A stretch of DNA of 64,000 bases from an uncultured Acetatifactor sp. (GTDB lineage: Bacteria; Bacillota; Clostridia; Lachnospirales; Lachnospiraceae). Both the position numbers and the translations under genes were made by a program. Under the pieces are notes generated by a model. That model was not told the origin of the DNA, ran no database searches, and saw only the letters and a list, made by a program, of their open reading frames with translations. Each line of letters starts with the position of its first letter. Within the stretch, counting starts at the first letter, position 1. The stretch is taken from positions 1 to 64,000 of the forward strand of contig CATKXX010000003.1 in assembly GCA_949840935.1 (NCBI GenBank). Direction: 5' to 3'. Below are positions 1 to 64,000 of the stretch, one piece after another.

Positions 1-434
1 TGGACGGAACGGTGGTAAAAGGCACCCTGGCATTTGCGGATGACACGATAAATGCCATGTCCCTGGAGATGATACTCCAGTATATGGGCATCATGCTGGA
101 CAGCAGGAAAGTGGAGAAAGACAGGAAACGTCTGGCGGTGTCAGTGTCCGTAACCGCGGCCAAAGGGACCGGGTATGCCAATATACAGGTGGACAGGGGG
201 ATACTCGGATACCGGATCGTATCCGGCGCCGGCGAGCTTGCGTCAGGAGCGGACATTGTAGTGAAAGGCAATAAGCTGGACTTTTTCCGGGCCTTTGTGG
301 ATGACAGCAGGGAGAGCCTCAAGAAAGTCGTTGCGAATGCCGCACAGGAGAGCCAGGCCGCAGAGTTTATATCGGGGTATCTGACGCGGTTCCCGATTGG
401 TTTCCCGGTCATGACGCCGAGGAACAGATTGTGA
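1..434 (+). CDS. Unknown protein of the integrative element, 5' end at window edge
   Basis: The frame is open from the first bases of the window to a TGA at 432-434. The first three bases available read TGG and continue in frame as D-G-T-V-V-K, so an ATG whose A lies one base before the window is plausible; a GTG at 12 is the first start inside it. About 140 residues are visible, with a hydrophilic beginning, a central glycine-rich stretch (GYANIQVDRGILGYR) and a C-terminal helix-rich part. I recognise no family. It lies 90 nt upstream of the DNA-binding protein gene on the same strand, so it may share its transcript. Existence is likely; function is unknown. Confidence 0.55.
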   Translation, partial: DGTVVKGTLAFADDTINAMSLEMILQYMGIMLDSRKVEKDRKRLAVSVSVTAAKGTGYANIQVDRGILGYRIVSGAGELASGADIVVKGNKLDFFRAFVDDSRESLKKVVANAAQESQAAEFISGYLTRFPIGFPVMTPRNRL

Positions 435-524
435 GTACGGAAAAGTAAAACGGCGGACAAATGATTTCTCCAACAGGGATAACGGTGAACAGACAGATAT
501 GTTGTGCCAAGATATAAAGGGGGT

Positions 525-983
525 ATGAGATATACAAAGGAGGTGGACAGTATCGGGCGGATATTGGTGGTCGAGTTCGCTGAGTCAGAATCCCATATAT
601 TTGAGGAAGTGGCGGCTGTGCTGAAAAAATACCCTGCTTTCGAGAGTCTGCGGCTTGCTGATGAAACGGTGCTGTCAATCCCAGGGTTTATGGTCCAGCT
701 GGATCGCAGGAAAGTATACTGCGAGGGGAAGGAGATCATCCTTACCGCAAAAGAATATGACATCCTCTGTCTGCTTATGGAAAACAGGGGCCGCGTCCTT
801 ACATACAGCCAGATATACCAGAACGTGTGGGGCGGGGAAGCCCTTGGCAGCGAGAGCAATATTGTGGGCTGCCATATCCGCAGGATGCGGGGAAAGCTGT
901 CTGTGGAAGATAGGAATGCGCCGTTTACCATTAAATGTGTGAGAGAGGTTGGCTACTGCTTTGAAACGAACCCGGAATATTAA
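525..983 (+). CDS. Orphan OmpR/PhoB-type winged-helix DNA-binding protein
   Basis: The protein has 152 residues. The C-terminal two thirds (about residues 55-150) match the Trans_reg_C winged helix: the LTAKEYDILCLLMENRGRVL recognition region, then YSQIYQNVWG, a HIRRMRGKL helix and the closing REVGYCF hairpin. No receiver domain and no phospho-acceptor aspartate are present; the N-terminal 50 residues are too short for one, so control is not by classical phosphorylation. I chose ATG 525 because it follows AAAGGGGG at 4-5 nt; GTG 504 and GTG 543 are in-frame alternatives. It probably regulates genes of the element that surrounds it. A U-rich hairpin follows the stop. Confidence 0.8.
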   Translation: MRYTKEVDSIGRILVVEFAESESHIFEEVAAVLKKYPAFESLRLADETVLSIPGFMVQLDRRKVYCEGKEIILTAKEYDILCLLMENRGRVLTYSQIYQNVWGGEALGSESNIVGCHIRRMRGKLSVEDRNAPFTIKCVREVGYCFETNPEY

Positions 984-993
984 CACCATGAGG

Positions 994-1023
994 GCGGCCT
1001 GGAGAACCGGGCTGCTTTTTTTT
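994..1023 (+). terminator. Rho-independent terminator after the winged-helix gene
   Basis: GCGGCCTGG (994-1002) pairs with CCGGGCTGC (1007-1015) through a 4-nt loop, allowing two G.U pairs, and is followed by eight T residues. It begins 10 nt after the stop of the winged-helix gene. Confidence 0.75.
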
Positions 1024-1392
1024 GTACGCTTTAGGTCTCCTGTCCTGTGTTTAACGGCAATACGGGAGCTTATGCGACATGGTACGCACTGCCGTGTCGT
1101 AACTTGCGTTTTACTATTGTGTTCTGACTGCCGCCCGACTGCGGGCTGACTGTCACGCACCCTATAATCTTCCCCATGGGCTGAAAAGCCAGGGGAGCGG
1201 AAATGCCATGCCGGATATCCCCGGAAAGGGGAAACATGGGCATGTCAGGAACCGGGGGCAAACTGCCGCCCGTAATACAACTCCATACCATATTGAGAGA
1301 TACCGTGGTCCACCGAGGGGCTGCGGTATTTTTATGTTCGACACATTCCCCGCCTATTCTGCCCTGTTATATAGAAAAATTCATAATCCTAC
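1024..1392 (+). other. Gene-free leader region upstream of the sigma-like gene
   Basis: No convincing coding frame. A TATAAT lies at 1161-1166. The following 220 nt contain short G/C hairpins, such as GGGCT/AGCC around 1178-1193 and ATCCCC/GGGGAA around 1216-1233, so a structured leader RNA that runs into the hairpin at 1393-1430 is possible. No known riboswitch motif was recognised. Confidence 0.35.
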
Positions 1393-1430
1393 AAAAGAGC
1401 GCACCCCGCAGAAAGGGCCTGCGCTCTTTT
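1393..1430 (+). terminator. Strong hairpin with U tail ahead of the sigma-like gene
   Basis: AAAAGAGCGCA (1393-1403) and TGCGCTCTTTT (1420-1430) form an 11-bp perfect stem ending in T4. It lies 73 nt before the ATG at 1504. It could end the preceding leader transcript or act as an attenuator; the sequence alone does not decide. Confidence 0.6.
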
Positions 1431-1503
1431 GCTGTCCGGGGGAAATGCCGCGGCCCGCCGCCTGTCCTTCATTTTTTGAAATTCAAAAAAGGAGGACAAG
1501 CCT

Positions 1504-1956
1504 ATGGCAAAGGCATACAGAATCCCGGATTACAGGAAGATGTACCCGGAGGCAGGCGAAGAAGTGATCAGCCTGCTCAGAACCACAGAAAGAAAGATGC
1601 AGTACCAGGAATATGACCTCAAGACGGAGCAGACCATCATAAGCCAGGAGGACCAGACCATAACGACCATACCCAGCAGGGAGGATTCCCTAGAACGGCT
1701 GGCAGAGCAGGAGGTGCAGTTTGCCGGGGAAGCCGAGAGCGTGGAGGAGACCGTGCTGCGGAAACTCCAGTACGCGCAGCTACATAAGGCGCTCTCCCTG
1801 CTCCCTGATGATGAGCGGGAGCTGATAGACCGCCTGTTTTTCCAGGGCCAGACCGAGCGGGAAGCGGCGGAGTGCATGGGCATATACCGCAACGCCGTAC
1901 ACAAACGCAAGAACCGCATCCTAAAGAAGCTGAAAAAATTTTTTGAAAAAAATTGA
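1504..1956 (+). CDS. Small sigma-70 region-4-like transcription factor
   Basis: The protein has 150 residues and follows a very strong ribosome site (AAAGGAGGAC) 7-8 nt upstream. Residues about 95-145 form a sigma region 4 helix-turn-helix: ALSLLPDDERELIDRLFFQG, then QTEREAAECMGI and the recognition helix YRNAVHKRKNRILKKLKKF. The first 90 residues are acidic and helical and show no region 2. Proteins of this layout are common in Clostridia integrative elements and prophages, where they are thought to drive element genes, but a true sigma activity is not shown here. A long hairpin-rich region without genes lies on each side, which suggests that it is an independent transcription unit. Confidence 0.8.
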   Translation: MAKAYRIPDYRKMYPEAGEEVISLLRTTERKMQYQEYDLKTEQTIISQEDQTITTIPSREDSLERLAEQEVQFAGEAESVEETVLRKLQYAQLHKALSLLPDDERELIDRLFFQGQTEREAAECMGIYRNAVHKRKNRILKKLKKFFEKN

Positions 1957-2617
1957 ATTTCAGGGTGTGCAAAACGTCCTGCCAACGTGGAAGTAAGTAG
2001 AGGGGATTTTTTCTCCCCTCTGCCCATTGAAAAATACCGCCGCCAGGCGGTCATATCCAGCAGCATAGATACGTTAGCTGTCCAGCTTGAAAGAGCGAAG
2101 CGGTGCGGAGGACACGCCATGACCACCTGCAGGGCAACCTGTCAAAAAGATGACATCAAAGGTGCAGAGCGGCAAATGTCCGTCCCAAAGCGGCCTGTGG
2201 CGGGCCGCCTGCCATGACATGGACAGCCTATAATGATACTTCCGTCCAGTCACAGCCCCGCAGGAGCGGGACCACGCAATGAGGGCGGCCCGGAGAGATC
2301 CTCGGAGGGGTGAGAAACCCATGACGGCCTTAAGCCACGGCCGGTCTTTGCCTGCTGCCTATGGGCGCATCCTGCGCCCGCTCCGGGGAGTAGTGTCGAA
2401 CAGGGGCATATAGAAATAAAAGACGAAGGACAGGCATTTTCCGGGCCGGGGAATCCCACGGAGGGGAAATGCCTTCATGATAGAAACTACGGCGGCAGAC
2501 AGCCGGAGGGCCGGGAGGATGCATCCAAACGGCAGCACCGGGAACTGCCGCCGTCCTTGTGTCATGAAACCATAAAATATGAGGCACAAAAGCATCTGCT
2601 TTCACAGGAGGGGACAT
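1957..2617 (+). other. Structured noncoding region with several hairpins
   Basis: No credible gene in 660 nt. It begins with AGAGGGGA/TCCCCTCT (1999-2006 with 2014-2021, T6C loop), which may end the sigma-like transcript. A TATAAT lies at about 2231-2236. Further on come GGGCGCA/TGCGCCC near 2365-2381, GGCATTT/AAATGCC flanking about 2431-2472, and a perfect 10-bp stem ACGGCGGCAG (2489-2498) with CTGCCGCCGT (2545-2554) enclosing 46 nt. This may be a long structured 5' leader for the gene at 2618 or an unrecognised small RNA. Confidence 0.4.
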
Positions 2618-3052
2618 ATGGACAAGAAAACGATAGACATGGTAAACAGGATCATGGATACAGGGAGGATGGGATACGCCTGTGTGTATCCGTCAGACGG
2701 GGACGCAATGGGCGAAGGGAAGCCCATGGGAAAAGAAAATCCCAGGGAGGAATACCTGATCGCCACAACGCCGGAGAACATGGCAGACTTTATCGGGAAG
2801 CATTGTGACGCACACAAGATAACCGTCACAGACGTTGCAGACAGGCCGATCCTTGAAGCCAGCGGGGGGCTTATCAATGGCAGCCTGGAACCGGGGATGC
2901 GCACGAAGATCATCTCCCGGCTGGCACAGATACAGAAAGGGGAGAAAACAGCGGGGGAAGTCCTCCAGATTGAAAGAAGCAAGTCGGATGCATACTTCGC
3001 GGCGGAGGACAGGGCAGTGGCCATGGCGGAATACGGCATGGAGCTTGGATGA
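2618..3052 (+). CDS. Unknown element protein upstream of the MazF-type toxin gene
   Basis: The product has 144 residues. ATG 2618 is chosen because AGGAGGGG lies 6-7 nt upstream; an upstream in-frame ATG at 2579 lacks such a site. The protein is soluble, with an N-terminal helix (DKKTIDMVNRIMDTG), a central segment containing KITVTDVADRPILEASGG, and a charged C-terminal helix. No family is recognised. It stops 36 nt before the MazF-type toxin and could be its antitoxin by position, but it does not resemble MazE, and antitoxins of this class are usually shorter. Codon use matches its neighbours. Confidence 0.6.
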   Translation: MDKKTIDMVNRIMDTGRMGYACVYPSDGDAMGEGKPMGKENPREEYLIATTPENMADFIGKHCDAHKITVTDVADRPILEASGGLINGSLEPGMRTKIISRLAQIQKGEKTAGEVLQIERSKSDAYFAAEDRAVAMAEYGMELG

Positions 3053-3088
3053 GGGCAGGGGAGCCATCCTGCCGGAAAGGGGACAGGC

Positions 3089-3580
3089 ATGCAGATCAAG
3101 AGGGGCGATATTTACTATGCAGACCTGACGCCGGTGGTCGGGAGCGAGCAGGGCGGCACACGGCCTGTGCTGATCATACAGAATGACATGGGGAACCGGC
3201 ACAGCCCCACGGTGATCGCGGCGGCCATTACCAGCAGGCGGGGAAAGAAGCCGCTCCCCACCCATATCAGGCTGGAGGACAGCCCCTGCGGGCTGGGACA
3301 GGAATCCACCGTCCTGCTGGAGCAGGTGCGCACCATCGACCGTGCCAGGCTGAAGGAATACATAGGCCGGGCGGGCAGGGCGACCATGCGGGATGTGGAC
3401 CATGCCATCGCGGTCAGCTTCGGCCTGGACGGGATGCTTTCCACACAGGAGGGACAGGCATCACAGGCAGAAAAAGAAACAGGGACAAAACTCGCTGGCA
3501 GAAACCAGGCCAGGATCAGGGACGGAAAGGGGGCAGCTTATGAGCGGCAGGAAACGGGCATGGGTTTATTATTCAATTGA
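3089..3580 (+). CDS. PemK/MazF-family toxin with C-terminal extension
   Basis: The first 110 residues carry the MazF/PemK fold signature: the start IKRGDIYYADLTPVVGSEQG, the GTRPVLIIQND strand with its conserved Arg, the THI(R) strand and the LLEQVRTIDRARL segment. The family consists of ribosome-independent endoribonucleases that cut mRNA at short sites. The ATG at 3089 follows GGAAAGGGGAC. The protein is 163 residues long, about 45 more than a usual MazF; the extra tail is polar, and its last 40 bases overlap the next gene in another frame. No MazE-like antitoxin lies directly upstream; the 144-residue protein at 2618 is the only candidate partner. Confidence 0.85.
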   Translation: MQIKRGDIYYADLTPVVGSEQGGTRPVLIIQNDMGNRHSPTVIAAAITSRRGKKPLPTHIRLEDSPCGLGQESTVLLEQVRTIDRARLKEYIGRAGRATMRDVDHAIAVSFGLDGMLSTQEGQASQAEKETGTKLAGRNQARIRDGKGAAYERQETGMGLLFN

Positions 3581-3884
3581 CGCACCGGAGGATGAAAATG
3601 ACATGCTGAAGAAACAGCGGGAGCTGCTCTGGGAATATGCAGAACAGATGGGGTTTGAAGTGGCGGGAAGCTCCAGCGACACGGGGAGAAATCCGCTGTG
3701 GGAGCGCACCGGTTTCCGGCGTTTTGTGGATGCCGCCACAAGAGGGGAAGTGGATACCCTGCTGGTGGCAGACCGCCGCTGCCTGACGCATTCGTCCATG
3801 CAGATGGCAAGGCTCAAGGCGCTGGCAGAGGGCTGCGGCCTGCAGGTATATTCCCCGCTGACCGGACCAATGGAACTGATATAG
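3540..3884 (+). CDS. Resolvase-N-terminal-like miniprotein, catalytic residues changed
   Basis: The protein has 114 residues. It follows the pattern of the serine-recombinase catalytic domain: a first strand AWVYYSID, helix LKKQRELLWEYAEQMGFEV, SDTG motif, ERTGFRRFVDAATRGEVDTL strand and a helix starting LTHSS. The usual Y-x-R-x-S of the active site reads Y-Y-S-I-D here, so the arginine and the nucleophilic serine appear to be lost, and there is no DNA-binding C-terminal part. It starts inside the mazF-like gene (40-nt overlap) behind GGAAAGGGGG. It is therefore unlikely to recombine DNA; a partner or regulatory role is possible. The family assignment is by eye. Confidence 0.6.
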   Translation: MSGRKRAWVYYSIDAPEDENDMLKKQRELLWEYAEQMGFEVAGSSSDTGRNPLWERTGFRRFVDAATRGEVDTLLVADRRCLTHSSMQMARLKALAEGCGLQVYSPLTGPMELI

Positions 3885-3903
3885 GCAGGGAAAGGCGGGA
3901 AAA

Positions 3904-4269
3904 ATGGACCAGAGTGAATTTGAACATTGGCAGGCGGTGACATCCAGCAGCCAGTACCTGTGGGTGGAGGATGCTGTGACACGCCTGAACGGGCGCGGCT
4001 GTCTCTATTACAGCGGCGGGGAATCGGGGATCTATATGCGGATCACCCCGGACGGAACGCTGCAGGCCGGGAATTATGAGGGAGCCATCCCCCATATCGG
4101 GGAGGCGCTGTTTAAACCGGGGGCGGAGAGGAAATGCGGCAGTTTCAACGAGGCGTTCCAGCTGGCCTGTGAATTGGGCGGCAGGAAGTTCCTGGCGGAT
4201 ATGTTCTCAGGCAGCCAGATCCCCCAGGAAGTGGAGACGGGAGGCATGGCACAGTCCATGGGGATGTGA
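3904..4269 (+). CDS. Unknown small soluble protein of the element
   Basis: The protein has 121 residues. ATG 3904 follows GGGAAAGGCGGG, 19 nt after the preceding stop, so the gene belongs to the same run as the mazF-like and resolvase-like genes. The middle part (GCLYYSGGESGIYMRITPDG) looks like a beta-rich ligand-binding or regulatory fold, and the C-terminal part (SFNEAFQLACELGGRKFLAD) is helical. No signal peptide or membrane segment is present. I do not recognise a family. Confidence 0.55.
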   Translation: MDQSEFEHWQAVTSSSQYLWVEDAVTRLNGRGCLYYSGGESGIYMRITPDGTLQAGNYEGAIPHIGEALFKPGAERKCGSFNEAFQLACELGGRKFLADMFSGSQIPQEVETGGMAQSMGM

Positions 4270-4346
4270 ATATCCCACAGGAACGCGGCTCAAACAGACG
4301 AAAGACAGAGATAAAAATGCATATGGAGCCGAAGGGAGGGAAGGAC

Positions 4347-4454
4347 ATGGCGTGGATCATAGGAGCGGCAGTATTTACCATACTTTTTCTGACAGCCGTC
4401 TATGTGGTGGCAGGCATAGCGGTCAGCGTGGCCGGGAGTTACCAGACCGACTGA
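4347..4454 (+). CDS. Single-span membrane microprotein
   Basis: A 35-residue product, MAWIIGAAVFTILFLTAVYV onward, is almost entirely one transmembrane helix. ATG 4347 follows GGGAGGGAAGG at 5-6 nt, better than the in-frame upstream starts at 4317, 4323 and GTG 4266. The gene lies between the unknown 121-residue protein and the recombinase module. Small size makes the call uncertain, but the ribosome site and the clean hydrophobic span support it. Function unknown. Confidence 0.45.
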   Translation: MAWIIGAAVFTILFLTAVYVVAGIAVSVAGSYQTD

Positions 4455-4569
4455 AAACTTTGTCGGTCCTGCTCTATTTCAGGCAGGCATGTTTGTTGGG
4501 TATGGATATGGATAACATCACGCCTACACGGTATACTGTGTATGGCGTCAGGAAAGGAGGTGGAAGCAG

Positions 4570-5685
4570 ATGAAACGGTATACGGTGGAGACAGCGGCCG
4601 AGGGCACGACAAAGTATTTCTACATCATGGACGGGGAGACACTGGACATCGCCCTGCTTCCGAGCAAATACCTGAAACACAAGATTAAGGCAAACCTTTC
4701 CCCGAACACGGTAAAGAGGTACGCCTTTTCCCTCTGCTACTACCTGGAATACCTGGCGGAAAAGGGCCTGGATTTCCAGACGGTCTGCGGCATGGGGTAC
4801 GAGGAACAGAGCAGCCATTTCACGCAGTTTTTGTACTGGCTGAAAGAGGGATGCCACACGGAAAAAAAGAAAACAGGGGATGCCGACAATGGGACCTGCA
4901 ACGCATACTTAAAGGATGTGTTCGGGTTCTATCTTTTTCTGGCGGAGTGCGGCCATGCACCAAGCCTGCGGGTGCTCTCCTACAGCCAGATCACGGTGCC
5001 GAATGCGGCAGGCGTCAAGAGGACGCTGCGGTGCAGGTCTTTCGGCGGCTACATGAAGGCGGAGGAACGGAATGTGAGGGCGGCAGGCGAAGAAGAAATC
5101 ATCGCAGCCCTGCAGGCATGCACCAACAGCCGGGACCAGCTGCTCCTCCTGCTGATCGCGGAGACCGGGTTCCGCATCGGGGAGATCCTGGGCGTGTACT
5201 ATGCCAGGGACATCGACTATGAGAGACACACCATCGGTGTGTATTTCCGCGACGACAACGAGAACGATGCCCGCGCAAAGAACGCGGAGTACCGGAAAGC
5301 CAAGATCAGCGATGATGCCTTTGATTTCCTGATGGGATACCTTGCCGAGTACAGGGGACTCCTCCAGCACCAGGATTACCTGTTCATCAACGTCTCCGGC
5401 GATACTGCGGGGCAGCCCCTGAAAGTGGACAGCGTCTACGCCATGCTGGAGCGGGTGGCGGAAAAGACAGGGACGGAACTGACGCCGCACATGCTGCGGA
5501 GGTATTTCGCAGTCACAAGATGGAATGCGGGCTGGCCGCTGGAGCTGATCAGCCAGGCCCTTGGGCATAAGCACCTGGATACCACGATCAAGTACCTGGG
5601 CATCCTGGATGACAAGCTGCTGGAGGCGAGCCGGGAGTTTTATGAGAAGCATTCCGTAAATTACGGCATCGGGAAGATGCCATAG
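4570..5685 (+). CDS. Tyrosine recombinase, Tn554 TnpA-like (first of three)
   Basis: The protein has 371 residues and acts on DNA in the cytoplasm as a site-specific strand-exchange enzyme. A SAM-like core-binding domain (about residues 30-150) precedes a catalytic domain that carries the full set: R202 (ETGFRIGE), H307 and R310 (HMLRR), H333 (LGHKH) and the nucleophile Y342. Length and order match TnpA of Tn554 (about 360 residues). AAAGGAGG precedes ATG 4570. It is the first gene of a packed set of four, only 15 nt before the next. In this family the recombinases act together and integrate without classical terminal inverted repeats. Confidence 0.9.
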   Translation: MKRYTVETAAEGTTKYFYIMDGETLDIALLPSKYLKHKIKANLSPNTVKRYAFSLCYYLEYLAEKGLDFQTVCGMGYEEQSSHFTQFLYWLKEGCHTEKKKTGDADNGTCNAYLKDVFGFYLFLAECGHAPSLRVLSYSQITVPNAAGVKRTLRCRSFGGYMKAEERNVRAAGEEEIIAALQACTNSRDQLLLLLIAETGFRIGEILGVYYARDIDYERHTIGVYFRDDNENDARAKNAEYRKAKISDDAFDFLMGYLAEYRGLLQHQDYLFINVSGDTAGQPLKVDSVYAMLERVAEKTGTELTPHMLRRYFAVTRWNAGWPLELISQALGHKHLDTTIKYLGILDDKLLEASREFYEKHSVNYGIGKMP

Positions 5686-5700
5686 GAAAGGGTGGTGGGC

Positions 5701-7473
5701 ATGCCGGCATACCAATACCTGCAGGCAGTGCCGCAGGAGGACACAGGACAATTACAGGAACAGCTGGGGAGGGAGCTTGCGGAATGCACGGAGGTGAATC
5801 CCACATACCGCAACAAACTGAAGGCTTTCATGGAAAGCAGGGGAATCTGGCACATCTGCGATTTGGACTACACGGCGAGGGAGGAATACGGGAAGTTCCT
5901 GAAAAAACAGATATCCCCGGCAGCTTGTATGCAGTATGTCAGGGTGATGGATCTGGTAAAACTGCATTCCATAAAAAGCCAGGTGCGCACAGTGCGGGAA
6001 AGGGGAAGGCCCACGGCAGAATACGAAAATGGAATCCTTTTCCTGCCATACCATCCAGACCCGGAGATTGCGGGGCAGTTTATTGACTCATCCCGGAAGA
6101 AGGAGCTGGCATGGGACTTCGGCCGGGAAGCGCCGGAAAAGATGAAACGCCAGATATTTGACAGCCTCCATTATATTTTAGAAAATTTCAGGGAGGACCA
6201 GCGGCAGTTTTACCTGCGGAGGCTGAAAAAGCTGTATGGTTTCTGCACAGCCAGGAAAATCGGTGACATTGACGGGATGGAGATCGGGCAGGCAAAGGAA
6301 TTTGAAGAAACCATGCGGGCGGAGGGGGAGAGGAACCCAACGGCCGGCATTGTGGACCTATGCAGGAAAGCGCTTTTTATGCAGGCGGATGAGATACGCT
6401 GGGAGGCGAATGTCTGGTATATGGAGCGCCTGCACCTGCAGCCTGAACGGCTGAACCCCTCCAGCCCGGTAAAAAAACTGTCATTCCTGGAGATCCCGCA
6501 TGAGGGGAACAGGGATCTGCTGAAGAAATACATGCGCTATGGGCTCGGCGTAACGAACCTGTCAGTCAGCGCCCTGCGCAGGGAGATGACATGGGTAAGG
6601 AATTTCCTCGCGGAGATGGGGCCGCAGGATGCCTGCAGCATTACGGAAAAGCAGATGGACAGCTACTTCGGCGGCCTTGCGGGAAAGGGCCTCCGCCCGG
6701 AGTCATTTAATGTGCAGGTTATGGGCATCCAGCATTTCTATAACTTCCTGATTGCAAGGGGGTATATTGAAAAAGCGCCTTTCTGTGAGGATTACTACCT
6801 GAAAAAAGTGGTGCCGGGGCATAATGACAGGTGCGTGGAAGCGGAAACCTGGGCTGAGATACTGCAGAACCTCCACCTCTTTCCGGAGGACATCCGCCTG
6901 ATGTACCTGCACTTGTGGGGGATCGGCCTGCGCATCAGCGAAGTCTGCACGCTGAAAGGGGATGCTTATTACATACAGGGAAAGGATGCATGGATACAGG
7001 TCTACCAGACAAAGATGCGCAGCTATAAGCGCATACCCATACCATACGCCCTGTACAGGCTGATGACGGTGTACCTGAAAAGACATCAGATAGGGCCGGA
7101 TGATTATGCGTTCCCAAGCAGCCAGGGGGAAGCCTACAGGAGCGCCACATTCCGGCTGAAGATGCAGGAATGCTGTGAGAAGAACGGCATAAAAGGCGGG
7201 GAATATATTTTCAGGCCCCATGACTACCGCCACGGCATAGCAACCCTTTTTTATGACAGCGGCGTGTCGCTGCAGGGGGTGCGGGATTACCTGGGGCATG
7301 TCTATGAGGAAATGACCCGACAGTATGTGGATTATATCCCCAAAAAGATAGAGAAAGCCAGCGAAAAATATTTCAGGGAACACGGCAGCCTTGCGGCCGG
7401 GCTGAAGATAAGGAAAGGAGGGGAAGGCAGTGGAGGAAAACAGGATCAGCCTGAAGGAACTGGCAAGCTATAA
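5701..7473 (+). CDS. Tyrosine recombinase, Tn554 TnpB-like (second of three)
   Basis: The protein has 590 residues, unusually long for an integrase, as is TnpB of Tn554 (about 630). The N-terminal 300 residues are helical and DNA-binding in character. The C-terminal catalytic domain keeps R411 (GLRISEV), H507 and R510 (HDYRH), H533 (LGH) and Y542. I prefer ATG 5701, 8 nt after GGAAAGGG, over GTG 5692. Its end overlaps the third recombinase gene by 44 nt, so the two are probably translationally coupled. A functional enzyme is expected because all catalytic residues are present. Confidence 0.9.
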   Translation: MPAYQYLQAVPQEDTGQLQEQLGRELAECTEVNPTYRNKLKAFMESRGIWHICDLDYTAREEYGKFLKKQISPAACMQYVRVMDLVKLHSIKSQVRTVRERGRPTAEYENGILFLPYHPDPEIAGQFIDSSRKKELAWDFGREAPEKMKRQIFDSLHYILENFREDQRQFYLRRLKKLYGFCTARKIGDIDGMEIGQAKEFEETMRAEGERNPTAGIVDLCRKALFMQADEIRWEANVWYMERLHLQPERLNPSSPVKKLSFLEIPHEGNRDLLKKYMRYGLGVTNLSVSALRREMTWVRNFLAEMGPQDACSITEKQMDSYFGGLAGKGLRPESFNVQVMGIQHFYNFLIARGYIEKAPFCEDYYLKKVVPGHNDRCVEAETWAEILQNLHLFPEDIRLMYLHLWGIGLRISEVCTLKGDAYYIQGKDAWIQVYQTKMRSYKRIPIPYALYRLMTVYLKRHQIGPDDYAFPSSQGEAYRSATFRLKMQECCEKNGIKGGEYIFRPHDYRHGIATLFYDSGVSLQGVRDYLGHVYEEMTRQYVDYIPKKIEKASEKYFREHGSLAAGLKIRKGGEGSGGKQDQPEGTGKL

Positions 7474-8950
7474 GGATGCAACAGAAGCCCAGCGCCGGCA
7501 GATGGGGAAAGATCCATACTATGACCTGAACGAAGCCCCGGCAGGAAAGCTGCGGGAAGAACTTGCGGCGTTCATCATGCACAGGGCGGAATGCGTATCC
7601 GCAGTAACTGTCTACAAGGAAAGGCAGTATTATAAAAAGGTGTGCCGGTTTTTACAGAAGCGGGCCAGGCGGATGGAAAGTTTCTGCGACCGGGATGCGG
7701 AAACGTGGATACGGCAGATGAAAGGATGGATGCTGTCGGAAGGCATACCGCTGACTTATGAGCAGCGGGAGGTATACGGGACTATGGAAACAGGGACCAG
7801 CAGGCTCATCTGCTATTTTATCTGGATACTGGAATTCACGGGGCCGGATAAAATACAGGGGGATGAGACAGAAAAAGATATATGGGATCTTGACAGGCTG
7901 GGCATCCCTTTCCATGCAAACCCCATAAAGAACTGCAGGACAGTCAATTTCACCAAAATATCCCAGCCTAGGATACGGGAAGAACTGAAAAGGGGCATAT
8001 ACTTAAACCTCCAGAAAGAAGCAGTCGCCTGTGTGCAGAAGGAAATGACGGCAATGCGGCGCTTTTCAAAATACCTGGCGGAAAGACAGAAAGAGGTGCA
8101 GTCCTGCCGGGATATCAGCAGGGAAGTCCTGGAGGAATACCTGACATGGCTGAAAACGGAGGACATGGGGACCAAGGGCATCCATGCGGACCTGAACAGG
8201 CTCAGGGCCATCCTGGAAAGCATCGGTAAAGTGTGCGGCCATGCCAACCTGGAACTGCTGTTCCTGAACAGGGACATCCCCCCGGCACGCCAGCCGGAAT
8301 TCAGGGTATACTCCGACAGCGAGCTGCAGAGGCTGAACGCAGGGATCGTGAAACTGGACGAGCAGATCGCCAGGGCCATGGTCATACACCAGATGCTGGG
8401 CACACGGATCTCCGACACGCTGACGCTCCAGACGGACTGCTTGTATGAGAGCGGCGGGGAAACAATCATAAGGATACGGCAGATGAAAACCAAGACCTTT
8501 GAGAAACCGGTGAGCCGCGACCTGGCAGAACTGATCCGCAGGGCGATAGCCTATACAGAAGAACGGTACGGCCCGACCAGATACATCTTTGTGGATGATA
8601 AGAACCCGGAGAACCCTCTGCCGTATACCCGGCTGCAGTGCAAGGTGGTAGGCATGATCCGCAGGGAGGATCTGCGGGATGACAATGGCAGGCTGTTCGG
8701 TTTTGGGAGCCATATGTTCCGGCACTACTACGGGGCAAAGCTGACGGAGATGCACCTGGACGATTTCACCATCGCCAAGCTGCTGGGCCACAGCAGCGTC
8801 CGGAACGTGAAATATTACAGGAAGATGAGCAACCAGACGCTGGCTGATGAGACACGGGAGGTCAGGAACATGCTGTCGGAGATCATCCTGCAGAATCTGG
8901 ACGGATGGGAGGAGGAATATGAACAAATACGAGAAGATGCTGGAATGTAA
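7430..8950 (+). CDS. Tyrosine recombinase (third of the trio)
   Basis: The protein has 506 residues. The catalytic domain holds R326 (GTRISD), H428 and R431 (HMFRHYY), H454 (LGHSS) and Y463, with the same nine-residue His-to-Tyr spacing as the two upstream recombinases. It starts at GTG 7430 behind AAAGGAGGGG, inside the end of the second recombinase gene, and overlaps the following small gene by 32 nt. Tn554 itself has two recombinases plus TnpC; a third distinct recombinase makes this module resemble the recombinase-in-trio elements described in other bacteria. Confidence 0.88.
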   Translation: MEENRISLKELASYKDATEAQRRQMGKDPYYDLNEAPAGKLREELAAFIMHRAECVSAVTVYKERQYYKKVCRFLQKRARRMESFCDRDAETWIRQMKGWMLSEGIPLTYEQREVYGTMETGTSRLICYFIWILEFTGPDKIQGDETEKDIWDLDRLGIPFHANPIKNCRTVNFTKISQPRIREELKRGIYLNLQKEAVACVQKEMTAMRRFSKYLAERQKEVQSCRDISREVLEEYLTWLKTEDMGTKGIHADLNRLRAILESIGKVCGHANLELLFLNRDIPPARQPEFRVYSDSELQRLNAGIVKLDEQIARAMVIHQMLGTRISDTLTLQTDCLYESGGETIIRIRQMKTKTFEKPVSRDLAELIRRAIAYTEERYGPTRYIFVDDKNPENPLPYTRLQCKVVGMIRREDLRDDNGRLFGFGSHMFRHYYGAKLTEMHLDDFTIAKLLGHSSVRNVKYYRKMSNQTLADETREVRNMLSEIILQNLDGWEEEYEQIREDAGM

Positions 8951-9302
8951 CAGGAAAGCCAGCGATGAGAAGATTGAGAGGGCAAGGAAAGCCATCTTTG
9001 AGCTGATGGATGAGGGGGAAAAGGTCACAGTCCCCAGGCTGATGGAAAAAACAGGGCTTTCAAGGGGCTTTTTCTACAAGAACCCATCGGTGCGCCAGAC
9101 ACTGGACAAGGTGCAGGAGCAGCAGGGCGGCATGAGCCATCCGAGGAAGAACATACTCGACATGGCGATGAATAATGAAATCCAGTCTTTACAGAAACAG
9201 GTCAGGGCAATGCAGCAGGAAATGGATGCCCTGCGGCAAGAGAATGAAAAGCTGAAAAAGGCGTTGGATCGGAAGAACAGGGAACTGCTCCGGAAACTGT
9301 AA
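8919..9302 (+). CDS. TnpC-like coiled-coil protein of the recombinase module
   Basis: The protein has 127 residues. Residues 15-60 look like a small helical DNA-binding unit (KVTVPRLMEKTGLSRGFFYK resembles a TetR-type helix-turn-helix), and residues 85-127 form a long charged coiled coil (SLQKQVRAMQQEMDALRQEN). Size, position and architecture match TnpC of Tn554, an accessory protein that biases transposition orientation and efficiency. ATG 8919 has GGGAGGAGG upstream and lies within the end of the third recombinase gene, so expression is probably coupled. It is the last gene of the element. Confidence 0.8.
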   Translation: MNKYEKMLECNRKASDEKIERARKAIFELMDEGEKVTVPRLMEKTGLSRGFFYKNPSVRQTLDKVQEQQGGMSHPRKNILDMAMNNEIQSLQKQVRAMQQEMDALRQENEKLKKALDRKNRELLRKL

Positions 9303-9576
9303 CATAGCCCTTAAGGGTAAAGAACCGACAGCCAGCATACAAAAAAGTATGCCTGTTGGTCGTTGGCAAAGAAAGTTTGAGTACATATCCTGCATGAAAG
9401 TATGTGTCGGATGACCGGCTCACCGGTGCGGGATAGGAACACACATATATAATGAAGATACAGGAAAATGTCGAAGTATGGCTGCGGTCATGCTTTTTTT
9501 ACGGTAAACGACAGGAAAAACAGAACGCTGTACACACTTTTGTATGCCGCTAAAGCCAGTGTTTACAAGGGATTGC
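9303..9576 (+). other. Presumed right end of the element, no gene
   Basis: This 274-nt stretch contains GCATAC/GTATGC (9335-9340 with 9347-9352, A6 loop) and a small GACCGG/CCGGT hairpin near 9411-9425. Tn554-like elements have no obvious terminal inverted repeats, so the right end cannot be fixed by eye; I place it between about 9400 and 9576. Confidence 0.4.
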
Positions 9577-9999
9577 GGGGATAGGGTACATTTTATGGAC
9601 GAACCGACTTCCGGTCTTGATCCGTTTGAGCGAATCAAGTTCCGAAATATCATATCCGCCTATTCAAAAGACCGTCTGGTACTGCTTTCCACCCATATTG
9701 TGTCTGATGTGGAGCAGATTGCCGCGCAGATTATGATGATGGAATATGGCGTGAATCATCATATGCACAGCAGTAGGGAATATATCAAAATGATGGCCGG
9801 TAAGGTCTGGCTTATGGAAATGCCTGCGGAAGAACTTGTGGAGTACCAGAAGCAGGCGGTAATCAGTAATGTAGCGGCAAAGGATGGGCTTATGGAAGTA
9901 CGGGTAATTGCGGAATCAAGACCTGCGGACAATGCGGTACAGACTGTACCGAGTCTGGAAGATGCGTATCTGTATATTTTTAATTTTCGCGGGCAATGA
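9577..9999 (+). pseudogene. 3' remnant of an ABC-transporter ATPase gene
   Basis: The frame reads from a Walker B motif (FMDEPTSGLDP) through the D-loop and switch histidine (LLSTHIVSDVEQI) to a normal C-terminal domain of about 140 residues. Walker A, the Q-loop and the LSGGQ signature, which should occupy the preceding 150 or so residues, are missing; upstream in-frame sequence is unrelated. It cannot bind ATP as it stands. The permease gene at 10115 was presumably its partner. The break coincides with the end of the recombinase module, which is the likely cause. Confidence 0.8.
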
Positions 10000-10028
10000 G
10001 GCAAGAGCCATACTTGTATGGGGGATAA

Positions 10029-10085
10029 AGCCATGTTCCATAGCAAAGCCATGTCTCATGGCCAAGCCATGTTCCATGGCTTGGC
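10029..10085 (+). repeat. Three 18-bp tandem repeats ending in a perfect hairpin
   Basis: Copies at 10029-10046, 10047-10064 and 10065-10082 all begin AGCCATG. The last copy is part of a perfect stem, GCCAAGCCATG (10061-10071) with CATGGCTTGGC (10075-10085), around a 3-nt loop. There is no U run. The repeats lie between the ATPase remnant and the permease, about 30 nt before the permease start codon. Confidence 0.75.
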
Positions 10086-10114
10086 AAATGCCGCGAAGGT
10101 CAGGAGGTAGTGTA

Positions 10115-11317
10115 ATGTCATTATTTCATTTTGAATTTCGAAAATTGTTGCTCAATAAGAAAACGGTAAGCCTGCTCATCTGCCTGTTTATCCTTTACAG
10201 CCTGATAGGTTTCGCGACTTCCATGTTTTTAATTGGAAGCGGCAGAAGTTATCATGCTTATGAGGAATTGGCAGCCGACTATGAGGGAACAATTGAGGAA
10301 GGAAAGGCTGCCTGGGCGAAAAAAGTATATGAAGAGATCAGCGCCCGTTATGGCACAGATTCCCGGATGATTGCCAGAAGCATCAAAGACCAGCCTGAAA
10401 CAATGCTGGCAATAAAATACAATGAATTTGTGGAAAGGGTAGATGAATATTGGAATGGGACTCCGCCGGAAAGCGCTGACGAACCGTATGGAATTGCGCT
10501 TTTAGAGGCGAAGTTATCTGAGCTTGAAATGCAGGGGAAGCAGAATACCTTTGGGTACACAAAACTATCCTATTCTTTAAGGAGACTGACTGCGCTTGGT
10601 GAGCCCAAATTTGCAAATATCCTGCTGTGGGAGAATCTGTTTGTCAACTGGGGCGAACATATGATGCAGTTTCTGCTGTTTATCCCGCTGGCGTTTCTCA
10701 TTGCCCCGGTGTTTGCCGTGGAACGGTCAACAGGTATGGATCATCTGATTTTAAGCTCCAGAAGCGGCAGACGGAAAATTGTCACAGCAAAGCTGTTCAG
10801 TATCCTGGCTGCATCGGTTACTGTGACGCTTATCTATGTGGCGGCTACCTTTATTTTCGGCTTCCTTCCACATGCCAGCCTGCATGGCTGGGACGCCGCG
10901 ATTCAATCTATTCCAATGTATGCAAGATCCATGTTTGGATTTCAGACATGGCAGCTTGCTGTAGTCGGGGCAGTATGGATTATTTTCACAGGGGCAGTTT
11001 ACAGCCTTATCATTGGTTTTATTTCATCGCGAATGAAAAGCCAGATGGGCACGGTGGGGGTAAGCCTTGCCATTTTGTTTATTAACGTAGGTCTGGCGGC
11101 AATGGGTGATGCTGTCAATCAGAGGCTTCAGCCTCTGATTGACTTTGGACTGGCGAATGTCACACTGATAAAGGAAGTGTTCGGGGGATTTAAAATGTTT
11201 CATGTGTTTGGTATGTGTGTGAGCTATCCGGTTATGGCGGTTTTCATTTTGGGCTTGACCGCTGCCCTTGCAGGTTTTGGAATCTACCGCGGACAAAAAT
11301 ACAGGACTGTGGCGTAG
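10115..11317 (+). CDS. ABC-2 type permease, now without its ATPase
   Basis: The protein has 400 residues. An N-terminal FHFEFRKLLLNKKT amphipathic start and a transmembrane helix (about 18-40) are followed by a 130-residue extracytoplasmic domain and then five hydrophobic spans from about residue 180 to the end, the usual layout of ABC-2 permeases of the export or bacteriocin-immunity type. ATG 10115 follows AGGAGG. The ATPase gene just upstream is truncated, so the permease is either unused or works with an ATPase coded elsewhere. Base composition is lower in GC than the recombinase module. Confidence 0.85.
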   Translation: MSLFHFEFRKLLLNKKTVSLLICLFILYSLIGFATSMFLIGSGRSYHAYEELAADYEGTIEEGKAAWAKKVYEEISARYGTDSRMIARSIKDQPETMLAIKYNEFVERVDEYWNGTPPESADEPYGIALLEAKLSELEMQGKQNTFGYTKLSYSLRRLTALGEPKFANILLWENLFVNWGEHMMQFLLFIPLAFLIAPVFAVERSTGMDHLILSSRSGRRKIVTAKLFSILAASVTVTLIYVAATFIFGFLPHASLHGWDAAIQSIPMYARSMFGFQTWQLAVVGAVWIIFTGAVYSLIIGFISSRMKSQMGTVGVSLAILFINVGLAAMGDAVNQRLQPLIDFGLANVTLIKEVFGGFKMFHVFGMCVSYPVMAVFILGLTAALAGFGIYRGQKYRTVA

Positions 11318-11557
11318 AAGGGAAAAATTTTCGGCTTCTGCAAGCGTGGAAAGATATTCCTTCACCTGCCCGTAATAAATACGGAGGAAATTGTTCGCCC
11401 CGGCAGTCATGTAGACATAATAAGGCTTGCCCTGCGTCCGTTTCTTATCCATGAAAGCGTAAACGGCATCATCAGCAGGGGAACGCTTGATGAGCCCGTC
11501 CATGATCTGGAAGAGGGGATGAATGCGGGAGCATTTATCTGTACGGAAAACAGCATG
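11318..11557 (-). pseudogene. C-terminal remnant of an IS110-like transposase
   Basis: On the minus strand the frame contains AVYAFMDKKRTQGKPYYVYM followed by TAGANNFLRIYYGQVKEYL. This resembles the end of IS110/IS116/IS902 transposases, where a KKR-x-x-GK segment precedes a conserved LRIIYA-type helix. Only about 80 residues remain, with no DEDD N-terminal domain. It fills the gap between the permease and the sensor kinase gene, and its first bases overlap the kinase 3' end in another frame. Family call by motif only. Confidence 0.6.
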
Positions 11558-12833
11558 TAAACGTACTGCCGCCGCCCGCCGTGTCGGATACTTCAATCCG
11601 GCCATGGTGGGCGGTTGCTATTTCCCTGGCGAGGCACAGTCCCAGCCCGAAATGATCCTTGCGGTGCCGGGAATTGTCCACCTGGTAGAATCTTTCAAAT
11701 ATTTTATCTTTTTCCTGGTCATCAATTCCGATGCCGGTGTCCTCCACCTGAAAACAAAGGAATCTTTCCCTGATAAAGAGTCTCAGCGTTATGCTTTTAC
11801 CGGAAGGGGTATAGCTGACGGCATTCTGTAACAGGATCAACAGCAGCTGTTTTAAGCGGTCGCTGTCCGCGGTGATGGAGGGGACGGAGTCCTCCGGCAG
11901 GGCCAGCTGCATTGCAATGCCCTTCTGCCGGGCCAGGGGCTCAAATTGCTCGTACAGATTCAGAAGGAAGGTATCAGGGGCGAAAGCAGTCGGCTGTAGT
12001 TTCAGGGAATGGTTTTCCAGGCTGGTCAGTGTCAGCATACTGTCCACCAGGCGGCTCATGCGCAGGACCTCCTCCCGGATCGTCTGTTCATAGCGGGGCG
12101 GCCTGGCGTCCACGGAGGACAGGATGACAGCCAGGGGAGTGCGCAGCTCATGGGAGGCATTTGCCACGAATTGAAGCTGCTTTTCCTGATTCTCCTGAAT
12201 GGGGCGGAGGAGCTTTCCCGTGAAGAAACAGGCGAAAAGGGTTAGCAGGAGGCAGCCGGAAAGAGATAACAGGCCGAACAGGATCCTCTGGCGGGCCAGC
12301 TGTTTGTGAAAATCCTCCTGGGGAGAAAAGACCAGAAGCACAAGGCCGCTGTCCTCATGTCTGGATTCCAGGCTTGAGAGGATGCCAGCCTGCCCGGGGT
12401 ATATGGTGGCAATCCCTGCCTGCATGGAGAGGGTGGAATCGTTTGGTATCCGTATTTCCGGGTAGAAAAGCCGGGACGTGGAGACTTCTGCCGCCGATGC
12501 GTTTTCCTGATAGGAAGAATATATTTCCTGTGCCGCCTCAAGAATCGACGCATGAGTATCCATGGAATTAAAGAGCAGAGGAACCCCGTTGTCCCAGAGA
12601 AAGAGATAGTATTTCCCCTCTTTTTCCATCTGCAGCAGATAGCGGTGGGTCAGGGTATCCTGCTGTTCCAGGGAGCTGCATATGGTATCGAAGTCATACC
12701 GGAAGGAGAGGGCATGATTTTCCCTTAAGGCTTGCTCGGACGTGCGCAGATAGAGGATGGCGGACAGGATGAGGATGCCTGCGGTGGTCAGTGTGCAAAG
12801 GGCGGTCAGTTTGTAATGTAGTCTGCGAAACAT
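11535..12833 (-). CDS. Sensor histidine kinase
   Basis: The protein has 432 residues. Two transmembrane helices (about 9-30 and 187-210) flank a 155-residue extracytoplasmic sensor. The HisKA box FVANASHELRTPLAV contains the phospho-acceptor histidine. The ATPase domain shows the N box (LLQNAVSYTPSGKS), the DTGIGI G1 box, the FERFYQVDNSRHRK F box and GLGLCLAREI. It lies 27 nt downstream of the response-regulator gene in the same transcript, so the pair forms one two-component system. Its signal is unknown; pairs of this type often control neighbouring ABC exporters, here possibly the broken one at 9.6-11.3 kb. Confidence 0.92.
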   Translation of the reverse strand: MFRRLHYKLTALCTLTTAGILILSAILYLRTSEQALRENHALSFRYDFDTICSSLEQQDTLTHRYLLQMEKEGKYYLFLWDNGVPLLFNSMDTHASILEAAQEIYSSYQENASAAEVSTSRLFYPEIRIPNDSTLSMQAGIATIYPGQAGILSSLESRHEDSGLVLLVFSPQEDFHKQLARQRILFGLLSLSGCLLLTLFACFFTGKLLRPIQENQEKQLQFVANASHELRTPLAVILSSVDARPPRYEQTIREEVLRMSRLVDSMLTLTSLENHSLKLQPTAFAPDTFLLNLYEQFEPLARQKGIAMQLALPEDSVPSITADSDRLKQLLLILLQNAVSYTPSGKSITLRLFIRERFLCFQVEDTGIGIDDQEKDKIFERFYQVDNSRHRKDHFGLGLCLAREIATAHHGRIEVSDTAGGGSTFTCCFPYR

Positions 12834-12860
12834 ATTGGGAGCTTCTCCTGTAATAAAATG

Positions 12861-13544
12861 TCAGCGGTTTTCTTCCATGCGGTACCCGATTCCCCGGAGT
12901 GTGGTGATCGCCGCTTTTGATTTCAGGTTTTTCAGACGGCGCCGGAGAAAGAAAATGTAGTTGTCCAGATTCCCTTCCTCCACCTCGCTGTCCATTCCCC
13001 ATACCCTGGAGAGAAGCTGCCTGCGGCTCAGCGTCTGCCCCGGATTTCTCAGAAAGATCTCTAAAAGGGAACATTCCCGCCGGGAGAGGGTGACGGCGCT
13101 GTAAGGGGTGGAAAGCTCCCCCGCCCGGGGATACAGCGTCAGATCGAGAAAACAGAGGGCATCCCCCGTCAGCGCGGCGGTGGGAGTGCTGCGGCGCATC
13201 AGGCTGCGGATTCGTGCACCCAGTTCTTCCACAGCGAAGGGCTTTACCAGATAATCATCGGCGCCCAGGTCGAGCCCTTCTATGCGGTCGTTTACGGTTC
13301 CCATGGCCGTAAGGATCAGGACGGGAGTGGTGATGCCCTGTGCGCGGATGGTTCTGAGCAGCTCCGTTCCGGACAGAAGGGGCAGCATCCGGTCTAACAG
13401 TATCAGGTCGGGCTGACACTCCCTGCAGTAGAACAGGGCTTCCTCGCCGTCAAAGCAGGAATCCACCGTGTAACCCTCCCGGGTCAGGTAGTAGGTCAGA
13501 TTATGATTAAGATTGGCGTCGTCCTCCGCCAGCAGAATGTGCAT
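12861..13544 (-). CDS. OmpR-family response regulator
   Basis: The protein has 227 residues. The receiver domain (1-115) has the acidic pair D8-D9, the phospho-acceptor D51 (LILLDRML) and the LVKPF lysine; the C-terminal winged helix (about 130-225) contains LSRRECSLLEIFLRNPGQTL and ends in TLRGIGYRM. The start is set at position 13544 because AGAAAGGA lies 7-8 nt before it; an upstream in-frame start adds an unrelated N-terminus. It is the first gene of the two-component operon. Its 5' region carries the palindromic repeats described separately. Confidence 0.93.
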   Translation of the reverse strand: MHILLAEDDANLNHNLTYYLTREGYTVDSCFDGEEALFYCRECQPDLILLDRMLPLLSGTELLRTIRAQGITTPVLILTAMGTVNDRIEGLDLGADDYLVKPFAVEELGARIRSLMRRSTPTAALTGDALCFLDLTLYPRAGELSTPYSAVTLSRRECSLLEIFLRNPGQTLSRRQLLSRVWGMDSEVEEGNLDNYIFFLRRRLKNLKSKAAITTLRGIGYRMEENR

Positions 13545-13573
13545 ATATGTGTTCCTTTCTATTTTGTTGTGGG

Positions 13574-13997
13574 TCTGGATTCTTGAGTATATTATACCAT
13601 GAACGCAGGAAATCAAGCGGCTGCGAAGCAGACATTTGATTTCCAAGTCATGGCTTGCCGGTATAATGCATCACGGAATCGTGATGTCAGGCCAGTGTCT
13701 GCCGGTCTGGATTCTGCGTCAGCAATTATACCATGTTTACTGCATGTTACGGGCAGAGCCCCTGAAAATCAAAGATTTTCAGGGGTCGCTTCGCTCGTCA
13801 AATCCCCGAAAAGACAGCTGCCTGAGCAAGCTCAGCATCTGTTTTTTCGGGCACTTGACTCTGCCCTTTGCGGATATTATACCATATCAGAAGGAAATCA
13901 AGCGCGAATGAAATGAGCATTTGATTTCATCTGATATGGTAACGAAAGAATCTTCGAGCGCGAAGCGGCTGGATTCTTGAGTGCATTATACCATGAA
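13574..13997 (+). repeat. Nested palindromic repeat cluster
   Basis: The block between the divergent regulator and receptor genes has no gene. A direct repeat of about 30 bp (TGGATTCTTGAGT then ATTATACCAT) occurs at 13574-13603 and 13969-13997, with a diverged copy at 13706-13736; ATTATACCAT also occurs at 13876-13885. Two related hairpins share GGAAATCAA/TTGATTTC arms (13608-13644 and 13893-13928); the second is extended by TACCATATCAG (13880-13890) with CTGATATGGTA (13931-13941). Between them, GGGCAGAG (13751-13758) pairs with CTCTGCCC (13859-13866) around two inner hairpins, including a 12-bp perfect stem at 13759-13785. Confidence 0.8.
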
Positions 13998-14095
13998 AAC
14001 CTCTAATTGTTCTTTAAAAGGAATATCCTAGAGAATATTTAGAGAAAGGGATGGTATTGTAAAGAAAAACACAATGCAGGAGAGGCGGCAGGGAT

Positions 14096-16567
14096 ATGGC
14101 TGAGCAGGGAATGGTAAAAAGCAGCGCGGAAGAAAGGCAGGAGGCAAAAGGCACAGAAGCAGAAACAAAGATTATTGCAGCCGGAAACCGGCGGACAGAA
14201 AGCAATTTTCAAACACGCTATAGAGCTGTCAGGAAAAAACGTATCTACAGAATCCCTGTCCTGTTCCTTGCGGCAGCCCTGCTCCTTGGCGGCTGCGGTG
14301 CATCCCTCCGGGATATGGCTCAGGGAGGCGCTTTGGGTGCTTCGGGAGAAGGGGATGCTGCGGTTCCCGTCACAGGGCGGTATGTGGAGGAAGAGCTTCC
14401 TGTGGTATTTGAAGGCTTTTCACCGCTTGACCTGTTTCCTGTGAAAGACGGTATCTATCTGGCCAAGGCCCAGGGAATGGACGGGCTGTTGGTGGCTGAC
14501 GGGGACAGAGTGAGAGTACAGGAGATGCTTTCGGAAGCCTTTCTCCCCATCGGGGAACGCAATGGGGCGGACAGAATGGCGGTGGCGGACAACGGGGCGC
14601 GGATATTCGGGCTCTGGGAGGACGGGAAACGGTACTTTATGACACCGGAGGGGGAAATGAGGGAATGGGATCATTTTGCCCCGGAAAATTATGTAACCTT
14701 TCTGTATGGAAGGGATGGTTATTTTTATGCCGCTTCCTTAAGCGGCAGCGGTTACGGGAGCTACAGCACCGCCCTGTGCCGGGTGGACGTGGAAACGGGA
14801 GAGACGGAGCATTTGTGGGAATTTCCGGAGGCGGTCACCAATCTGTCGGTATGCGGGGATTATCTGTTTGCCGGGTATAATGACGTAGGGGAAGGCGGCA
14901 TTCTGATTTACAGCATTTCCCGCAGGGAGCAGCTGGAGGAGGACAGCCTTCTGACAAAGGCGCTGAAGAAATATCTGGAGGACGAATCCAACAGTGACAA
15001 GCACCCCTATCTGATCATGCCTTCCGTGTCGGGAGAGGGGATCTACGTGCTGACCAGGGAGGGGCTTTTCTATCATGTGATGTACGGAAATGTGATGGAA
15101 CAGGTGATCCCGGGAGACTTGTGCAGTATCGGCGATATTTCCCGGATGTACGCGGCCATGTGTGTGACGGAGGACGAAGGGGGAGGGATGCCTGTGTTCT
15201 GGATCGCGTATGATTCCGGAGAGGTGGTGCGGTTTACTTACGATGAGGAGGTACCCGCCGTGCCGGAGACCCTGGTGCGGGTCTACAGCCTGCAGAACGA
15301 CAACAATGTTCGGCAGGCCGTCACCGGGTATCAGGCCCGGCACCCGGAGGCCTATATACAGTACGAGACGGGGATGACGGATGAGGACGGGCAGACCAGG
15401 GATGACGCTCTGAAAAACCTGGCCACGCGGATTGCCGCGGGAGACGGGCCGGATGTGTTTGTCATGGACGGCCTTCCTCTCGATTCTTACCTGGAAAAGG
15501 GTGTTCTCATGGATCTGACGGAAACCTGTGCGGGTCTGATGGACGCGGGGGTGTATTTTGAGAATGTGACGGATTGCTTTTACCGGGAAGGGAAATTATA
15601 TACTGTTCCCATGGCCTTTCAGATTACCCTGTTGATGGGGGAAACGGAGCAGATTGAGGGCGTGGATGACCTGGAGGATTTTGCCGCGCTCCTGGAGGAA
15701 ATGGATGTGGAGGGTACCAGCAGGATCGGCCTGCTTTCGGAAGAAAGGATCCTTACCTTCCTGGCTATGGTGTCCGGCGGCTGGCTGGATGAGGACGGGG
15801 AGCCGGACAGGGAAGCTCTGAGCCGTTTCCTGACGCTGTGCCGCCGCGTTTACCTGGCCGACGGGGCGGGAATGAGTGAGGACGCCCTGCAGGAGGAAGC
15901 GGCTGAGAGGTTGGACAGCCGCTGGTATTCCAGAGACGGCGCCGTCTATGATTTTATCAATGCGAATCCGTTTTATTGGAAAAGCGGTCTTGCCGATTCC
16001 ATCTGCTATTTCCATAATCCTCTTTCTATGGGCAGCTTTGGAGGGGATACTCTCTATGAATTGAATTATCTGCTGGCAGACCTGGGATATGTGGGAATGG
16101 ACTATGGGATCTTTTCCGACGGGGAGACCGCCTGTATGCCCCTGAGTATGCTTGCGGTGAACCAGGCTACCGGGGTACGGGAGGAGGCCCTGGATTTTGT
16201 GGAATACGCTCTGAGCGCCGATTTTCAGAGTAGTGTGGTCTTAAAAGGGATTCCGGTCAATAAGGGGGCCTTATATGATATGGAGAAAGCAAATCTGAGC
16301 CATCGCCCCGGAAACTTTTCCGCAACGGGCTGGAGCTTTGAGGGGCAGACGGAGGAATCCGTCGTTGTGGAAGTGGAGTGGGCCAGCCTGGAAGATTTTG
16401 AAAAACTTAATGATATACTGGATGGTATCAATCAAATAAACATCCATGACGCGGTAGTATACGATACGGTGATGGAGTTGGGGGCTTCGGCGGTAAACGG
16501 GGAGAAGGACATTGAGGAGACGGTGGATGCGATTGCGAAAAAGGTTCAACTGTACCTGGCTGAGTAA
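14096..16567 (+). CDS. Carbohydrate ABC-importer lipoprotein receptor with long N-terminal domain
   Basis: The protein has 823 residues. A basic leader, hydrophobic segment and lipobox (LLLGGC, Cys67) predict a membrane-anchored lipoprotein. From about residue 390 the sequence follows extracellular solute-binding family 1 (the YQARHPEAYIQYETG pattern, DGPDVFVMDG, and the C-terminal SSVVLKGIPVNKGA segment). Residues 70-385 are an extra domain with repeated beta-hairpin units, possibly a beta-propeller, not usual in this family. The start follows GCAGGAGAGG; 50 residues before the signal helix is long, and an internal ATG at residue 6 exists. Two sugar permeases follow directly; no ATPase gene is present, so a shared MsmK-type ATPase is expected. 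Confidence 0.85.
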   Translation: MAEQGMVKSSAEERQEAKGTEAETKIIAAGNRRTESNFQTRYRAVRKKRIYRIPVLFLAAALLLGGCGASLRDMAQGGALGASGEGDAAVPVTGRYVEEELPVVFEGFSPLDLFPVKDGIYLAKAQGMDGLLVADGDRVRVQEMLSEAFLPIGERNGADRMAVADNGARIFGLWEDGKRYFMTPEGEMREWDHFAPENYVTFLYGRDGYFYAASLSGSGYGSYSTALCRVDVETGETEHLWEFPEAVTNLSVCGDYLFAGYNDVGEGGILIYSISRREQLEEDSLLTKALKKYLEDESNSDKHPYLIMPSVSGEGIYVLTREGLFYHVMYGNVMEQVIPGDLCSIGDISRMYAAMCVTEDEGGGMPVFWIAYDSGEVVRFTYDEEVPAVPETLVRVYSLQNDNNVRQAVTGYQARHPEAYIQYETGMTDEDGQTRDDALKNLATRIAAGDGPDVFVMDGLPLDSYLEKGVLMDLTETCAGLMDAGVYFENVTDCFYREGKLYTVPMAFQITLLMGETEQIEGVDDLEDFAALLEEMDVEGTSRIGLLSEERILTFLAMVSGGWLDEDGEPDREALSRFLTLCRRVYLADGAGMSEDALQEEAAERLDSRWYSRDGAVYDFINANPFYWKSGLADSICYFHNPLSMGSFGGDTLYELNYLLADLGYVGMDYGIFSDGETACMPLSMLAVNQATGVREEALDFVEYALSADFQSSVVLKGIPVNKGALYDMEKANLSHRPGNFSATGWSFEGQTEESVVVEVEWASLEDFEKLNDILDGINQINIHDAVVYDTVMELGASAVNGEKDIEETVDAIAKKVQLYLAE

Positions 16568-17378
16568 GGGGATGTTTTTGCTGCCGGGAATCCTGGGAGT
16601 GTTGGTGTTTACCCTGATCCCTTTTCTGGATGTGGTGAAGCGCTCCTTCTACACCTCCCTGTCGGGGGAGTACTGCGCCCTGGATAATTACCGGAGGGTG
16701 CTGCAGAACAAAGCCTTTCGGCTGGCCTTGTACAATACGGCGCGGTTCATGGGAGTATGTCTGCCCCTTTTACTGGTGTCCGGCCTTTTGCTTGCCGTGG
16801 CCATGGAGCGGCATTCCTTTCTGGAAAAGTGGAAAGTCCTGTACCTGCTCCCTATGGCCATGCCGGCGGCTACCATTGTGCTGGTGTGGAAGCTGCTGTT
16901 TGCCAGACAGGGGCTGATCAACGGGCTCCTGGGAGCCCACATAGACTTCCTTCAGGGAGAGAATGCCTTCTGGGTGCTGGTCTTTACCTATGTGTGGAGG
17001 AATCTGGGATATACGCTGGTACTGTGGCTGGCGGCGTTAAAGGCGGTTCCCGGGGAAATATTGGAGGCGGCCCGGGTGGACGGCGCGGGAGAGGCCAGGT
17101 GCTTCTTTTTCATTACGCTGCCCTGCCTGAAGGGCAGCTGCTACACTATTACCGTGCTGTCCCTGCTGAATGCCTTCAAGGTGTTCCGGGAGGCCTTTCT
17201 GATCAACGGCCCGTACCCTTCCGGGGAAATCTATCTGCTGCAGTATGTGTTTCATAACTGGTATGCCAACCTGGACTTTGATAAGATGGCCGCGGGAGCT
17301 GTCCTTTCGGCAGCGGTGACCGGAAGTATCGCCATGCTGTTAAAGAGGTTATGGGACAGGCGGGAGGAAGATCGATGA
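16527..17378 (+). CDS. Carbohydrate ABC-transporter permease, MalF type
   Basis: The protein has 283 residues and six hydrophobic spans. The cytoplasmic EAA loop reads EAARVDGAGEARCFFFITLP, which binds the ATPase. ATG 16527 follows GAGGAG at 6 nt and overlaps the receptor gene by 41 nt; ATG 16572 is an alternative without a good site. With the receptor upstream and the second permease downstream it forms the membrane channel of a CUT1-type sugar importer. The substrate cannot be told from sequence. Confidence 0.9.
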   Translation: MRLRKRFNCTWLSKGMFLLPGILGVLVFTLIPFLDVVKRSFYTSLSGEYCALDNYRRVLQNKAFRLALYNTARFMGVCLPLLLVSGLLLAVAMERHSFLEKWKVLYLLPMAMPAATIVLVWKLLFARQGLINGLLGAHIDFLQGENAFWVLVFTYVWRNLGYTLVLWLAALKAVPGEILEAARVDGAGEARCFFFITLPCLKGSCYTITVLSLLNAFKVFREAFLINGPYPSGEIYLLQYVFHNWYANLDFDKMAAGAVLSAAVTGSIAMLLKRLWDRREEDR

Positions 17379-18235
17379 ATCAATCCAAAAAGGAAAGCAC
17401 CTTGAAAAAGTGCATCATCACCCTGCCGGTAGCCGCTCCGGGAATCTGCTTCGTGCTGCCAGTCCTGATTCTGCTGTCCGGTTCCCTGGGGGACAACCTG
17501 GAATGGCAGGAAAGGCTGGGCGCCCTGGTCATGAATACGGAAGGGTATGTGAGCTGGAAGTGGATACCGGATTATCCTACGCTGGAACAGTATGAACGGC
17601 TGCTGTTTTACAGCCCTGCCTTTCTGAAGCTGTTCTGGAATTCTGTGGGGATGGCGGCCGCAATCCTGGCGGGACAGCTGTTGATCGGCGTCCCCGGCGC
17701 ATGGGCCCTTGCGGCTTTCCGGTTTAAGGGGCGGAAGCTTTTGTTTACCCTCTATGTCCTCCTGATGCTTCTCCCCTTCCAGGTGACCATGCTGTCAAAA
17801 TACCTGGTGATCCGCCTGCTTGGCCTGATGGACACTCCCGGAGCCGTAATCCTTCCGGCGGTGTTCTCCACCTTCCCGGTATTCCTGATCTACCGGAGCT
17901 TCCGGGGGATTCCCCCGGAGCTTGCGGACGCCGCCCGGATGGACGGGGCCGGGGAATGGAGGATTTTCATACACATTGCGCTTCCCCTGGCCCGGGGCGG
18001 CGTGCTGGCGGCCATGGTGCTGGATTTCCTGGAAGCCTGGAACATGATGGAGGAGCCCCTGGCCTTTTTGACAGATAAGTCCCTGTGGCCTCTCTCCCTA
18101 TACCTGCCGGAGATCGGAGTCAGCCAGGCAGGCTATTCCTGCGCGGCTTCCATAGTCACACTCCTGATGTCGCTGTTCATCTTCGCGCTTTTCAACGACA
18201 CCCTGGAAAAAGGCATCATAAACACCGCCCTCTAA
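17375..18235 (+). CDS. Carbohydrate ABC-transporter permease, MalG type
   Basis: The protein has 286 residues and six transmembrane segments, with the EAA loop DAARMDGAGEWRIFIHIALP near residue 190. ATG 17375 follows GGGAGGAAG and overlaps the stop of the first permease by 4 nt, so the two are translationally coupled. It completes the importer. It is followed by the structured intergenic element at 18.3 kb and then the HlyD-like gene. Confidence 0.9.
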   Translation: MNQSKKESTLKKCIITLPVAAPGICFVLPVLILLSGSLGDNLEWQERLGALVMNTEGYVSWKWIPDYPTLEQYERLLFYSPAFLKLFWNSVGMAAAILAGQLLIGVPGAWALAAFRFKGRKLLFTLYVLLMLLPFQVTMLSKYLVIRLLGLMDTPGAVILPAVFSTFPVFLIYRSFRGIPPELADAARMDGAGEWRIFIHIALPLARGGVLAAMVLDFLEAWNMMEEPLAFLTDKSLWPLSLYLPEIGVSQAGYSCAASIVTLLMSLFIFALFNDTLEKGIINTAL

Positions 18236-18282
18236 TCCGCTAACCCGCGATGCCCACCCTCATCGGAGAACCTATCAATCTG

Positions 18283-18490
18283 TCCCCTCTATCCCCCGGC
18301 TTGCAATACACAGGCGCCAGAGCGGCAGGGCCCTCCCCGGGGGGCATGGGCGAGATGCGGAGAGGAGACTCCGGCGAGGCCCGTCCCTCAGGCGGGCATT
18401 GCCGTGCCTGAGGCTCATCGAAGCGCCTATCGAGCTGTCCCCCGGGGAGGGCCCTGCCGCTCTGACGCCGTCCCATTGCATCCCATTGCA
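18283..18490 (+). repeat. Structured intergenic element, copy 1
   Basis: A 26-nt perfect inverted repeat (18318-18343 with 18439-18464) closes a 95-nt core that holds CCTCAGGC/GCCTGAGG and GGAG/CTCC hairpins. Upstream flank CCCTCTATCCC and GGCTTGCA, and a downstream tail of two TCCCATTGCA units (18471-18490), also belong to it, because the same parts recur in the same order in copy 2 at 41266-41500 on the other strand. Core sequence is conserved between copies, whereas part of the closing stem differs but stays paired. It is neither a simple terminator nor coding. Confidence 0.8.
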
Positions 18491-18523
18491 TCCCCCCACC
18501 CACCCAAATGGAGAACACCCCTC

Positions 18524-19879
18524 ATGGAAAAGAAACCGATACAGAATAAAAAGAAAGTCCTGACAGGCTTTATCTGCTTCCTTGCCTTTATGGCCGTCTG
18601 CACCCTGGTCACAAAGGGGATTTACACCTCCGGGATGGCTCTGGTAACAGTGGATCATCCCAAAGAGAGTACTCTGACCCATGCCATCACTCTTCAGGGA
18701 AGGGTGAAGCCGGGACAGGAATACGGCATCTATGTACAGCAGGGCCTTCGCGTGGAGACAATATATGTCAATACTGGAACTGTAGTGGAAGCGGGCACAC
18801 CCCTGTTCCAGGTGAGGATGGAGGATCTGGAACTGATGATCGACAGTGCGGAGGCGGATATCCGTTACCGGCAGGCTCTGCTTGCGGACGAGGCAGGGCG
18901 GAAACAGGAGGAATGGCAGGACAGGCAGAGCAATATTGCAGGAATGCAGGAGGGCTACGACAGTATGGTGCGGGAGCTGGAGATTGCCCTTGAGAAGAAA
19001 TATCTGGCCTATCAGGCGGCCATACAGGCCAGGGAGCGGGAGGAGGAAGCTTTTTCCACCGTTTCAGGCGGCGACGCCGACAGCCTGGAGCGAAGCCGTC
19101 TGGCGGAGGCTCAGGCTGCCCTGGAGGCGGAGGAAGCCCTGCTCCAAAAGGAAGCGGCAGTCCGGGACTGGAACAGACAGCTTCAGGACATGCAGCGGAC
19201 GGACTACAACGCCGCGGCGGAAACCGTTTCCCTGAAAGACCAGCTGGAACAGGGCCGCAAATCCCTGGAAAATCTGAAAGAGCTGTATGAGGCAGAGGGA
19301 GTGGTCTGCGCCCGGGAGGCGGGGATGATCGTGGACAACAGGCTGCGGACGGGGGAGTATACGCCGGATACCGCCTGTATGCTGTTTATCAGGAGGGAGG
19401 ACGCGGGCGTCATAGAGTTTGTCCTGGATGAGCTGAGCCTGGAATACCTCTCCACGGGGGACAGTGTGGAGCTGGAATACCGCCTGGAAAGCGGTGAGAA
19501 AATATGCCGGGAAAGCGTCATCTCCTACATGGGGAGCCAGGGAGGGAATTACGTGGCCAGGGCAGAGCTTTCCGACGCCCAGCTGATGCTTGGCCAGAGG
19601 GTCACTTTGAAATGCCGGTTTGTAACGGAAAAGTACTCCACGGTCATACCCGGCCAGGCTCTGGTGGAGGAGGATGGACGGTACTATGTCTATGTGGTGG
19701 AGGAACAGGAGGGCTTTCTGGGGACGGAAGACCGCGTCCGCAAGGTAAACGTTGCCCTGGCCGATTCCAATACCAGCTCCGCAGCGGTAGAGAGCGGCGC
19801 CGTCCATTCGGGGAGCCGGGTTGTGATCACCGCGGACAGGGAGCTGACCGAGGGGGATGCGGTGAGGGTGCGCAGGTAA
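18524..19879 (+). CDS. HlyD/RND-type membrane-fusion (adaptor) protein
   Basis: The protein has 451 residues. One N-terminal transmembrane helix (about 12-32) is followed by a lipoyl-like half (residues 55-100: GRVKPGQEYGIYVQQGLRVE), a long alpha-helical hairpin (about 100-265, rich in E, A, Q, L), the second lipoyl half with VCAREAGMIVDN and beta-barrel domains. This is the adaptor layout of ABC or RND efflux systems in a Gram-positive. No MacB-type ATPase/permease is adjacent, so the partner is not identified; it may act with the sugar transporter neighbours only by chance. ATG 18524 has a weak site (GGAG 9 nt upstream), and the structured element lies just before it. Confidence 0.8.
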   Translation: MEKKPIQNKKKVLTGFICFLAFMAVCTLVTKGIYTSGMALVTVDHPKESTLTHAITLQGRVKPGQEYGIYVQQGLRVETIYVNTGTVVEAGTPLFQVRMEDLELMIDSAEADIRYRQALLADEAGRKQEEWQDRQSNIAGMQEGYDSMVRELEIALEKKYLAYQAAIQAREREEEAFSTVSGGDADSLERSRLAEAQAALEAEEALLQKEAAVRDWNRQLQDMQRTDYNAAAETVSLKDQLEQGRKSLENLKELYEAEGVVCAREAGMIVDNRLRTGEYTPDTACMLFIRREDAGVIEFVLDELSLEYLSTGDSVELEYRLESGEKICRESVISYMGSQGGNYVARAELSDAQLMLGQRVTLKCRFVTEKYSTVIPGQALVEEDGRYYVYVVEEQEGFLGTEDRVRKVNVALADSNTSSAAVESGAVHSGSRVVITADRELTEGDAVRVRR

Positions 19880-20020
19880 TTTTCGGTAAAAAGTATTTCC
19901 CTTTTCCCCTGCTTATGGTACAATTTTCTGTAAAGAGATTTTCTCCGGCGGAGTGTGAATAAATTTTCCGGCGGAACAGGATCATTCCTGACCAATAAAG
20001 CAGAGAAAGAGAGAACAGAG

Positions 20021-22018
20021 ATGAACCAGACAAAAGAAGCAAGGCCCAACGATGCCAGGAGGCGGGGATTGGGAATCACAGTAAAGCTGGTGGCAGCTAT
20101 TGTTGTGAGTGTTATCATTGCTGTGGCTGCGCTGCTGGCGGTGGTGTATGACCGCATGTCCCAGACACTTCTGGAAAAGAGTGAGGAGATACTGAGTACT
20201 ACCACCGATAAGACGCTGCAGGAGACCAGGGCATGGATGAACCGTACGCTCACCATGCTGGAAACTCAGAGGGACATTATCGAGTATGAGGATATGGATA
20301 TCCCGGAGCTGACAGAGTATATTAAGCACACAGTGGGGCAGAACGATGCTTATCCGGCGGGGCTGTATGTGGCGCTTACGGACGGATCACTGTACCATGC
20401 GACCTTTGTGCCGGGACCGGATTTTAATGCGCTGGTAAAGAGCTGGTACCTGGACGGGCTGGAATCCGAGGACTTTATACTGGGGGATGTGTACTTTGAT
20501 GAGGACAGCCAGTCCTATGTGGTAGGCGCGTCAGGAGTGCTGAAGGATGGCAGTGGCGCAGTGCGGGGCGTTGCGGCGGCGGACGTATACCTGAATTCCA
20601 TTTCCAAAATTGTCAGGGAAATACAGATTGAAGATACCGGCGGTATTTTCCTGGTTGACACGCGCACAGATACGATCATCGGGCACCGGGACGAGGCGAT
20701 TACAGGGACTAAGCTGAGTGAGGGCGGCGGTATGTACGCCTATGCGGAGGAGCAGATCCAGGCAGGTATGAGGGGGCTCGGACTGTATGGGAACACATAC
20801 ATCCAGATTGCCGAGATTGAAGGGAGCAGCTGGATAGCGGTAGCGTATGTTTCCAGGGCGGAGGTATTGGCGGAGCTTCAGGAGCTGACCAAGACCATGG
20901 TGGCAGTGTCGGTGATTGCAGTGCTTGTACTGACGCTTCTGGTGGTAATCCAGACACGGCGGATCATCGGCAGGCCCGTTAAGGAGCTGAGCCGGGTGGC
21001 AACCCGGATTGCGGAGGGGGAGCTGGATCAGTCCATCCATTACCGCTCCCGGGATGAGCTGGGCATTCTTGCCTATGACTTTAATCAGGTCACGGTAAAA
21101 CTTCGGGATTACATAAAATATATTAACGAAATTTCTGATATCCTGCGGGAAATCGCAAAGGGAAATCTGGCATTTGAGCTGCAGAGTGAGTATGACGGCG
21201 AGTTTGAGAAAATCAGGGATTCCCTGGAGGAGATTTCTGTTGAGCTCAATATTGTCATGGGGCAGCTGAACGCTTCCTCCAGGGATGTCGCGGCAGGCGC
21301 GGCACAGGTTTCCAACAGTGCGGTTAACCTTTCCCAGGGTTCCACGGAGCAGGCGTCGGAGGTGGAAGCGCTGGCGGGGCATATCGCGGAGGTGTCCGAC
21401 AGTGTGCAGGAGATTGCACAGGGAGCGCAGAAGGCAAGCGGCATTTCCCGGGAAGTAAGGAAAGGGCTTCTGGAGAGTAACACTAAGATGCGGAATATGA
21501 CCGATGTGATCCAGAGGATAAATGATAAATCCAATGAAATCAATAAGATCGTAAAAGCGATTGACGATATTGCGTTCCAGACGAAAATCCTTTCCCTCAA
21601 CGCGGCGGTAGAGGCCGCCCGGGCGGGAGATGCGGGAAAGGGCTTTGCAGTGGTGGCCGAGGAGGTACGGATTCTGGCGGGAAAGACAGCCGATGCGGCC
21701 CAGGAGACCACGGAGCTTCTCGGAGAAACGATCAGTTCCATGGAGGAAGGTGTCAGGGCTGCCGACGACACGGCGGAATCCATGCTGGCGGCAGCAGGGC
21801 TGGCGGAGGAGATGAACGATCTGATAGGCGGCATTGCGGATTATACGAAAAAGCAGGCTGCCACAGCGGCGGAAATCAGCCATGGCATCGACCAGATTGC
21901 CATTGTGGTGCAGTCCAATGTGGACACTGCAGAATCCAGCGCCGCTGCCAGCGAAGAATTGTCCGGCCAGGCTGCGTCGTTGCGTGAGATGGTATCCCGG
22001 TTCCGTCTGAAGGGATAA
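20021..22018 (+). CDS. Methyl-accepting chemotaxis protein with large Cache-like sensor
   Basis: The protein has 665 residues. TM1 (about 17-40) and TM2 (about 293-316) enclose a 250-residue extracytoplasmic sensor with a dCache-like pattern ([34 protein letters not shown]). HAMP spans about 318-370. The signalling hairpin contains [20 protein letters not shown] and [15 protein letters not shown], the contact site for CheA/CheW. The start follows AGAGAGAACAGAG. No che genes are nearby. It senses an extracellular ligand, probably a small organic molecule, and signals to the flagellar motor or another output. Confidence 0.93.
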
Positions 22019-22425
22019 TGCGCCGCCGCGAAGCGTTTTCACGCGTCTTTTGCTTGACGGGCAGCTGAAGTGACAAACAGGGAACGGCCCCTTGCAAAAT
22101 GCAGGACACTGTGATAAAATGGGCACAGAATAGAGAAAGGCACATAATTTGTGTGTGGTGAGAGAATGAGCAGCAGATAGTTTGATCAGGAAAAGCAGAC
22201 ATTACGGGACGTGTTTCAAACACGTTCTATGACAGGAGCCCCGGAGGGCGCTTTGTTTGCGTATGCCGAATCAGATTATCACACTCATTGGGAACCATAC
22301 ATTCTGCGGGAAGCACGTTTCTTCCCGGCGGGGATACATTCTTCCGGGAAATTTCCATGCCTGATCCCGGGGGGCTGTTACGCAGAGATTAATTGTAGGG
22401 TTTCATTCATAGAGGATTATTTGTG
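22019..22425 (+). other. Intergenic region before the ABC-F gene
   Basis: No supported gene. A 17-nt odd palindrome ACGTGTTTCAAACACGT at 22209-22225 could be an operator. A GTGATAAAAT at about 22110-22119 looks like a -10 region of the kind seen elsewhere in the window. Short CCGGGAA repeats lie near 22310-22350. The stretch may be the leader of the ABC-F gene. Confidence 0.35.
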
Positions 22426-22459
22426 AAGAGTCTGTTTTCGGCAACGAAAACAGACTCTT
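22426..22459 (+). promoter_or_regulatory. Perfect 15-bp hairpin in the ABC-F leader (possible attenuator)
   Basis: AAGAGTCTGTTTTCG (22426-22440) pairs perfectly with CGAAAACAGACTCTT (22445-22459) around a GCAA tetraloop; only three T residues flank the 3' arm, so it is a weak classical terminator. It lies 35 nt before the ATG of the ABC-F gene. Leader attenuation by drug-stalled ribosomes is known for several ABC-F genes; whether that applies here is inference. Confidence 0.6.
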
Positions 22460-22494
22460 TGCGTGACCCCGGGGATTCCGGAAATGGAGGAATT

Positions 22495-24066
22495 ATGTTA
22501 CAGATTCGGAATTTAAATATTACGCATAAAAAGGATCTGCGTGTTATCTTACAGGATTTCTCCTGCGTGCTGAACGCGGGGGATAAGGCGGTGATCATCG
22601 GGGAGGAGGGGAACGGGAAATCCACGCTGTTGAAGTGGCTGTACGAACCCTCGCTCATCGAGGCTTACGCGGAAGCGGAGGGGGAGAGGGTCGTAAGCGG
22701 GGAGCGTCTCGCCTATCTGCCCCAGGAGCTGCCCCGGGAGCAGGCGGCCAGGACTGTCTGCGAGTACTTTATGGAGGAGCCCTGCTTTTACGAAAAGACC
22801 CCGAAGGAGCTGGGGAAGCTTGCCAGGGACTTCCATCTTTCCCCGGAATTCTTTTATGGGGAACAGCTCATGGGAACCCTGTCCGGCGGGGAGAAGGTGA
22901 AAGCCCAGCTGATGCGCCTGCTGATGGGGGAGCCCACGGTGCTTCTTCTGGACGAGCCCTCTAACGACATTGATGTGGAGACGCTGGAATGGATGGAAGG
23001 GCTGCTCAACAGCTGGGAGCATATTGTCCTTTTCATTTCCCATGACGAGACGCTGATTGAAAACACGGCTAATGTAGTCATCCATATGGAACAGATTTGC
23101 AGGAAGGCCCAGAGCAGGTATACGGTTGCCCGTATGCCCTATCAAAGGTATCTGGAGGAGCGGAGAAACCGGTTTGACAGGCAGGAACAGCAGGCATTAA
23201 GCGAAAGGCGTGAGAAACAGATCCGGGATGAAAAATTCAGGAGGATCTATCAGAGCGTGGATTTTGCGCAGGCCAGCATATCCCGGCAGAACCCGGGGAA
23301 GGCCAGGCTGTTGAAGAAGAAAATGCACGCCGTGAAATCCATGGAGAAGCGGTTTCAGAGGGAAGACCAGGGGATGACGGAAATACCTCAGGAGGAGAGC
23401 GCCATTTACTTTAAACTGGGCGATAAAAGCGCTTCCATCCCTTCCGGGAAGGGAGTCATAAACTTCTCATTGGAAAGGCTGTATGCCCCGGAGGGAGGGC
23501 GGCTGCTCTCCGAAAATATCCGGCTGCTGATCCGCGGGCCGGAAAAGGTCTGCATAATAGGAAATAACGGAGCCGGAAAGACTACACTGTTGAAAAGGAT
23601 GGCGGAGGAGCTTCTGGCCAGGGAGGATATCCATGCGGAATACATGCCGCAGGATTACGAGGATCTGCTGGAGCTTGACATGACTCCTGTGGATTTCCTG
23701 GACACCTCCGGGGAAAAAGAGGAGAGAACCAGGATCAGGACTTATCTCGGTTCCCTGAAGTATACTGCCGATGAGATGGAGCATCCCATAGCCTGCCTCT
23801 CGGGAGGGCAGAAGGCTAAGGTGCTGCTGCTGAAAATGAGCCTGTCGGGAGCGAACGTGCTGCTTCTGGATGAGCCCACGCGGAATTTTTCGCCGCTGTC
23901 CGGCCCGGTCATCCGCAGGATGCTGACGGAATTTCCGGGGGCCATTATCAGCATATCCCATGACAGAAGATATATCCGCCAGGTGTGCCATAAGGTCTAC
24001 CGGCTGACAGAGGGCGGCCTGATACCGGAAAACGGCGAAGGAATCACAGGGGACAGCGACAGGTAA
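22495..24066 (+). CDS. ABC-F family ATPase (putative ribosome-protection protein)
   Basis: The protein has 523 residues and two ABC domains with no membrane part. Domain 1: Walker A GEEGNGKSTLLK, signature TLSGGEKVKAQL, Walker B VLLLDEPSNDID. Domain 2: GNNGAGKTTLLK, CLSGGQKAKVLLL, VLLLDEPTRNFSP. A charged linker (about residues 215-300) with RRNRFDRQEQQ and RQNPGKARLLKKK joins them, as in ABC-F proteins that enter the ribosomal E site. ATG 22495 follows TGGAGG. Members confer resistance to lincosamide, streptogramin or pleuromutilin-type drugs or act as translation factors; which applies here is not clear. It is convergent with the ankyrin gene, 25 nt away. Confidence 0.88.
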   Translation: MLQIRNLNITHKKDLRVILQDFSCVLNAGDKAVIIGEEGNGKSTLLKWLYEPSLIEAYAEAEGERVVSGERLAYLPQELPREQAARTVCEYFMEEPCFYEKTPKELGKLARDFHLSPEFFYGEQLMGTLSGGEKVKAQLMRLLMGEPTVLLLDEPSNDIDVETLEWMEGLLNSWEHIVLFISHDETLIENTANVVIHMEQICRKAQSRYTVARMPYQRYLEERRNRFDRQEQQALSERREKQIRDEKFRRIYQSVDFAQASISRQNPGKARLLKKKMHAVKSMEKRFQREDQGMTEIPQEESAIYFKLGDKSASIPSGKGVINFSLERLYAPEGGRLLSENIRLLIRGPEKVCIIGNNGAGKTTLLKRMAEELLAREDIHAEYMPQDYEDLLELDMTPVDFLDTSGEKEERTRIRTYLGSLKYTADEMEHPIACLSGGQKAKVLLLKMSLSGANVLLLDEPTRNFSPLSGPVIRRMLTEFPGAIISISHDRRYIRQVCHKVYRLTEGGLIPENGEGITGDSDR

Positions 24067-24091
24067 CTGACAGGTATCTGACAGGGAAGGC

Positions 24092-26137
24092 CTAGCGGAT
24101 ATCCGTCATCAGCTCCAGCACCGTGTCCATGCCCTTCTCCGCTGCAAGCTGGGCGGGGGTCACGCCCTGATTGTTGGCCCGGTTATAGTCGGCGCCTTTT
24201 CGGATCAGATAGCGCGCGTCCCCCTCGGAGCCGTATTCCAGGGCATAATGCAGGGCGGTATTTCCTTCATTGTCCGCCAGATTGGGATCCGCTCCCGCCC
24301 GGAGCAGTTCTTTGGCGGTTTCCTTGGAGGTCAGGAGCATTAAGGGGGTGACGCCGCCCTGATCTGTGTGGTTTACATCGGCACCCCTCTCCAGGAGCAG
24401 GGAAAGGATTTCCTCGGATGCGCCGGCATCGGCAAGCAGCATCAGGGGAGTCCTGCCATCCGCCCTTGGAAGGTCGATGTGTTGCAGCTCCTTCAGAAGC
24501 CCGGCTCTCTGTTCCGGCGGCAGAAGCCTGCCCTTGCTTTTGCCTCTTATGGCATAATGGGCAGGGGCTTCGCCGTTTATGTCAGCCAGGGTATCGTCTG
24601 CCCCGGCGGCTATCAGCAGCCGTACCACATCCTCATGGCCCTGCAGGCAGGCGCAGTGCAGTGCGGTGACGCCGGAGTCAGCCGGTTCGTCCTGGGTAAG
24701 GTTAATATCCACGCCTTTTTCCAACATGGCCTGCAGCATACCGGCGTGGCCGTTCTCTGCAGCGAGATGAACGGCGGCCCTGCCGTAGTTGTCCGTCTGT
24801 TCCATGGATTCCCTGGAGAAAAACCCTGCGGCTTCCTTCAGGAAGGCTTCCCGTTCCCCGTATCTCTGCTGGCCGAGCCCTGCGATGATCCTGGCCGGGG
24901 TCTGTCCCTTAATGACTGCCCGATCCAGATCTATCTCCAGCTCCGCCAGCTTTTGGAGGGTGCGGATCCCGTAAGCGCTGTGCAGGCATTCATCCCGCAG
25001 GCAGAGCATCTGGCCGTTGGCATAGACAGGCGAGGTAAAGTCGATCCCCTTGTCCCTGCAGATTTCCAGCAGATGTGCGTCCCTGTCCGACATCAGGGCA
25101 CTGTGCAGAAGGTCTGTGATCTCTCCCAGCTCGTCCTCGTCATCGGGATCCATCCCGGCAATCATTTTCCCCGTCAGGTACAGGGCCATGTCCATGGCAT
25201 CCCTGTTATCCTCAGAGACATCGCTGAAGGCATTGTCGGTGATCTGGCTTAAGGGAAATAATTCCATGGAGTCGCCCGGGCCAGGTGTGGCGCCATGTTC
25301 CAGCAGGGCGAAATACATGGCTTGATTGCGGAAGTCAACAGCGTGCTTTATGGGGGTCAGGCCCTTTTTATTGGCTGTGTTTAACAGGCCGGGACATCGC
25401 TCCATGAGCTGCAGGGCGGCGGTGATATGGCCGTTTTTCTGGGCCAGCAGCAGAAGGGTGCTGCCGTCCTCGTCCACATAACCGGTATCCGCGCCCTTAT
25501 CCAGGAAAATTTCCGCCAGCGGCCAGGTATAGGAGGAACAGTAGCCGGTGGAAAGCAGCAGCTCCAGGGGAGTGAGCCCGTCGGAATTTTTTTGATTAAT
25601 GTCACAGGATAGGAGGCGGGCCAGCTCCCCTCTCTGCTCCACGCTTTTTTCCAGGCAGCCCGTATCCACCGCCAGCCCTTCCAGCCGGGGGTATGCCAGG
25701 AAATGGTATGCGTTCATGCTTCTCTCATCGCAGAGGGAGCTGTCGGCGCCGTGCTCCAGCAGAAGCCTGGCCATGGCGAGGTTCCCCCGGGAACAGGCCA
25801 GGAGGAAAGGGGTAAGGCCATGTCCCTGGCTGTCGGTGAGGTTGGCGGTTTTCTCGTCCGCCTTTCCGGCGGAGAACATGTCCCTGACCGCATCAGGGAA
25901 ATTCAGCCATACCAGAAGGTGAAACAGAGTGAACCCGCTTTCGCCCACCGGCGTATGCAGTTCCTCCCTTCCGCATTCCGCCACACAGGCGTTTACCTCT
26001 CTTACGGTCTCCTCCGGGAAGTGATCGTAATCGCTTCCGGAATCTTCCAGCCCGGTATCCCACCAGGGGACATACCTGGCCTGGCTGTATTGTTCGCCGG
26101 CTTCCACCAGCATTTCTGTAAGCTTCCTGATATCCAT
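24092..26137 (-). CDS. Large ankyrin-repeat protein
   Basis: The protein has 681 residues, with about a dozen ankyrin units recognisable by G-x-TPL-x-A/L and LLxxGAD patterns, for example GLTPFLLACSRGNLAMARLL, GRAAVHLAAENGHAGMLQAM, GVTALHCACLQGHEDVVRLL and GNTALHYALEYGSEGDARYL. The first 60 residues are not repeats and contain RYVPWWDTGLEDSG. No signal peptide or membrane helix is seen, so it is likely cytoplasmic and acts by protein binding. Start: GAGGCGG upstream of the ATG at 26137. It is divergent from a second ankyrin gene over a 156-nt intergenic region. The target is unknown. Confidence 0.9.
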   Translation of the reverse strand: MDIRKLTEMLVEAGEQYSQARYVPWWDTGLEDSGSDYDHFPEETVREVNACVAECGREELHTPVGESGFTLFHLLVWLNFPDAVRDMFSAGKADEKTANLTDSQGHGLTPFLLACSRGNLAMARLLLEHGADSSLCDERSMNAYHFLAYPRLEGLAVDTGCLEKSVEQRGELARLLSCDINQKNSDGLTPLELLLSTGYCSSYTWPLAEIFLDKGADTGYVDEDGSTLLLLAQKNGHITAALQLMERCPGLLNTANKKGLTPIKHAVDFRNQAMYFALLEHGATPGPGDSMELFPLSQITDNAFSDVSEDNRDAMDMALYLTGKMIAGMDPDDEDELGEITDLLHSALMSDRDAHLLEICRDKGIDFTSPVYANGQMLCLRDECLHSAYGIRTLQKLAELEIDLDRAVIKGQTPARIIAGLGQQRYGEREAFLKEAAGFFSRESMEQTDNYGRAAVHLAAENGHAGMLQAMLEKGVDINLTQDEPADSGVTALHCACLQGHEDVVRLLIAAGADDTLADINGEAPAHYAIRGKSKGRLLPPEQRAGLLKELQHIDLPRADGRTPLMLLADAGASEEILSLLLERGADVNHTDQGGVTPLMLLTSKETAKELLRAGADPNLADNEGNTALHYALEYGSEGDARYLIRKGADYNRANNQGVTPAQLAAEKGMDTVLELMTDIR

Positions 26138-26221
26138 ATCCGCCTCCTGAGATCGATTTACTATATTTTATCACGGAAGGGGTATGAAAGAAAGCGCCGG
26201 TTTGCTGCCGGCAACAAGTTA

Positions 26222-26250
26222 TTGACAGTGGAAAGCTGTTTTTATACAAT
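26222..26250 (+). promoter_or_regulatory. Sigma-A type promoter for the second ankyrin gene
   Basis: TTGACA (26222-26227), a 17-nt spacer and TACAAT (26245-26250) lie 44 nt before the ATG at 26294. The -35 box matches consensus fully and the -10 box in five of six positions. Confidence 0.75.
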
Positions 26251-26293
26251 GAGTATAACTGTTAATGACGAGACAAAATATGGGGAGGAAAAG

Positions 26294-27268
26294 ATGGAGA
26301 AGCTATTGTTAAAGGCATGTCAGAACGGGCAGAAGGGGGTAGTGACGGCATTCCTGAAAAAGGATGGGATCAATGTCAACGCGGTGGACGAGCAGGGGCT
26401 TGCGCCGATCCATTACGCCTGCGGTAAGGGATACAGGGACATTGTTAAAATGCTGCTGGAAAAGGATGCGGATGTAAACCAGATATCCAATACCAGCGTC
26501 ACCCCGCTTCACATGGCTGTAAGGTCGGGGAACAAGGAGATCATTAAGCTTTTGGTGGATGCAGGGGCGGATATCGACGCCACGGACAGGAAAGGGAAGA
26601 CGGCGCTGATCTATGCGGTGGAGGCTAAGAAGGCGGAAGCGGCCAGATACCTGATGGAGCTCGGGGCGGATACTTCCGTGATGGATAACGAGAATCATAC
26701 GGCCCTGGATTACGCCAACGCCCTGGGGCTGGTGCAGCTGATCGAAAGCATGTCCCGGGAGAGTGCGGGGAATGCGGACGCATACGGCAATACCCCGCTT
26801 CACCAGGCCTGTTACAACGGGCAGGGCGAGGTGGTAAAGGCCATGCTGGCGAAGGGGGATATTGATATCAACGCGCGGAATGACGGCAAGCAGACGCCTC
26901 TCTGTGTGGCTGCCTCGGAGAATAACCTTCTGATCGCGGAGCTGCTGCTGGAGGCCGGAGCAGACCCCAATATCAGCGGCAATGACGGCTACGCGCCTCT
27001 CCATCTGGCGGCGGGGAACAGGAATGAGCGCCTTGTCAAAAGGCTGCTGGAGAAGGGCGCCAACATAAATGAGCGCGACGAGGACGGCGAGACGGCGCTG
27101 ATCATCGCGGCCAGGGAGGGCAGCAATTATATTGTGGAGGCTCTGATCGAGGGCGGCGCGGACGTTACCTACGCGGATGTGGCGGAGCACACGGCGCTCT
27201 ACTATGCAACGGAGGCCGGGAACAATGATATTGTGGAGAAGCTCCTGATGGCCGGCGCGGAGAATTAA
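26294..27268 (+). CDS. Ankyrin-repeat protein
   Basis: The protein has 324 residues made of about nine consecutive ankyrin units almost from the first residue (LLLKACQNGQKGVVTAFLKK, GLAPIHYACGKGYRDIVKML, VTPLHMAVRSGNKEIIKLL and so on). ATG 26294 follows GGGGAGGAA. There is no export signal. It is read from its own promoter and ends 64 nt before the ABC exporter genes, which might be cotranscribed. Ankyrin arrays bind proteins; no partner is evident, although the neighbouring larger ankyrin protein may be related by duplication. Confidence 0.92.
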   Translation: MEKLLLKACQNGQKGVVTAFLKKDGINVNAVDEQGLAPIHYACGKGYRDIVKMLLEKDADVNQISNTSVTPLHMAVRSGNKEIIKLLVDAGADIDATDRKGKTALIYAVEAKKAEAARYLMELGADTSVMDNENHTALDYANALGLVQLIESMSRESAGNADAYGNTPLHQACYNGQGEVVKAMLAKGDIDINARNDGKQTPLCVAASENNLLIAELLLEAGADPNISGNDGYAPLHLAAGNRNERLVKRLLEKGANINERDEDGETALIIAAREGSNYIVEALIEGGADVTYADVAEHTALYYATEAGNNDIVEKLLMAGAEN

Positions 27269-27332
27269 ACACAGAGAAGGTATGAGGAAAATGTAAGAGA
27301 GAAGACGATTCCAGAAAAGAGGAAACGGTTAG

Positions 27333-29117
27333 ATGCTTAACAGGAGGACTACAGAGATCAGGAAGATAGAGCATCCCGACAGGGCGCTGTCCTATTTTAA
27401 GCCGGAGAAGAAGGTCTTATTGCTGATCGCCACAGGAGGAATCGGATTTAACGGAGGCATGATCGCGGGCCCCTATTTTGAGGGACGACTGGCCCAGTGC
27501 CTCTATGAATGTATACAGGGGCAGGCGGGCAGCCGTGATATGCTGAAGCTTGCCGGCGTATATTTATCGGTCATTTTATTTGTGCAGCTGATGCGCACGC
27601 TGAAGCGGTTCTCGGGCGCCAGGCTGCGGAACGATCTCAGCCGCAATATGCGGCATATGCTCTACAACGGTATCGTCCATATGAGCCGGGAGGAGGTGGA
27701 GCGGGAGAGCACTGGCGCCATGATGACCAAGGCGGTGGCGGACGTGGACGCCAGCGCCCAGGGGATGCAGCAGGTGACTACGGAAATCTTTGATACAGGA
27801 GTGCTTCTGGGCTCCTATCTGGCCATGCTTCTGGCCTATGACTGGAGGCTTACGCTGCTTGCCGGCCTGTTTATCCCGGTGGCCTATGGGATCGCGCTGA
27901 GCCTCAAGGGCCCCGTCACGAGGATCAATGAGAGCTTCAAGCAGACCGCGGGGCGCCTGAACCAGGAGACACTCGACCGCGTCAACAATGCGGTCACTTA
28001 CCGCGTATACGGCAGGGAGCAGAACCGGGATGAAGCCTATGAAAGGATTCTGACGGAATATGAGAAAAAGGCGGTGAGGTCGAATCTCTGGGGGAGCGCC
28101 ACCACGCCCATTTACAATACCATCGCCATGAGCGGGATCCTGTTCATCCTGTGGTTCGGAGGGAAAAACGTGCTGGGCAGGGGCTGGACAGTGTGGGATA
28201 TCGGAATCTTTACCACCTATGTGTCCTGCTTTACCAAGTTTGCCCACAAGGTATCCATGTCCGCCAGGATGTTCAACCATATGCAGAGGGCGCTGGTGTC
28301 CTGGAGGCGCATCAAGCCCCTGTTCCGGGAGTATGTGGAGCTTCCTTTGCCGGACAGGGAGGCCTCTGTGGACGAAATCCGAGTGGAAGCCGTGGACGTG
28401 GCTTACCCCGGCTGCGAGCCTGTACTCCGGGGGATTTCCTTTGAGGCGAAACGGGGGCAGGTGATCGGGATCACCGGCCCGGTTGCCTGCGGCAAGACGG
28501 CCCTGGCCAAGACCTTTATCGGGGATGCGTCCTATGAAGGGCAGATCCGCCTGGACGGCAGGGCGCTTTGCGGGCTGGATGATGTGCAAAAGAGCAGCCT
28601 GATCGCATACATGGGCCATGAGCCGGAGCTGATGAGCGACAGCGTGAGGGAGAATATCCTGCTGGGAGAGCAGGCGGACACGGCGGCTCTCTTAAAGCTG
28701 GTACATATGGATGAAGAAGTGGGCCTGATGCCCGGGGGAGAGGAAACCTATGTGGGGAATGGGGGCCAGCAGCTCTCCGGGGGCCAGCAGGCCAGGATTT
28801 CCCTTGCCCGGACGCTCTGTCACAGCAGGAGCATCATGATCCTGGACGATCCCTTTTCCGCGGTGGATCAGCGCACGGAGCGGGAAATCTTCGGGGAGCT
28901 GAGAAGGCTGGCGGAAGACAGGATCGTCCTGCTGCTCTCCCACAGGCTGGCGCTGTTTCCGGAGACGGACGGCGTGCTGTACCTCCATGACGGGACGGGG
29001 ATCTTCGGCACCCACGAGGGGCTTATGAGGGAGAATGAGGAGTACGCATCCCTCTATCAGACCCAGCAGGACGGGAAGGAGGACGAAGAAAGCGTCCGGG
29101 AGGCGGCATATGAATAA
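27333..29117 (+). CDS. ABC exporter half-transporter with degenerate Walker B
   Basis: The protein has 594 residues. A six-helix exporter transmembrane domain (about 20-330) precedes the nucleotide-binding domain: Walker A GPVACGKTALAK, signature LSGGQQARISLA, Walker B SIMILDDPFSAVD and switch LLSHRL. The catalytic glutamate after Walker B is aspartate, while the signature is canonical. The gene overlaps the next half-transporter by 8 nt (ATGAATAA). The pair forms a heterodimer in which this subunit supplies the degenerate ATP site. The substrate is unknown (lipid, peptide or drug). Confidence 0.92.
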   Translation: MLNRRTTEIRKIEHPDRALSYFKPEKKVLLLIATGGIGFNGGMIAGPYFEGRLAQCLYECIQGQAGSRDMLKLAGVYLSVILFVQLMRTLKRFSGARLRNDLSRNMRHMLYNGIVHMSREEVERESTGAMMTKAVADVDASAQGMQQVTTEIFDTGVLLGSYLAMLLAYDWRLTLLAGLFIPVAYGIALSLKGPVTRINESFKQTAGRLNQETLDRVNNAVTYRVYGREQNRDEAYERILTEYEKKAVRSNLWGSATTPIYNTIAMSGILFILWFGGKNVLGRGWTVWDIGIFTTYVSCFTKFAHKVSMSARMFNHMQRALVSWRRIKPLFREYVELPLPDREASVDEIRVEAVDVAYPGCEPVLRGISFEAKRGQVIGITGPVACGKTALAKTFIGDASYEGQIRLDGRALCGLDDVQKSSLIAYMGHEPELMSDSVRENILLGEQADTAALLKLVHMDEEVGLMPGGEETYVGNGGQQLSGGQQARISLARTLCHSRSIMILDDPFSAVDQRTEREIFGELRRLAEDRIVLLLSHRLALFPETDGVLYLHDGTGIFGTHEGLMRENEEYASLYQTQQDGKEDEESVREAAYE

Positions 29118-30759
29118 CGGAATGATTGCAATCCTGAAGAAACTGGTGAAAAAGTCGGAGAAGACAGTGGCGGTGACGCTCCTGGTAATCCTGCTCTCGG
29201 TGATCATGACGCTGATACCGCCCCTGATCCTGGAGAAAGTCGTCAACCGGCTGACAGAGGGGGAGATGGCGGCCCTCAGCATTGCCTTCGCCTATATGGG
29301 GATGCTTGCGGTGTCTAATATCCTGGAATCCCTGCAGAATGTGATGTTGACGGTGATGGGACAGAAGCTGACCCACAGCGTGCGCAGTGAGATGTGCGGG
29401 AAGCTTTCCCGGATGCAGGCGGGATATTTTACCAAAGTGGAATCCGGTAAGATCACGTCCCGGTTTGTCAATGATGTGGACGCGGTGGACACCCTGTTTT
29501 CAAACGGCATTGTGGGGATGTTTGCCAATGCCTGCAGGGTGGTGGGGATCCTGGCGGTGATCTTCTATAAAAGCCCGGGCCTGGGCCTGCTGCTTCTGTG
29601 CATCATGCCCTGCCTGTTTGCCCTGACGCGCTTTATCCAGAAGCGGATGCTGAAGGCCCAGATGGCCAACAGGGCGGCCATCGGGAAGGTGAACAACCAT
29701 GTGCCGGAGACCATCCGCAACATGAGGAGCATCCGTACTCTGACCATTCAGAAATACATGGAAGAAAAGTATGATGTCTATATTCAGGAAAGCTACCGGG
29801 CGCTGGAGAAGACGAATTTCTACAATTCCATCTATTCGCCCATTGTGGTTTATCTCAGCTCCTGCGTCATCGCGGTGATGATGGTGTGCTCCTCCATGGG
29901 CAGCGCCATGCAGCAGTTTTTCGGTATCACCGTGGGGAGCGCGGTGGCAATCATCGCCTATGTGGGCAAGGTGTTCCAGCCCATTGAGGGCATCGGCATG
30001 GAGATTCAGAATATCCAGACCGCCATTGCCGGCATTAAACGGATAGACGAATTCCTGGAGGAAGAGGAAGCCCCCGGGTATGAGGAGGAGGAGACCCGGG
30101 GCACGGAGGTGCGGTTTGACCAGGTCAGCTTCGCCTATGACCCAGAGCACAGGGTGCTGGAGCGTCTGAGCTTTACTGTGAAGGAGGGGGAAAACGTGAC
30201 CCTGGTGGGAAGGACCGGCGCAGGCAAGAGCACGGTGTTCCGGCTGCTTTTGGGCCTGTACGAGCCCCAGGAGGGGAAAGTCACCATAGGCGGGGTGGAC
30301 GCAGGGCGTATCTCCGGGGCGAAGCGCCGTTCTTTCCTGGGCTATGTGGAACAGCAGTTCCATCCCTGCATGGGCACGGTGGAGGATCAGATCACGCTCT
30401 TTGACCCGGCCTTTGACAGGGAAGCTGTGGAGGAGACCGCCCGGATGGTGGGGCTCCATGATAAGATCCTGTCCCTGCCCGGGGGGTACGATACGCCCAT
30501 GGAACACGCGGATTTCTCCCAGGGCGAGCTGCAGCTTCTGTCCATAGCCCGGGCGGTGGTGGCAAAGCCCCGGATCATGCTGCTGGACGAGATCACCGCC
30601 AACCTGGACAGTGTGACGGAGGCGGGGATTCTGGAGGTGCTGAAGAAAGCCTCGGAAGGGAGGACCGTGATCTCCATCTCCCACAGGATCCATGAGAAAT
30701 TGCAGCAGGGGAGGCTGATCACCATCGGAGAAGGCGGCGGGGCAGCCGTGGAAATGTAA
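29110..30759 (+). CDS. ABC exporter half-transporter with degenerate signature
   Basis: The protein has 549 residues: a transmembrane domain (about 15-310) and an NBD with Walker A GRTGAGKSTVF, Walker B IMLLDEITANLD with the catalytic glutamate, and switch ISISHRI. The signature reads DFSQGELQLLSIA instead of LSGGQ. With the upstream subunit this gives one consensus site (its Walker motifs with the partner LSGGQ) and one degenerate site, the classic asymmetric exporter. Start ATG 29110 lies within the end of the upstream gene, so synthesis is coupled. Confidence 0.92.
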   Translation: MNNGMIAILKKLVKKSEKTVAVTLLVILLSVIMTLIPPLILEKVVNRLTEGEMAALSIAFAYMGMLAVSNILESLQNVMLTVMGQKLTHSVRSEMCGKLSRMQAGYFTKVESGKITSRFVNDVDAVDTLFSNGIVGMFANACRVVGILAVIFYKSPGLGLLLLCIMPCLFALTRFIQKRMLKAQMANRAAIGKVNNHVPETIRNMRSIRTLTIQKYMEEKYDVYIQESYRALEKTNFYNSIYSPIVVYLSSCVIAVMMVCSSMGSAMQQFFGITVGSAVAIIAYVGKVFQPIEGIGMEIQNIQTAIAGIKRIDEFLEEEEAPGYEEEETRGTEVRFDQVSFAYDPEHRVLERLSFTVKEGENVTLVGRTGAGKSTVFRLLLGLYEPQEGKVTIGGVDAGRISGAKRRSFLGYVEQQFHPCMGTVEDQITLFDPAFDREAVEETARMVGLHDKILSLPGGYDTPMEHADFSQGELQLLSIARAVVAKPRIMLLDEITANLDSVTEAGILEVLKKASEGRTVISISHRIHEKLQQGRLITIGEGGGAAVEM

Positions 30760-30824
30760 GGCTTGGCCAGGAAGGCCCTGCAGGGAATTCAGAAAAAAGA
30801 AATGGCCGCAGGCGGCGGAAAGGC

Positions 30825-32918
30825 ATGGTATTTGGTATGGAGGAAAAGAAAAACAAATGTCCGTTGTGCAGTAAGAGACTGGTGATGAAGGATGGCGTGC
30901 CCACATGCCCTGACTGCGGCTATCGCGACCCTCACCGCGTCGGCGGAGGTCAGCCCAATGCCGGAGGCGGGCCGTCGTACGGAGGTCAGCCCAATGCCGG
31001 AGGCGGGCCGTCGTACGGAGGTCAGCCCAATGCCGGGGGCGGGCCGTCGTACGGAGGTCAGCCCAATGCCGGAGGCGGCCGGCCGAATGGCGGCAGTCAG
31101 CCGCAGCCTGCTCCTGGCGGCAATGCCGGGAACGTGTCCAATACGGCAGTTATTATAATGGTGGTTGTATTTGTGGTGATCGCAATAGTGGGGGGAGGTA
31201 TTGCAAGCCTGATCTTTATGTTGCGGAACCTGGCGCAGGACGGGCCGGACAGTGTGGTGCAGGGCAGCCGGGAAGCTTCGGAGGTGTACGGAGGGGCTTC
31301 TGCCGGGGGTTCTTCCCGGGAGGAGGGGGAAGCTTCCTCATCCTCCTCTGCGTCCCACAGGAATTCCGAAATCAGCCATCTGACCTTTGAACCGCCGGAA
31401 GGCGAGCTTTTGAAGGAATTTGTCAGCCAGCTGTTTGACAAGCCTGCCGCATCCGTTACAAGGAGTGATCTGAACAGTGTGGTCGGCCTGGAGGTGCGCG
31501 ATATGCAAAACAGCAGCGGTACGGAGATCGTCTATGAATTGTCTGACGGGACAATGGGAATCTGCTACCTGGAATCTTCCCGGGTGGATACGGAGGATTT
31601 TAAATGTTTCCCGAAGCTGCAGCACCTGGATTTGGGGAGGAATTCCCTGGACTGGGATACGGACTGGCATAAACTGACCTCTCTGACCCGGCTTGCCTGT
31701 GGGGCTTCCCTGAAGGATCTGGCGGGGTATATGGATGTTTCACAGCTGGAAGCGTTGGAGCTGACCTGTGATTTTATGATGAGCGATTGCAGCGGGATAG
31801 AAGAATACAGCAGCCTGGGATATCTGTGGCTGGACTGCTCCGATCACGGGATGGAGCTTACGGGGCTTTCCCGGGCGCCTTTCCTGGAGGCGCTTATCAT
31901 AGAGGACGGCGACGGTATCTCCGACTTTGCGGAGCTTTATGATATGCCGCAGATCAAGATACTTTCCATTGATTCCGAAGGCCTGCGGGATATCGGCTTT
32001 ATCAGCGCCATGTCAGGGCTGGAGTGGCTGGAGCTGTGCAACACGGGCCTATTGCAGATTGATGCCGTCTCAGACTGCGCGGACACGCTGACCTGTCTCA
32101 GGCTGCACAAGAATTATTCTTTGGAAGATTACAGCCCGGTGTTTGAATGTACCGGCCTGGAAGAGCTGGAGCTCTTTGTATATTATGATCATGACAGGGA
32201 GATGGCCATGCCGGATCTCTCCATGATGCCGGGCCTGAAGACGCTGGCCCTGGGCAATTACGAGAAATTCCCCGGCCTGAAGGATATGACGTCCCTGGAA
32301 AACCTGGTGCTGGAGGATGCAGGCTATTTTGACGATGCCGCAGAGCTGGCGGGAGTGGAAAACCTTACCGGGCTGAAAACCTTATCCCTCATAAATATGT
32401 CCATGAGCCCGGCATTGCCGGAGGCTTTTGCAGAGGTGGCGTCCCTGGAGGCCATAGACCTGACGGACAGTTATATCTGGGGCGATATCAATGCCCTGTT
32501 CGGGATGCCCAATCTGAAGACGCTGAATCTGGAGGATGCGGATTTCGGTTTAAGGCTGGAGGATATGCCCGTCAGCGAGAGCCTTCTGGGGCTGAATATG
32601 GAGGGAACCAGCGTCCATCAGCTGAAGGAGGACGGGAGCTGGGATTACAGCGCGGACAATACGAGGATCCGCCTGGGGGATCACATGGAATTCTTTGAGC
32701 ACATGCCGAATCTTACTCTGCTGAATGTGCCGGATCAGGAATTGCAGAGTGTGGAATTTGCAGGGAGCCTGTCACAGCTTGAGTGTCTGGATATCACAAA
32801 TAATTACGTCACTGACCTGTCTCCGCTGGCGAAGCTTGGCCGGCTGAAGGTGATCTTTTGCGGAAATAATCCGGTCAATGACAGGACGGGGTTGAAAAAT
32901 GTGATCATCATAGACTGA
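30825..32918 (+). CDS. Zinc-ribbon, Gly-rich repeat, transmembrane and leucine-rich-repeat protein
   Basis: The protein has 697 residues. Residues 12-31 form a zinc ribbon (CPLC and CPDC pairs). Residues 40-90 are perfect or near-perfect GGQPNAGGGPSY repeats. A transmembrane helix follows at about 105-133, then a serine-rich linker, and from about residue 230 to the end irregular leucine-rich repeats (LQHLDLGRNSLDWDTD, LECLDITNNYVTDLSPL). There is no signal peptide; the zinc ribbon is presumably inside and the LRR domain outside. The start has GGAAAGG close upstream; ATG 30837 is an alternative. The combination suggests a surface-binding protein tied to a cytoplasmic metal-binding tag. Confidence 0.85.
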   Translation: MVFGMEEKKNKCPLCSKRLVMKDGVPTCPDCGYRDPHRVGGGQPNAGGGPSYGGQPNAGGGPSYGGQPNAGGGPSYGGQPNAGGGRPNGGSQPQPAPGGNAGNVSNTAVIIMVVVFVVIAIVGGGIASLIFMLRNLAQDGPDSVVQGSREASEVYGGASAGGSSREEGEASSSSSASHRNSEISHLTFEPPEGELLKEFVSQLFDKPAASVTRSDLNSVVGLEVRDMQNSSGTEIVYELSDGTMGICYLESSRVDTEDFKCFPKLQHLDLGRNSLDWDTDWHKLTSLTRLACGASLKDLAGYMDVSQLEALELTCDFMMSDCSGIEEYSSLGYLWLDCSDHGMELTGLSRAPFLEALIIEDGDGISDFAELYDMPQIKILSIDSEGLRDIGFISAMSGLEWLELCNTGLLQIDAVSDCADTLTCLRLHKNYSLEDYSPVFECTGLEELELFVYYDHDREMAMPDLSMMPGLKTLALGNYEKFPGLKDMTSLENLVLEDAGYFDDAAELAGVENLTGLKTLSLINMSMSPALPEAFAEVASLEAIDLTDSYIWGDINALFGMPNLKTLNLEDADFGLRLEDMPVSESLLGLNMEGTSVHQLKEDGSWDYSADNTRIRLGDHMEFFEHMPNLTLLNVPDQELQSVEFAGSLSQLECLDITNNYVTDLSPLAKLGRLKVIFCGNNPVNDRTGLKNVIIID
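30945..31088 (+). repeat. 36-bp in-frame tandem repeat
   Basis: Units at 30945-30980, 30981-31016, 31017-31052 and a diverging fourth at 31053-31088 each encode GGQPNAGGGPSY. The first two units are identical at nucleotide level and the third has one substitution, which points to recent expansion. Confidence 0.92.
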
Positions 32919-33026
32919 GCCTGTCATAAATCAGAGCTGTTAATCACACCTGATCTGTGATAAAATAGAACCGTATTTGGGAATGCGCCTGCCTGGCTGT
33001 AAGCCGGGCGGGATGATTCAGTAAGG

Positions 33027-33058
33027 GGACTGTCAAGAGTGATCCTGTAACAGTCCCT
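33027..33058 (+). other. Leader hairpin before the protease gene
   Basis: GGGACTGT (33027-33034) pairs with ACAGTCCC (33051-33058) 28 nt before the ATG at 33086. A TGTGATAAAAT at about 32955-32965 may be the -10 region. Role unknown. Confidence 0.4.
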
Positions 33059-33085
33059 GAGCTCGGGAGAGGTGCTGCGGGGGAA

Positions 33086-34609
33086 ATGGAGACAGAGAAG
33101 CATACAAGGGGAAAGGCGCTCCTTATCATTGCGGGCGCAGTGGCAGCCGCCATTCTGGCAGCGGCCGTCTTTTACTGGAAAATATACAGGGTGGAGCCTG
33201 CTTTCAGCACGGCCACTTATGAGCTGGGAGAGCGGGTCAGCAATGACACCGGAGACTATATTTCCGGAACCGAATGGTCAAGAGGGCTGGCCCAGCTTGA
33301 CCTGTCGGAGGTGGATCGCAGACATGCGGGAGTCTATGAGGCTGTGGTATATCATGGCAGGAAGGCTTTTGTCTATACGATCGTGATCGAGGATACCACG
33401 CCGCCTGAGATCCGGGAGAAGGAGGGCCCGGTCTATCTGGCGGCGGGAGTGGAGAACCTGCCGGAGGACGCGGTGGCGGAGATTGTGGACAAGGATCGCG
33501 ATACCAGGGCGTATTTCGTCCAGGACGGCATAGAGACGGATACGATAACCTTTGAGGAGACCGGGGAGTATACCCTGGAGATCAGGGCGGAGGACTCCTC
33601 CGGCAATCTGTCCAGCACGGTCCTGACAGTGTGGGTGGATACGCCGCCGGATATCGAGGGGGTCAGGGACTTTTACATCACTCCCGGCAGTGCACCGGAT
33701 TATCTGGATAGCATCACGGCGGCGGACAAGGTGGACGGGGATCTGACGCCGGATATTGTGGTGGATGATTCCCGGATTCATCTGGGCAGGGAGGGTGTCT
33801 ATGAATTAAGCTACAGCGTGGCGGACGGCTGCGGCCTGGTGACGGAGAGGCAGGCTACGGTCACGGTGGCGTCTCCGGGGGAGCTTCAGGAGATGATCGG
33901 CGAGAGACGGATCAACCGCTGGGAGGATGTGATACTGGGGGCGCCAAATCCCTACGATGCGGGCGTCATGAAGGAGGACGACCTGGAGGCGGCCCTTGAT
34001 TATATGCGTCCTGCGCTGGTACAGCTCTATCATGAGCGGAACAACGGCTACAGCGCGGGATCCGGTTATATTATGGAAATCACAGAGGATACGGTCTATA
34101 TCTGCAGCAATCGCCATGTGGCGGAAAAGTATGACGACTGGGATGTGTTCTTCTATGACGGTACCAGAGTGGGCGGGGAGCATCTGGGCAGCAGCGAGGA
34201 ATATGATGTGGGGGTGGTGGTCGTCAGGAGGGAGGATATTCCCGGGGAGCTTTTGGAGCAGCTGATGACGGTACATATTGACAGATCCTATTGGAGCAGG
34301 CTGGACGATCAGACCCTGGAGCTGGGGCTGGAGAGAGTGGACAGGGAGGGCGGTATCATGCATGTGACCACCGGCAGCCTGATCAAGGTCAAGCAGCTTT
34401 TCGAGTGGTATGACAGGAAGGATCATACGGAGGTGACAGTGGAGCTGGAGCATGGAGATTCCGGCTCTGCCATTTTGGACGGGAGGGGGAACCTGATTTC
34501 CATGGCTTACGCTTATTCAACAGAACCCACCAGGTACTGGTGCATCCCCCTGGACGGCATTCTGGAATGCTATGAGGAGATCACCGGGCACCGGGTGTAT
34601 GTATATTGA
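33086..34609 (+). CDS. Membrane-anchored trypsin-like serine protease with Ig-like repeats
   Basis: The protein has 507 residues. An N-terminal signal anchor (about 10-30) is followed by two to three Ig-like domains (residues 40-270; TPPEIREKEGPVYL and TPPDIEGVRDFYITPGSAPD are typical DUF5011-like starts) and a C-terminal trypsin-fold domain with the triad H344 (CSNRHVA), D374 (EYDVGVV) and S459 (HGDSGSA). It therefore acts outside the membrane as a surface protease, possibly HtrA-like, but without a PDZ domain. GGGGGAAATGG precedes the start. Substrate unknown. Confidence 0.88.
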   Translation: METEKHTRGKALLIIAGAVAAAILAAAVFYWKIYRVEPAFSTATYELGERVSNDTGDYISGTEWSRGLAQLDLSEVDRRHAGVYEAVVYHGRKAFVYTIVIEDTTPPEIREKEGPVYLAAGVENLPEDAVAEIVDKDRDTRAYFVQDGIETDTITFEETGEYTLEIRAEDSSGNLSSTVLTVWVDTPPDIEGVRDFYITPGSAPDYLDSITAADKVDGDLTPDIVVDDSRIHLGREGVYELSYSVADGCGLVTERQATVTVASPGELQEMIGERRINRWEDVILGAPNPYDAGVMKEDDLEAALDYMRPALVQLYHERNNGYSAGSGYIMEITEDTVYICSNRHVAEKYDDWDVFFYDGTRVGGEHLGSSEEYDVGVVVVRREDIPGELLEQLMTVHIDRSYWSRLDDQTLELGLERVDREGGIMHVTTGSLIKVKQLFEWYDRKDHTEVTVELEHGDSGSAILDGRGNLISMAYAYSTEPTRYWCIPLDGILECYEEITGHRVYVY

Positions 34610-34859
34610 GTGCCGGAAATATTTTCAGCGCAAAGCATACCGGAAAAAATGCGGATCATGTCATATTGTGGAAACAGGGCGGCGATTTGTATATAATGGA
34701 CTTGTTCTGGCAGCGTGGATGTAAAATGTAACAAAAAGTTGACTGCTTTTGCACAAAAATTGTATCGCAGCCTTGCAAAATTCAGAAAATTCAGTTAGTA
34801 TTAAGTATAAACTGCAATTTAACAAGGCGGCATGCCGCCGGCATACAGGAGGGGTTCCA

Positions 34860-35696
34860 ATGTATCAGCTGATTGATGGAAAGGCAATTTCCCGGCAGAT
34901 TAAGGACGAATTAAGGGAAAAGGTAGAAGGGCTCAGGGCGCAGGGGAAGGAAATCTGCCTGGCAGTCATACAGGTGGGCAGCGACCCCGCTTCCAGTGTA
35001 TATGTGAACAACAAGAAAAAGGCGTGTGAATACACAGGCATCCGCTCCCTGGCATACGAGCTGCCGGAGGAGACTACAGAGGAGGAGCTGCTGGCGCTGA
35101 TCGGCGAGCTGAACAGCAGGGAGGATGTAAACGGTATCCTGGTGCAGCTGCCTCTGCCCGCACATATCAATGAGGAGCGGATCCTTCTGGCCATTGATCC
35201 GGCCAGGGATGTGGACGGTTTTCACCCGGTAAACGTGGGGAATCTGAGCATCGGCAGGCCGGGTTATGTGTCCTGTACCCCTGCGGGGGTGATCCAGCTT
35301 CTGAAGCGTTCCGGTATCGAAATAGAGGGAAAGGAATGTGTGGTGCTGGGCAGGAGCAATATAGTAGGTAAGCCCATGGCCATGCTTCTGCTGCGTGAGA
35401 ACGGCACTGTCACGGTCTGCCATTCGCGAACCCGTAATCTCAAGGAAATCACGAGGCGGGCGGATATCCTTGTAGTGGCTGTGGGGAAACCGGGGTTTGT
35501 AGATGCGGATTATGTGAAGGAAGGTGCTGTGGTAATAGATGTGGGCATCCACAGGGATGAAAACAATAAGCTCTGCGGCGACGTGGATTTCGATTCCGTG
35601 GCGCCCCATACTTCGGCGATCACGCCCGTTCCAGGCGGCGTGGGCCCGATGACCATTGCAATGCTCATGAATAACTGTGTGGAGGGTCTGAGATAG
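34860..35696 (+). CDS. folD: Methylenetetrahydrofolate dehydrogenase/cyclohydrolase
   Basis: The protein has 278 residues, normal for FolD. It interconverts methylene-, methenyl- and 10-formyl-tetrahydrofolate with NADP. Visible motifs: [11 protein letters not shown] with the catalytic lysine region, the [10 protein letters not shown] segment, [11 protein letters not shown], the [11 protein letters not shown] nucleotide loop and [14 protein letters not shown] 34860 follows AGGAGGGG. A TATAAT at 34692-34697 and a palindrome GGCGGCATGCCGCC (34826-34839) lie in the leader. The chemoreceptor gene follows after 43 nt. Confidence 0.97.
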
Positions 35697-35739
35697 GATA
35701 ATATTCATCAAAAATAGATACAAGGGAGGGTCATGCTTA

Positions 35740-37503
35740 ATGGAAGTACAAGAAACAAATGTACCAACAGTAACATCAGACATCCCGGCTCAGAAGAAAG
35801 AGAAGAAAAAGTCGGGTATCAAGCTTCAACTGATCATGCAGACAGTTGCCCCTGCATTAATTATTGCTGCTGGTCTGACCTTTTTTGCACGTTCCAGCCT
35901 GATCGACGGTCTGGAAACACAGGCGCTGGAGGGCCTGGATATGCTGGCCGAGGCTACTATGGCGGGGTACAGTAACATGGATGGCGAGTATCACTTTGAA
36001 AACGATGTCTTTTACAAGGGTGAGACGGACCTGTCGGCCGAAATGGAGGAGCTCGACAATTATGTTACCGGCTCCCAGGCTGCGGTCACGGTGTGCTATG
36101 GGCCGACCCGCGTGATGACCACATTGAAAGATCCTTCCACCGGGCAGCGGATCGTGGGTACCAATGTTGCGGATGTGGTATGGGAGACCATACAGCGCGG
36201 CGAGGTATACACTACCAGCCATATTACGATCAATAATGCGGATTACGCGGCCTGCTATGTACCTCTGAAGAATCCGGACGGAACCATCGTGGGCATCGTC
36301 TTTGCAGGGAAGCCCAGGGAGGAAATTGACAGTTACATTGAGACAAAGGTATTCTCCATTGTGGCTCTGGCCGTTGTTCTGAGCGTGTTGTTTACCGGCA
36401 TGGGGTATGTCCTTGCCAGCAAGATTGCTAACTGTCTGATCAGGACAAAGCATGCGCTGGAGAGCCTGGCTGCCGGAGAATTGAATACCAAAGTGGATTC
36501 CGCTATCCTGAAGCGCGGTGACGAATTAGGCGCGATGGGGGGAGCGTTAAGGGATCTGATCACCAGGCTGAGGGATATTGTAGGGCATCTGCAGGAATCC
36601 GCAGGCCGGCTGGATCAGGCCGGCGAGTCCCTGGATGGGATGGCAGGCCAGTGCAGCAATGCCACAGATGAGATCAGCCGTGCCGTGGATGAGATTTCCA
36701 GGGGCGCCGTATCCCAGGCGGAGGAGATTGAACATGCCTCCGGCCAGATCGTGGAGATGGGCGGACAGATTGAAAGCATTGTGGACAGTGTGGGCCGGCA
36801 GTCGGCTATCTCCAACACCATGAGCAGTGCGGGAAATGCTTCCATGGAGACCATGTACCAGCTCAGTGATTCCAATGACAAGACGGTGGAGGCGCTGAAC
36901 AGCATTGCCAGGCAGATACAGCTGACCAATGATGCCGTGCAGAAGATCAGCGAAGCCACGGAGCTGATCACCTCCATCGCTTCCCAGACGAGCCTGCTTT
37001 CCCTGAATGCGTCCATTGAGGCGGCGAGAGCGGGTGAAGCGGGGAAAGGCTTTGCGGTGGTTGCAACGGAGATTCAGAAGCTCTCGGTACAGTCCAACGA
37101 CGCTACTGTGGAAATCCAGAGTATTATTTCTACGCTGCAGAGCGAGGCCCAGAAGACTGTGGATGAGATGAAGAATACGGAAAGGCTGATGCAGGAGCAG
37201 CAGAAGAGGCTGGATGACACCAGGAATAAGTTCAATGATGTGAGCAACGGTATCAACGATTCCAGAAGAGGGACGGAAGAAATCCGTATGAGTGCGGATT
37301 CCGCGGACAGCTCCCGGTCAAGCGTCATTGACGTCATATCGAATCTGTCCGCTATTTCACAGGAGAATGCGGCGTCTGCCGAGGAGACAGCATCCTCCAT
37401 GGAGGAGCTGAATGCGACCATCAATCTGATGGCGGAGGAAGCGGCAAGGCTGAAACAGATATCCAACGGCCTGAATGAGGAGATGAATTACTTTAAGATG
37501 TAA
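35740..37503 (+). CDS. Methyl-accepting chemotaxis protein, single Cache sensor
   Basis: The protein has 587 residues. TM1 at about 27-50, an extracytoplasmic domain of about 150 residues with a single-Cache pattern ([36 protein letters not shown]), TM2 at about 205-228, HAMP, and a signalling hairpin containing [28 protein letters not shown] lies 9 nt before ATG 35740. A strong terminator follows. It is unlike the other receptor at 20 kb in its sensor, so it should recognise another ligand. Confidence 0.94.
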
Positions 37504-37524
37504 ATCGTTAAGACGTAAATTTAT

Positions 37525-37553
37525 GCCCCGGTGTTTCCCGCCGGGGCGTTTTT
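37525..37553 (+). terminator. Rho-independent terminator after the second chemoreceptor
   Basis: GCCCCGG (37525-37531) pairs with CCGGGGC (37541-37547), followed by GTTTTTC. It lies 21 nt after the stop codon. Confidence 0.9.
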
Positions 37554-37556
37554 CAA

Positions 37557-37596
37557 TGCACACAAAATGGGCAAATGCAGCCCATTTTGGTGTGCA
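37557..37596 (+). other. Second long hairpin directly after the terminator
   Basis: TGCACAC-AAAATGGGC (37557-37572) pairs with GCCCATTTTGGTGTGCA (37580-37596) with one bulged base and a 7-nt loop. No U run follows. It may stabilise the upstream 3' end, or be a leader element of the next operon, although it lies upstream of the predicted promoter. Confidence 0.6.
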
Positions 37597-37649
37597 AGAG
37601 AGCACGAAACACCTCGCGGGCTTTCGCGGCAAATTTTAGAAAGATTTAC

Positions 37650-37677
37650 TTGCAATGGGAGTATTTTGTGGTAAAAT
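37650..37677 (+). promoter_or_regulatory. Promoter of the dipeptide-type ABC operon
   Basis: TTGCAA (37650-37655), a 16-nt spacer and TAAAAT (37672-37677) precede the receptor gene start by 54 nt. Both boxes are near consensus. Confidence 0.6.
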
Positions 37678-37731
37678 AGTGGAGACAATTGAATAGTGAG
37701 AGGTTTATTGATCGAAGAGGAGAAGAGCGCA

Positions 37732-39267
37732 ATGAAACGTATCAAAATACTTTTAACGGCACTTCTGACAATGGCTGTACTGGGCGGATGCGGCGCAGAC
37801 GGCACAGGAGAGTCTTCGGGGGATAATTCCTCTAAGGAGCCCGTATACGGGGGCTCCGCAGTTGTAGGCATACAACAGGATATTGACAGTCTTGACCCTC
37901 ATAAAGCAACGGCGGCAGGAACGAAGGAAATCTTGTTTAACATTTTTGAAGGCTTGGTTAAGCCCGATGAAAACGGTGGTCTGATCAATGCAGTGGCAAG
38001 TGACTATACGATCTCCGAGGATGGTCTGGTATATACCTTCACCCTGAGGGATAACGTAAGGTTCCACAATGGCAATGCTGTGACGTGTGAGGATGTGAAG
38101 TACTCCCTGGAGAGGGTGTCAGGGCTTCTGGACGGTACGCCCCTCATTTCCACACTGAAAACGATTCAGGCCGTAGACATATTGGATGAAAAGACGGTTC
38201 AGGTGACAGTGGAAAGTGCGAATACAGAGCTGATCTACAGCTTTGTGGCGGCAATCATTCCCGCGGGGAGCGGGGAGGATGAGTCGGCGGATCCCATTGG
38301 AACGGGGCCGTTTTCTTATGTTTCCTATACGCCCCAGGTGGGGATCGTATTGAAAAAGAACCCTGATTACTGGCAGGAGGGGCTGCCTTACCTGGATGAG
38401 GTCAACTTTAAGATCGTCAACAGCCCGGATTCGGCGGTGCTTGAGCTGCAGGGCGGGACAATCGACATTTATGCCTATCTGACGGATTCCCAGGCGAAGG
38501 AGCTTGAGGAGACCTTCAATGTGGAGGCTTCCCCCTCTAATGTGGTGCAGGCGCTGTTTTTAAACAACGCAGTGGCTCCGCTGGACGACCTGCGCGTGCG
38601 CCAGGCTATCTGCTATGCCCTTGACAGGGATATGATCAATGAATTCGTAGGCGGCGGAAACGGCACCCTGATCAGCTCCGCCATGCTCCCCACATTAAAG
38701 GATAATTACGTGGACTTAAACGATACGTACGGTACCGCGGCCAATGTGGAGAAGGCGAAGGAGCTGCTGGCGGATGCGGGGTATGCGGACGGCCTGGATC
38801 TGGAGATCGCTATCCCCTCCAATTATGAATTCCACATGCAGACCGGGGAGGTTGTGGTGGAACAGCTGAAGGAGGCAGGAATCAATGCCACGATCAAGGC
38901 GGTGGAGTGGAGTACATGGCTCGATGAGATTTACAACGGGCGGCAGTACCAGGCTACCATCAGCGGCATTACCTGCGATACCACTCCCGGATACCTGTTG
39001 AACCGGTTCCAGACGGACTCCAAGAAGAACTTTATCAACTTTGCAAATGCGGAGTACGACGAGCTCTATCTGAGGGCCCAGGGGACGCTGGATGCCCAGG
39101 AGAAGATTGACGACTACGCACAGCTCCAGCGGATCCTCTGCGAGGATGCGGGTAGCGCGTTCCTGCAGGTTCCCGCCAACATGACGGCTATCAACAAAAA
39201 GCTTGGCGGCTACAAGTTCTACCCTGTCTATGTGCAGGATATGAGCACGGTGTTCTGGACGGAATAA
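37732..39267 (+). CDS. Peptide/nickel-type ABC-importer receptor lipoprotein
   Basis: The protein has 511 residues of the solute-binding family 5. A signal peptide with lipobox VLGGC (Cys20) anchors it. Family motifs: DSLDPHKATAAGTKEILFNI, the LTDNV-like FTLRDNVRFHNGNAVTCEDV, GTGPFSYVSYTPQ and VRQAICYALDRDMI. ATG 37732 follows GAGGAG. It delivers peptides or similar solutes to the two permeases downstream. The substrate class cannot be fixed from sequence. Confidence 0.93.
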   Translation: MKRIKILLTALLTMAVLGGCGADGTGESSGDNSSKEPVYGGSAVVGIQQDIDSLDPHKATAAGTKEILFNIFEGLVKPDENGGLINAVASDYTISEDGLVYTFTLRDNVRFHNGNAVTCEDVKYSLERVSGLLDGTPLISTLKTIQAVDILDEKTVQVTVESANTELIYSFVAAIIPAGSGEDESADPIGTGPFSYVSYTPQVGIVLKKNPDYWQEGLPYLDEVNFKIVNSPDSAVLELQGGTIDIYAYLTDSQAKELEETFNVEASPSNVVQALFLNNAVAPLDDLRVRQAICYALDRDMINEFVGGGNGTLISSAMLPTLKDNYVDLNDTYGTAANVEKAKELLADAGYADGLDLEIAIPSNYEFHMQTGEVVVEQLKEAGINATIKAVEWSTWLDEIYNGRQYQATISGITCDTTPGYLLNRFQTDSKKNFINFANAEYDELYLRAQGTLDAQEKIDDYAQLQRILCEDAGSAFLQVPANMTAINKKLGGYKFYPVYVQDMSTVFWTE

Positions 39268-39270
39268 AAA

Positions 39271-39418
39271 GCTGCTTTTCACACCCATGCCACCATTAGT
39301 GTACTGGCCACGGAGTGAACGGTAATAATAAAAGCAGCAGTATGACGGGAGTATCAAAAGACAGAAATATGAAAAGATAGAAATAGAAAGAGACAGAAAT
39401 AGAAAAAGACATAAATAT
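39271..39418 (+). repeat. Intercistronic hairpin and purine-rich tandem repeats
   Basis: GCTGCTTTT (39271-39279) can pair with AAAAGCAGC (39330-39338). It is followed by four 15-16-bp units of the type AAAAGACAGAAATA (about 39357-39418) and then AAAGGAGG before the permease start. The stretch may tune expression of receptor relative to permeases. Confidence 0.65.
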
Positions 39419-39437
39419 AAAAGGAGGTGGCAGCTAC

Positions 39438-40397
39438 ATGAAATATTTTATGAAAAAATTAATCACTCTCATTATGACATTGTTCCTGGTTTCTGTGGCT
39501 GCCTTCCTCGCTTTTCAGATCATTCCCGGGGATGTGGTGACATCCATACTGGGGACGGAGGCAACTCCCGAGAGGGAGGAGCAGCTTCGGGAAGAATTGG
39601 GACTGAATAAGCCGCCTGTGGAGCGATATTTTAACTGGGTGGGGGATGTTTTGAAGGGAGATTTAGGAGAGAGCTACCGCTATTCCAAAAATATGAATGA
39701 GATGATGCCGGTGGTGGAGCTGATCGGGGATAAGCTGCCGGTGACGCTGTGGCTGGCGGCAGTCTCCCTGGTGCTGATCGTAGCCGTAGCCATTCCTCTG
39801 GGAGTGCTGTGGGCGAGAAGCGGAAGCCACATCCTGGATGCCGTGCTGGGGGTGGTGACGCAGGCTTCCATGGCGGTTCCGTCCTTTTTCCTGGGGATCC
39901 TTGTGACCTATTTATTCGGGATTATCCTGAAGCTCTTTGCTCCCGGCAGTTACATAAGTTATCAGGAGGACTTTGGGGGATTCCTGCAGTACCTGTTGTT
40001 CCCGGCGCTGTCCGTGGCCATTCCCAAGATTGCCATGACCGCCAGGTTCCTGCGCAATGCCATGCTGACGGAGCTGCAGTCCGACTATGTCCGCACCGCG
40101 TACAGCAAGGGCTGTACAGAGCGCCGTGTGATGTACGGGCATGTGCTGCGCAATGCCATGATGCCGGTGGTCACTTTCCTGGGGATGATCATTGCGGAGA
40201 TTGTGGCGGGAAGCATTGTCATCGAGCAGGTATTCGGCCTGCCCGGTATCGGGCGGCTGCTGATCAGCTCTATTTCCACCAGGGATTTCCCGGTGGTGGA
40301 GATATTAATTCTATATATTACATTTGTAGTTATATTTGTATACTTCCTGGTGGATATCCTTTACCGGGTGATCGATCCCAGGATCAGTGAAAAATAG
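39438..40397 (+). CDS. ABC-transporter permease, DppB/OppB type
   Basis: The protein has 319 residues. It begins MKYFMKKLITLIMTLFLVSV with a first helix and the conserved PGD (IIPGDVV) periplasmic turn, has six spans in total, and carries the EAA-like loop RTAYSKGCTERRVMYGHVLRN. It forms half of the channel for peptide or nickel-type substrates. AAAGGAGG lies 8 nt upstream. Confidence 0.93.
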   Translation: MKYFMKKLITLIMTLFLVSVAAFLAFQIIPGDVVTSILGTEATPEREEQLREELGLNKPPVERYFNWVGDVLKGDLGESYRYSKNMNEMMPVVELIGDKLPVTLWLAAVSLVLIVAVAIPLGVLWARSGSHILDAVLGVVTQASMAVPSFFLGILVTYLFGIILKLFAPGSYISYQEDFGGFLQYLLFPALSVAIPKIAMTARFLRNAMLTELQSDYVRTAYSKGCTERRVMYGHVLRNAMMPVVTFLGMIIAEIVAGSIVIEQVFGLPGIGRLLISSISTRDFPVVEILILYITFVVIFVYFLVDILYRVIDPRISEK

Positions 40398-40413
40398 AGT
40401 GTGGAAAATCAAA

Positions 40414-41235
40414 ATGAGAGCGGATATGGAAAAACGCAGTGCGGGGAAATGGAATAAGTATCTTGTGGCAGGCCTGTTTATGACAGGCCTTGCCCTGTTG
40501 CTGGGCATTGTGGGTATTTTCTGGACGCCGTACAGCACTACCGCCATGTCTGCGGCGGAGAAATTTGACGCGCCGTCCCTGCATCATATTTTCGGAACAG
40601 ATAATTTCGGCCGGGATATCTTCTCCCGGGTGATGGAGGGCATGGGGACTACGGTGGTCATCAGCAGTCTGGTAGTTCTGTTTTCAGGTTCCCTGGGGAT
40701 TCTGCTGGGGGCGCTGACGGGCTATTTCGGGGGCCTGCTGGACGAGGCGGTGATGCGCGTGGTGGATGCGGTCAACGGGTTTCCCAGCATTTTACTGACG
40801 CTGGTGATCATCAGTATCCTGGGCAGCGGCAGGCAGAATGTGATTTTGTCTCTGGGTATTGTGTTTGTGCCAAGCTATATCAGGATTGTCCGCAGTGAAT
40901 TTATCCGCCTGCGGGACGCGGATTATATCAGAAGGGCAAGGCTTATGGGAGTGGGCAGGCTGCGCATCCTGTTTGTGCATATCCTTCCCAATATTTTCTC
41001 GGTATTCTGGGTGTCGGTGATGATTGGGTTTAACAATGCGATCCTCGCGGAGTCCGGAATGAGTTATCTGGGGATTGGTGTGCAGCCCCCTGACGCAAGC
41101 CTGGGCAAGATGCTTTCGGATGCCCAGGGATACCTGCGGACGGCTCCCTGGTATGCCCTGGCGCCGGGACTTGCCATTGTGTGGGTGGTGCTGGGATTTG
41201 CGTTGTTTAGTGAGGGGATCAGGAGGAAGGAATGA
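40414..41235 (+). CDS. ABC-transporter permease, DppC/OppC type
   Basis: The protein has 273 residues with six helices. Family marks: the GTDNFGRDIFSRV periplasmic motif after TM1 and the EAA loop RRARLMGVGRLRILFVHILP. The start is uncertain: ATG 40414 is given; GTG 40387 overlaps the upstream stop by 11 nt and would add nine residues. It pairs with the upstream permease. The operon then pauses for a 450-nt intergenic region that contains the second structured element before the fused ATPase gene. Confidence 0.92.
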   Translation: MRADMEKRSAGKWNKYLVAGLFMTGLALLLGIVGIFWTPYSTTAMSAAEKFDAPSLHHIFGTDNFGRDIFSRVMEGMGTTVVISSLVVLFSGSLGILLGALTGYFGGLLDEAVMRVVDAVNGFPSILLTLVIISILGSGRQNVILSLGIVFVPSYIRIVRSEFIRLRDADYIRRARLMGVGRLRILFVHILPNIFSVFWVSVMIGFNNAILAESGMSYLGIGVQPPDASLGKMLSDAQGYLRTAPWYALAPGLAIVWVVLGFALFSEGIRRKE

Positions 41236-41265
41236 GTAGTGGGGGGCAGGGGACGGCTTTGAGGT

Positions 41266-41500
41266 GACGGGGTAGTGGGGGACGGGGTAGCAGGGGACGG
41301 GGTAGCAGGGGACGGCTCCGGTGCGACAGGGCTGTCTCTGTGCGTCAGTTCGATGGCGTTCCGATGAGCCTCGGGCGCGGCAATGCCCGCCAGAGGGCGT
41401 GCATCGCCGGAGTCTCATCTCCACATCTCACCCATGCCGCACAGAGGCAGCCCTGCCGCCCCGGAGCCTGTTTTCCTGCAAGCTGAGGGATAGAGGGGGC
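41266..41500 (-). repeat. Structured intergenic element, copy 2 (opposite orientation)
   Basis: Read on the minus strand it has the same order as copy 1: CCCTCTATCCC and CAGCTTGCA flank, closing stem, conserved core (GGCATGGG, GAGACTCCGGCGA, GGCGGGCATTGCCG, GAGGCTCATCG) and a tail of TCCC-containing tandem units. The closing stem pairs GGCTCCGG, CAGGGCTG and CTCTGTGCG (41314-41344) with CGCACAGAG, CAGCCCTG and CCGGAGCC (41438-41468). Most of the outer stem differs in sequence from copy 1 yet remains paired. The tail appears on the plus strand as three 15-bp units at 41266-41310. Confidence 0.8.
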
Positions 41501-41523
41501 GGGTAGGAGGGATTTTATTTTGG

Positions 41524-41670
41524 GACGGTTTGTGTTTGGGAAGGGTTTGTGTTTGGGAAGGTTTGTGTTTGAAGATGGGTTGTATTTAAAGGGTTGTGTA
41601 TAATAAATGTGTTGCTGATGGTTTATGTTGCGGTATGTTTGGGTGGGGATGGTTTTGGTGTTTGGGCGGA
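41524..41670 (+). repeat. G/T-rich tandem tract upstream of the fused ATPase gene
   Basis: The plus strand is almost free of C over about 145 nt. It begins with three units of the type GGTTTGTGTTTGGGAAG and then decays into TTGTGTATAA and GGTTTATGTTG variants. It ends 17 nt before the ATG at 41687. It contains TATAAT-like sequence (GTATAATAAA near 41598) and may include the promoter. Confidence 0.7.
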
Positions 41671-41686
41671 GGAATGAGAGGGTATT

Positions 41687-43312
41687 ATGATAAGGATTGA
41701 AGATCTCTCCGTGGCTTTTGAGGATACGGAGGCAGTGAAGCATGTGAGCCTTGACCTCATTGACGGGGAGGTTCTTGGGGTTGTGGGGGAATCCGGTTCG
41801 GGGAAGTCCGTGACTGCGCTGACTCTGATGGGGCTGGTATCGGATTCCGCGCGGATTACCTCCGGACGTGTGCTTTTTGATGATGTGGTACTGCGGGAGG
41901 CGGGGAAGCCCTGTGATAAGGCTCTGTACAGGAAGTACCAGGGGGCGCGGATGTCCATGGTGTTCCAGGAGCCCATGACTTCTTTAAATCCTACCCAGAG
42001 GGTGGGAAGGCAGGTGGAGGAGATGCTTCGCCTGCACACGGAGCTGAAGGCGGAGGAAATAAAGCAGAGGGTGCTGGAAGCGTTTCGGTCTGTGGGACTG
42101 AAGGATGTGGAGAAGGTCTATTCCAGTTACCCCCATCAGCTCTCCGGTGGTATGCGCCAGAGAGTCATGATCGCCATGGCAGTCATCCTGCATCCCAGGC
42201 TGATCGTGGCGGATGAGCCCACCACAGCGCTGGATGTGACTATCCAGAATCAGATTATAGAATTACTGCGGGAGATTAACCGGAAACAGAATAATGCCAT
42301 GCTTTTTATCACCCATGACCTGAATCTGGCCAGAAGGCTCTGCAGCCGCATTGCTGTGATGAAGGACGGCAAGGTGGTGGAGCTGGGAGAGACGGAGAGT
42401 ATTTTCCAAAATCCCGTGGAGGAGTATACGAAGCGCCTGATAGAAGCCGTCCCCTCCCGCATGAAGCGCAGACGGAAATCCGGTGTAGCTGCTTCCGACG
42501 TGGAAAAGGAAGCTGGTGCGGCTGCCGCCGATGTCTCTTGTATGGAAGGCAGAAAGGATATGGAAGGCCCGATTCTTCGTGTAAAGGGACTGCGGGTCTA
42601 CTATAAGGATGGTAATAACAGTCTCTTTGCCCGAAGAAAAAGGCAGTGTGTTGTGGAAGACGCGGAATTTGAAATGTATCCCGGGGAGAGCCTTGGCCTG
42701 GTGGGGGAGAGCGGATGCGGCAAGACTTCGCTTTCCAGGGCAATCCTAGGCATGAACAGGGAGATAGAGGGGGAGGTTGCCCATACCACCCTGCGCCCCC
42801 AGATGATCTTCCAGGATCCTTACAGCAGCTTAAATCCTTCCAAGACCATAGGATGGCTTCTGATGGAGCCGTTGCGGGCAAGGGCAGCTTTGGATAAGTC
42901 TTTTGCCATGTCCAGGGAGGATATGGAGGCTGCCGCTTACGATATGCTTCATAAGGTGGGTATGGAGGAGAAATATTTTCATCGGAAACCCTCCCAGCTT
43001 TCCGGGGGGCAGAGGCAGCGCGTCAGCATCGGCCAGGCGCTGATCACCAATCCCGGTATGATCGTGGCGGACGAGCCGGTATCTGCGCTGGATGTGACCA
43101 TACAGGCACAGATTATGGAGCTGATGCGGGAGCTTCAGCAGGAAATGCATCTGTCTTATCTTTTCATCTCCCATGACATCAATGTGGTCTACCAGATGTG
43201 TGACCGCATTATGATCATGAAGGACGGAAGGATCATTGAAAGCGGGGATACGGAGGAGGTTTTTAACCACCCCAGGGAAGAATACACGAAGCTGTTATTG
43301 AAAAATTCATGA
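41687..43312 (+). CDS. Fused dipeptide-type ABC ATPase (DppD and DppF in one chain)
   Basis: The protein has 541 residues with two complete ABC domains. Domain 1 (1-260): Walker [22 protein letters not shown], signature [25 protein letters not shown]. Domain 2 (about 290-541): [12 protein letters not shown], signature [25 protein letters not shown]. Both retain catalytic residues and the family-specific ends ([22 protein letters not shown]). A charged linker at about 262-288 joins them. It energises the DppB/C-like permeases upstream. Such fusions are known (GsiA, YejF). Confidence 0.93.
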
Positions 43313-43417
43313 TAGCGTACAGTAATAAGGCATAACGGAAATGTGTTCCTTAATTTTGCTGTGATTCTACCTGTCTTTATAATGTTGTCCACCTTACAGG
43401 TCTTTCAATACAAAAAT

Positions 43418-43463
43418 AACAGAACCGGTCAGCCGAGGAATATTGGCTGGCCGGTTCTGTTTT
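43418..43463 (+). terminator. Rho-independent terminator of the dipeptide-type operon
   Basis: AACAGAACCGGTCAGCC (43418-43434) pairs with GGCTGGCCGGTTCTGTT (43445-43461), one G.U pair, 10-nt loop, followed by a T-rich end. It lies about 105 nt after the ATPase stop. Confidence 0.85.
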
Positions 43464-43573
43464 GGCTTCACGCGATAGCATATTTTGAAAATATTTCTTG
43501 ACGTTTACTGGCATAGGGTGTATTATGAATATGACCAATATAGTATTTTGAGTCATAGAAAGAAGAGGATGAT

Positions 43574-44152
43574 ATGTCAAGAAGTTTTACAGAAAGAGAA
43601 AAAGAAAACATCAAAAGAAGCTTGCAGGAAGCCTGTAAGCAGAATTGGACACAGTATGGCTATAAGAAAACAAGTGTAGATGAAATTTGCAGGCAGGCAG
43701 GAATTTCAAAAGGGGCGTTTTACCTTTTCTTTGAATCGAAGGAAGCTCTCTTTTGTGAAGTGTTGTGTTCCGTGCAGGGACAAATCTGCAGCGCGGCATC
43801 GGAGGTAATCGGAAAACACAAAGATAAGTATGGTGTTGCTGAAGCCTTAAAGCTCATTTACCGGGAATATGATAAAAACAATTTTTTGTACGATTCGGAC
43901 AGTGCCGACTTTACAATTTTGATGAACAAGTTATCAGAAGAACAGGCAAAAAAGATCGAGGAATCCAATCATATGAGCCAACGGCTTTTTTTAAGCCAGC
44001 CGTATTTGAAAGTCAAGGTTGATGCTGATTTGGTGATGTCAGTTATTTATTCTTTGATTATGAATATCAAAAATAAAAATATTCTTCTTCACGATCACAT
44101 GGAAACCTTTGATTATATGGTTGACCATTTGATTGACAGTTTGTATGAGTAG
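43574..44152 (+). CDS. TetR/AcrR-family transcriptional regulator
   Basis: The protein has 192 residues. The N-terminal helix-turn-helix reads GYKKTSVDEICRQAGISKGA then FYLFFESKEALF, the standard TetR pattern; the C-terminal ligand domain is divergent. The coding sequence is notably more AT-rich than neighbouring operons, as is the next gene, suggesting separate origin. The gene is 13 nt upstream of the DUF4180 gene and presumably cotranscribed. Such regulators usually repress their own operon until a small molecule binds. Confidence 0.9.
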   Translation: MSRSFTEREKENIKRSLQEACKQNWTQYGYKKTSVDEICRQAGISKGAFYLFFESKEALFCEVLCSVQGQICSAASEVIGKHKDKYGVAEALKLIYREYDKNNFLYDSDSADFTILMNKLSEEQAKKIEESNHMSQRLFLSQPYLKVKVDADLVMSVIYSLIMNIKNKNILLHDHMETFDYMVDHLIDSLYE

Positions 44153-44165
44153 CAGGAGGTAGAAA

Positions 44166-44528
44166 ATGAAAACGGAAGTCATAAAGAAAAATAATACAGA
44201 GGTTGCAGTTGTGAGCAGTGATGAAGTGCTGATTACAGATGTCCAGGCGGCATTGGATTTGATCATGACAGTAAGATACGAAACGGGCTGCACGAATATT
44301 GCCATAAATAAGGGAGCTATTGTAAATGATTTTTTTGTTTTGAGTACTTGTCTGGCAGGAGAAATATTGCAGAAATTTATCAATTATGGTGTGAGATTTG
44401 CCATATATGGCGATTTCTCAGGATATACCAGTAAGCCGCTGAAAGATTTTATGTATGAGAGCAATAACGGAAAGGACATTTATTTTCAGCCTACGGCTTC
44501 TCTTGCTGTTGACAAACTTTCTGGATGA
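44166..44528 (+). CDS. DUF4180 protein
   Basis: The protein has 120 residues and matches the DUF4180 pattern: VQAALDLIMTVRYETGCTNI, INKGAIVNDFFVLSTCLAGE, a G-x-RFAIYGDFS strand and the DFMYESNNGKDIYF end. AGCAGGAGG precedes the start. The family has no known function and often lies next to TetR or MerR-type regulators, as here. A short frame after the stop (44578-44637, MRNVYNCVEAFGKLLDKAK) has no clear start site and may be the remnant of a further gene. AT-rich like its neighbour. Confidence 0.85.
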   Translation: MKTEVIKKNNTEVAVVSSDEVLITDVQAALDLIMTVRYETGCTNIAINKGAIVNDFFVLSTCLAGEILQKFINYGVRFAIYGDFSGYTSKPLKDFMYESNNGKDIYFQPTASLAVDKLSG

Positions 44529-44652
44529 CGAGTGCAGGTATGCGAAACTCTTTCAAAAAAGGAAAGAGGCAAGTCTGATGCGTAATGTGTATAACTGCGT
44601 GGAGGCATTTGGAAAACTGCTGGATAAAGCTAAATAGAAATTGGACTACTTT

Positions 44653-44705
44653 CCCTCCCGGAAGCATAGAATGCATAAGCAAACAAGCTTCGGGAGGGAT
44701 TTTTC
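44653..44705 (+). terminator. Hairpin with T run that also carries the Ca2+-ATPase ribosome site
   Basis: CCCTCCCGGAAGC (44653-44665) pairs with GCTTCGGGAGGG (44687-44698) with one bulge and is followed by ATTTTTC and then directly by the ATG at 44706. The 3' arm GGGAGGG is the only good Shine-Dalgarno sequence for that ATG, so the hairpin can end the upstream transcript or hide the ribosome site. Confidence 0.75.
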
Positions 44706-47417
44706 ATGTTTGAACAACGCAGCATACAGGAGACCTTATTACAGCTGGAAAGCAGCCTGGAACATGGCCTGACGGAGAAGGAGGCGGCTGCCAGGCTGGC
44801 CAGGGACGGCAGGAATGAGATGAAGGGGGAGAGGAAGAAGACTGTTATCGAGTCCTTTTTCGAGCAGCTGAACGACCCGCTGATCTATGTACTCATTGTG
44901 GCGGCGGTGGTATCCGTGCTGCTCCACGAGATCAGCGATGCTGTCATCATTGCGGTGGTAGTCTGTATGAATGCCGTGGTGGGCATGCTCCAGGAAGGCA
45001 AGGCGCGAAAGGCACTGGAATCCCTGAAGAAGCTGGCCAGCCCCAAGGCGGTGGTGCTGCGGGAGGGAAGGCGGAGGGAAATCCCTGCGGCAGAGCTGGT
45101 AAAGGGGGATATCGTCTGCCTGGAGGCGGGCTGCCAGATCCCGGCGGACTTAAGGCTCACAGCCACAGCAAATCTGAAGATAGAGGAATCCGCGCTTACG
45201 GGGGAGTCCCTGCCTGTGGAGAAGGATGCGGCCTTTGTGGGGCGGCGGGGAGAGCATCTGCCCCTGGGTGACAGGTACAATATGGCTTATATGTCCACCA
45301 TAGTGACCTACGGCAGGGGGGAGGGCATTGTGACGGCTACCGGGATGCAGACGGAGCTGGGGCAGATTGCCGAGATGATCACCAGCGCAAAAGAAGAGAT
45401 GACGCCTCTGCAGAAACGTCTGGGGGAGCTGGGAAGGGTGCTGAGCTTTCTGTCCCTGCTTCTCTGTGCTTCCCTCTTTGGACTGGCAGTGCTGCAGCGG
45501 CGCAATGTGGGGGAAATGCTGATCACGGCGATCTCTCTGGCGGTGGCTGCGGTGCCCGAGGGGCTGCCTGCGGTGGTGACGATCTGTCTGGCCCTCAGTG
45601 TGACCAGGATGGTCAGGGTCAATACCATTGTGAGAAGGCTGCCTTCCGTGGAGACGCTGGGGGCCGTCAGCGTGGTCTGCTCGGACAAGACGGGTACGCT
45701 GACCCAGAACCGAATGACCGTGGAGAAGGTGGCGCTTGGGGGGAAATGCAGGCAGGCATCGGAGGTGCTGCCATCGGAATGCCCGGAATTCTTTCAGGGG
45801 ATGGCGCTCTGCAATGACGCTTCCCTGGGGCAGGGGACGGGCATGGGGGATCCCACGGAGCTGGCGCTTCTGGATATGGCAGCCGGGGCAGGATATGGAA
45901 AGGAGGCGCTGGAACGGCAGATGCCCAGGATCGGGGAGCTGGCCTTTGGCTCCGACCGGAAGATGATGACTACGCTGCACCGGATCGTCGCTTCCCCGGC
46001 AGGGGAGCTGCAGGCGGCCTCTTATGAGCCCTGCCGCAGCATCAGCTTTACCAAGGGCGCGCCGGACGAGGTATGGAAGCGGTGCACGGAAATCTGGACC
46101 TCCCGGGGCATTGTGCGTATGGGAGAACAACATATCCGGCAGCTCCAGGCGGCAGTCAGGGAAATGTCGGGTGAGGCCCTGCGGACACTGGCCATTGCCA
46201 TGAGAAGGAACGCCAAAGAGGCCAGGGAGGAGGGCCTGGTGCTGCTGGGGCTGGTGGGGATGCGAGACCCTGCCAGGCCGGAAGCCGCGGGAGCTGTGGC
46301 GGATTTTAAGGCGGCTGGCGTCACTACGGTGATGATTACAGGGGATCATGTGGATACGGCTTTCGCCATTGGCAGACAGCTTGGTATTGTGGAGGACAGG
46401 AAGCAGTGTATGACCGGGGAGGAGCTGTCCCGCCTGTCCGACGGGCCGCTGGTAGAACGGCTGCAGGATACGAGGGTCTTTGCTAGGGTTTCCCCGGCCC
46501 AGAAGGTGCGGATTGTGGACGGCTTCCAGAAGAGGGGGGAGATCGTGGCCATGACCGGCGACGGGGTCAATGACGCGCCCTCCCTGAAGGAGGCGGATAT
46601 CGGGATTGCCATGGGGAAAAATGGTACGGATGTAGCCAGACAGGCATCGGACATGATTTTGACGGACGATAATTTCGCCACCATCAGGCGCGCCATAGAG
46701 GAGGGCAGGGGCGTCTATGAAAACATACGGAAATCCGTGATATTCCTGCTGTCCTCCAATCTGGGGGAGATCGTCACCATGTTTGTGGCAGTGCTCTGCG
46801 GGCTGGCTTCCCCGTTGAAATCCAGCCATATTCTGTGGATCAACCTGATCACGGACTCCCTTCCGGCACTGGCTCTGGGAGTGGATAAAAATGACGGGAA
46901 AAGCCTGATGCGGCAGCCGCCCAGAAAGGCCCGGGAGAGCCTCTTTGCCAGAGGCGGCCTTGCCTGCACCTGCTTCTACGGCGTGCTGATTGCGGCCATC
47001 AGCCTTACGGCCTTTCTGATGCTGCCCTGTGCCCTGCTTAGAGTAAACGGGCGGCCCATAACGCTCGGGGCTGTGGGGGAGCTTCTTGGAAACCCCAATG
47101 TGCTTTCCAAGGCACAGACCTATGCGTTTACGGTGCTTGGCCTCTCGCAGCTGTTCCACGCCGTTGGCATGAGGGATACAGGCAGATCTGTTTTCCGTAT
47201 GAACCATCTGGAAAACCGGCTGATGATTGTGGCGTGTGTGGTGGGATTCTGCCTGCAGCTTGCGGTGACGGAAGTGCCCTTTCTGATCAATGCCTTTGGC
47301 ACAGCCCACCTCTCCGGCAGCGAATGGGGCAGGCTCATTGTCCTTGCGGCGGTACCGCTCTTTGCCCATGAAGTGCTGGCGCTTATTTCTTGGAAATCTT
47401 ATTCAGCTCGGAATTGA
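44706..47417 (+). CDS. P-type cation ATPase, calcium-pump (type II) family
   Basis: The protein has 903 residues. Phosphorylation site CSDKTGTLTQN with D327; actuator motif LTGESLPVEK; PEGLP in TM4 (AAVPEGLPAVVT), typical of Ca2+ and related type II pumps; the KGAPDE nucleotide-binding motif; hinge TGDGVNDAPSLK; about ten transmembrane helices. It should export or sequester Ca2+ with ATP. The start overlaps the hairpin region described separately. The last 35 nt overlap the convergent GH2 gene on the other strand. Confidence 0.93.
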   Translation: MFEQRSIQETLLQLESSLEHGLTEKEAAARLARDGRNEMKGERKKTVIESFFEQLNDPLIYVLIVAAVVSVLLHEISDAVIIAVVVCMNAVVGMLQEGKARKALESLKKLASPKAVVLREGRRREIPAAELVKGDIVCLEAGCQIPADLRLTATANLKIEESALTGESLPVEKDAAFVGRRGEHLPLGDRYNMAYMSTIVTYGRGEGIVTATGMQTELGQIAEMITSAKEEMTPLQKRLGELGRVLSFLSLLLCASLFGLAVLQRRNVGEMLITAISLAVAAVPEGLPAVVTICLALSVTRMVRVNTIVRRLPSVETLGAVSVVCSDKTGTLTQNRMTVEKVALGGKCRQASEVLPSECPEFFQGMALCNDASLGQGTGMGDPTELALLDMAAGAGYGKEALERQMPRIGELAFGSDRKMMTTLHRIVASPAGELQAASYEPCRSISFTKGAPDEVWKRCTEIWTSRGIVRMGEQHIRQLQAAVREMSGEALRTLAIAMRRNAKEAREEGLVLLGLVGMRDPARPEAAGAVADFKAAGVTTVMITGDHVDTAFAIGRQLGIVEDRKQCMTGEELSRLSDGPLVERLQDTRVFARVSPAQKVRIVDGFQKRGEIVAMTGDGVNDAPSLKEADIGIAMGKNGTDVARQASDMILTDDNFATIRRAIEEGRGVYENIRKSVIFLLSSNLGEIVTMFVAVLCGLASPLKSSHILWINLITDSLPALALGVDKNDGKSLMRQPPRKARESLFARGGLACTCFYGVLIAAISLTAFLMLPCALLRVNGRPITLGAVGELLGNPNVLSKAQTYAFTVLGLSQLFHAVGMRDTGRSVFRMNHLENRLMIVACVVGFCLQLAVTEVPFLINAFGTAHLSGSEWGRLIVLAAVPLFAHEVLALISWKSYSARN

Positions 47418-49758
47418 TGATCTGCATGGCGTTTTCGGGAATCTTCTTTTTGGAATCTGTTCCGTCCGGTTCCGCCCCGCCCATGGCCCCCATGGTGGAG
47501 GCAAGCTCCTGCAGGGTTTTGCCTCCCATCATGGCCATCATGGATTTCTTGATCTTCATGCCGGTCATGGAGTACATGGCGTTTGCCAGGATATGGAAGG
47601 CGCCGTCGTCCGCCATGATTTCGTTTAAGGTATCGAAGACGGAAAAATGCTTTTCCGAATATTCCATGGGTGCGTCGCTTGCCACCGTCTCGATATGATC
47701 AAACCAGTTGGCCGCATACTCTCCGTCATCCTCCGGTGGAAGCGTGTAGATTTCGGGCTTCTCAGCGACTCTCTCTAAAGTAATGGTGTCACGGCAGATG
47801 CCGGGCTGGCCGGGAGTAAGGCTGCGCCTGGGCTGCGGGAAGGCGTCACCACATTCCCTGGGCTGCGGGGAGCTGCTGCACGCACTGTATTGTCCCTCGG
47901 CGGTCAGAAAGGTAAAGCCGCGGCCCAGGGGCACATTTTCAAAGAGAAATACCTTGCTGCCGTGGAGGGTGGCGAAGGCTTCCCCGTTGACGTAGAGGGA
48001 GACAATGTCCAGGTTGGAGTAAACCTTTACCGTGGTGGTATCGGAAGCCCTGCGGGAGTATCTTCTGCCGCAGAGATAGACGAAGGGCTCCCTGCTCCAG
48101 TATGCCTTATAGACATAAAAAGCTTCCTTCCGGATCTTCCGGTCCATGGTCACAAGGCCCTTATTGTTGCGTCCCGCCGTGCCGCCCTCATTCCGGGCGG
48201 CGCAGCCGAAGTCAAACATATTCCAGACATAGGTGCTCCACAGATAAGGCCGTTCCATCAGGATCTTTGCCATATGCTCGTGGTATTCCGCCTGATAGCG
48301 CTCTGAGTAATCCCTGCATTTCGCCTCGTCGGGCTGGTAGGTGATAATGCCCTCCGCGCCGTACTCGGACAGCCCCAGGCAGATCCCGGGGTGCTTTTCA
48401 TGAAATTTGTCCAGCCATGCCTCGTTATCCTCATAGCGTCCCCCGTACCAGCCGAAGTAGTGGTTATAGCTTTCCACGTCCGTGATGCCGTGGAGGGGAT
48501 GCTCCATGGGGAGCATGGTCACATGGGCGATGGTGGTCAGGCGGCTGGGGTCAAGCTGGTGTACCAGGGTGTTTAAGTCCTCGTGGTTTTCCACCAGCCC
48601 GGGCTTTTCCCCGGCAATGGTGATCTCGTTGGAGAGCCCCCAGAAGCAGATGGAGGGATGGTTATAATTCTGATAGATCAGGTCTTCCATCTGGAGGCGG
48701 CAGTTTTTATGGGCTGCAGGGTCGTCGCTCTGGCAGCTGATGTAGGGGATTTCCGCCCAGACGATGAAGCCGTATTCATCGCAGGCGTCATAGAAGTCCC
48801 GGCTGTGCTGATAATGGGCAAGCCGTACCGTGTTGGCGCCGAGCTCCCGGATCAGGGCGGCATCCTCATAATGCTCCCTGCGGGTCAGGGCATTGCCCAT
48901 CCACAGCCTGTCCTGATGGCGGGAGACGCCCCGCAGTATCATGGGCCTGCCATTCAGGAAAAAGCCCTTTTCCGGATCTACATGGAAGGAGCGGATGCCG
49001 AAGCGCGTCCCTGTCTCGTCCACAGACTCGTTCCGAAAGACCAGTGTGGCGGCACAGTGGTACAGATAGGGATCATCCACCCCCTGCCAGAGATGGGGGC
49101 AGGGCAGCAGGATATCTGATTTGGTATCCTCCGAGGGGCGCCAGCTCTCCGCAACTACCCTGCCGCAGGCGTCTGTGATCTGGTAGCGCACAGTGTGATC
49201 AGGGGAGGGATTGGCGACCCAGCTGTTCAGATGGATCATGGCGCTCCCGTCCGAAAGAATCTCAGGAGTCACAGCGAGCCCTGCGGCGCCGTGAAAGCCT
49301 ACCTCAAAATGTGTCTTTGGCAGGATTAAAAGGTTCACGCCCCGGTAAAGGCCTCCGTAAAAGGTAAAGTCTGCCATCTGGGGGTAGATGTGGCTGTGGT
49401 GGGAATTGTCCACGGTGATGGTAAGGATGTTCTTTTTCTTCTCCTCCGGGGCATACAGGGCCTCTGTAAGGTCTGCCGTAAAGGAGGAATAGCCGCCTTC
49501 ATGGCTTCCCGCCTCGGACTGGTTTACATAGACCCTGGCGGACAGGCCCGCCGCGGGAATCTCCAGGTAAACCCTCCGCCCGTCCTCCGGGGCCGGTGTG
49601 TCCAGCTCCCTGGTATAGGTACATTCCCCTCTGTAGTATTCCCCCTTGCCATCCATGCCGTCTATGGCGTTCCAGGTATGGGGAAGGCAGACTTCCTGCC
49701 AGTTCTGCCCGTCTTTGGAAAAGCTCCAGTTGTCGTTTAAGTTTATGATCTGTCTCAT
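47383..49758 (-). CDS. Glycoside hydrolase family 2, beta-galactosidase-like
   Basis: The protein has 791 residues with no signal peptide, so it is probably intracellular. The sugar-binding domain (20-170), the Ig-like domain (175-285) and the TIM barrel (290-600) are in GH2 order. The acid/base is E378 in WGLSNE and the nucleophile E465 in LSEYGAEG. A C-terminal Ig-like part follows, then a 100-residue helical end rich in Met (MKIKKSMMAMMGG) that is not part of standard GH2 enzymes. The start has AAAGGGGGCG upstream. Substrate could be a beta-galactoside or beta-glucuronide; galactosidase is a family-level guess. Confidence 0.88.
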   Translation of the reverse strand: MRQIINLNDNWSFSKDGQNWQEVCLPHTWNAIDGMDGKGEYYRGECTYTRELDTPAPEDGRRVYLEIPAAGLSARVYVNQSEAGSHEGGYSSFTADLTEALYAPEEKKKNILTITVDNSHHSHIYPQMADFTFYGGLYRGVNLLILPKTHFEVGFHGAAGLAVTPEILSDGSAMIHLNSWVANPSPDHTVRYQITDACGRVVAESWRPSEDTKSDILLPCPHLWQGVDDPYLYHCAATLVFRNESVDETGTRFGIRSFHVDPEKGFFLNGRPMILRGVSRHQDRLWMGNALTRREHYEDAALIRELGANTVRLAHYQHSRDFYDACDEYGFIVWAEIPYISCQSDDPAAHKNCRLQMEDLIYQNYNHPSICFWGLSNEITIAGEKPGLVENHEDLNTLVHQLDPSRLTTIAHVTMLPMEHPLHGITDVESYNHYFGWYGGRYEDNEAWLDKFHEKHPGICLGLSEYGAEGIITYQPDEAKCRDYSERYQAEYHEHMAKILMERPYLWSTYVWNMFDFGCAARNEGGTAGRNNKGLVTMDRKIRKEAFYVYKAYWSREPFVYLCGRRYSRRASDTTTVKVYSNLDIVSLYVNGEAFATLHGSKVFLFENVPLGRGFTFLTAEGQYSACSSSPQPRECGDAFPQPRRSLTPGQPGICRDTITLERVAEKPEIYTLPPEDDGEYAANWFDHIETVASDAPMEYSEKHFSVFDTLNEIMADDGAFHILANAMYSMTGMKIKKSMMAMMGGKTLQELASTMGAMGGAEPDGTDSKKKIPENAMQIINSELNKISKK

Positions 49759-49898
49759 GGCGACGCCCCCTTTTTGGTGTAATGTTTTATATAGTATGGG
49801 GAGCTTTCGGGAAAATATCCGCGGAAACCAGTGTCTTTAAAAATAGAAATCTGTCGGCCCTGATCGGTGAGCTGGCTTTAAAAGTGAGCTGAATTGTT

Positions 49899-50639
49899 TC
49901 ATTGGGGATTCTCTTTAAACACAATATCTGTTAAATCAATGATTCCCTTTGAATAATTAATAGAACTATCATGACGTATGATTTCGATTGCAAAAAAATA
50001 ATGTTTCCCTTTGTATTTTTTATATATTTGTTTATAATGTGTTGTTAAAAATTCGGATGCCCTTATGGTTCCGACTTCATTTGTGCCATGAATGATATGT
50101 ACAGTTTTGTCGGCACCACTAAAATCATTTCTGGTCAATTTTATCAGAAAGGCATAATCAATTTCAGCAGTTAATGGAAATTCCCTGTCCTTTATTCTAT
50201 ATCCATATTTATCAGGAATGTATTCAATAAAGGGATTATTTCCATAAGTTGCCTTCATTTCAGGTGTTGTAATAAATTTAAAGTCATTAAAATACCTTAC
50301 AAAATATGAATTTATTTTGTTGCTTACCAAAAAACCCCCTATACACATTTCGTTATTTTCATCGGAATCTGTCCCTGCTAATTGAAATTTTTGATTAATT
50401 TCGTTAAATAAATTTATAATATTGTTTGTAGCTTCTATATCGGGAATCGAAATGTAATTTGTACTTTTATCATAACAACAAATATTAACAAGGTTATTAT
50501 TATAATCAAGTACTTTCTTTATACAGTATTCTTTGAATATAAAGTTAAATATATTTTGTATACATTTAATAATAAACAAAATATTTATAAATAATGAAAT
50601 AAGAGTAATATTATTATTAAAAATAGTGATAAATTTCAT
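49899..50639 (-). CDS. AT-rich single-pass membrane protein of unknown function
   Basis: The protein has 246 residues. One hydrophobic N-terminal segment (about 8-36) precedes a soluble domain with CIGGFLVSNKINSYFVRYFN, then IDYAFLIKLTRNDF, and then TVHIIHGTNEVGTIRASEFL. The G-G-x-x-x-S-N, D-Y-x-x-L-I and GTxEVGTxxASxFL pattern recalls a domain in uncharacterised, mainly actinobacterial, proteins that I cannot name. Base composition is far more AT-rich than anything else in the window, so it is probably acquired. It lies beside a decayed methyltransferase gene; a role in conflict or defence is possible but unproved. Confidence 0.6.
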   Translation of the reverse strand: MKFITIFNNNITLISLFINILFIIKCIQNIFNFIFKEYCIKKVLDYNNNLVNICCYDKSTNYISIPDIEATNNIINLFNEINQKFQLAGTDSDENNEMCIGGFLVSNKINSYFVRYFNDFKFITTPEMKATYGNNPFIEYIPDKYGYRIKDREFPLTAEIDYAFLIKLTRNDFSGADKTVHIIHGTNEVGTIRASEFLTTHYKQIYKKYKGKHYFFAIEIIRHDSSINYSKGIIDLTDIVFKENPQ

Positions 50640-50725
50640 TCTTTTTCCTTATGTAATCATTAATAATTCTTGTTTTTTATAGATACTATTAAATAATATT
50701 ACTATTTTATTTTGTATATGTCAAA

Positions 50726-50845
50726 TCAAACCCCGTGCAGATTTCCGCCACCACCTGACAAGGGGCTGGTGTAGGTATTTATCAGGTACTCGCACAGCTC
50801 CACGGGATTTTGGGTGGGGTGGGCGGTATGGGCCACGGTTTGGAA
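50726..50845 (-). pseudogene. C-terminal remnant of a DNA methyltransferase
   Basis: On the minus strand an unannounced frame reads FQTVAHTAHPTQNPVELCEY then LINTYTSPLSGGGG and stops. The HPTQ-x-PVEL-x-EYLI-x-TYT sequence is the hallmark of N6-adenine/N4-cytosine DNA methyltransferases, just before their FxGxG motif I in permuted enzymes; here the sequence ends before that motif. About 40 residues remain. Confidence 0.75.
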
Positions 50846-50935
50846 TGACAGCAGGATTCCTGGAAACCGTTGCCCGAGCGGGTAACTATGCTCCGATATA
50901 ATCAAAAAATAACAGTGGTGCCATAGCTGAAATCC

Positions 50936-51145
50936 TTATTGTATCTCGGATTTTCTGAAAACCAAATGTGTTGCTGTCAGTGAAATAACAATTACCGCTG
51001 CTGCAAACACCGCCGACAGTGCAAGTGTTCTGTTATCGCTTGTTTGTGCAAGGCTAAAGCAGGTCAGCCTGAAAAAGCTTTCACTGATGAAGTTTCTAAG
51101 GATATTGCAGGACACAAAGCTGAACACAAGAAAACATAGGTTAAA
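50936..51145 (-). pseudogene. Probable C-terminal fragment of an ABC-2 type permease
   Basis: The frame FNLCFLVFSFVSCNILRNFI ... LALSAVFAAAVIVISL ... FRKSEIQ has two hydrophobic stretches and ends like lantibiotic-immunity or bacitracin-type permeases (F-x-K-S-E-I). Upstream the hydrophobic reading continues only in other frames (MAMLLHLTYVFLCSALC), so the gene is frameshifted or truncated. Assignment is tentative. Confidence 0.4.
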
Positions 51146-51215
51146 TGCAGCAGCATTGCCATGAGAACGGCTGTAATGTTTGCAGGATAATGTTTTCCAT
51201 TTCGCAGCCCTCCTT

Positions 51216-51440
51216 TCATGAGCCAAATGTGCGCTTGATCTCGTCACGTTCCCTCCCTGCTTCCACCCAATTCTCCACATATCCGCAATCGCAGCAGACA
51301 TAGCGTATAACCGGGATTTTTTTCGTCAATGTAAAGGTCGAAGTATAAATATTGTTCCCGCTGGCATGACGGTTTTGGTTATCGGGAACACGGACAATAT
51401 TTTGTGAATTGCATTTCGGACAGCGTTTTGTATTCTTCAT
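51216..51440 (-). CDS. Small zinc-ribbon protein
   Basis: The product has 74 residues. Two CxxC-type pairs (CPKC at residues 7-10 and the CCDCGY cluster near residue 55) frame a beta-hairpin region. The chosen start (M at 51440) has TGGAGG about 10 nt upstream. No membrane part is present. It is probably a complete small zinc-binding protein of unknown role, in a region otherwise made of gene remnants. Confidence 0.6.
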   Translation of the reverse strand: MKNTKRCPKCNSQNIVRVPDNQNRHASGNNIYTSTFTLTKKIPVIRYVCCDCGYVENWVEAGRERDEIKRTFGS

Positions 51441-51758
51441 GGCACTAATAGCCTCCATTTCGTTTTGCGGGTAAGTTTCTGTTACAGCCACAGCATAACT
51501 GCAAAATAGTGTTTATGCCGTTTTGTCCATGATCGGTTGTTTTTTGTCCGTGAAAAACAGACAGGGCACTGCATCCCACAACGTGCGAACACATACCAAG
51601 GAAAGCATTTTTCAAACACGCTCTGGGGTTGTGTCAAGCGGATCTGTCCTGAAATTGCCCCTTTAATGTGACTGGCTTTCTGGTATCCTGACAAGGTATT
51701 TGGGAAAGATATTTGCGTCGATCAATCACTGGCATGAGATGAGGTGCGTGCAATGGAC
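51441..51758. other. Gene-poor stretch in the decayed island
   Basis: About 320 nt in which I see no supported gene. The only long minus-strand frame (51482-51694) has a weak start and no recognisable motif. It is likely debris between remnants. Confidence 0.4.
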
Positions 51759-51968
51759 TTATCTTTTATATCCGTGTGTCTTCATATGTAATAGCGCTAT
51801 CATCTCTAAGGCTTTATCAGTCGATATTCCTCTGTCCCCGAGCTTATAGGATACTTCTCTGATGATCTCTGGATTATTTAACAGATATAATGTGTCTATT
51901 TCTTTTTTGAAGGATTTTATATTCGCCTTATTTTCCCTGATCAAAAAATCCTCAATGCAAGATTTCAA
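51759..51968 (-). CDS. Small helical protein or fragment, unknown
   Basis: A 69-residue frame from a TTG codon: charged, helix-rich, with CIEDFLIRENKANIKSFKKE and YKLGDRGISTDKALEMIALL. The frame continues upstream to a stop at about 52010 without any ATG or GTG and without a clear ribosome site, so it may be the 3' end of a broken gene. Its reading frame looks genuine by composition. Confidence 0.3.
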   Translation of the reverse strand: MKSCIEDFLIRENKANIKSFKKEIDTLYLLNNPEIIREVSYKLGDRGISTDKALEMIALLHMKTHGYKR

Positions 51969-51999
51969 AGCGGTGCGCAGGGACGTGAAAACCTTGTCC

Positions 52000-52028
52000 T
52001 TGCTGATTTCCTTCTATAGGGGTATAAT
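52000..52028 (+). promoter_or_regulatory. Promoter candidate for the amidohydrolase and Pel genes
   Basis: TTGCTG (52000-52005), a 17-nt spacer and a perfect TATAAT (52023-52028), 55 nt before the ATG at 52084. The -35 box is weak. No c-di-GMP riboswitch was recognised downstream. Confidence 0.5.
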
Positions 52029-52083
52029 AATTTCATCATTTGGCTCAATAAAAATCAGATATGGACATTACAGGGAGGTTTTT

Positions 52084-53010
52084 ATGAGGATAACAGACGC
52101 GCACATCCATCTGTGCCAGAGCCTGAACGGCTTCGGCGCAAGGGGCGAGCTTCGCTGCATTGGCGGCGGGTATGTGGAGTATGCGGACGGAAGCACCTTT
52201 CAGATGTTCCCGGAAGAACTGGGAGAGGACAGAGTGACGCCGGAGGCCGTCCTTTCGCTGATGGACAGGGAGGGCGTGGGGAAAGCCGTGATGCTCCAGG
52301 GTAATTTTATCGGCCCCCAGAACCTTTATACCTGGGAGGCTATGCGGAAATATCCGGAGCGGTTCACCGGTGCGGCCTGCTATGACCCTTTTTGCAGGAA
52401 ATATGAGGATGTCCGCAGGCATCTGTTTGAAGACCTGAGGTTTCCCATTGTAAAGTTTGAGGTCAGCGACGGCAGCGGGCTTATGAGCTATCACAGGGAG
52501 TTTCCCCTGGACGGGGAGATGATGGAGGAGCAGTTCTGCTACGCGGAGGCCCTGGGGCTGATCGTGGTGTTCGATATCGGGCGCCGGGGCGGCTGCTGCT
52601 GGCAGGCACAGAGGCTGGCAGCGGCAGCGAGGCGTCATCCCGGCCTGCAGTTTGTAGTCTGCCATCTTCTGGCTCCCCAGGGGAGGAGTTACGAGCAGGA
52701 ATGGCGGGAGGCCATGGAGGCGTTGAATCTGGACAATGTGGCTTTTGACCTGGCAAGCTTAAGCAGCAACCAGAAGCCCGAGGCTTACCCCTACCCCACT
52801 GCAGTATGGTTTATCAGAGAGGCCCTGGATCTGCTGGGTGCGGACCGCATGATGTGGGGCAGCGACCTGCCCTCCAATCTCTGCCGGGATACATACCGCC
52901 ATCTCTTTGATTATATTCTGGAGAGCGGCGCCTTTAAGGAGAGCGAAAAGGAATGGATTCTCTGGAAAACTGCGGATAGAATTTACTTTTCGGATTCCCA
53001 TTTGCATTAA
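52084..53010 (+). CDS. Amidohydrolase-related TIM-barrel protein
   Basis: The protein has 308 residues of the amidohydrolase 2 type. Motifs: the DAHIHL metal-binding start (residues 5-10), VCHLL near residue 197, and MWGSDLPSN with the late aspartate near residue 260. These are the decarboxylase/lactonase-like marks of the family; the substrate is unknown. GGGAGG lies 6 nt before ATG 52084. It is the first gene of the run that leads into the Pel genes, 80 nt ahead of the PqqD-like gene, and may be cotranscribed without taking part in polysaccharide synthesis. Confidence 0.85.
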   Translation: MRITDAHIHLCQSLNGFGARGELRCIGGGYVEYADGSTFQMFPEELGEDRVTPEAVLSLMDREGVGKAVMLQGNFIGPQNLYTWEAMRKYPERFTGAACYDPFCRKYEDVRRHLFEDLRFPIVKFEVSDGSGLMSYHREFPLDGEMMEEQFCYAEALGLIVVFDIGRRGGCCWQAQRLAAAARRHPGLQFVVCHLLAPQGRSYEQEWREAMEALNLDNVAFDLASLSSNQKPEAYPYPTAVWFIREALDLLGADRMMWGSDLPSNLCRDTYRHLFDYILESGAFKESEKEWILWKTADRIYFSDSHLH

Positions 53011-53090
53011 AATATGATAAAATAATAGGGGCGTGCCGATACGTGTCTGGAAGCGGTATGCTCTGCTGTGACAGGCAGGAGTAAAGGGTA

Positions 53091-53357
53091 ATGGATGAGA
53101 GGGAGCGTTATCAGATCCGAAAGGCCGCAGGGCTTTACTGGCTGATCGATATGGAACAGGGCGGCGGGGACTGGCGTGAGCCGGTGGCGGTCAATGAGAG
53201 CGGCGCCTTTATCCTGAGACAGTACCGGAGCCTGAAGTCGGAGGCCGCTGTGGCGGAGGGGCTGAGCAGGGAATGCGGGATACCCCTGCCGGAGGCGGAG
53301 GCCGATGTCCGCAGTTTTTTACAACAGCTCAGGGAACAGGGAATCGTTCTGGAATAA
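53091..53357 (+). CDS. PqqD-like small protein
   Basis: The protein has 88 residues in the PqqD fold pattern: the YWLIDMEQGG beta strands, VAVNESGAFILRQYRSLKSE (the usual N-x-x-x-x-x-I-W/L-x-L segment) and a C-terminal helical part ending FLQQLREQGIVLE. In PQQ and RiPP pathways such proteins deliver a precursor peptide to a radical-SAM enzyme. No radical-SAM gene or precursor is visible here, so its role beside the Pel genes is unexplained. It ends 22 nt before the SDR-PelD gene. TAAAGGGTA precedes the start. Confidence 0.75.
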   Translation: MDERERYQIRKAAGLYWLIDMEQGGGDWREPVAVNESGAFILRQYRSLKSEAAVAEGLSRECGIPLPEAEADVRSFLQQLREQGIVLE

Positions 53358-53379
53358 TAGCGACGGGAGCGTAAGGGGC

Positions 53380-55650
53380 ATGGATGTTTTATTGGTGGGA
53401 AGCAAGAGCAATCTGATGCAGAAGCTGGTAGATAAGCTGGATAAGGAGAAGCACAGGATCTTTGTGCTGACTGAGGAGGGGAAGGAAATCCCCGGATACA
53501 GGAGGGTATTTGAGACCTACCGCTTCAACTACAGCAATGCCTGCATCAGGGAGGTCTTTAACAGCGTAAAACCCGATGTCACTGTTTTCCTGGGAGCGTA
53601 CGACTGGAATTTTAACTGGGAGGGTGGACAGAATACCTCCATCAATTATTCTTCGGCAATTCTGAATATGCTGATGGCTTTTGCTGCCCAGCAGAAGGGG
53701 AAATTTATCTATCTGTCTTCCGAGGAAGTGTTCAACGGGCTCCGCATTAACAAGAAAATGGAAATAACGAACCAGACAGAGCAGGATCCCAAGGCCCAGG
53801 CTGTGGCAATGGGTGAGAAGACATGTCTGGATTACGGCCGTATGGTGGACGGGGATATCATTGTGCTTCGTCTGGATCATCTGTACGGCATCCCCACCCG
53901 CCGGGAGGAGATTGACAATATCTGCGCGAAGATGTGCCTGGAAGCCATCGATACGGGGGAAATCACGATAGACGGGGACAACGGTATCTATGTGGAGGAG
54001 GCGGAGTCCGCTGTGGATACCATAAACAAGCTGCATTTTACGGTGGATTCGGAGAAGAAATTCTCGCCGGTCTATCTGCCGGATGCGGTGGAGTATATCT
54101 ATCAGGTAGTGGCGGCGGAGACGTGTAAGCATTCCGTATATCAGGTATCCGGCAGCACTGCGGTGTCCCAGAAAGAGATTGCCGAGATGCTGCGGCAACT
54201 TTACAGGAAGAATTCCAATGAAAACGGCATCACGATCATAGATGCGCCGGAAAAGGGCATAAACAGCGTTGTCCTGTCCGGCTTTGCCTTTATGGAGGAA
54301 TTCCGTCTCAGATCCTTTAATCCGCCTGCCAAGGCGATCCCCAGGCTGGCGGATTATCTGCAGAAAAACGCGTCGCAGTTCTCCCGGCGTTCTGATGCCG
54401 GGGACGGCCTGATGGAGAGGGTGAAGCGCGGTTTCCAGGAGGTATTCAGGACCGTAGTCCCCTTTGTGGAAAATATGATCCTGTTTGTGCCGTTCTTTAT
54501 GATGAACAACAGGGCCGTGGGGAGCAGGTACTTTGCGCACCTTGACTTTTACCTGCTGTATGTGCTGCTCTTTGCCATTGTGTACGGCCAGCAGCAGGCT
54601 ATCTTCTCCTGTCTGCTGGCAATCGCGGGCTACTGTTTCCGCCAGATGTACCAGAGGAGCGGATTTGACGTCATGCTGGATTATAACACTTATGTCTGGA
54701 TGGCGCAGCTTCTGATTCTGGGGTTGGTGGTGGGTTATATGAGAGATCAGCTAAAATCCGTCCGGGAGGAGCACGAGGGGGAAATTCAATTCCTGACGAA
54801 GCAGCTGGCCGATCTTTCGGATATCAACGGCAGCAATGTGAGGGTAAAGGATGTCCTGTCAGACCATCTGCTGAACCAGAACGACAGTATGGGCAAGATT
54901 TATGAGATCACCTCCGAGCTGGGAAGCTATCAGCCGGCGGAGGTACTGTTTTACGCGGCGGAGGTGCTGTCGAAGATCATGCGCAGCAAGGATGTGGCGA
55001 TTTATTCTGTGGCGAACCGTTCCTATGCGCGGCTGTTTTCCGCCACGTCAAACCGGGCGCGGGTATTGGGTAATTCCGTGAATTACTCAGAGATGACGGA
55101 TATGTATGAGGCCATCCTGGCGCACAAGGTCTATATCAATAAGAACATGGTGGGGGATTATCCGCTGATGGCCAGCGCCATCTACGAGGGCGATGAGATG
55201 CAGATGATCCTGATGGTCTGGGACATCCCCTGGGAACGCATGACCCTGGGGCAGGCGGACATGCTTGCCATTACGGGATACCTGATACAGGACGCCGTGC
55301 TGAGGGCGAATCGCTATATGGCGGCGCTGGAGCAGCAGCGGTATATCCAGGGCACACATATCCTGGAGGCGGAGGCGTTCGAGGAGCTGGTCTCTGCGTT
55401 CATGCGCGCCAGGAGCAGGAATCTTACCACTTGTGCCCTGCTGAATCTCGATGTGGGGGAGCTTTCTCAGGAGGAGGTCAATGCGAAACTGAGCAAGCTT
55501 GTACGGCAGACCGATTATCTGGGGCAGGATTCCAAGGGGGAGCTGCATGTGCTGCTGGCAAATACCGATGTGGCGGGAGCGAATTTCGTGCAGAAGAGGT
55601 TCGAGGACGCGGGTATGTGCTGTCAGGTTGAGGAGGCATTGGCGGTATGA
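53380..55650 (+). CDS. pelD: SDR domain fused to PelD-type c-di-GMP receptor
   Basis: The protein has 756 residues. Residues 1-330 form a Rossmann epimerase-like domain (start VLLVGSKSNLMQKLV, YLSSEEVFNG), but the catalytic Tyr of Y-x-x-x-K appears to be Ala (AMGEK). Residues about 365-465 hold four transmembrane helices, followed by a coiled coil, a GAF domain (about 500-630) and a degenerate GGDEF domain. The I-site RxxD is kept (R709 and D712 in RQTD), whereas GGDEF reads DSKGE. This is the layout of PelD, which binds c-di-GMP and switches on Pel synthesis. ATG 53380 follows GTAAGGGG. It overlaps pelE by 4 nt (ATGA). Confidence 0.85.
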   Translation: MDVLLVGSKSNLMQKLVDKLDKEKHRIFVLTEEGKEIPGYRRVFETYRFNYSNACIREVFNSVKPDVTVFLGAYDWNFNWEGGQNTSINYSSAILNMLMAFAAQQKGKFIYLSSEEVFNGLRINKKMEITNQTEQDPKAQAVAMGEKTCLDYGRMVDGDIIVLRLDHLYGIPTRREEIDNICAKMCLEAIDTGEITIDGDNGIYVEEAESAVDTINKLHFTVDSEKKFSPVYLPDAVEYIYQVVAAETCKHSVYQVSGSTAVSQKEIAEMLRQLYRKNSNENGITIIDAPEKGINSVVLSGFAFMEEFRLRSFNPPAKAIPRLADYLQKNASQFSRRSDAGDGLMERVKRGFQEVFRTVVPFVENMILFVPFFMMNNRAVGSRYFAHLDFYLLYVLLFAIVYGQQQAIFSCLLAIAGYCFRQMYQRSGFDVMLDYNTYVWMAQLLILGLVVGYMRDQLKSVREEHEGEIQFLTKQLADLSDINGSNVRVKDVLSDHLLNQNDSMGKIYEITSELGSYQPAEVLFYAAEVLSKIMRSKDVAIYSVANRSYARLFSATSNRARVLGNSVNYSEMTDMYEAILAHKVYINKNMVGDYPLMASAIYEGDEMQMILMVWDIPWERMTLGQADMLAITGYLIQDAVLRANRYMAALEQQRYIQGTHILEAEAFEELVSAFMRARSRNLTTCALLNLDVGELSQEEVNAKLSKLVRQTDYLGQDSKGELHVLLANTDVAGANFVQKRFEDAGMCCQVEEALAV

Positions 55651-56312
55651 CGACTGCTGAAAAAGTTTTTATTCTGATTATACTGGTCAATACGCTGATT
55701 GCCGTTGCTTACTTTATATGGGGCTGCCTGGTACAGTCTGTCAGGGCGGAGGGGAAAACCTCCGGGAAGCCCAAATCGGCTGATACGAAGGGGGCCAGGG
55801 AAAAAAGGATCGCGGGAAAGAGGGAGCCGGGAAGAAGGACGGCGGAAAAAAGGGAACCGGAGAGAAGGATGACTGGAACCGGGGAACCGGGGAGAGGGAT
55901 GACTGGGGCCGGGGAACCGGAGAGAAGGATGACTGGAGCCGGGAATCCGGGGAGAGGGATGACTGGAGCCGGGAACCCGGGGAGAAGGACGGCTGGGGCC
56001 GGGGAACCGGAGAGAAGGATGACTGGAGCCGGGAATCCGGGGAGAGGGATGATTGGAGCCGGGAACCCGGGGAGAAGGATGACTGGAGCCGGGGAACCGG
56101 AGAGAAGGATGACTGGAGCCGGGAATCCGGGGAGAGGGATGACTGGAGCCGGGAACCCGGGGAGAAGGATGACTGGAACCCGGGAGCCGGGAAGCAAAAA
56201 TCCGGGAACCCGGGGAAGGGGAAAACGGAAACAAAGGCAGGGGACGCGAAACCCGACGGGGAGGAAGATGAGGACGGGGAAGTACCGGATCAGCCGGAGT
56301 GGAAGATGCTGA
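55647..56312 (+). CDS. pelE: PelE, first part (membrane helix and repeats, frame 1 of 2)
   Basis: The start overlaps the pelD stop (ATGA). The first 30 residues are one transmembrane helix (VFILIILVNTLIAVAYFIWG). After a basic linker the frame runs through the 30-bp repeats as TGAGEPERRM-type decapeptides and stops at 56312. The repeats fit coding better in the frame one base earlier, which opens at 55784 and runs through the repeats into the conserved second half. I therefore think the true protein shifts by -1 between 55784 and 56310, probably at an A6 tract (55801-55806 or 55846-55851). PelE normally has N-terminal membrane helices and TPRs. Confidence 0.6.
   Translation: MTTAEKVFILIILVNTLIAVAYFIWGCLVQSVRAEGKTSGKPKSADTKGAREKRIAGKREPGRRTAEKREPERRMTGTGEPGRGMTGAGEPERRMTGAGNPGRGMTGAGNPGRRTAGAGEPERRMTGAGNPGRGMIGAGNPGRRMTGAGEPERRMTGAGNPGRGMTGAGNPGRRMTGTREPGSKNPGTRGRGKRKQRQGTRNPTGRKMRTGKYRISRSGRC
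55871..56170 (+). repeat. Ten 30-bp tandem repeats inside pelE, in 90-bp super-units
   Basis: Units begin at 55871 and every 30 bp to 56141. From 55901 they alternate as A-B-C three times (90-bp higher-order repeat at 55901, 55991 and 56081). Decayed units flank the array (from 55811 and at 56171). Since 30 is divisible by 3, copy number changes do not alter the frame. In the frame of the downstream half each unit encodes DWSREPGEKD-type decapeptides. Confidence 0.95.
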
Positions 56313-57130
56313 GCAGGACGGGCTATTTTTTTAAGGCGCTTGTGATGCTGCTCTGCCCGGTTGCGGGCGTGCTGTTTTTTGTCACCACCCAGCTGATGTA
56401 TACTCTGTTTTTCCGCACCAAGGCTGACCTCACCGATGTGATCTTCGGCAAGGAGAAGGTGGTTGCCAGCAGGAAGGCTGACGAGGAAAATGAGCGCAAC
56501 AGAGTGCCTATAGAGGAGGCGTTGGCGGTGGCCGACAAGGAGAGCCTGCGCGCCCTGGTGATGGATGTGGTGAAGGGGGATGTAAAGAAATCCCTGGCCA
56601 CGATTTCCCTTGCTCTCAACAGCGAGGACACGGAGACCTCCCATTATGCGGCTTCCGTGCTCAGGGATGCCCTGAATGATTTCCGCCAGGAATCCCAGGA
56701 GTTGTATAATGCGCTTCACAGAGGGGATGACAGGGCTCCTGAATATGCCTGCATGATGATAGAGTATATGAACGAGGTGCTCAGCCAGGAGGTTTTCCCG
56801 GAAATAGAGCAGCGCAGCTATGTGGAGATGATGGAGGAGGCCTGTACCTGGCTCTACCACAGCGAGGAGCACAGATACCGCCTGCACTGTGAATATATAG
56901 AGTGGATATGCACCCTGCTGCTGCGGCTGAAGGAATATGGGCGGATGGAGACCTGGTGCAGCCGGTGTATGGAAATATACCCGGAAGAACTGACAAGCTA
57001 CACGGTGCAGCTCAAGCTGTATTTCAGTACTCAGAACAGGGAGAAATTCTTTGCGGTCATGGACAGGCTGAAGCAATCGGACATAGTCATCGACAGGGAT
57101 ACATTGGATCTGATCAGGGTATTCAGCTGA
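56306..57130 (+). CDS. pelE: PelE, second part (membrane helix and TPR domain)
   Basis: From the internal ATG 56306 the product has 274 residues: a transmembrane pair (YFFKALVMLLCPVAGVLFFV), then helical repeats of TPR type (residues 60-270). The same frame is open upstream to 55784 and encodes, after the repeats, PDGEEDEDGEVPDQPEWK, which looks like genuine protein. Two readings are possible: an independent start coupled to the first part by ATGCTGA overlap, or one long PelE made by a frameshift. In known Pel systems PelE with its TPRs bridges PelD and PelG in the membrane. Confidence 0.7.
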   Translation: MLSRTGYFFKALVMLLCPVAGVLFFVTTQLMYTLFFRTKADLTDVIFGKEKVVASRKADEENERNRVPIEEALAVADKESLRALVMDVVKGDVKKSLATISLALNSEDTETSHYAASVLRDALNDFRQESQELYNALHRGDDRAPEYACMMIEYMNEVLSQEVFPEIEQRSYVEMMEEACTWLYHSEEHRYRLHCEYIEWICTLLLRLKEYGRMETWCSRCMEIYPEELTSYTVQLKLYFSTQNREKFFAVMDRLKQSDIVIDRDTLDLIRVFS

Positions 57131-57173
57131 CGCGTTACGGATGGACTTACGGACGAAGGAGATATGGATAGCA

Positions 57174-59717
57174 ATGTCAATGCAGATGCTGACAATCTTA
57201 CAATTAACAGGTATCCTGGCAGCCTATCTCGGCATGACAGTGCTTCTGCCTGCCTTCGTTTTTTACAGGAAGGTCAGTGAGGAGAGATTCTGCGTCCGCT
57301 TTATGATCTATCTGGTAATTGGGAATGTCTATCTGATGAATATGGTGATGGTGCTGCAGCTCCTCCATATTTCCAACCGCTTTACGCTGATCCTGGGAAC
57401 CATACTTCCGGTGCTCTGGGCCATGGCCAGGGTTCACAACGTCACTGTAAAGGACGGGATACTGGGGGCGGCCAGGTCGGTGAACAGCTTTCTGTCGGGT
57501 ACCATGGGGGGCAGGCTGCTGCTCAGCAAGATAATGCGGTTTATTGGCAGATGCCTGAAGGCAGGGCTGCTGCGGCTTTTGCGGAGCATACGGAAGAATT
57601 TCTTTGACTGGGGGTTCACCGCGGGATGCATTGTTGCCATTTTGTGGCTGTACGGCAGCAATCTGATCTGGAATATGGGATATTGTACCTCCGACATACC
57701 GGTGCATAATTACTGGATCAACGCCATGAGCCGGAATGAAATGTTCATTGCGGGAGTGTATCCCCACGGCTTTCACAGCATGATGTACTATCTCCACGAG
57801 GTGTTCGGCTTCCGCACCTTTGAGCTTTTAAGGGTATTCTGCCTGGTGCAGAATGTGCTGGTCCATATGACCCTGCTTGCCTTTCTGAAGGTCTGCTGCA
57901 GGACGAAGTATTCGCCCTATATCGCCATGATCATGTACATTCTGGCCAATATATGGAACCGGGATACCTTTACCAGATATTTCAGCACCCTTCCCCAGGA
58001 ATTCGGCATGATCTTTATCCTGCCGTCCATCTGTTTCCTGTATGCGTTCCTTGAGGACAGGGCCCGGGAGAACAGGGCGAAGGGCTGGAAGCAGCACAGT
58101 ACGCGTTATCTGCTTTTTTTTGCGTTGAGCTTCAGCGCCACGCTGGCGGCACATTTCTATAATACGATGATCGCCGGCATTTTCTGTGTGGGCGTTGCCA
58201 TGGGATTTATGGGAAAAGTGTTCCGCAGGGAGTACTTCGGCAGGATCATGCTGGCCGGTATCCTGAGTATTGTGCTGGCAGTGATGCCCATGGCGGTGGC
58301 CTTTGCCATGGGCAGGCCCCTGGAGGGCTCCCTGCGCTGGGGGATGAGCATTATCGCCGGCCCGAAGGAGGAGTCCGGGGATACAGACCAGGGGCAGGGA
58401 AGCAGCGCGGCTGAGGGTACCGGCCAGTCCGCGGGCACCCAGGCCGTCACAGGAGACACTGGCCAGTCCGCGGGCACCGGCCAGGCCGTGACAGGGGGCA
58501 CCGGACAGGGGCAGGGAAGCAGCGGGACAGGGGGCACCCAGGCCGTCACAGGGAGCACCGGCCAGCCCACGGACACCCAGGCCGTCACAGGAGACACTGG
58601 CCAGTCCGCGGGCACCCTGCCGCAGCAGGACGGGAATCCCTCCGGGGGGATGCAGGGCACCCCGGAGGGTGCGGCAATCCAGGAGAACACCCCGCCGCCG
58701 GAACCCAAAATCCCTCTGAAGGTCAGGATGAAATTCTGGGTCAATGAGAAATGGAAGAAGACCGTCAATCTGGTGAGAGGGCTGAGGGATACGGTGCAGC
58801 TCCGCATTATGAACCGTATTTCTGCGGAGACGGTGGCGGCGGTGTTGTTTGTGACAGCCGCCTTGAGCGTGCTGGGGCTTTTGGGCCTGACTGCAAGGAA
58901 AACGCGGCATTACGGATGTATCCTGCTGTCGGCGGGGTTCTGCCTGCTGTTCCTGTATGTGGTGCTGATGGCGGTGTGGTTTGGCATACCCGCGCTGATG
59001 GATCAGACCCGGTGCAGCATTTACCTGGCTTATCTGATGTCCGCCGCGGTTGCCCTTACGGCGGACGCGCTGAGCGGACTGGTGCTTGGAAAGATCACAA
59101 CGCCTTTTCTGTCGGACATGATCTCCCTGGCGGGGGGAGGTATGATGGCGTTTGTGATCGTATGGGGAGGCATATATAAAATGCCCCTGAGTATTACGGC
59201 GCTGGAGAGCAATGATGCGATCACATGCCTGACGAATATCCTGCGGGACAATCCCAGGTACCAGTTTACCGTCTGCTCGGCCAACGACGAGCTGCGCATG
59301 GTGGAGGATTACGGTTATCATTATGAGGTCATAACATTCCTGCAGGCCATGGAGGGAGAGCGGCAGGAGGAATACCTGACCATCCCCACGCCGAAGGTCT
59401 ATTTCTTTATTGAGAAGATTCCCATTGACTATACCATGCCGTATGAGGGGAGCGGCAGGAAGGTGTCTGAGGTGGGCGCTTACAGGCCCCTTCCGTACGG
59501 CAGCGGTTTATCGGTTTATAAAGGGCCTAACCGGTATACGGTCATGTCAAAGATGTATTACTGGGCGCTGGCGTTTAAGAAAATGTATCCCAATGAGATG
59601 AGGGTTTATTACGAGACGGATGCGTTTATCTGTTATGAGGTGGAGCAGAATCCATACCGCCTGTTTGACTTCTCGATAGACTATGGATATAACAGCTACA
59701 GCATGACGGATGAATAG
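57174..59717 (+). CDS. Large polytopic membrane protein of the Pel locus (GT-C-like)
   Basis: The product has 847 residues and about 14 hydrophobic segments. One part (about 165-375) has the look of GT-C-type glycosyltransferases or PMT-like enzymes, with YCTSDIPVHNYWINAMS and YPHGFHSMMYYLHE in loops between spans. A low-complexity insert (about 405-515) of TGQSAGTQAVTGDTG units interrupts it, and a soluble C-terminal domain (about 680-847) follows the last span. ATG 57174 is preceded by AAGGAG at 12 nt; ATG 57141 is an alternative without a site. It sits between pelE and the DUF2194 gene and may add, export or modify sugar units. It is not part of the pelDEAFG set known from Bacillus. Confidence 0.7.
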   Translation: MSMQMLTILQLTGILAAYLGMTVLLPAFVFYRKVSEERFCVRFMIYLVIGNVYLMNMVMVLQLLHISNRFTLILGTILPVLWAMARVHNVTVKDGILGAARSVNSFLSGTMGGRLLLSKIMRFIGRCLKAGLLRLLRSIRKNFFDWGFTAGCIVAILWLYGSNLIWNMGYCTSDIPVHNYWINAMSRNEMFIAGVYPHGFHSMMYYLHEVFGFRTFELLRVFCLVQNVLVHMTLLAFLKVCCRTKYSPYIAMIMYILANIWNRDTFTRYFSTLPQEFGMIFILPSICFLYAFLEDRARENRAKGWKQHSTRYLLFFALSFSATLAAHFYNTMIAGIFCVGVAMGFMGKVFRREYFGRIMLAGILSIVLAVMPMAVAFAMGRPLEGSLRWGMSIIAGPKEESGDTDQGQGSSAAEGTGQSAGTQAVTGDTGQSAGTGQAVTGGTGQGQGSSGTGGTQAVTGSTGQPTDTQAVTGDTGQSAGTLPQQDGNPSGGMQGTPEGAAIQENTPPPEPKIPLKVRMKFWVNEKWKKTVNLVRGLRDTVQLRIMNRISAETVAAVLFVTAALSVLGLLGLTARKTRHYGCILLSAGFCLLFLYVVLMAVWFGIPALMDQTRCSIYLAYLMSAAVALTADALSGLVLGKITTPFLSDMISLAGGGMMAFVIVWGGIYKMPLSITALESNDAITCLTNILRDNPRYQFTVCSANDELRMVEDYGYHYEVITFLQAMEGERQEEYLTIPTPKVYFFIEKIPIDYTMPYEGSGRKVSEVGAYRPLPYGSGLSVYKGPNRYTVMSKMYYWALAFKKMYPNEMRVYYETDAFICYEVEQNPYRLFDFSIDYGYNSYSMTDE
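58376..58625 (+). repeat. Degenerate low-complexity coding repeats
   Basis: Motifs such as GGCCAGTCCGCGGGCACC and CAGGCCGTCACAGG recur in-frame three to four times each within the membrane protein gene, encoding TGQSAGTQAV-type units. The array lies between transmembrane segments. Confidence 0.8.
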
Positions 59718-59729
59718 AGAGGGTATGCG

Positions 59730-61547
59730 ATGGTTTCACGCAGGAATTTTGTGACAATAACGCTGATGGTGATCATCATTATGTTCATGTTCCTGTTTAC
59801 GGGAGTGATCAAGCAGGAGCTGAACGAGTATGACGTCAATAACTTTGAGGAGACAGCCAGGACCGGGCTGGACGAGGGGAGCATGTTCCGTGCGGAGGAA
59901 GCGGACAACGGGGGCTTTGACCTTCCCAGGGAGTATGCGCTCTTTGTGGGATCGAAGTACTCGGAGGAGGTCAGGGATGTGGTAAAGGCCTGGTGTACCT
60001 ACACCAAGAGGGGCTATGTGGAGTGTGAATCCCTGAAGGATTATGAAATCCCCCGGGGAAAGCTGCCGGAGGTAGTGATCGTGGACGGCCAGTATATGGA
60101 TGTGGAGGCGGACTTCCCCATGCTGGAGGAATTGACCGGCAGGGGGGTACATCTGATCATGGCAAGGATGCCTCATCATCTGACTATGGCGTCCAACCCG
60201 GGGTTCTGTGAATTCCTGGGGATACGGAATGTCAGGAGGAGGGAAATCCTGTTAAACGGCGTCCACCTGTTTGAGGGCTTCCTGCTGGGCGGGGAGAGGA
60301 TCTACGAGACGGAGACGGACGATGAATCCGGCCTTCAGGATCTGGAGATGGTTGTGCACTGGTACATGCTGGGAAGCGGGACAAAGACTTATATCATGGG
60401 GATGCTGGATGAGAATGAATACAAGAACGAAGACATGCCGGCGGTCCTCTGGAGAAAGAGTACCGCCAATGCGGACATCTTCTGCGTCAATGCCAATTAT
60501 ATAACGAATATGTACGGGCTGGGTTTCCTCAGCGCCATGATGGCGGAGGCGGAGACTTATGAGATCCATCCTGTGGTCAATGCGCAGTGTATGACGGTGG
60601 CGGAGTTTTCCGCCTTTGCGGAGGATAATTCGGAGGAGCTGATGTCGCTTTACAGCAGTCGGCAGCCGGCGCTGTATGAGGGCGTGATCTGGCCGTCGCT
60701 GATCTCCATTGTGGAGAGGACGGGGGCGCATATTACGCTGATGGCGGCCCCGCAGCTGGACTATGAGGATGGGAACGAGCCGGACAGCGGGCTGTTTCCC
60801 AGGTATATGTCCCTGGTAAATGAGGGGCATGGTGAGATCGGCGCTTCCATGGGCCGGGTCTCGGAAATCTCACTGGAGGATAAGCTGGCCAGGGACGCAT
60901 CCTTTTACGAGGAGGGTGCGGGTAAGTACACGATCCTGTCCCTGTATGCGGGGGATCTGGAGGAGGCGGCGGAAGCCCCTCTGACGGATTACTTTCCGAA
61001 GCTCCGCACCATTGCCACGGCGCTGGATGGCACGAAGCCGCCCATTGATTATATCAGCCGGGATGTGACGCTGCAGAGGGCCACGGCAATCGGAAGGGAA
61101 CATCCCTACAGCGCCAATCTGGCGATCATGGGTTATGAGACTGCTCTTGGCTATTCCAATATTGTACTGGATATGAAGGATGTATCCTATCCCAGGAACG
61201 AGAAGGATTACTGGCAGAACCTGACCCGCGTGATCTCCCAGAATATCTGTACCTACTGGCAGGATTTTGAGGTATTTTCCCAGACCACGCTGGCGGAGAG
61301 CGATGCGCGTATCAGAAGGTTCCTGGCGCTGGATTACCGGACGGAGCAAAAGGGAGATCAGATACTGCTGCACATAAATGACTTTGAGGATACTGTGTGG
61401 TTCCTGGTAAAGCTGAACTGGGGGGAGCCGGGGGAGGTACAGGGCGGTACCCTTCAGGAGATGGGAGGAGGCTATTACCTGCTGGAGGCCACAGAGACGG
61501 AAGTGGCGATCAGCCTGGTGAGTGTGGAGCTGGAGTACTATTATTAA
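59730..61547 (+). CDS. DUF2194 protein, probable PelA-like polysaccharide-modifying enzyme
   Basis: The protein has 605 residues. An N-terminal signal anchor (about 8-27) places the rest outside. The central part has a deacetylase-superfamily-like arrangement, with PEVVIVDGQYMDVEAD, LIMARMPHH, GVIWPSLISIVERTGAHITL and LNWGEP in strands and loops typical of DUF2194; the C-terminal part is beta-rich. DUF2194 proteins take the PelA position in Gram-positive Pel loci, where a deacetylase acts on the polymer. I cannot locate the metal triad with certainty. It lies 12 nt after the membrane protein gene. Confidence 0.75.
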   Translation: MVSRRNFVTITLMVIIIMFMFLFTGVIKQELNEYDVNNFEETARTGLDEGSMFRAEEADNGGFDLPREYALFVGSKYSEEVRDVVKAWCTYTKRGYVECESLKDYEIPRGKLPEVVIVDGQYMDVEADFPMLEELTGRGVHLIMARMPHHLTMASNPGFCEFLGIRNVRRREILLNGVHLFEGFLLGGERIYETETDDESGLQDLEMVVHWYMLGSGTKTYIMGMLDENEYKNEDMPAVLWRKSTANADIFCVNANYITNMYGLGFLSAMMAEAETYEIHPVVNAQCMTVAEFSAFAEDNSEELMSLYSSRQPALYEGVIWPSLISIVERTGAHITLMAAPQLDYEDGNEPDSGLFPRYMSLVNEGHGEIGASMGRVSEISLEDKLARDASFYEEGAGKYTILSLYAGDLEEAAEAPLTDYFPKLRTIATALDGTKPPIDYISRDVTLQRATAIGREHPYSANLAIMGYETALGYSNIVLDMKDVSYPRNEKDYWQNLTRVISQNICTYWQDFEVFSQTTLAESDARIRRFLALDYRTEQKGDQILLHINDFEDTVWFLVKLNWGEPGEVQGGTLQEMGGGYYLLEATETEVAISLVSVELEYYY

Positions 61548-61587
61548 GAGTGCGATGAGCGGCAGGAAGACACGCGATTTGTGCCTG

Positions 61588-61631
61588 CGCGCTGCCTTTC
61601 ACAAAGTCGCTTATGCGCAAAGGGCAGTGCA
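61588..61631 (+). other. Intercistronic hairpin before pelF
   Basis: GCGCTGCCTTT pairs imperfectly with AAAGGGCAGTGC around a 20-nt loop, in the 99-nt gap between the DUF2194 and pelF genes. No T run follows; it may stabilise or process the operon transcript. Confidence 0.4.
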
Positions 61632-61646
61632 GAAAAGGGGATTAAG

Positions 61647-63068
61647 ATGAAGATTTGTATTGTTGCGGAGGGCTGTTATCCCTATGTGGTGGGCGGCGTG
61701 TCCAGCTGGATACACAGTATGATCAAGTCGTTCCCGGATCATGAATTTATTATCATGGCGATTGTGGCGAACAGATCCTTCAGGGGGAAATTTGCATATG
61801 AGCTGCCGGATAATCTGACAGAGGTTCATGAGCTGTATCTGGAGGACAGCGACTGGGTCAGGGAGGGCGCCGGAAAGAGACAGAAGAGGCTGGAGAAGAA
61901 GGAGTATGAGGCACTGAAAAGCCTTCTGATGAACCAGAATGTAAAGTGGAAGCCCCTGTTCGATCTGTTTGCAACAAAGAAAATATCCATGAATGAATTA
62001 CTGATGGGGCCTGATTTCTTCCGGGCGGTAAAAGAGTGTTATGAGATCCGCTACCCGGAGGTGGTCTTTTCCGACTTTTTGTGGACCATGCGTTCTATCT
62101 ATCTGCCCTTATTCCTGACCCTGCGGATGGATGTGCCGAAGGCGGATCTGTATCACTGTGTGGCTACGGGCTACGCGGGGATTCTTGGATGCATGGCGAA
62201 GTACAGGCATAGATGCAGCCTTATCATATCGGAGCACGGTATCTACACCAGGGAGCGCGAGGAGGAGCTGATCCGCGCGAAGTGGGTTGAGGGCATTTAT
62301 AAGAATATCTGGATCGAACAGTTTAAAAAGATGTCCAGGCTGGCCTACAGCGAGGCGGAGCTGGTGACAAGCCTTTATGAGCACGCAAGGGAGCTGCAGA
62401 TAGAGCTGGGCTGCCCGAAGGATATCACCCTGGTGACGCCCAACGGGATTGACGCCTCCAGGTTTGTGGTGACGGAGGATATGAAGCGCACGCTGGAGAC
62501 GGATATGATCCATGTGGGCGCGGTGCTGCGCGTCACACCGATCAAGGATGTAAAGACTCTGATCCGCGCCTTTTCCTTTGCGAAGGAAAAGGTTCCCTCG
62601 CTGAAGCTCTGGATCATGGGGCCTACGGACGAGGATCCGGAGTACGCGGAGGAATGTATGGAGCTTGTCCAGACCCTGGAGGTAAAGGATGTGGTGTTTA
62701 CGGGCAGGATCAATGTGACAGAGTACCTGTGGCAGATGGATATGACGATCCTCACCAGCGTCAGCGAGGGCCAGCCGCTGACCATACTGGAAGGGTATGC
62801 GGCGCATAAGCCGGCCATCGCCACTGATGTGGGGAATTGCAGGGGGCTCATATACGGGGAGGGGGATTCCTTTGGGGACGCGGGGATCCTGACCCATGTG
62901 ATGAACGTGGAGGAGATCACGGCGGCGATCCTGGAGCTGGCCTACAGCAGGGAAAAGCGCGAGGAAATGGGAGAAAACGGTTATAAGCGTATGATGTCCA
63001 GATATAAAATAGAAGACATGAAGGCCGCGTATCACAAGATTTACCGGGATATCGAGGACTGGAAGTAA
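61647..63068 (+). CDS. pelF: GT4-family glycosyltransferase PelF
   Basis: The protein has 473 residues. PelF hallmarks: start MKICIVAEGCYPYVVGGVSS then WIH, the DLYHCVATGYAG segment, ISEHGIYTREREEEL, TPNGID and the nucleotide-sugar motif SEGQPLTILEGYA. GT4 retaining enzyme; in other Pel systems PelF is the cytoplasmic polymerase that uses UDP-sugars (UDP-GlcNAc/GalNAc). ATG 61647 follows AAAAGGGG. Downstream pelG begins after 18 nt. Complete and apparently intact. Confidence 0.95.
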   Translation: MKICIVAEGCYPYVVGGVSSWIHSMIKSFPDHEFIIMAIVANRSFRGKFAYELPDNLTEVHELYLEDSDWVREGAGKRQKRLEKKEYEALKSLLMNQNVKWKPLFDLFATKKISMNELLMGPDFFRAVKECYEIRYPEVVFSDFLWTMRSIYLPLFLTLRMDVPKADLYHCVATGYAGILGCMAKYRHRCSLIISEHGIYTREREEELIRAKWVEGIYKNIWIEQFKKMSRLAYSEAELVTSLYEHARELQIELGCPKDITLVTPNGIDASRFVVTEDMKRTLETDMIHVGAVLRVTPIKDVKTLIRAFSFAKEKVPSLKLWIMGPTDEDPEYAEECMELVQTLEVKDVVFTGRINVTEYLWQMDMTILTSVSEGQPLTILEGYAAHKPAIATDVGNCRGLIYGEGDSFGDAGILTHVMNVEEITAAILELAYSREKREEMGENGYKRMMSRYKIEDMKAAYHKIYRDIEDWK

Positions 63069-63086
63069 GCAGGCCGGGGAGGAAGC

Positions 63087-64000
63087 ATGGCAGGAATAGG
63101 CGTCAGACTGAATCGAATATATGGGAAGGGCAGCATTGCGATGAACCTGCTGGGATTCGGGTACAGCATGATGGTAACCATCGCGCCCATGGTGGTGGTC
63201 ATTGGCAATATTATGCTGATGAGTATTTATCTGGGATATGATAAGCTGGGGTATGCGGACAGGAACCTGTTCTCTGCCACTATATTGTACATTTTCATCT
63301 TTGCCCTGCTGACTGCGGCCCCTTTTAACGCAGTGCTCTCCCGGTATATGTCTGATGTCATATACGAGGAGCAGTATGACGACATCATGCCCTGTTACTA
63401 TACGGGGCTGATGATGAATATCGCCTTAAGCTGCCTGCTGGGGATTCCCTTCTGTATAAGGGAGTATCTGGTGAGCGATGTGGAGCTGCACTTCGTGTTT
63501 ACCGGCTACTGTGGGTATATCGCGCTGGTGCTGGTATTTTATTCTATGCTGTATCTGTCGATCTGTAAGGACTATGCTAAGATATCCATATATTTTTTCG
63601 GAGGGATGGCCTTTGCTTTTCTGGTCGCTGCAGTGCTTGTCCTTGTATTCAATGTGGAGCTGACCTACAGTATGCTGCTGGCGCTGAGCCTTGGCTTTTT
63701 ACTGACGGCGGTGCTGGAAATGTCCACTGTCCGCCGTTACTTTAAGCGGAACAGTAATCGGTATAGAAAGGTATTTCTCTATTTTAAAAAATATTGGAAG
63801 CTGGTGGTGGTAAACACCGGCTATACACTGGGGCTCTATGTCCACAATTTTGTGTTCTGGGACACCAGGATGCAGATGATCGTGGCAGATTCCTTTGTGA
63901 TGGCTCCCATATACGATATGGCTACCTGTCTGGCCATGTTTACGAATATTTCCGCTACTATTATTTTCATTTCCCGGGTGGAAATGTATTTCCATGAGAG
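63087..64000 (+). CDS. pelG: PelG membrane transporter, 3' end outside the window
   Basis: The visible part is 304 codons long and open to the edge. It begins MAGIGVRLNRIYGKGSIAMN behind GGGGAGGAAG and contains at least seven transmembrane segments in the pattern of PelG, a MATE/MOP-superfamily-like exporter that moves the polymer across the membrane. The LSRYMSDVIYEEQYDDIMPC loop and the YTLGLYVHNFVFWD helix are family marks. It closes the Pel gene run as far as the window shows. Confidence 0.93.
   Translation, partial: MAGIGVRLNRIYGKGSIAMNLLGFGYSMMVTIAPMVVVIGNIMLMSIYLGYDKLGYADRNLFSATILYIFIFALLTAAPFNAVLSRYMSDVIYEEQYDDIMPCYYTGLMMNIALSCLLGIPFCIREYLVSDVELHFVFTGYCGYIALVLVFYSMLYLSICKDYAKISIYFFGGMAFAFLVAAVLVLVFNVELTYSMLLALSLGFLLTAVLEMSTVRRYFKRNSNRYRKVFLYFKKYWKLVVVNTGYTLGLYVHNFVFWDTRMQMIVADSFVMAPIYDMATCLAMFTNISATIIFISRVEMYFHE

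Follow-up and report, generated by a model that had tools for sequence, protein, structure and literature searches.

Multicopy hairpin insertions with a nearly fixed core and fast-changing, complementary arms in Lachnospiraceae

The closest systems found in the literature are MRSC-65-2 and the Correia/NEMIS elements. MRSC-65-2 is a mobile/repeat sequence candidate that, in the description given in PMC11109978, consists of a single long covarying stem with a conserved UYCCGG repeat and is found in many copies per genome in diverse phyla. Its authors view it as a selfish element and leave RNA versus DNA as a question (PMC11109978). Correia/NEMIS elements, as characterized in PMC2229807, are 100-200 bp long, lie between genes, have inverted repeats, duplicate their target and give rise to stem-loop transcripts, and it has been proposed that the NEMIS stem-loops are substrates of RNase III (PMC2229807). 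The element analyzed here shares with MRSC-65-2, as far as that source describes it, the single long covarying stem and the many copies per genome, and it invites the same selfish reading and the same RNA-or-DNA question. In contrast to the UYCCGG repeat reported in PMC11109978, TYCCGG occurs even once in only 20 of 132 elements, and in contrast to the diverse phyla named there, the public records confirmed by our model bear titles of Lachnospiraceae or other Eubacteriales, apart from one doubtful MAG title. With Correia/NEMIS and other small MITE-like repeats it has in common the size, the intergenic place, the target duplication and, in some units, the inverted repeats. It differs from Correia/NEMIS, as these are described in PMC2229807, in its host group and in a core that is conserved across genera, in units with unrelated terminal repeats.

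The window is the whole stretch of DNA that was analyzed, 64,000 nucleotides of an uncultured Acetatifactor sp. (assembly GCA_949840935.1, contig CATKXX010000003.1). An initial annotation had proposed that it contains two opposite-strand copies of one structured element, and both copies and all sequence blocks named for them were found. The two sites are copies of one unbranched hairpin of about 170 nt. Read on its own strand, each copy begins with a pyrimidine-rich flank with GCTTGCA, continues with the three named blocks, and ends with a TCCC-rich tail. The suggested TCCC-containing tandem tails are present as short arrays, and a further array lies 5' of copy 2. What had to be revised are the number and the shape: both copies are real, but there are far more than two, and they fold as a single long hairpin interrupted by internal loops. 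The features in the window are as follows.

18304..18480, plus strand: copy 1, full model match (sequence reading, folding and model)
18313-18469, plus strand: paired hairpin proper of copy 1 (by eye)
18357..18369, plus strand: conserved core of copy 1, 5' strand, GCGGAGAGGAGAC
18412..18427, plus strand: conserved core of copy 1, 3' strand, GGCTCATCGAAGCGCC
18471..18494, plus strand: 3' tail of copy 1, tandem array of a 10-bp unit, TCCCATTGCA, 2.4 times
18265..18271, plus strand: candidate left direct repeat of copy 1, GGAGAAC
18510..18516, plus strand: candidate right direct repeat of copy 1, GGAGAAC
41303..41477, minus strand: copy 2, full model match (sequence reading, folding and model)
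41404..41416, minus strand: core block of copy 2, GAGACTCCGGCGA
41228..41236, plus strand: left direct repeat of copy 2, AGGAATGAG, overlapping the permease stop codon
41670..41678, plus strand: right direct repeat of copy 2, AGGAATGAG
41237..41678, minus strand: insert of copy 2 between two ABC-transporter genes
41246..41315, minus strand: 3' tail of copy 2, tandem array of a 15-bp unit, 4.7 times
41519..41571, minus strand: 5' flank of copy 2, tandem array of a 16-bp unit, 3.2 times

Elsewhere in the window, at 30944-31078, a 36-bp unit is tandemly repeated 3.8 times with 97% matches.

Folding of the single strands gave -128 kcal/mol for copy 1 (shuffle mean -85.5, z -9.06) and -114.3 kcal/mol for copy 2 (shuffle mean -75.4, z -8.90), and in both cases none of 200 shuffles was as stable. 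Seven copies from the own genome define 63 pairs in one unbranched hairpin, 28 of which still pair after a two-sided change in at least one copy. With 31 copies from five genomes, double changes were found in 52 of the 63 pairs (shuffled mean 33.4), which was equalled in 0 of 500 shuffles. Pairing was present in 95.3% of the cells (shuffled mean 73.6) and fell to 39-47% when one strand was slid by 1-3 columns. The compensating stem that had been suspected from the two window copies is therefore real, and stem covariation is present in alignments of many copies. A wide-genome set of 32 copies was aligned by means of the model and evaluated with a custom script; 8 of 40 aligned rows had been omitted, of which seven read the same copies on the opposite strand and one was a further match in L033. 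The outer 34 pairs were paired in 91.5% (shuffled mean 44.7) and the inner 29 pairs in 94.4% (shuffled mean 65.6). These pairing levels were equalled in none of 300 shuffles, and the counts of double-change pairs and of pair types were equalled by some of them.

The consensus of 141 distinct cores, partly fixed by the pattern that was used for collecting them, reads GYGGAGRNGAGAC for the 5' strand and RGGCUCNYCGGARCGY for the 3' strand. The internal-loop core combines GA facing GRAR, a helix of six pairs, an A.G mismatch and a bulge of 5 nt. The core is nearly fixed, while the arms change fast, yet stay complementary. In 82 distinct copies, counted on one strand per place, G-U and A-C combinations number 92 versus 45 in the outer stem and 192 versus 13 in the inner stem (89 versus 53 and 191 versus 22 with a looser row filter); in these counts, as in the pairwise counts below, copies and cells are not independent, because the copies share ancestry. 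As G-U exceeds A-C, the strand read here as sense is the likelier one to be under constraint, probably as RNA.

The initial annotation recognized no known riboswitch in the element. In a search with Rfam 15 at the gathering threshold, the only match in the window is a pemK RNA (RF02913) at 2230-2324 on the plus strand, with 64 bits versus a threshold of 34.8, and there is none at the hairpin sites, nor in six related loci, including loci of the type B hairpin described below. A relaxed search of 18200-18540 returned 8 matches, the best of which were miRNA hairpin models far below threshold. Literature searches retrieved no description of the element, and this family of structured selfish elements is apparently undescribed so far.

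A model search of the host draft genome (2.89 Mb, 64% complete) detected nine sense-strand copies, one with a deleted centre; the 17 matches listed include eight opposite-strand reads of the same places. The 13-mer GAGACTCCGGCGA had led to further copies in the host genome. The model based on 31 copies from five genomes recovers copy 2 with an E-value of 6.6e-36 and copy 1 with 9.1e-35, values that are not independent, because both copies belong to the building set. In a first set of 61 genomes, five had matches, the own genome included, and all five belong to the same genus, of which 37 genomes were searched; none of the 24 genomes from other families of the order matched. With a second model, the element was found in at least 18 of 138 genomes of the genus and in at least 7 of 397 sampled genomes of the family, the own genome included in both, and these searches undercount because only a limited number of candidates was scored per genome (19 in the 138-genome set, 6 in the 397-genome set).

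A pattern scan of public genomes yielded at least 114 stretches, and 61 of 80 listed loci were confirmed by the model. L116 and L155 have no model match, yet show clear hairpins by eye, and 17 of the 80, without a model match and titled as other bacterial or archaeal groups, were dropped as chance matches. By title, the model-checked records belong to Lachnospiraceae, Butyrivibrio, Roseburia, Lachnospira, Hungatella, Acetatifactor, Clostridium and others; named carriers are Lachnospiraceae bacterium CE91-St56 and Butyrivibrio sp. NC2007. Records of JAMPHU01 (L092, L096, L105, L163 and others) are titled Candidatus Gastranaerophilales, but their copies match those of the congener G103, so that either the title or the binning is probably erroneous. 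L163 is identical to L088 across the stretch shown. Viral spread was considered and rejected, as the single pattern match among viral contigs is by eye a chance match without a hairpin. A blastn search of copy 1 against plasmid and phage records gave no match.

Comparison with relatives revealed the insertion of copy 2. The permease gene and the ATP-binding gene abut in 9 of 15 relatives examined, including G001 and G158, whereas in the window they are about 440 bp apart, with the 9-bp AGGAATGAG at both edges. Besides the hairpin, the insert comprises its C-rich tail, a G-poor flank on the 5' side and one of the two direct repeats. In G001 the junction holds AGGAATGAG once and no insert, and it is this empty site that lends weight to the direct repeat, because a shared 9-mer in the edges arises in 72 of 2000 shuffles. 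At the same junction, G111 has a hairpin insertion bounded at either side by GGAATGAG, and shorter insertion remnants are left in G160 and G108. In G020, G014 and G141 the junction contains 56-118 bp of other sequence with no visible hairpin. Terminal inverted repeats were not seen at copy 2, and none are clear at either window copy. The best direct repeat of copy 1, the 7-mer GGAGAAC, is not significant alone (reached in 361 of 2000 shuffles), and G158 has at this site a short junction without the hairpin that is too diverged to show the insertion site.

Further sites were compared for other copies. The C31 copy of the own genome is absent from G111 and G108, and G160 has 105 bp of other sequence there. 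For the C51 and C48 copies, the corresponding places in the relatives contain other sequence, and no clean empty site was found; G158 keeps a piece resembling the 3' end of the hairpin at the C51 site. Four copies with long arms in G268 are missing at the corresponding places of G563, as judged by the coordinates of matching places. The inspection of empty sites in relatives, which the initial annotation had advised, thus uncovered insertion at the copy 2 junction and at the C31 and G268 sites.

In other genomes the hairpin, termed type A, resides in units with transposon-like ends. CE91-St56 contains two 216-bp core-bearing units with a common 22-bp end repeat (one base differs) and exact 8-bp duplications at 2 of the 2 core-bearing units found, as well as shorter units with like ends and no core. 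In congeners, hairpin A is carried by units that end in GTAACNGTTCAGCC (GTAAC units). Fifteen candidates were collected, 10 with and 5 without hairpin A. Among those with A, the 8-bp repeat is exact in two (L200, and L040 with an offset of one base), matches at 7/8 positions in one, at 6/8 in four and at fewer in three; among those without A, it is exact in three, 7/8 in one and 2/8 in one. Since units with the same ends and without the core also bear duplications, in CE91-St56 as well as among the GTAAC units, the core is not needed for transposition there. Because the ends of the CE91-St56 units and of the GTAAC units differ, hairpin A goes with at least two kinds of transposable ends. The element is gene-less and multicopy, and its palindromes, at 97-373 bp, are too short for a transposase gene. 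PF01610, the one transposase family that was sought, is absent from CE91-St56, and none of the terminal repeats was matched to a transposase. ISL3 had been considered as mobiliser of the CE91-St56 unit on the basis of the ISL3 ends, and the transposase search did not support it. Elements of the IS66 type have GTAA ends and 8-bp duplications, and the congener units with GTAACNGTTCAGCC ends and 8-bp duplications resemble them in these features.

Several GTAAC units contain, beside A, a type B hairpin (GATGARATCCACTGCC ... TTAGTTCA) that faces the opposite way. Type B was seen at L158:6779-7008 (plus strand), at L139:7083-7312 (minus strand), and in L083, L222 and L084, the last with four copies. 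By eye, its outer ends are common with those of A, and the GAUGAR/YUCAUC helix of A is present in some copies. Upstream of the full copies in L013 and L016, and also in L028 and L035, tandem arrays with truncated 5' ends of the element were observed, as if the interior had been lost from older copies.

The CE91-St56 units and the better GTAAC units resemble MITEs: they carry no gene, have terminal inverted repeats and are flanked by 8-bp target duplications. Unlike MITEs, the window copies have no visible terminal repeats, and the hairpin core is conserved internally. A target site duplication was found at copy 2, with the empty G001 site, and at both CE91-St56 units, the GTAAC units gave a mixed picture, and the candidate at copy 1 was not significant. 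Membership in the MITEs applies to the better-preserved units and only partly to the window copies. By analogy, the element would work like a MITE with a structured transcript.

The element has spread in many copies by insertion, and its core is conserved and its arms are paired. Three possibilities had been raised at the outset: structured RNA, non-autonomous mobile element and processing signal. A mobile element with a structured hairpin fits best, and we infer an additional RNA or processing role. We consider it probable that the two window loci belong to a family of non-autonomous mobile elements in Lachnospiraceae, in which the hairpin is the cargo of trans-mobilised units and its RNA core is selected on the read-through transcript. 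Resident DDE transposases would move the hairpin in trans via whichever terminal repeats surround it, and the hairpin would be kept as cargo through selection on the transcript. Upon read-through in the sense direction, the RNA would fold into a rigid rod, the internal-loop core of which could be bound by a putative host factor. Recognition of the core would result in processing or insulation of the read-through transcript, and each insertion would cost less. Correction of the arms at the DNA level may add to this selection, so that both forces act together.

Such a correction might also explain the paired arms without selection on RNA. The element would then be a palindromic mobile element whose two arms are matched to each other, either by template switching or by hairpin correction, while it replicates or transposes. 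Its structure would count, if at all, at the DNA level, and the covariation would be no proof of an RNA function. This explanation is possible, if rather doubtful. It is in agreement with four copies of G268 (L238, L244, L247, L249), which have near-perfect arms of 103-154 nt with 94-98% identity; alignments between the G268 copies end at 117-259 nt, inside palindromes of 275-373 nt (one pair has no anchor). These palindromes persist in a chromosome, and their outer parts differ strongly between copies. An origin of the long arms by inverted duplication of host flanks was rejected, because the G563 junctions are without arms and stretches of the arms can be aligned from copy to copy. Between the two CE91-St56 copies, 6 of 68 arm pairs are different, five of them compensated, including two transversions, and one a wobble difference. 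Pairwise differences were counted in subsets of 14 copies of G103, 8 of G000, 9 of G001 and 9 of G020, and in G103 the fully compensated ones outnumber the one-sided ones (269 versus 145, not independent). However, correction would erase the unpaired core loops, yet these loops persist in the model-found copies, and the surplus of G-U over A-C in the stem is not predicted by a symmetrical DNA correction. In addition, one-sided and compensated changes are equally frequent at the insertion common to G000 and G111. Here, the outer pairs include seven two-sided changes that still pair, six one-sided changes with a mismatch in one copy, one wobble difference and 20 unchanged pairs, while 24 of 26 comparable inner pairs are the same and two show wobble differences; the apical loop of G111 is longer than that of G000. 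The arms have thus diverged by seven compensated and seven one-sided pairs, and the core has hardly changed.

An independent gene for a trans-acting small RNA, spread by duplication and with mobility as a secondary feature, seems unlikely. The conservation of core and structure across genera and the folding z-scores near -9 would suit such a gene, but the presence is patchy, some genomes have at least 19 scored matches, positions differ between relatives, and copies lie inside transposon-like units. We regard as very improbable a SINE-like retroelement that would have its hairpin near the 3' end, with short tandem repeats at that end, and whose target duplication would stem from reverse transcription. 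The tails of eel LINEs and SINEs are a parallel for 3' tandem tails, and in several copies of the element the 3' tail indeed consists of tandem repeats into which the element's own 3' end is incorporated, and the unit differs per copy; the lack of visible terminal repeats in the window insert would also fit. Against this, tandem repeats are found on the 5' side as well, and units elsewhere have inverted repeats and 8-bp duplications.

The hairpin copies lie between genes at the loci examined, and an ABC permease gene precedes each window copy, as a cis-regulatory element or terminator of neighbouring genes might. Orientations were taken from a longest-ORF heuristic for 104 distinct loci at which genes were called on both sides; they were same-strand in 30, opposite-strand in 42, convergent in 17 and divergent in 15 cases, and the orientation relative to genes is unbiased. 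Because of these counts and because GTCCC and no T run follows each window stem, cis-regulation or termination is hardly credible; copy 2 is moreover antisense to its neighbouring genes. The initial annotation, too, had seen no fit to a terminator. With respect to replication, sense copies lie on the G-rich side in 56 and on the C-rich side in 71 cases (GC skew, p 0.21), and where the skew is strong in 42 versus 62 cases (p 0.06). An IS200-like insertion into the lagging strand was rejected, as this bias is not significant in spite of the lean to the C-rich side at strong skew.

Within the preferred reading of a mobile element with a selected RNA core, a wider picture may tentatively be drawn, although we would not yet count it as probable. 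A constant, selected RNA hairpin module, represented by types A and B, might ride unrelated transposable ends across genera and swap its mobilising systems, while its arms would be continually rewritten as matched pairs; it would be a structured-RNA hitchhiker of transposons. The insertion common to two species, with rewritten arms and an almost intact core, represents a natural experiment on selection for pairing versus mechanical correction of palindromes, a question that bears on covariation-based claims of RNA function in palindromic repeats. If our interpretation is right, abundant gut bacteria harbor a sizeable family of structured selfish elements, in which the core is kept while the terminal repeats differ between hosts.
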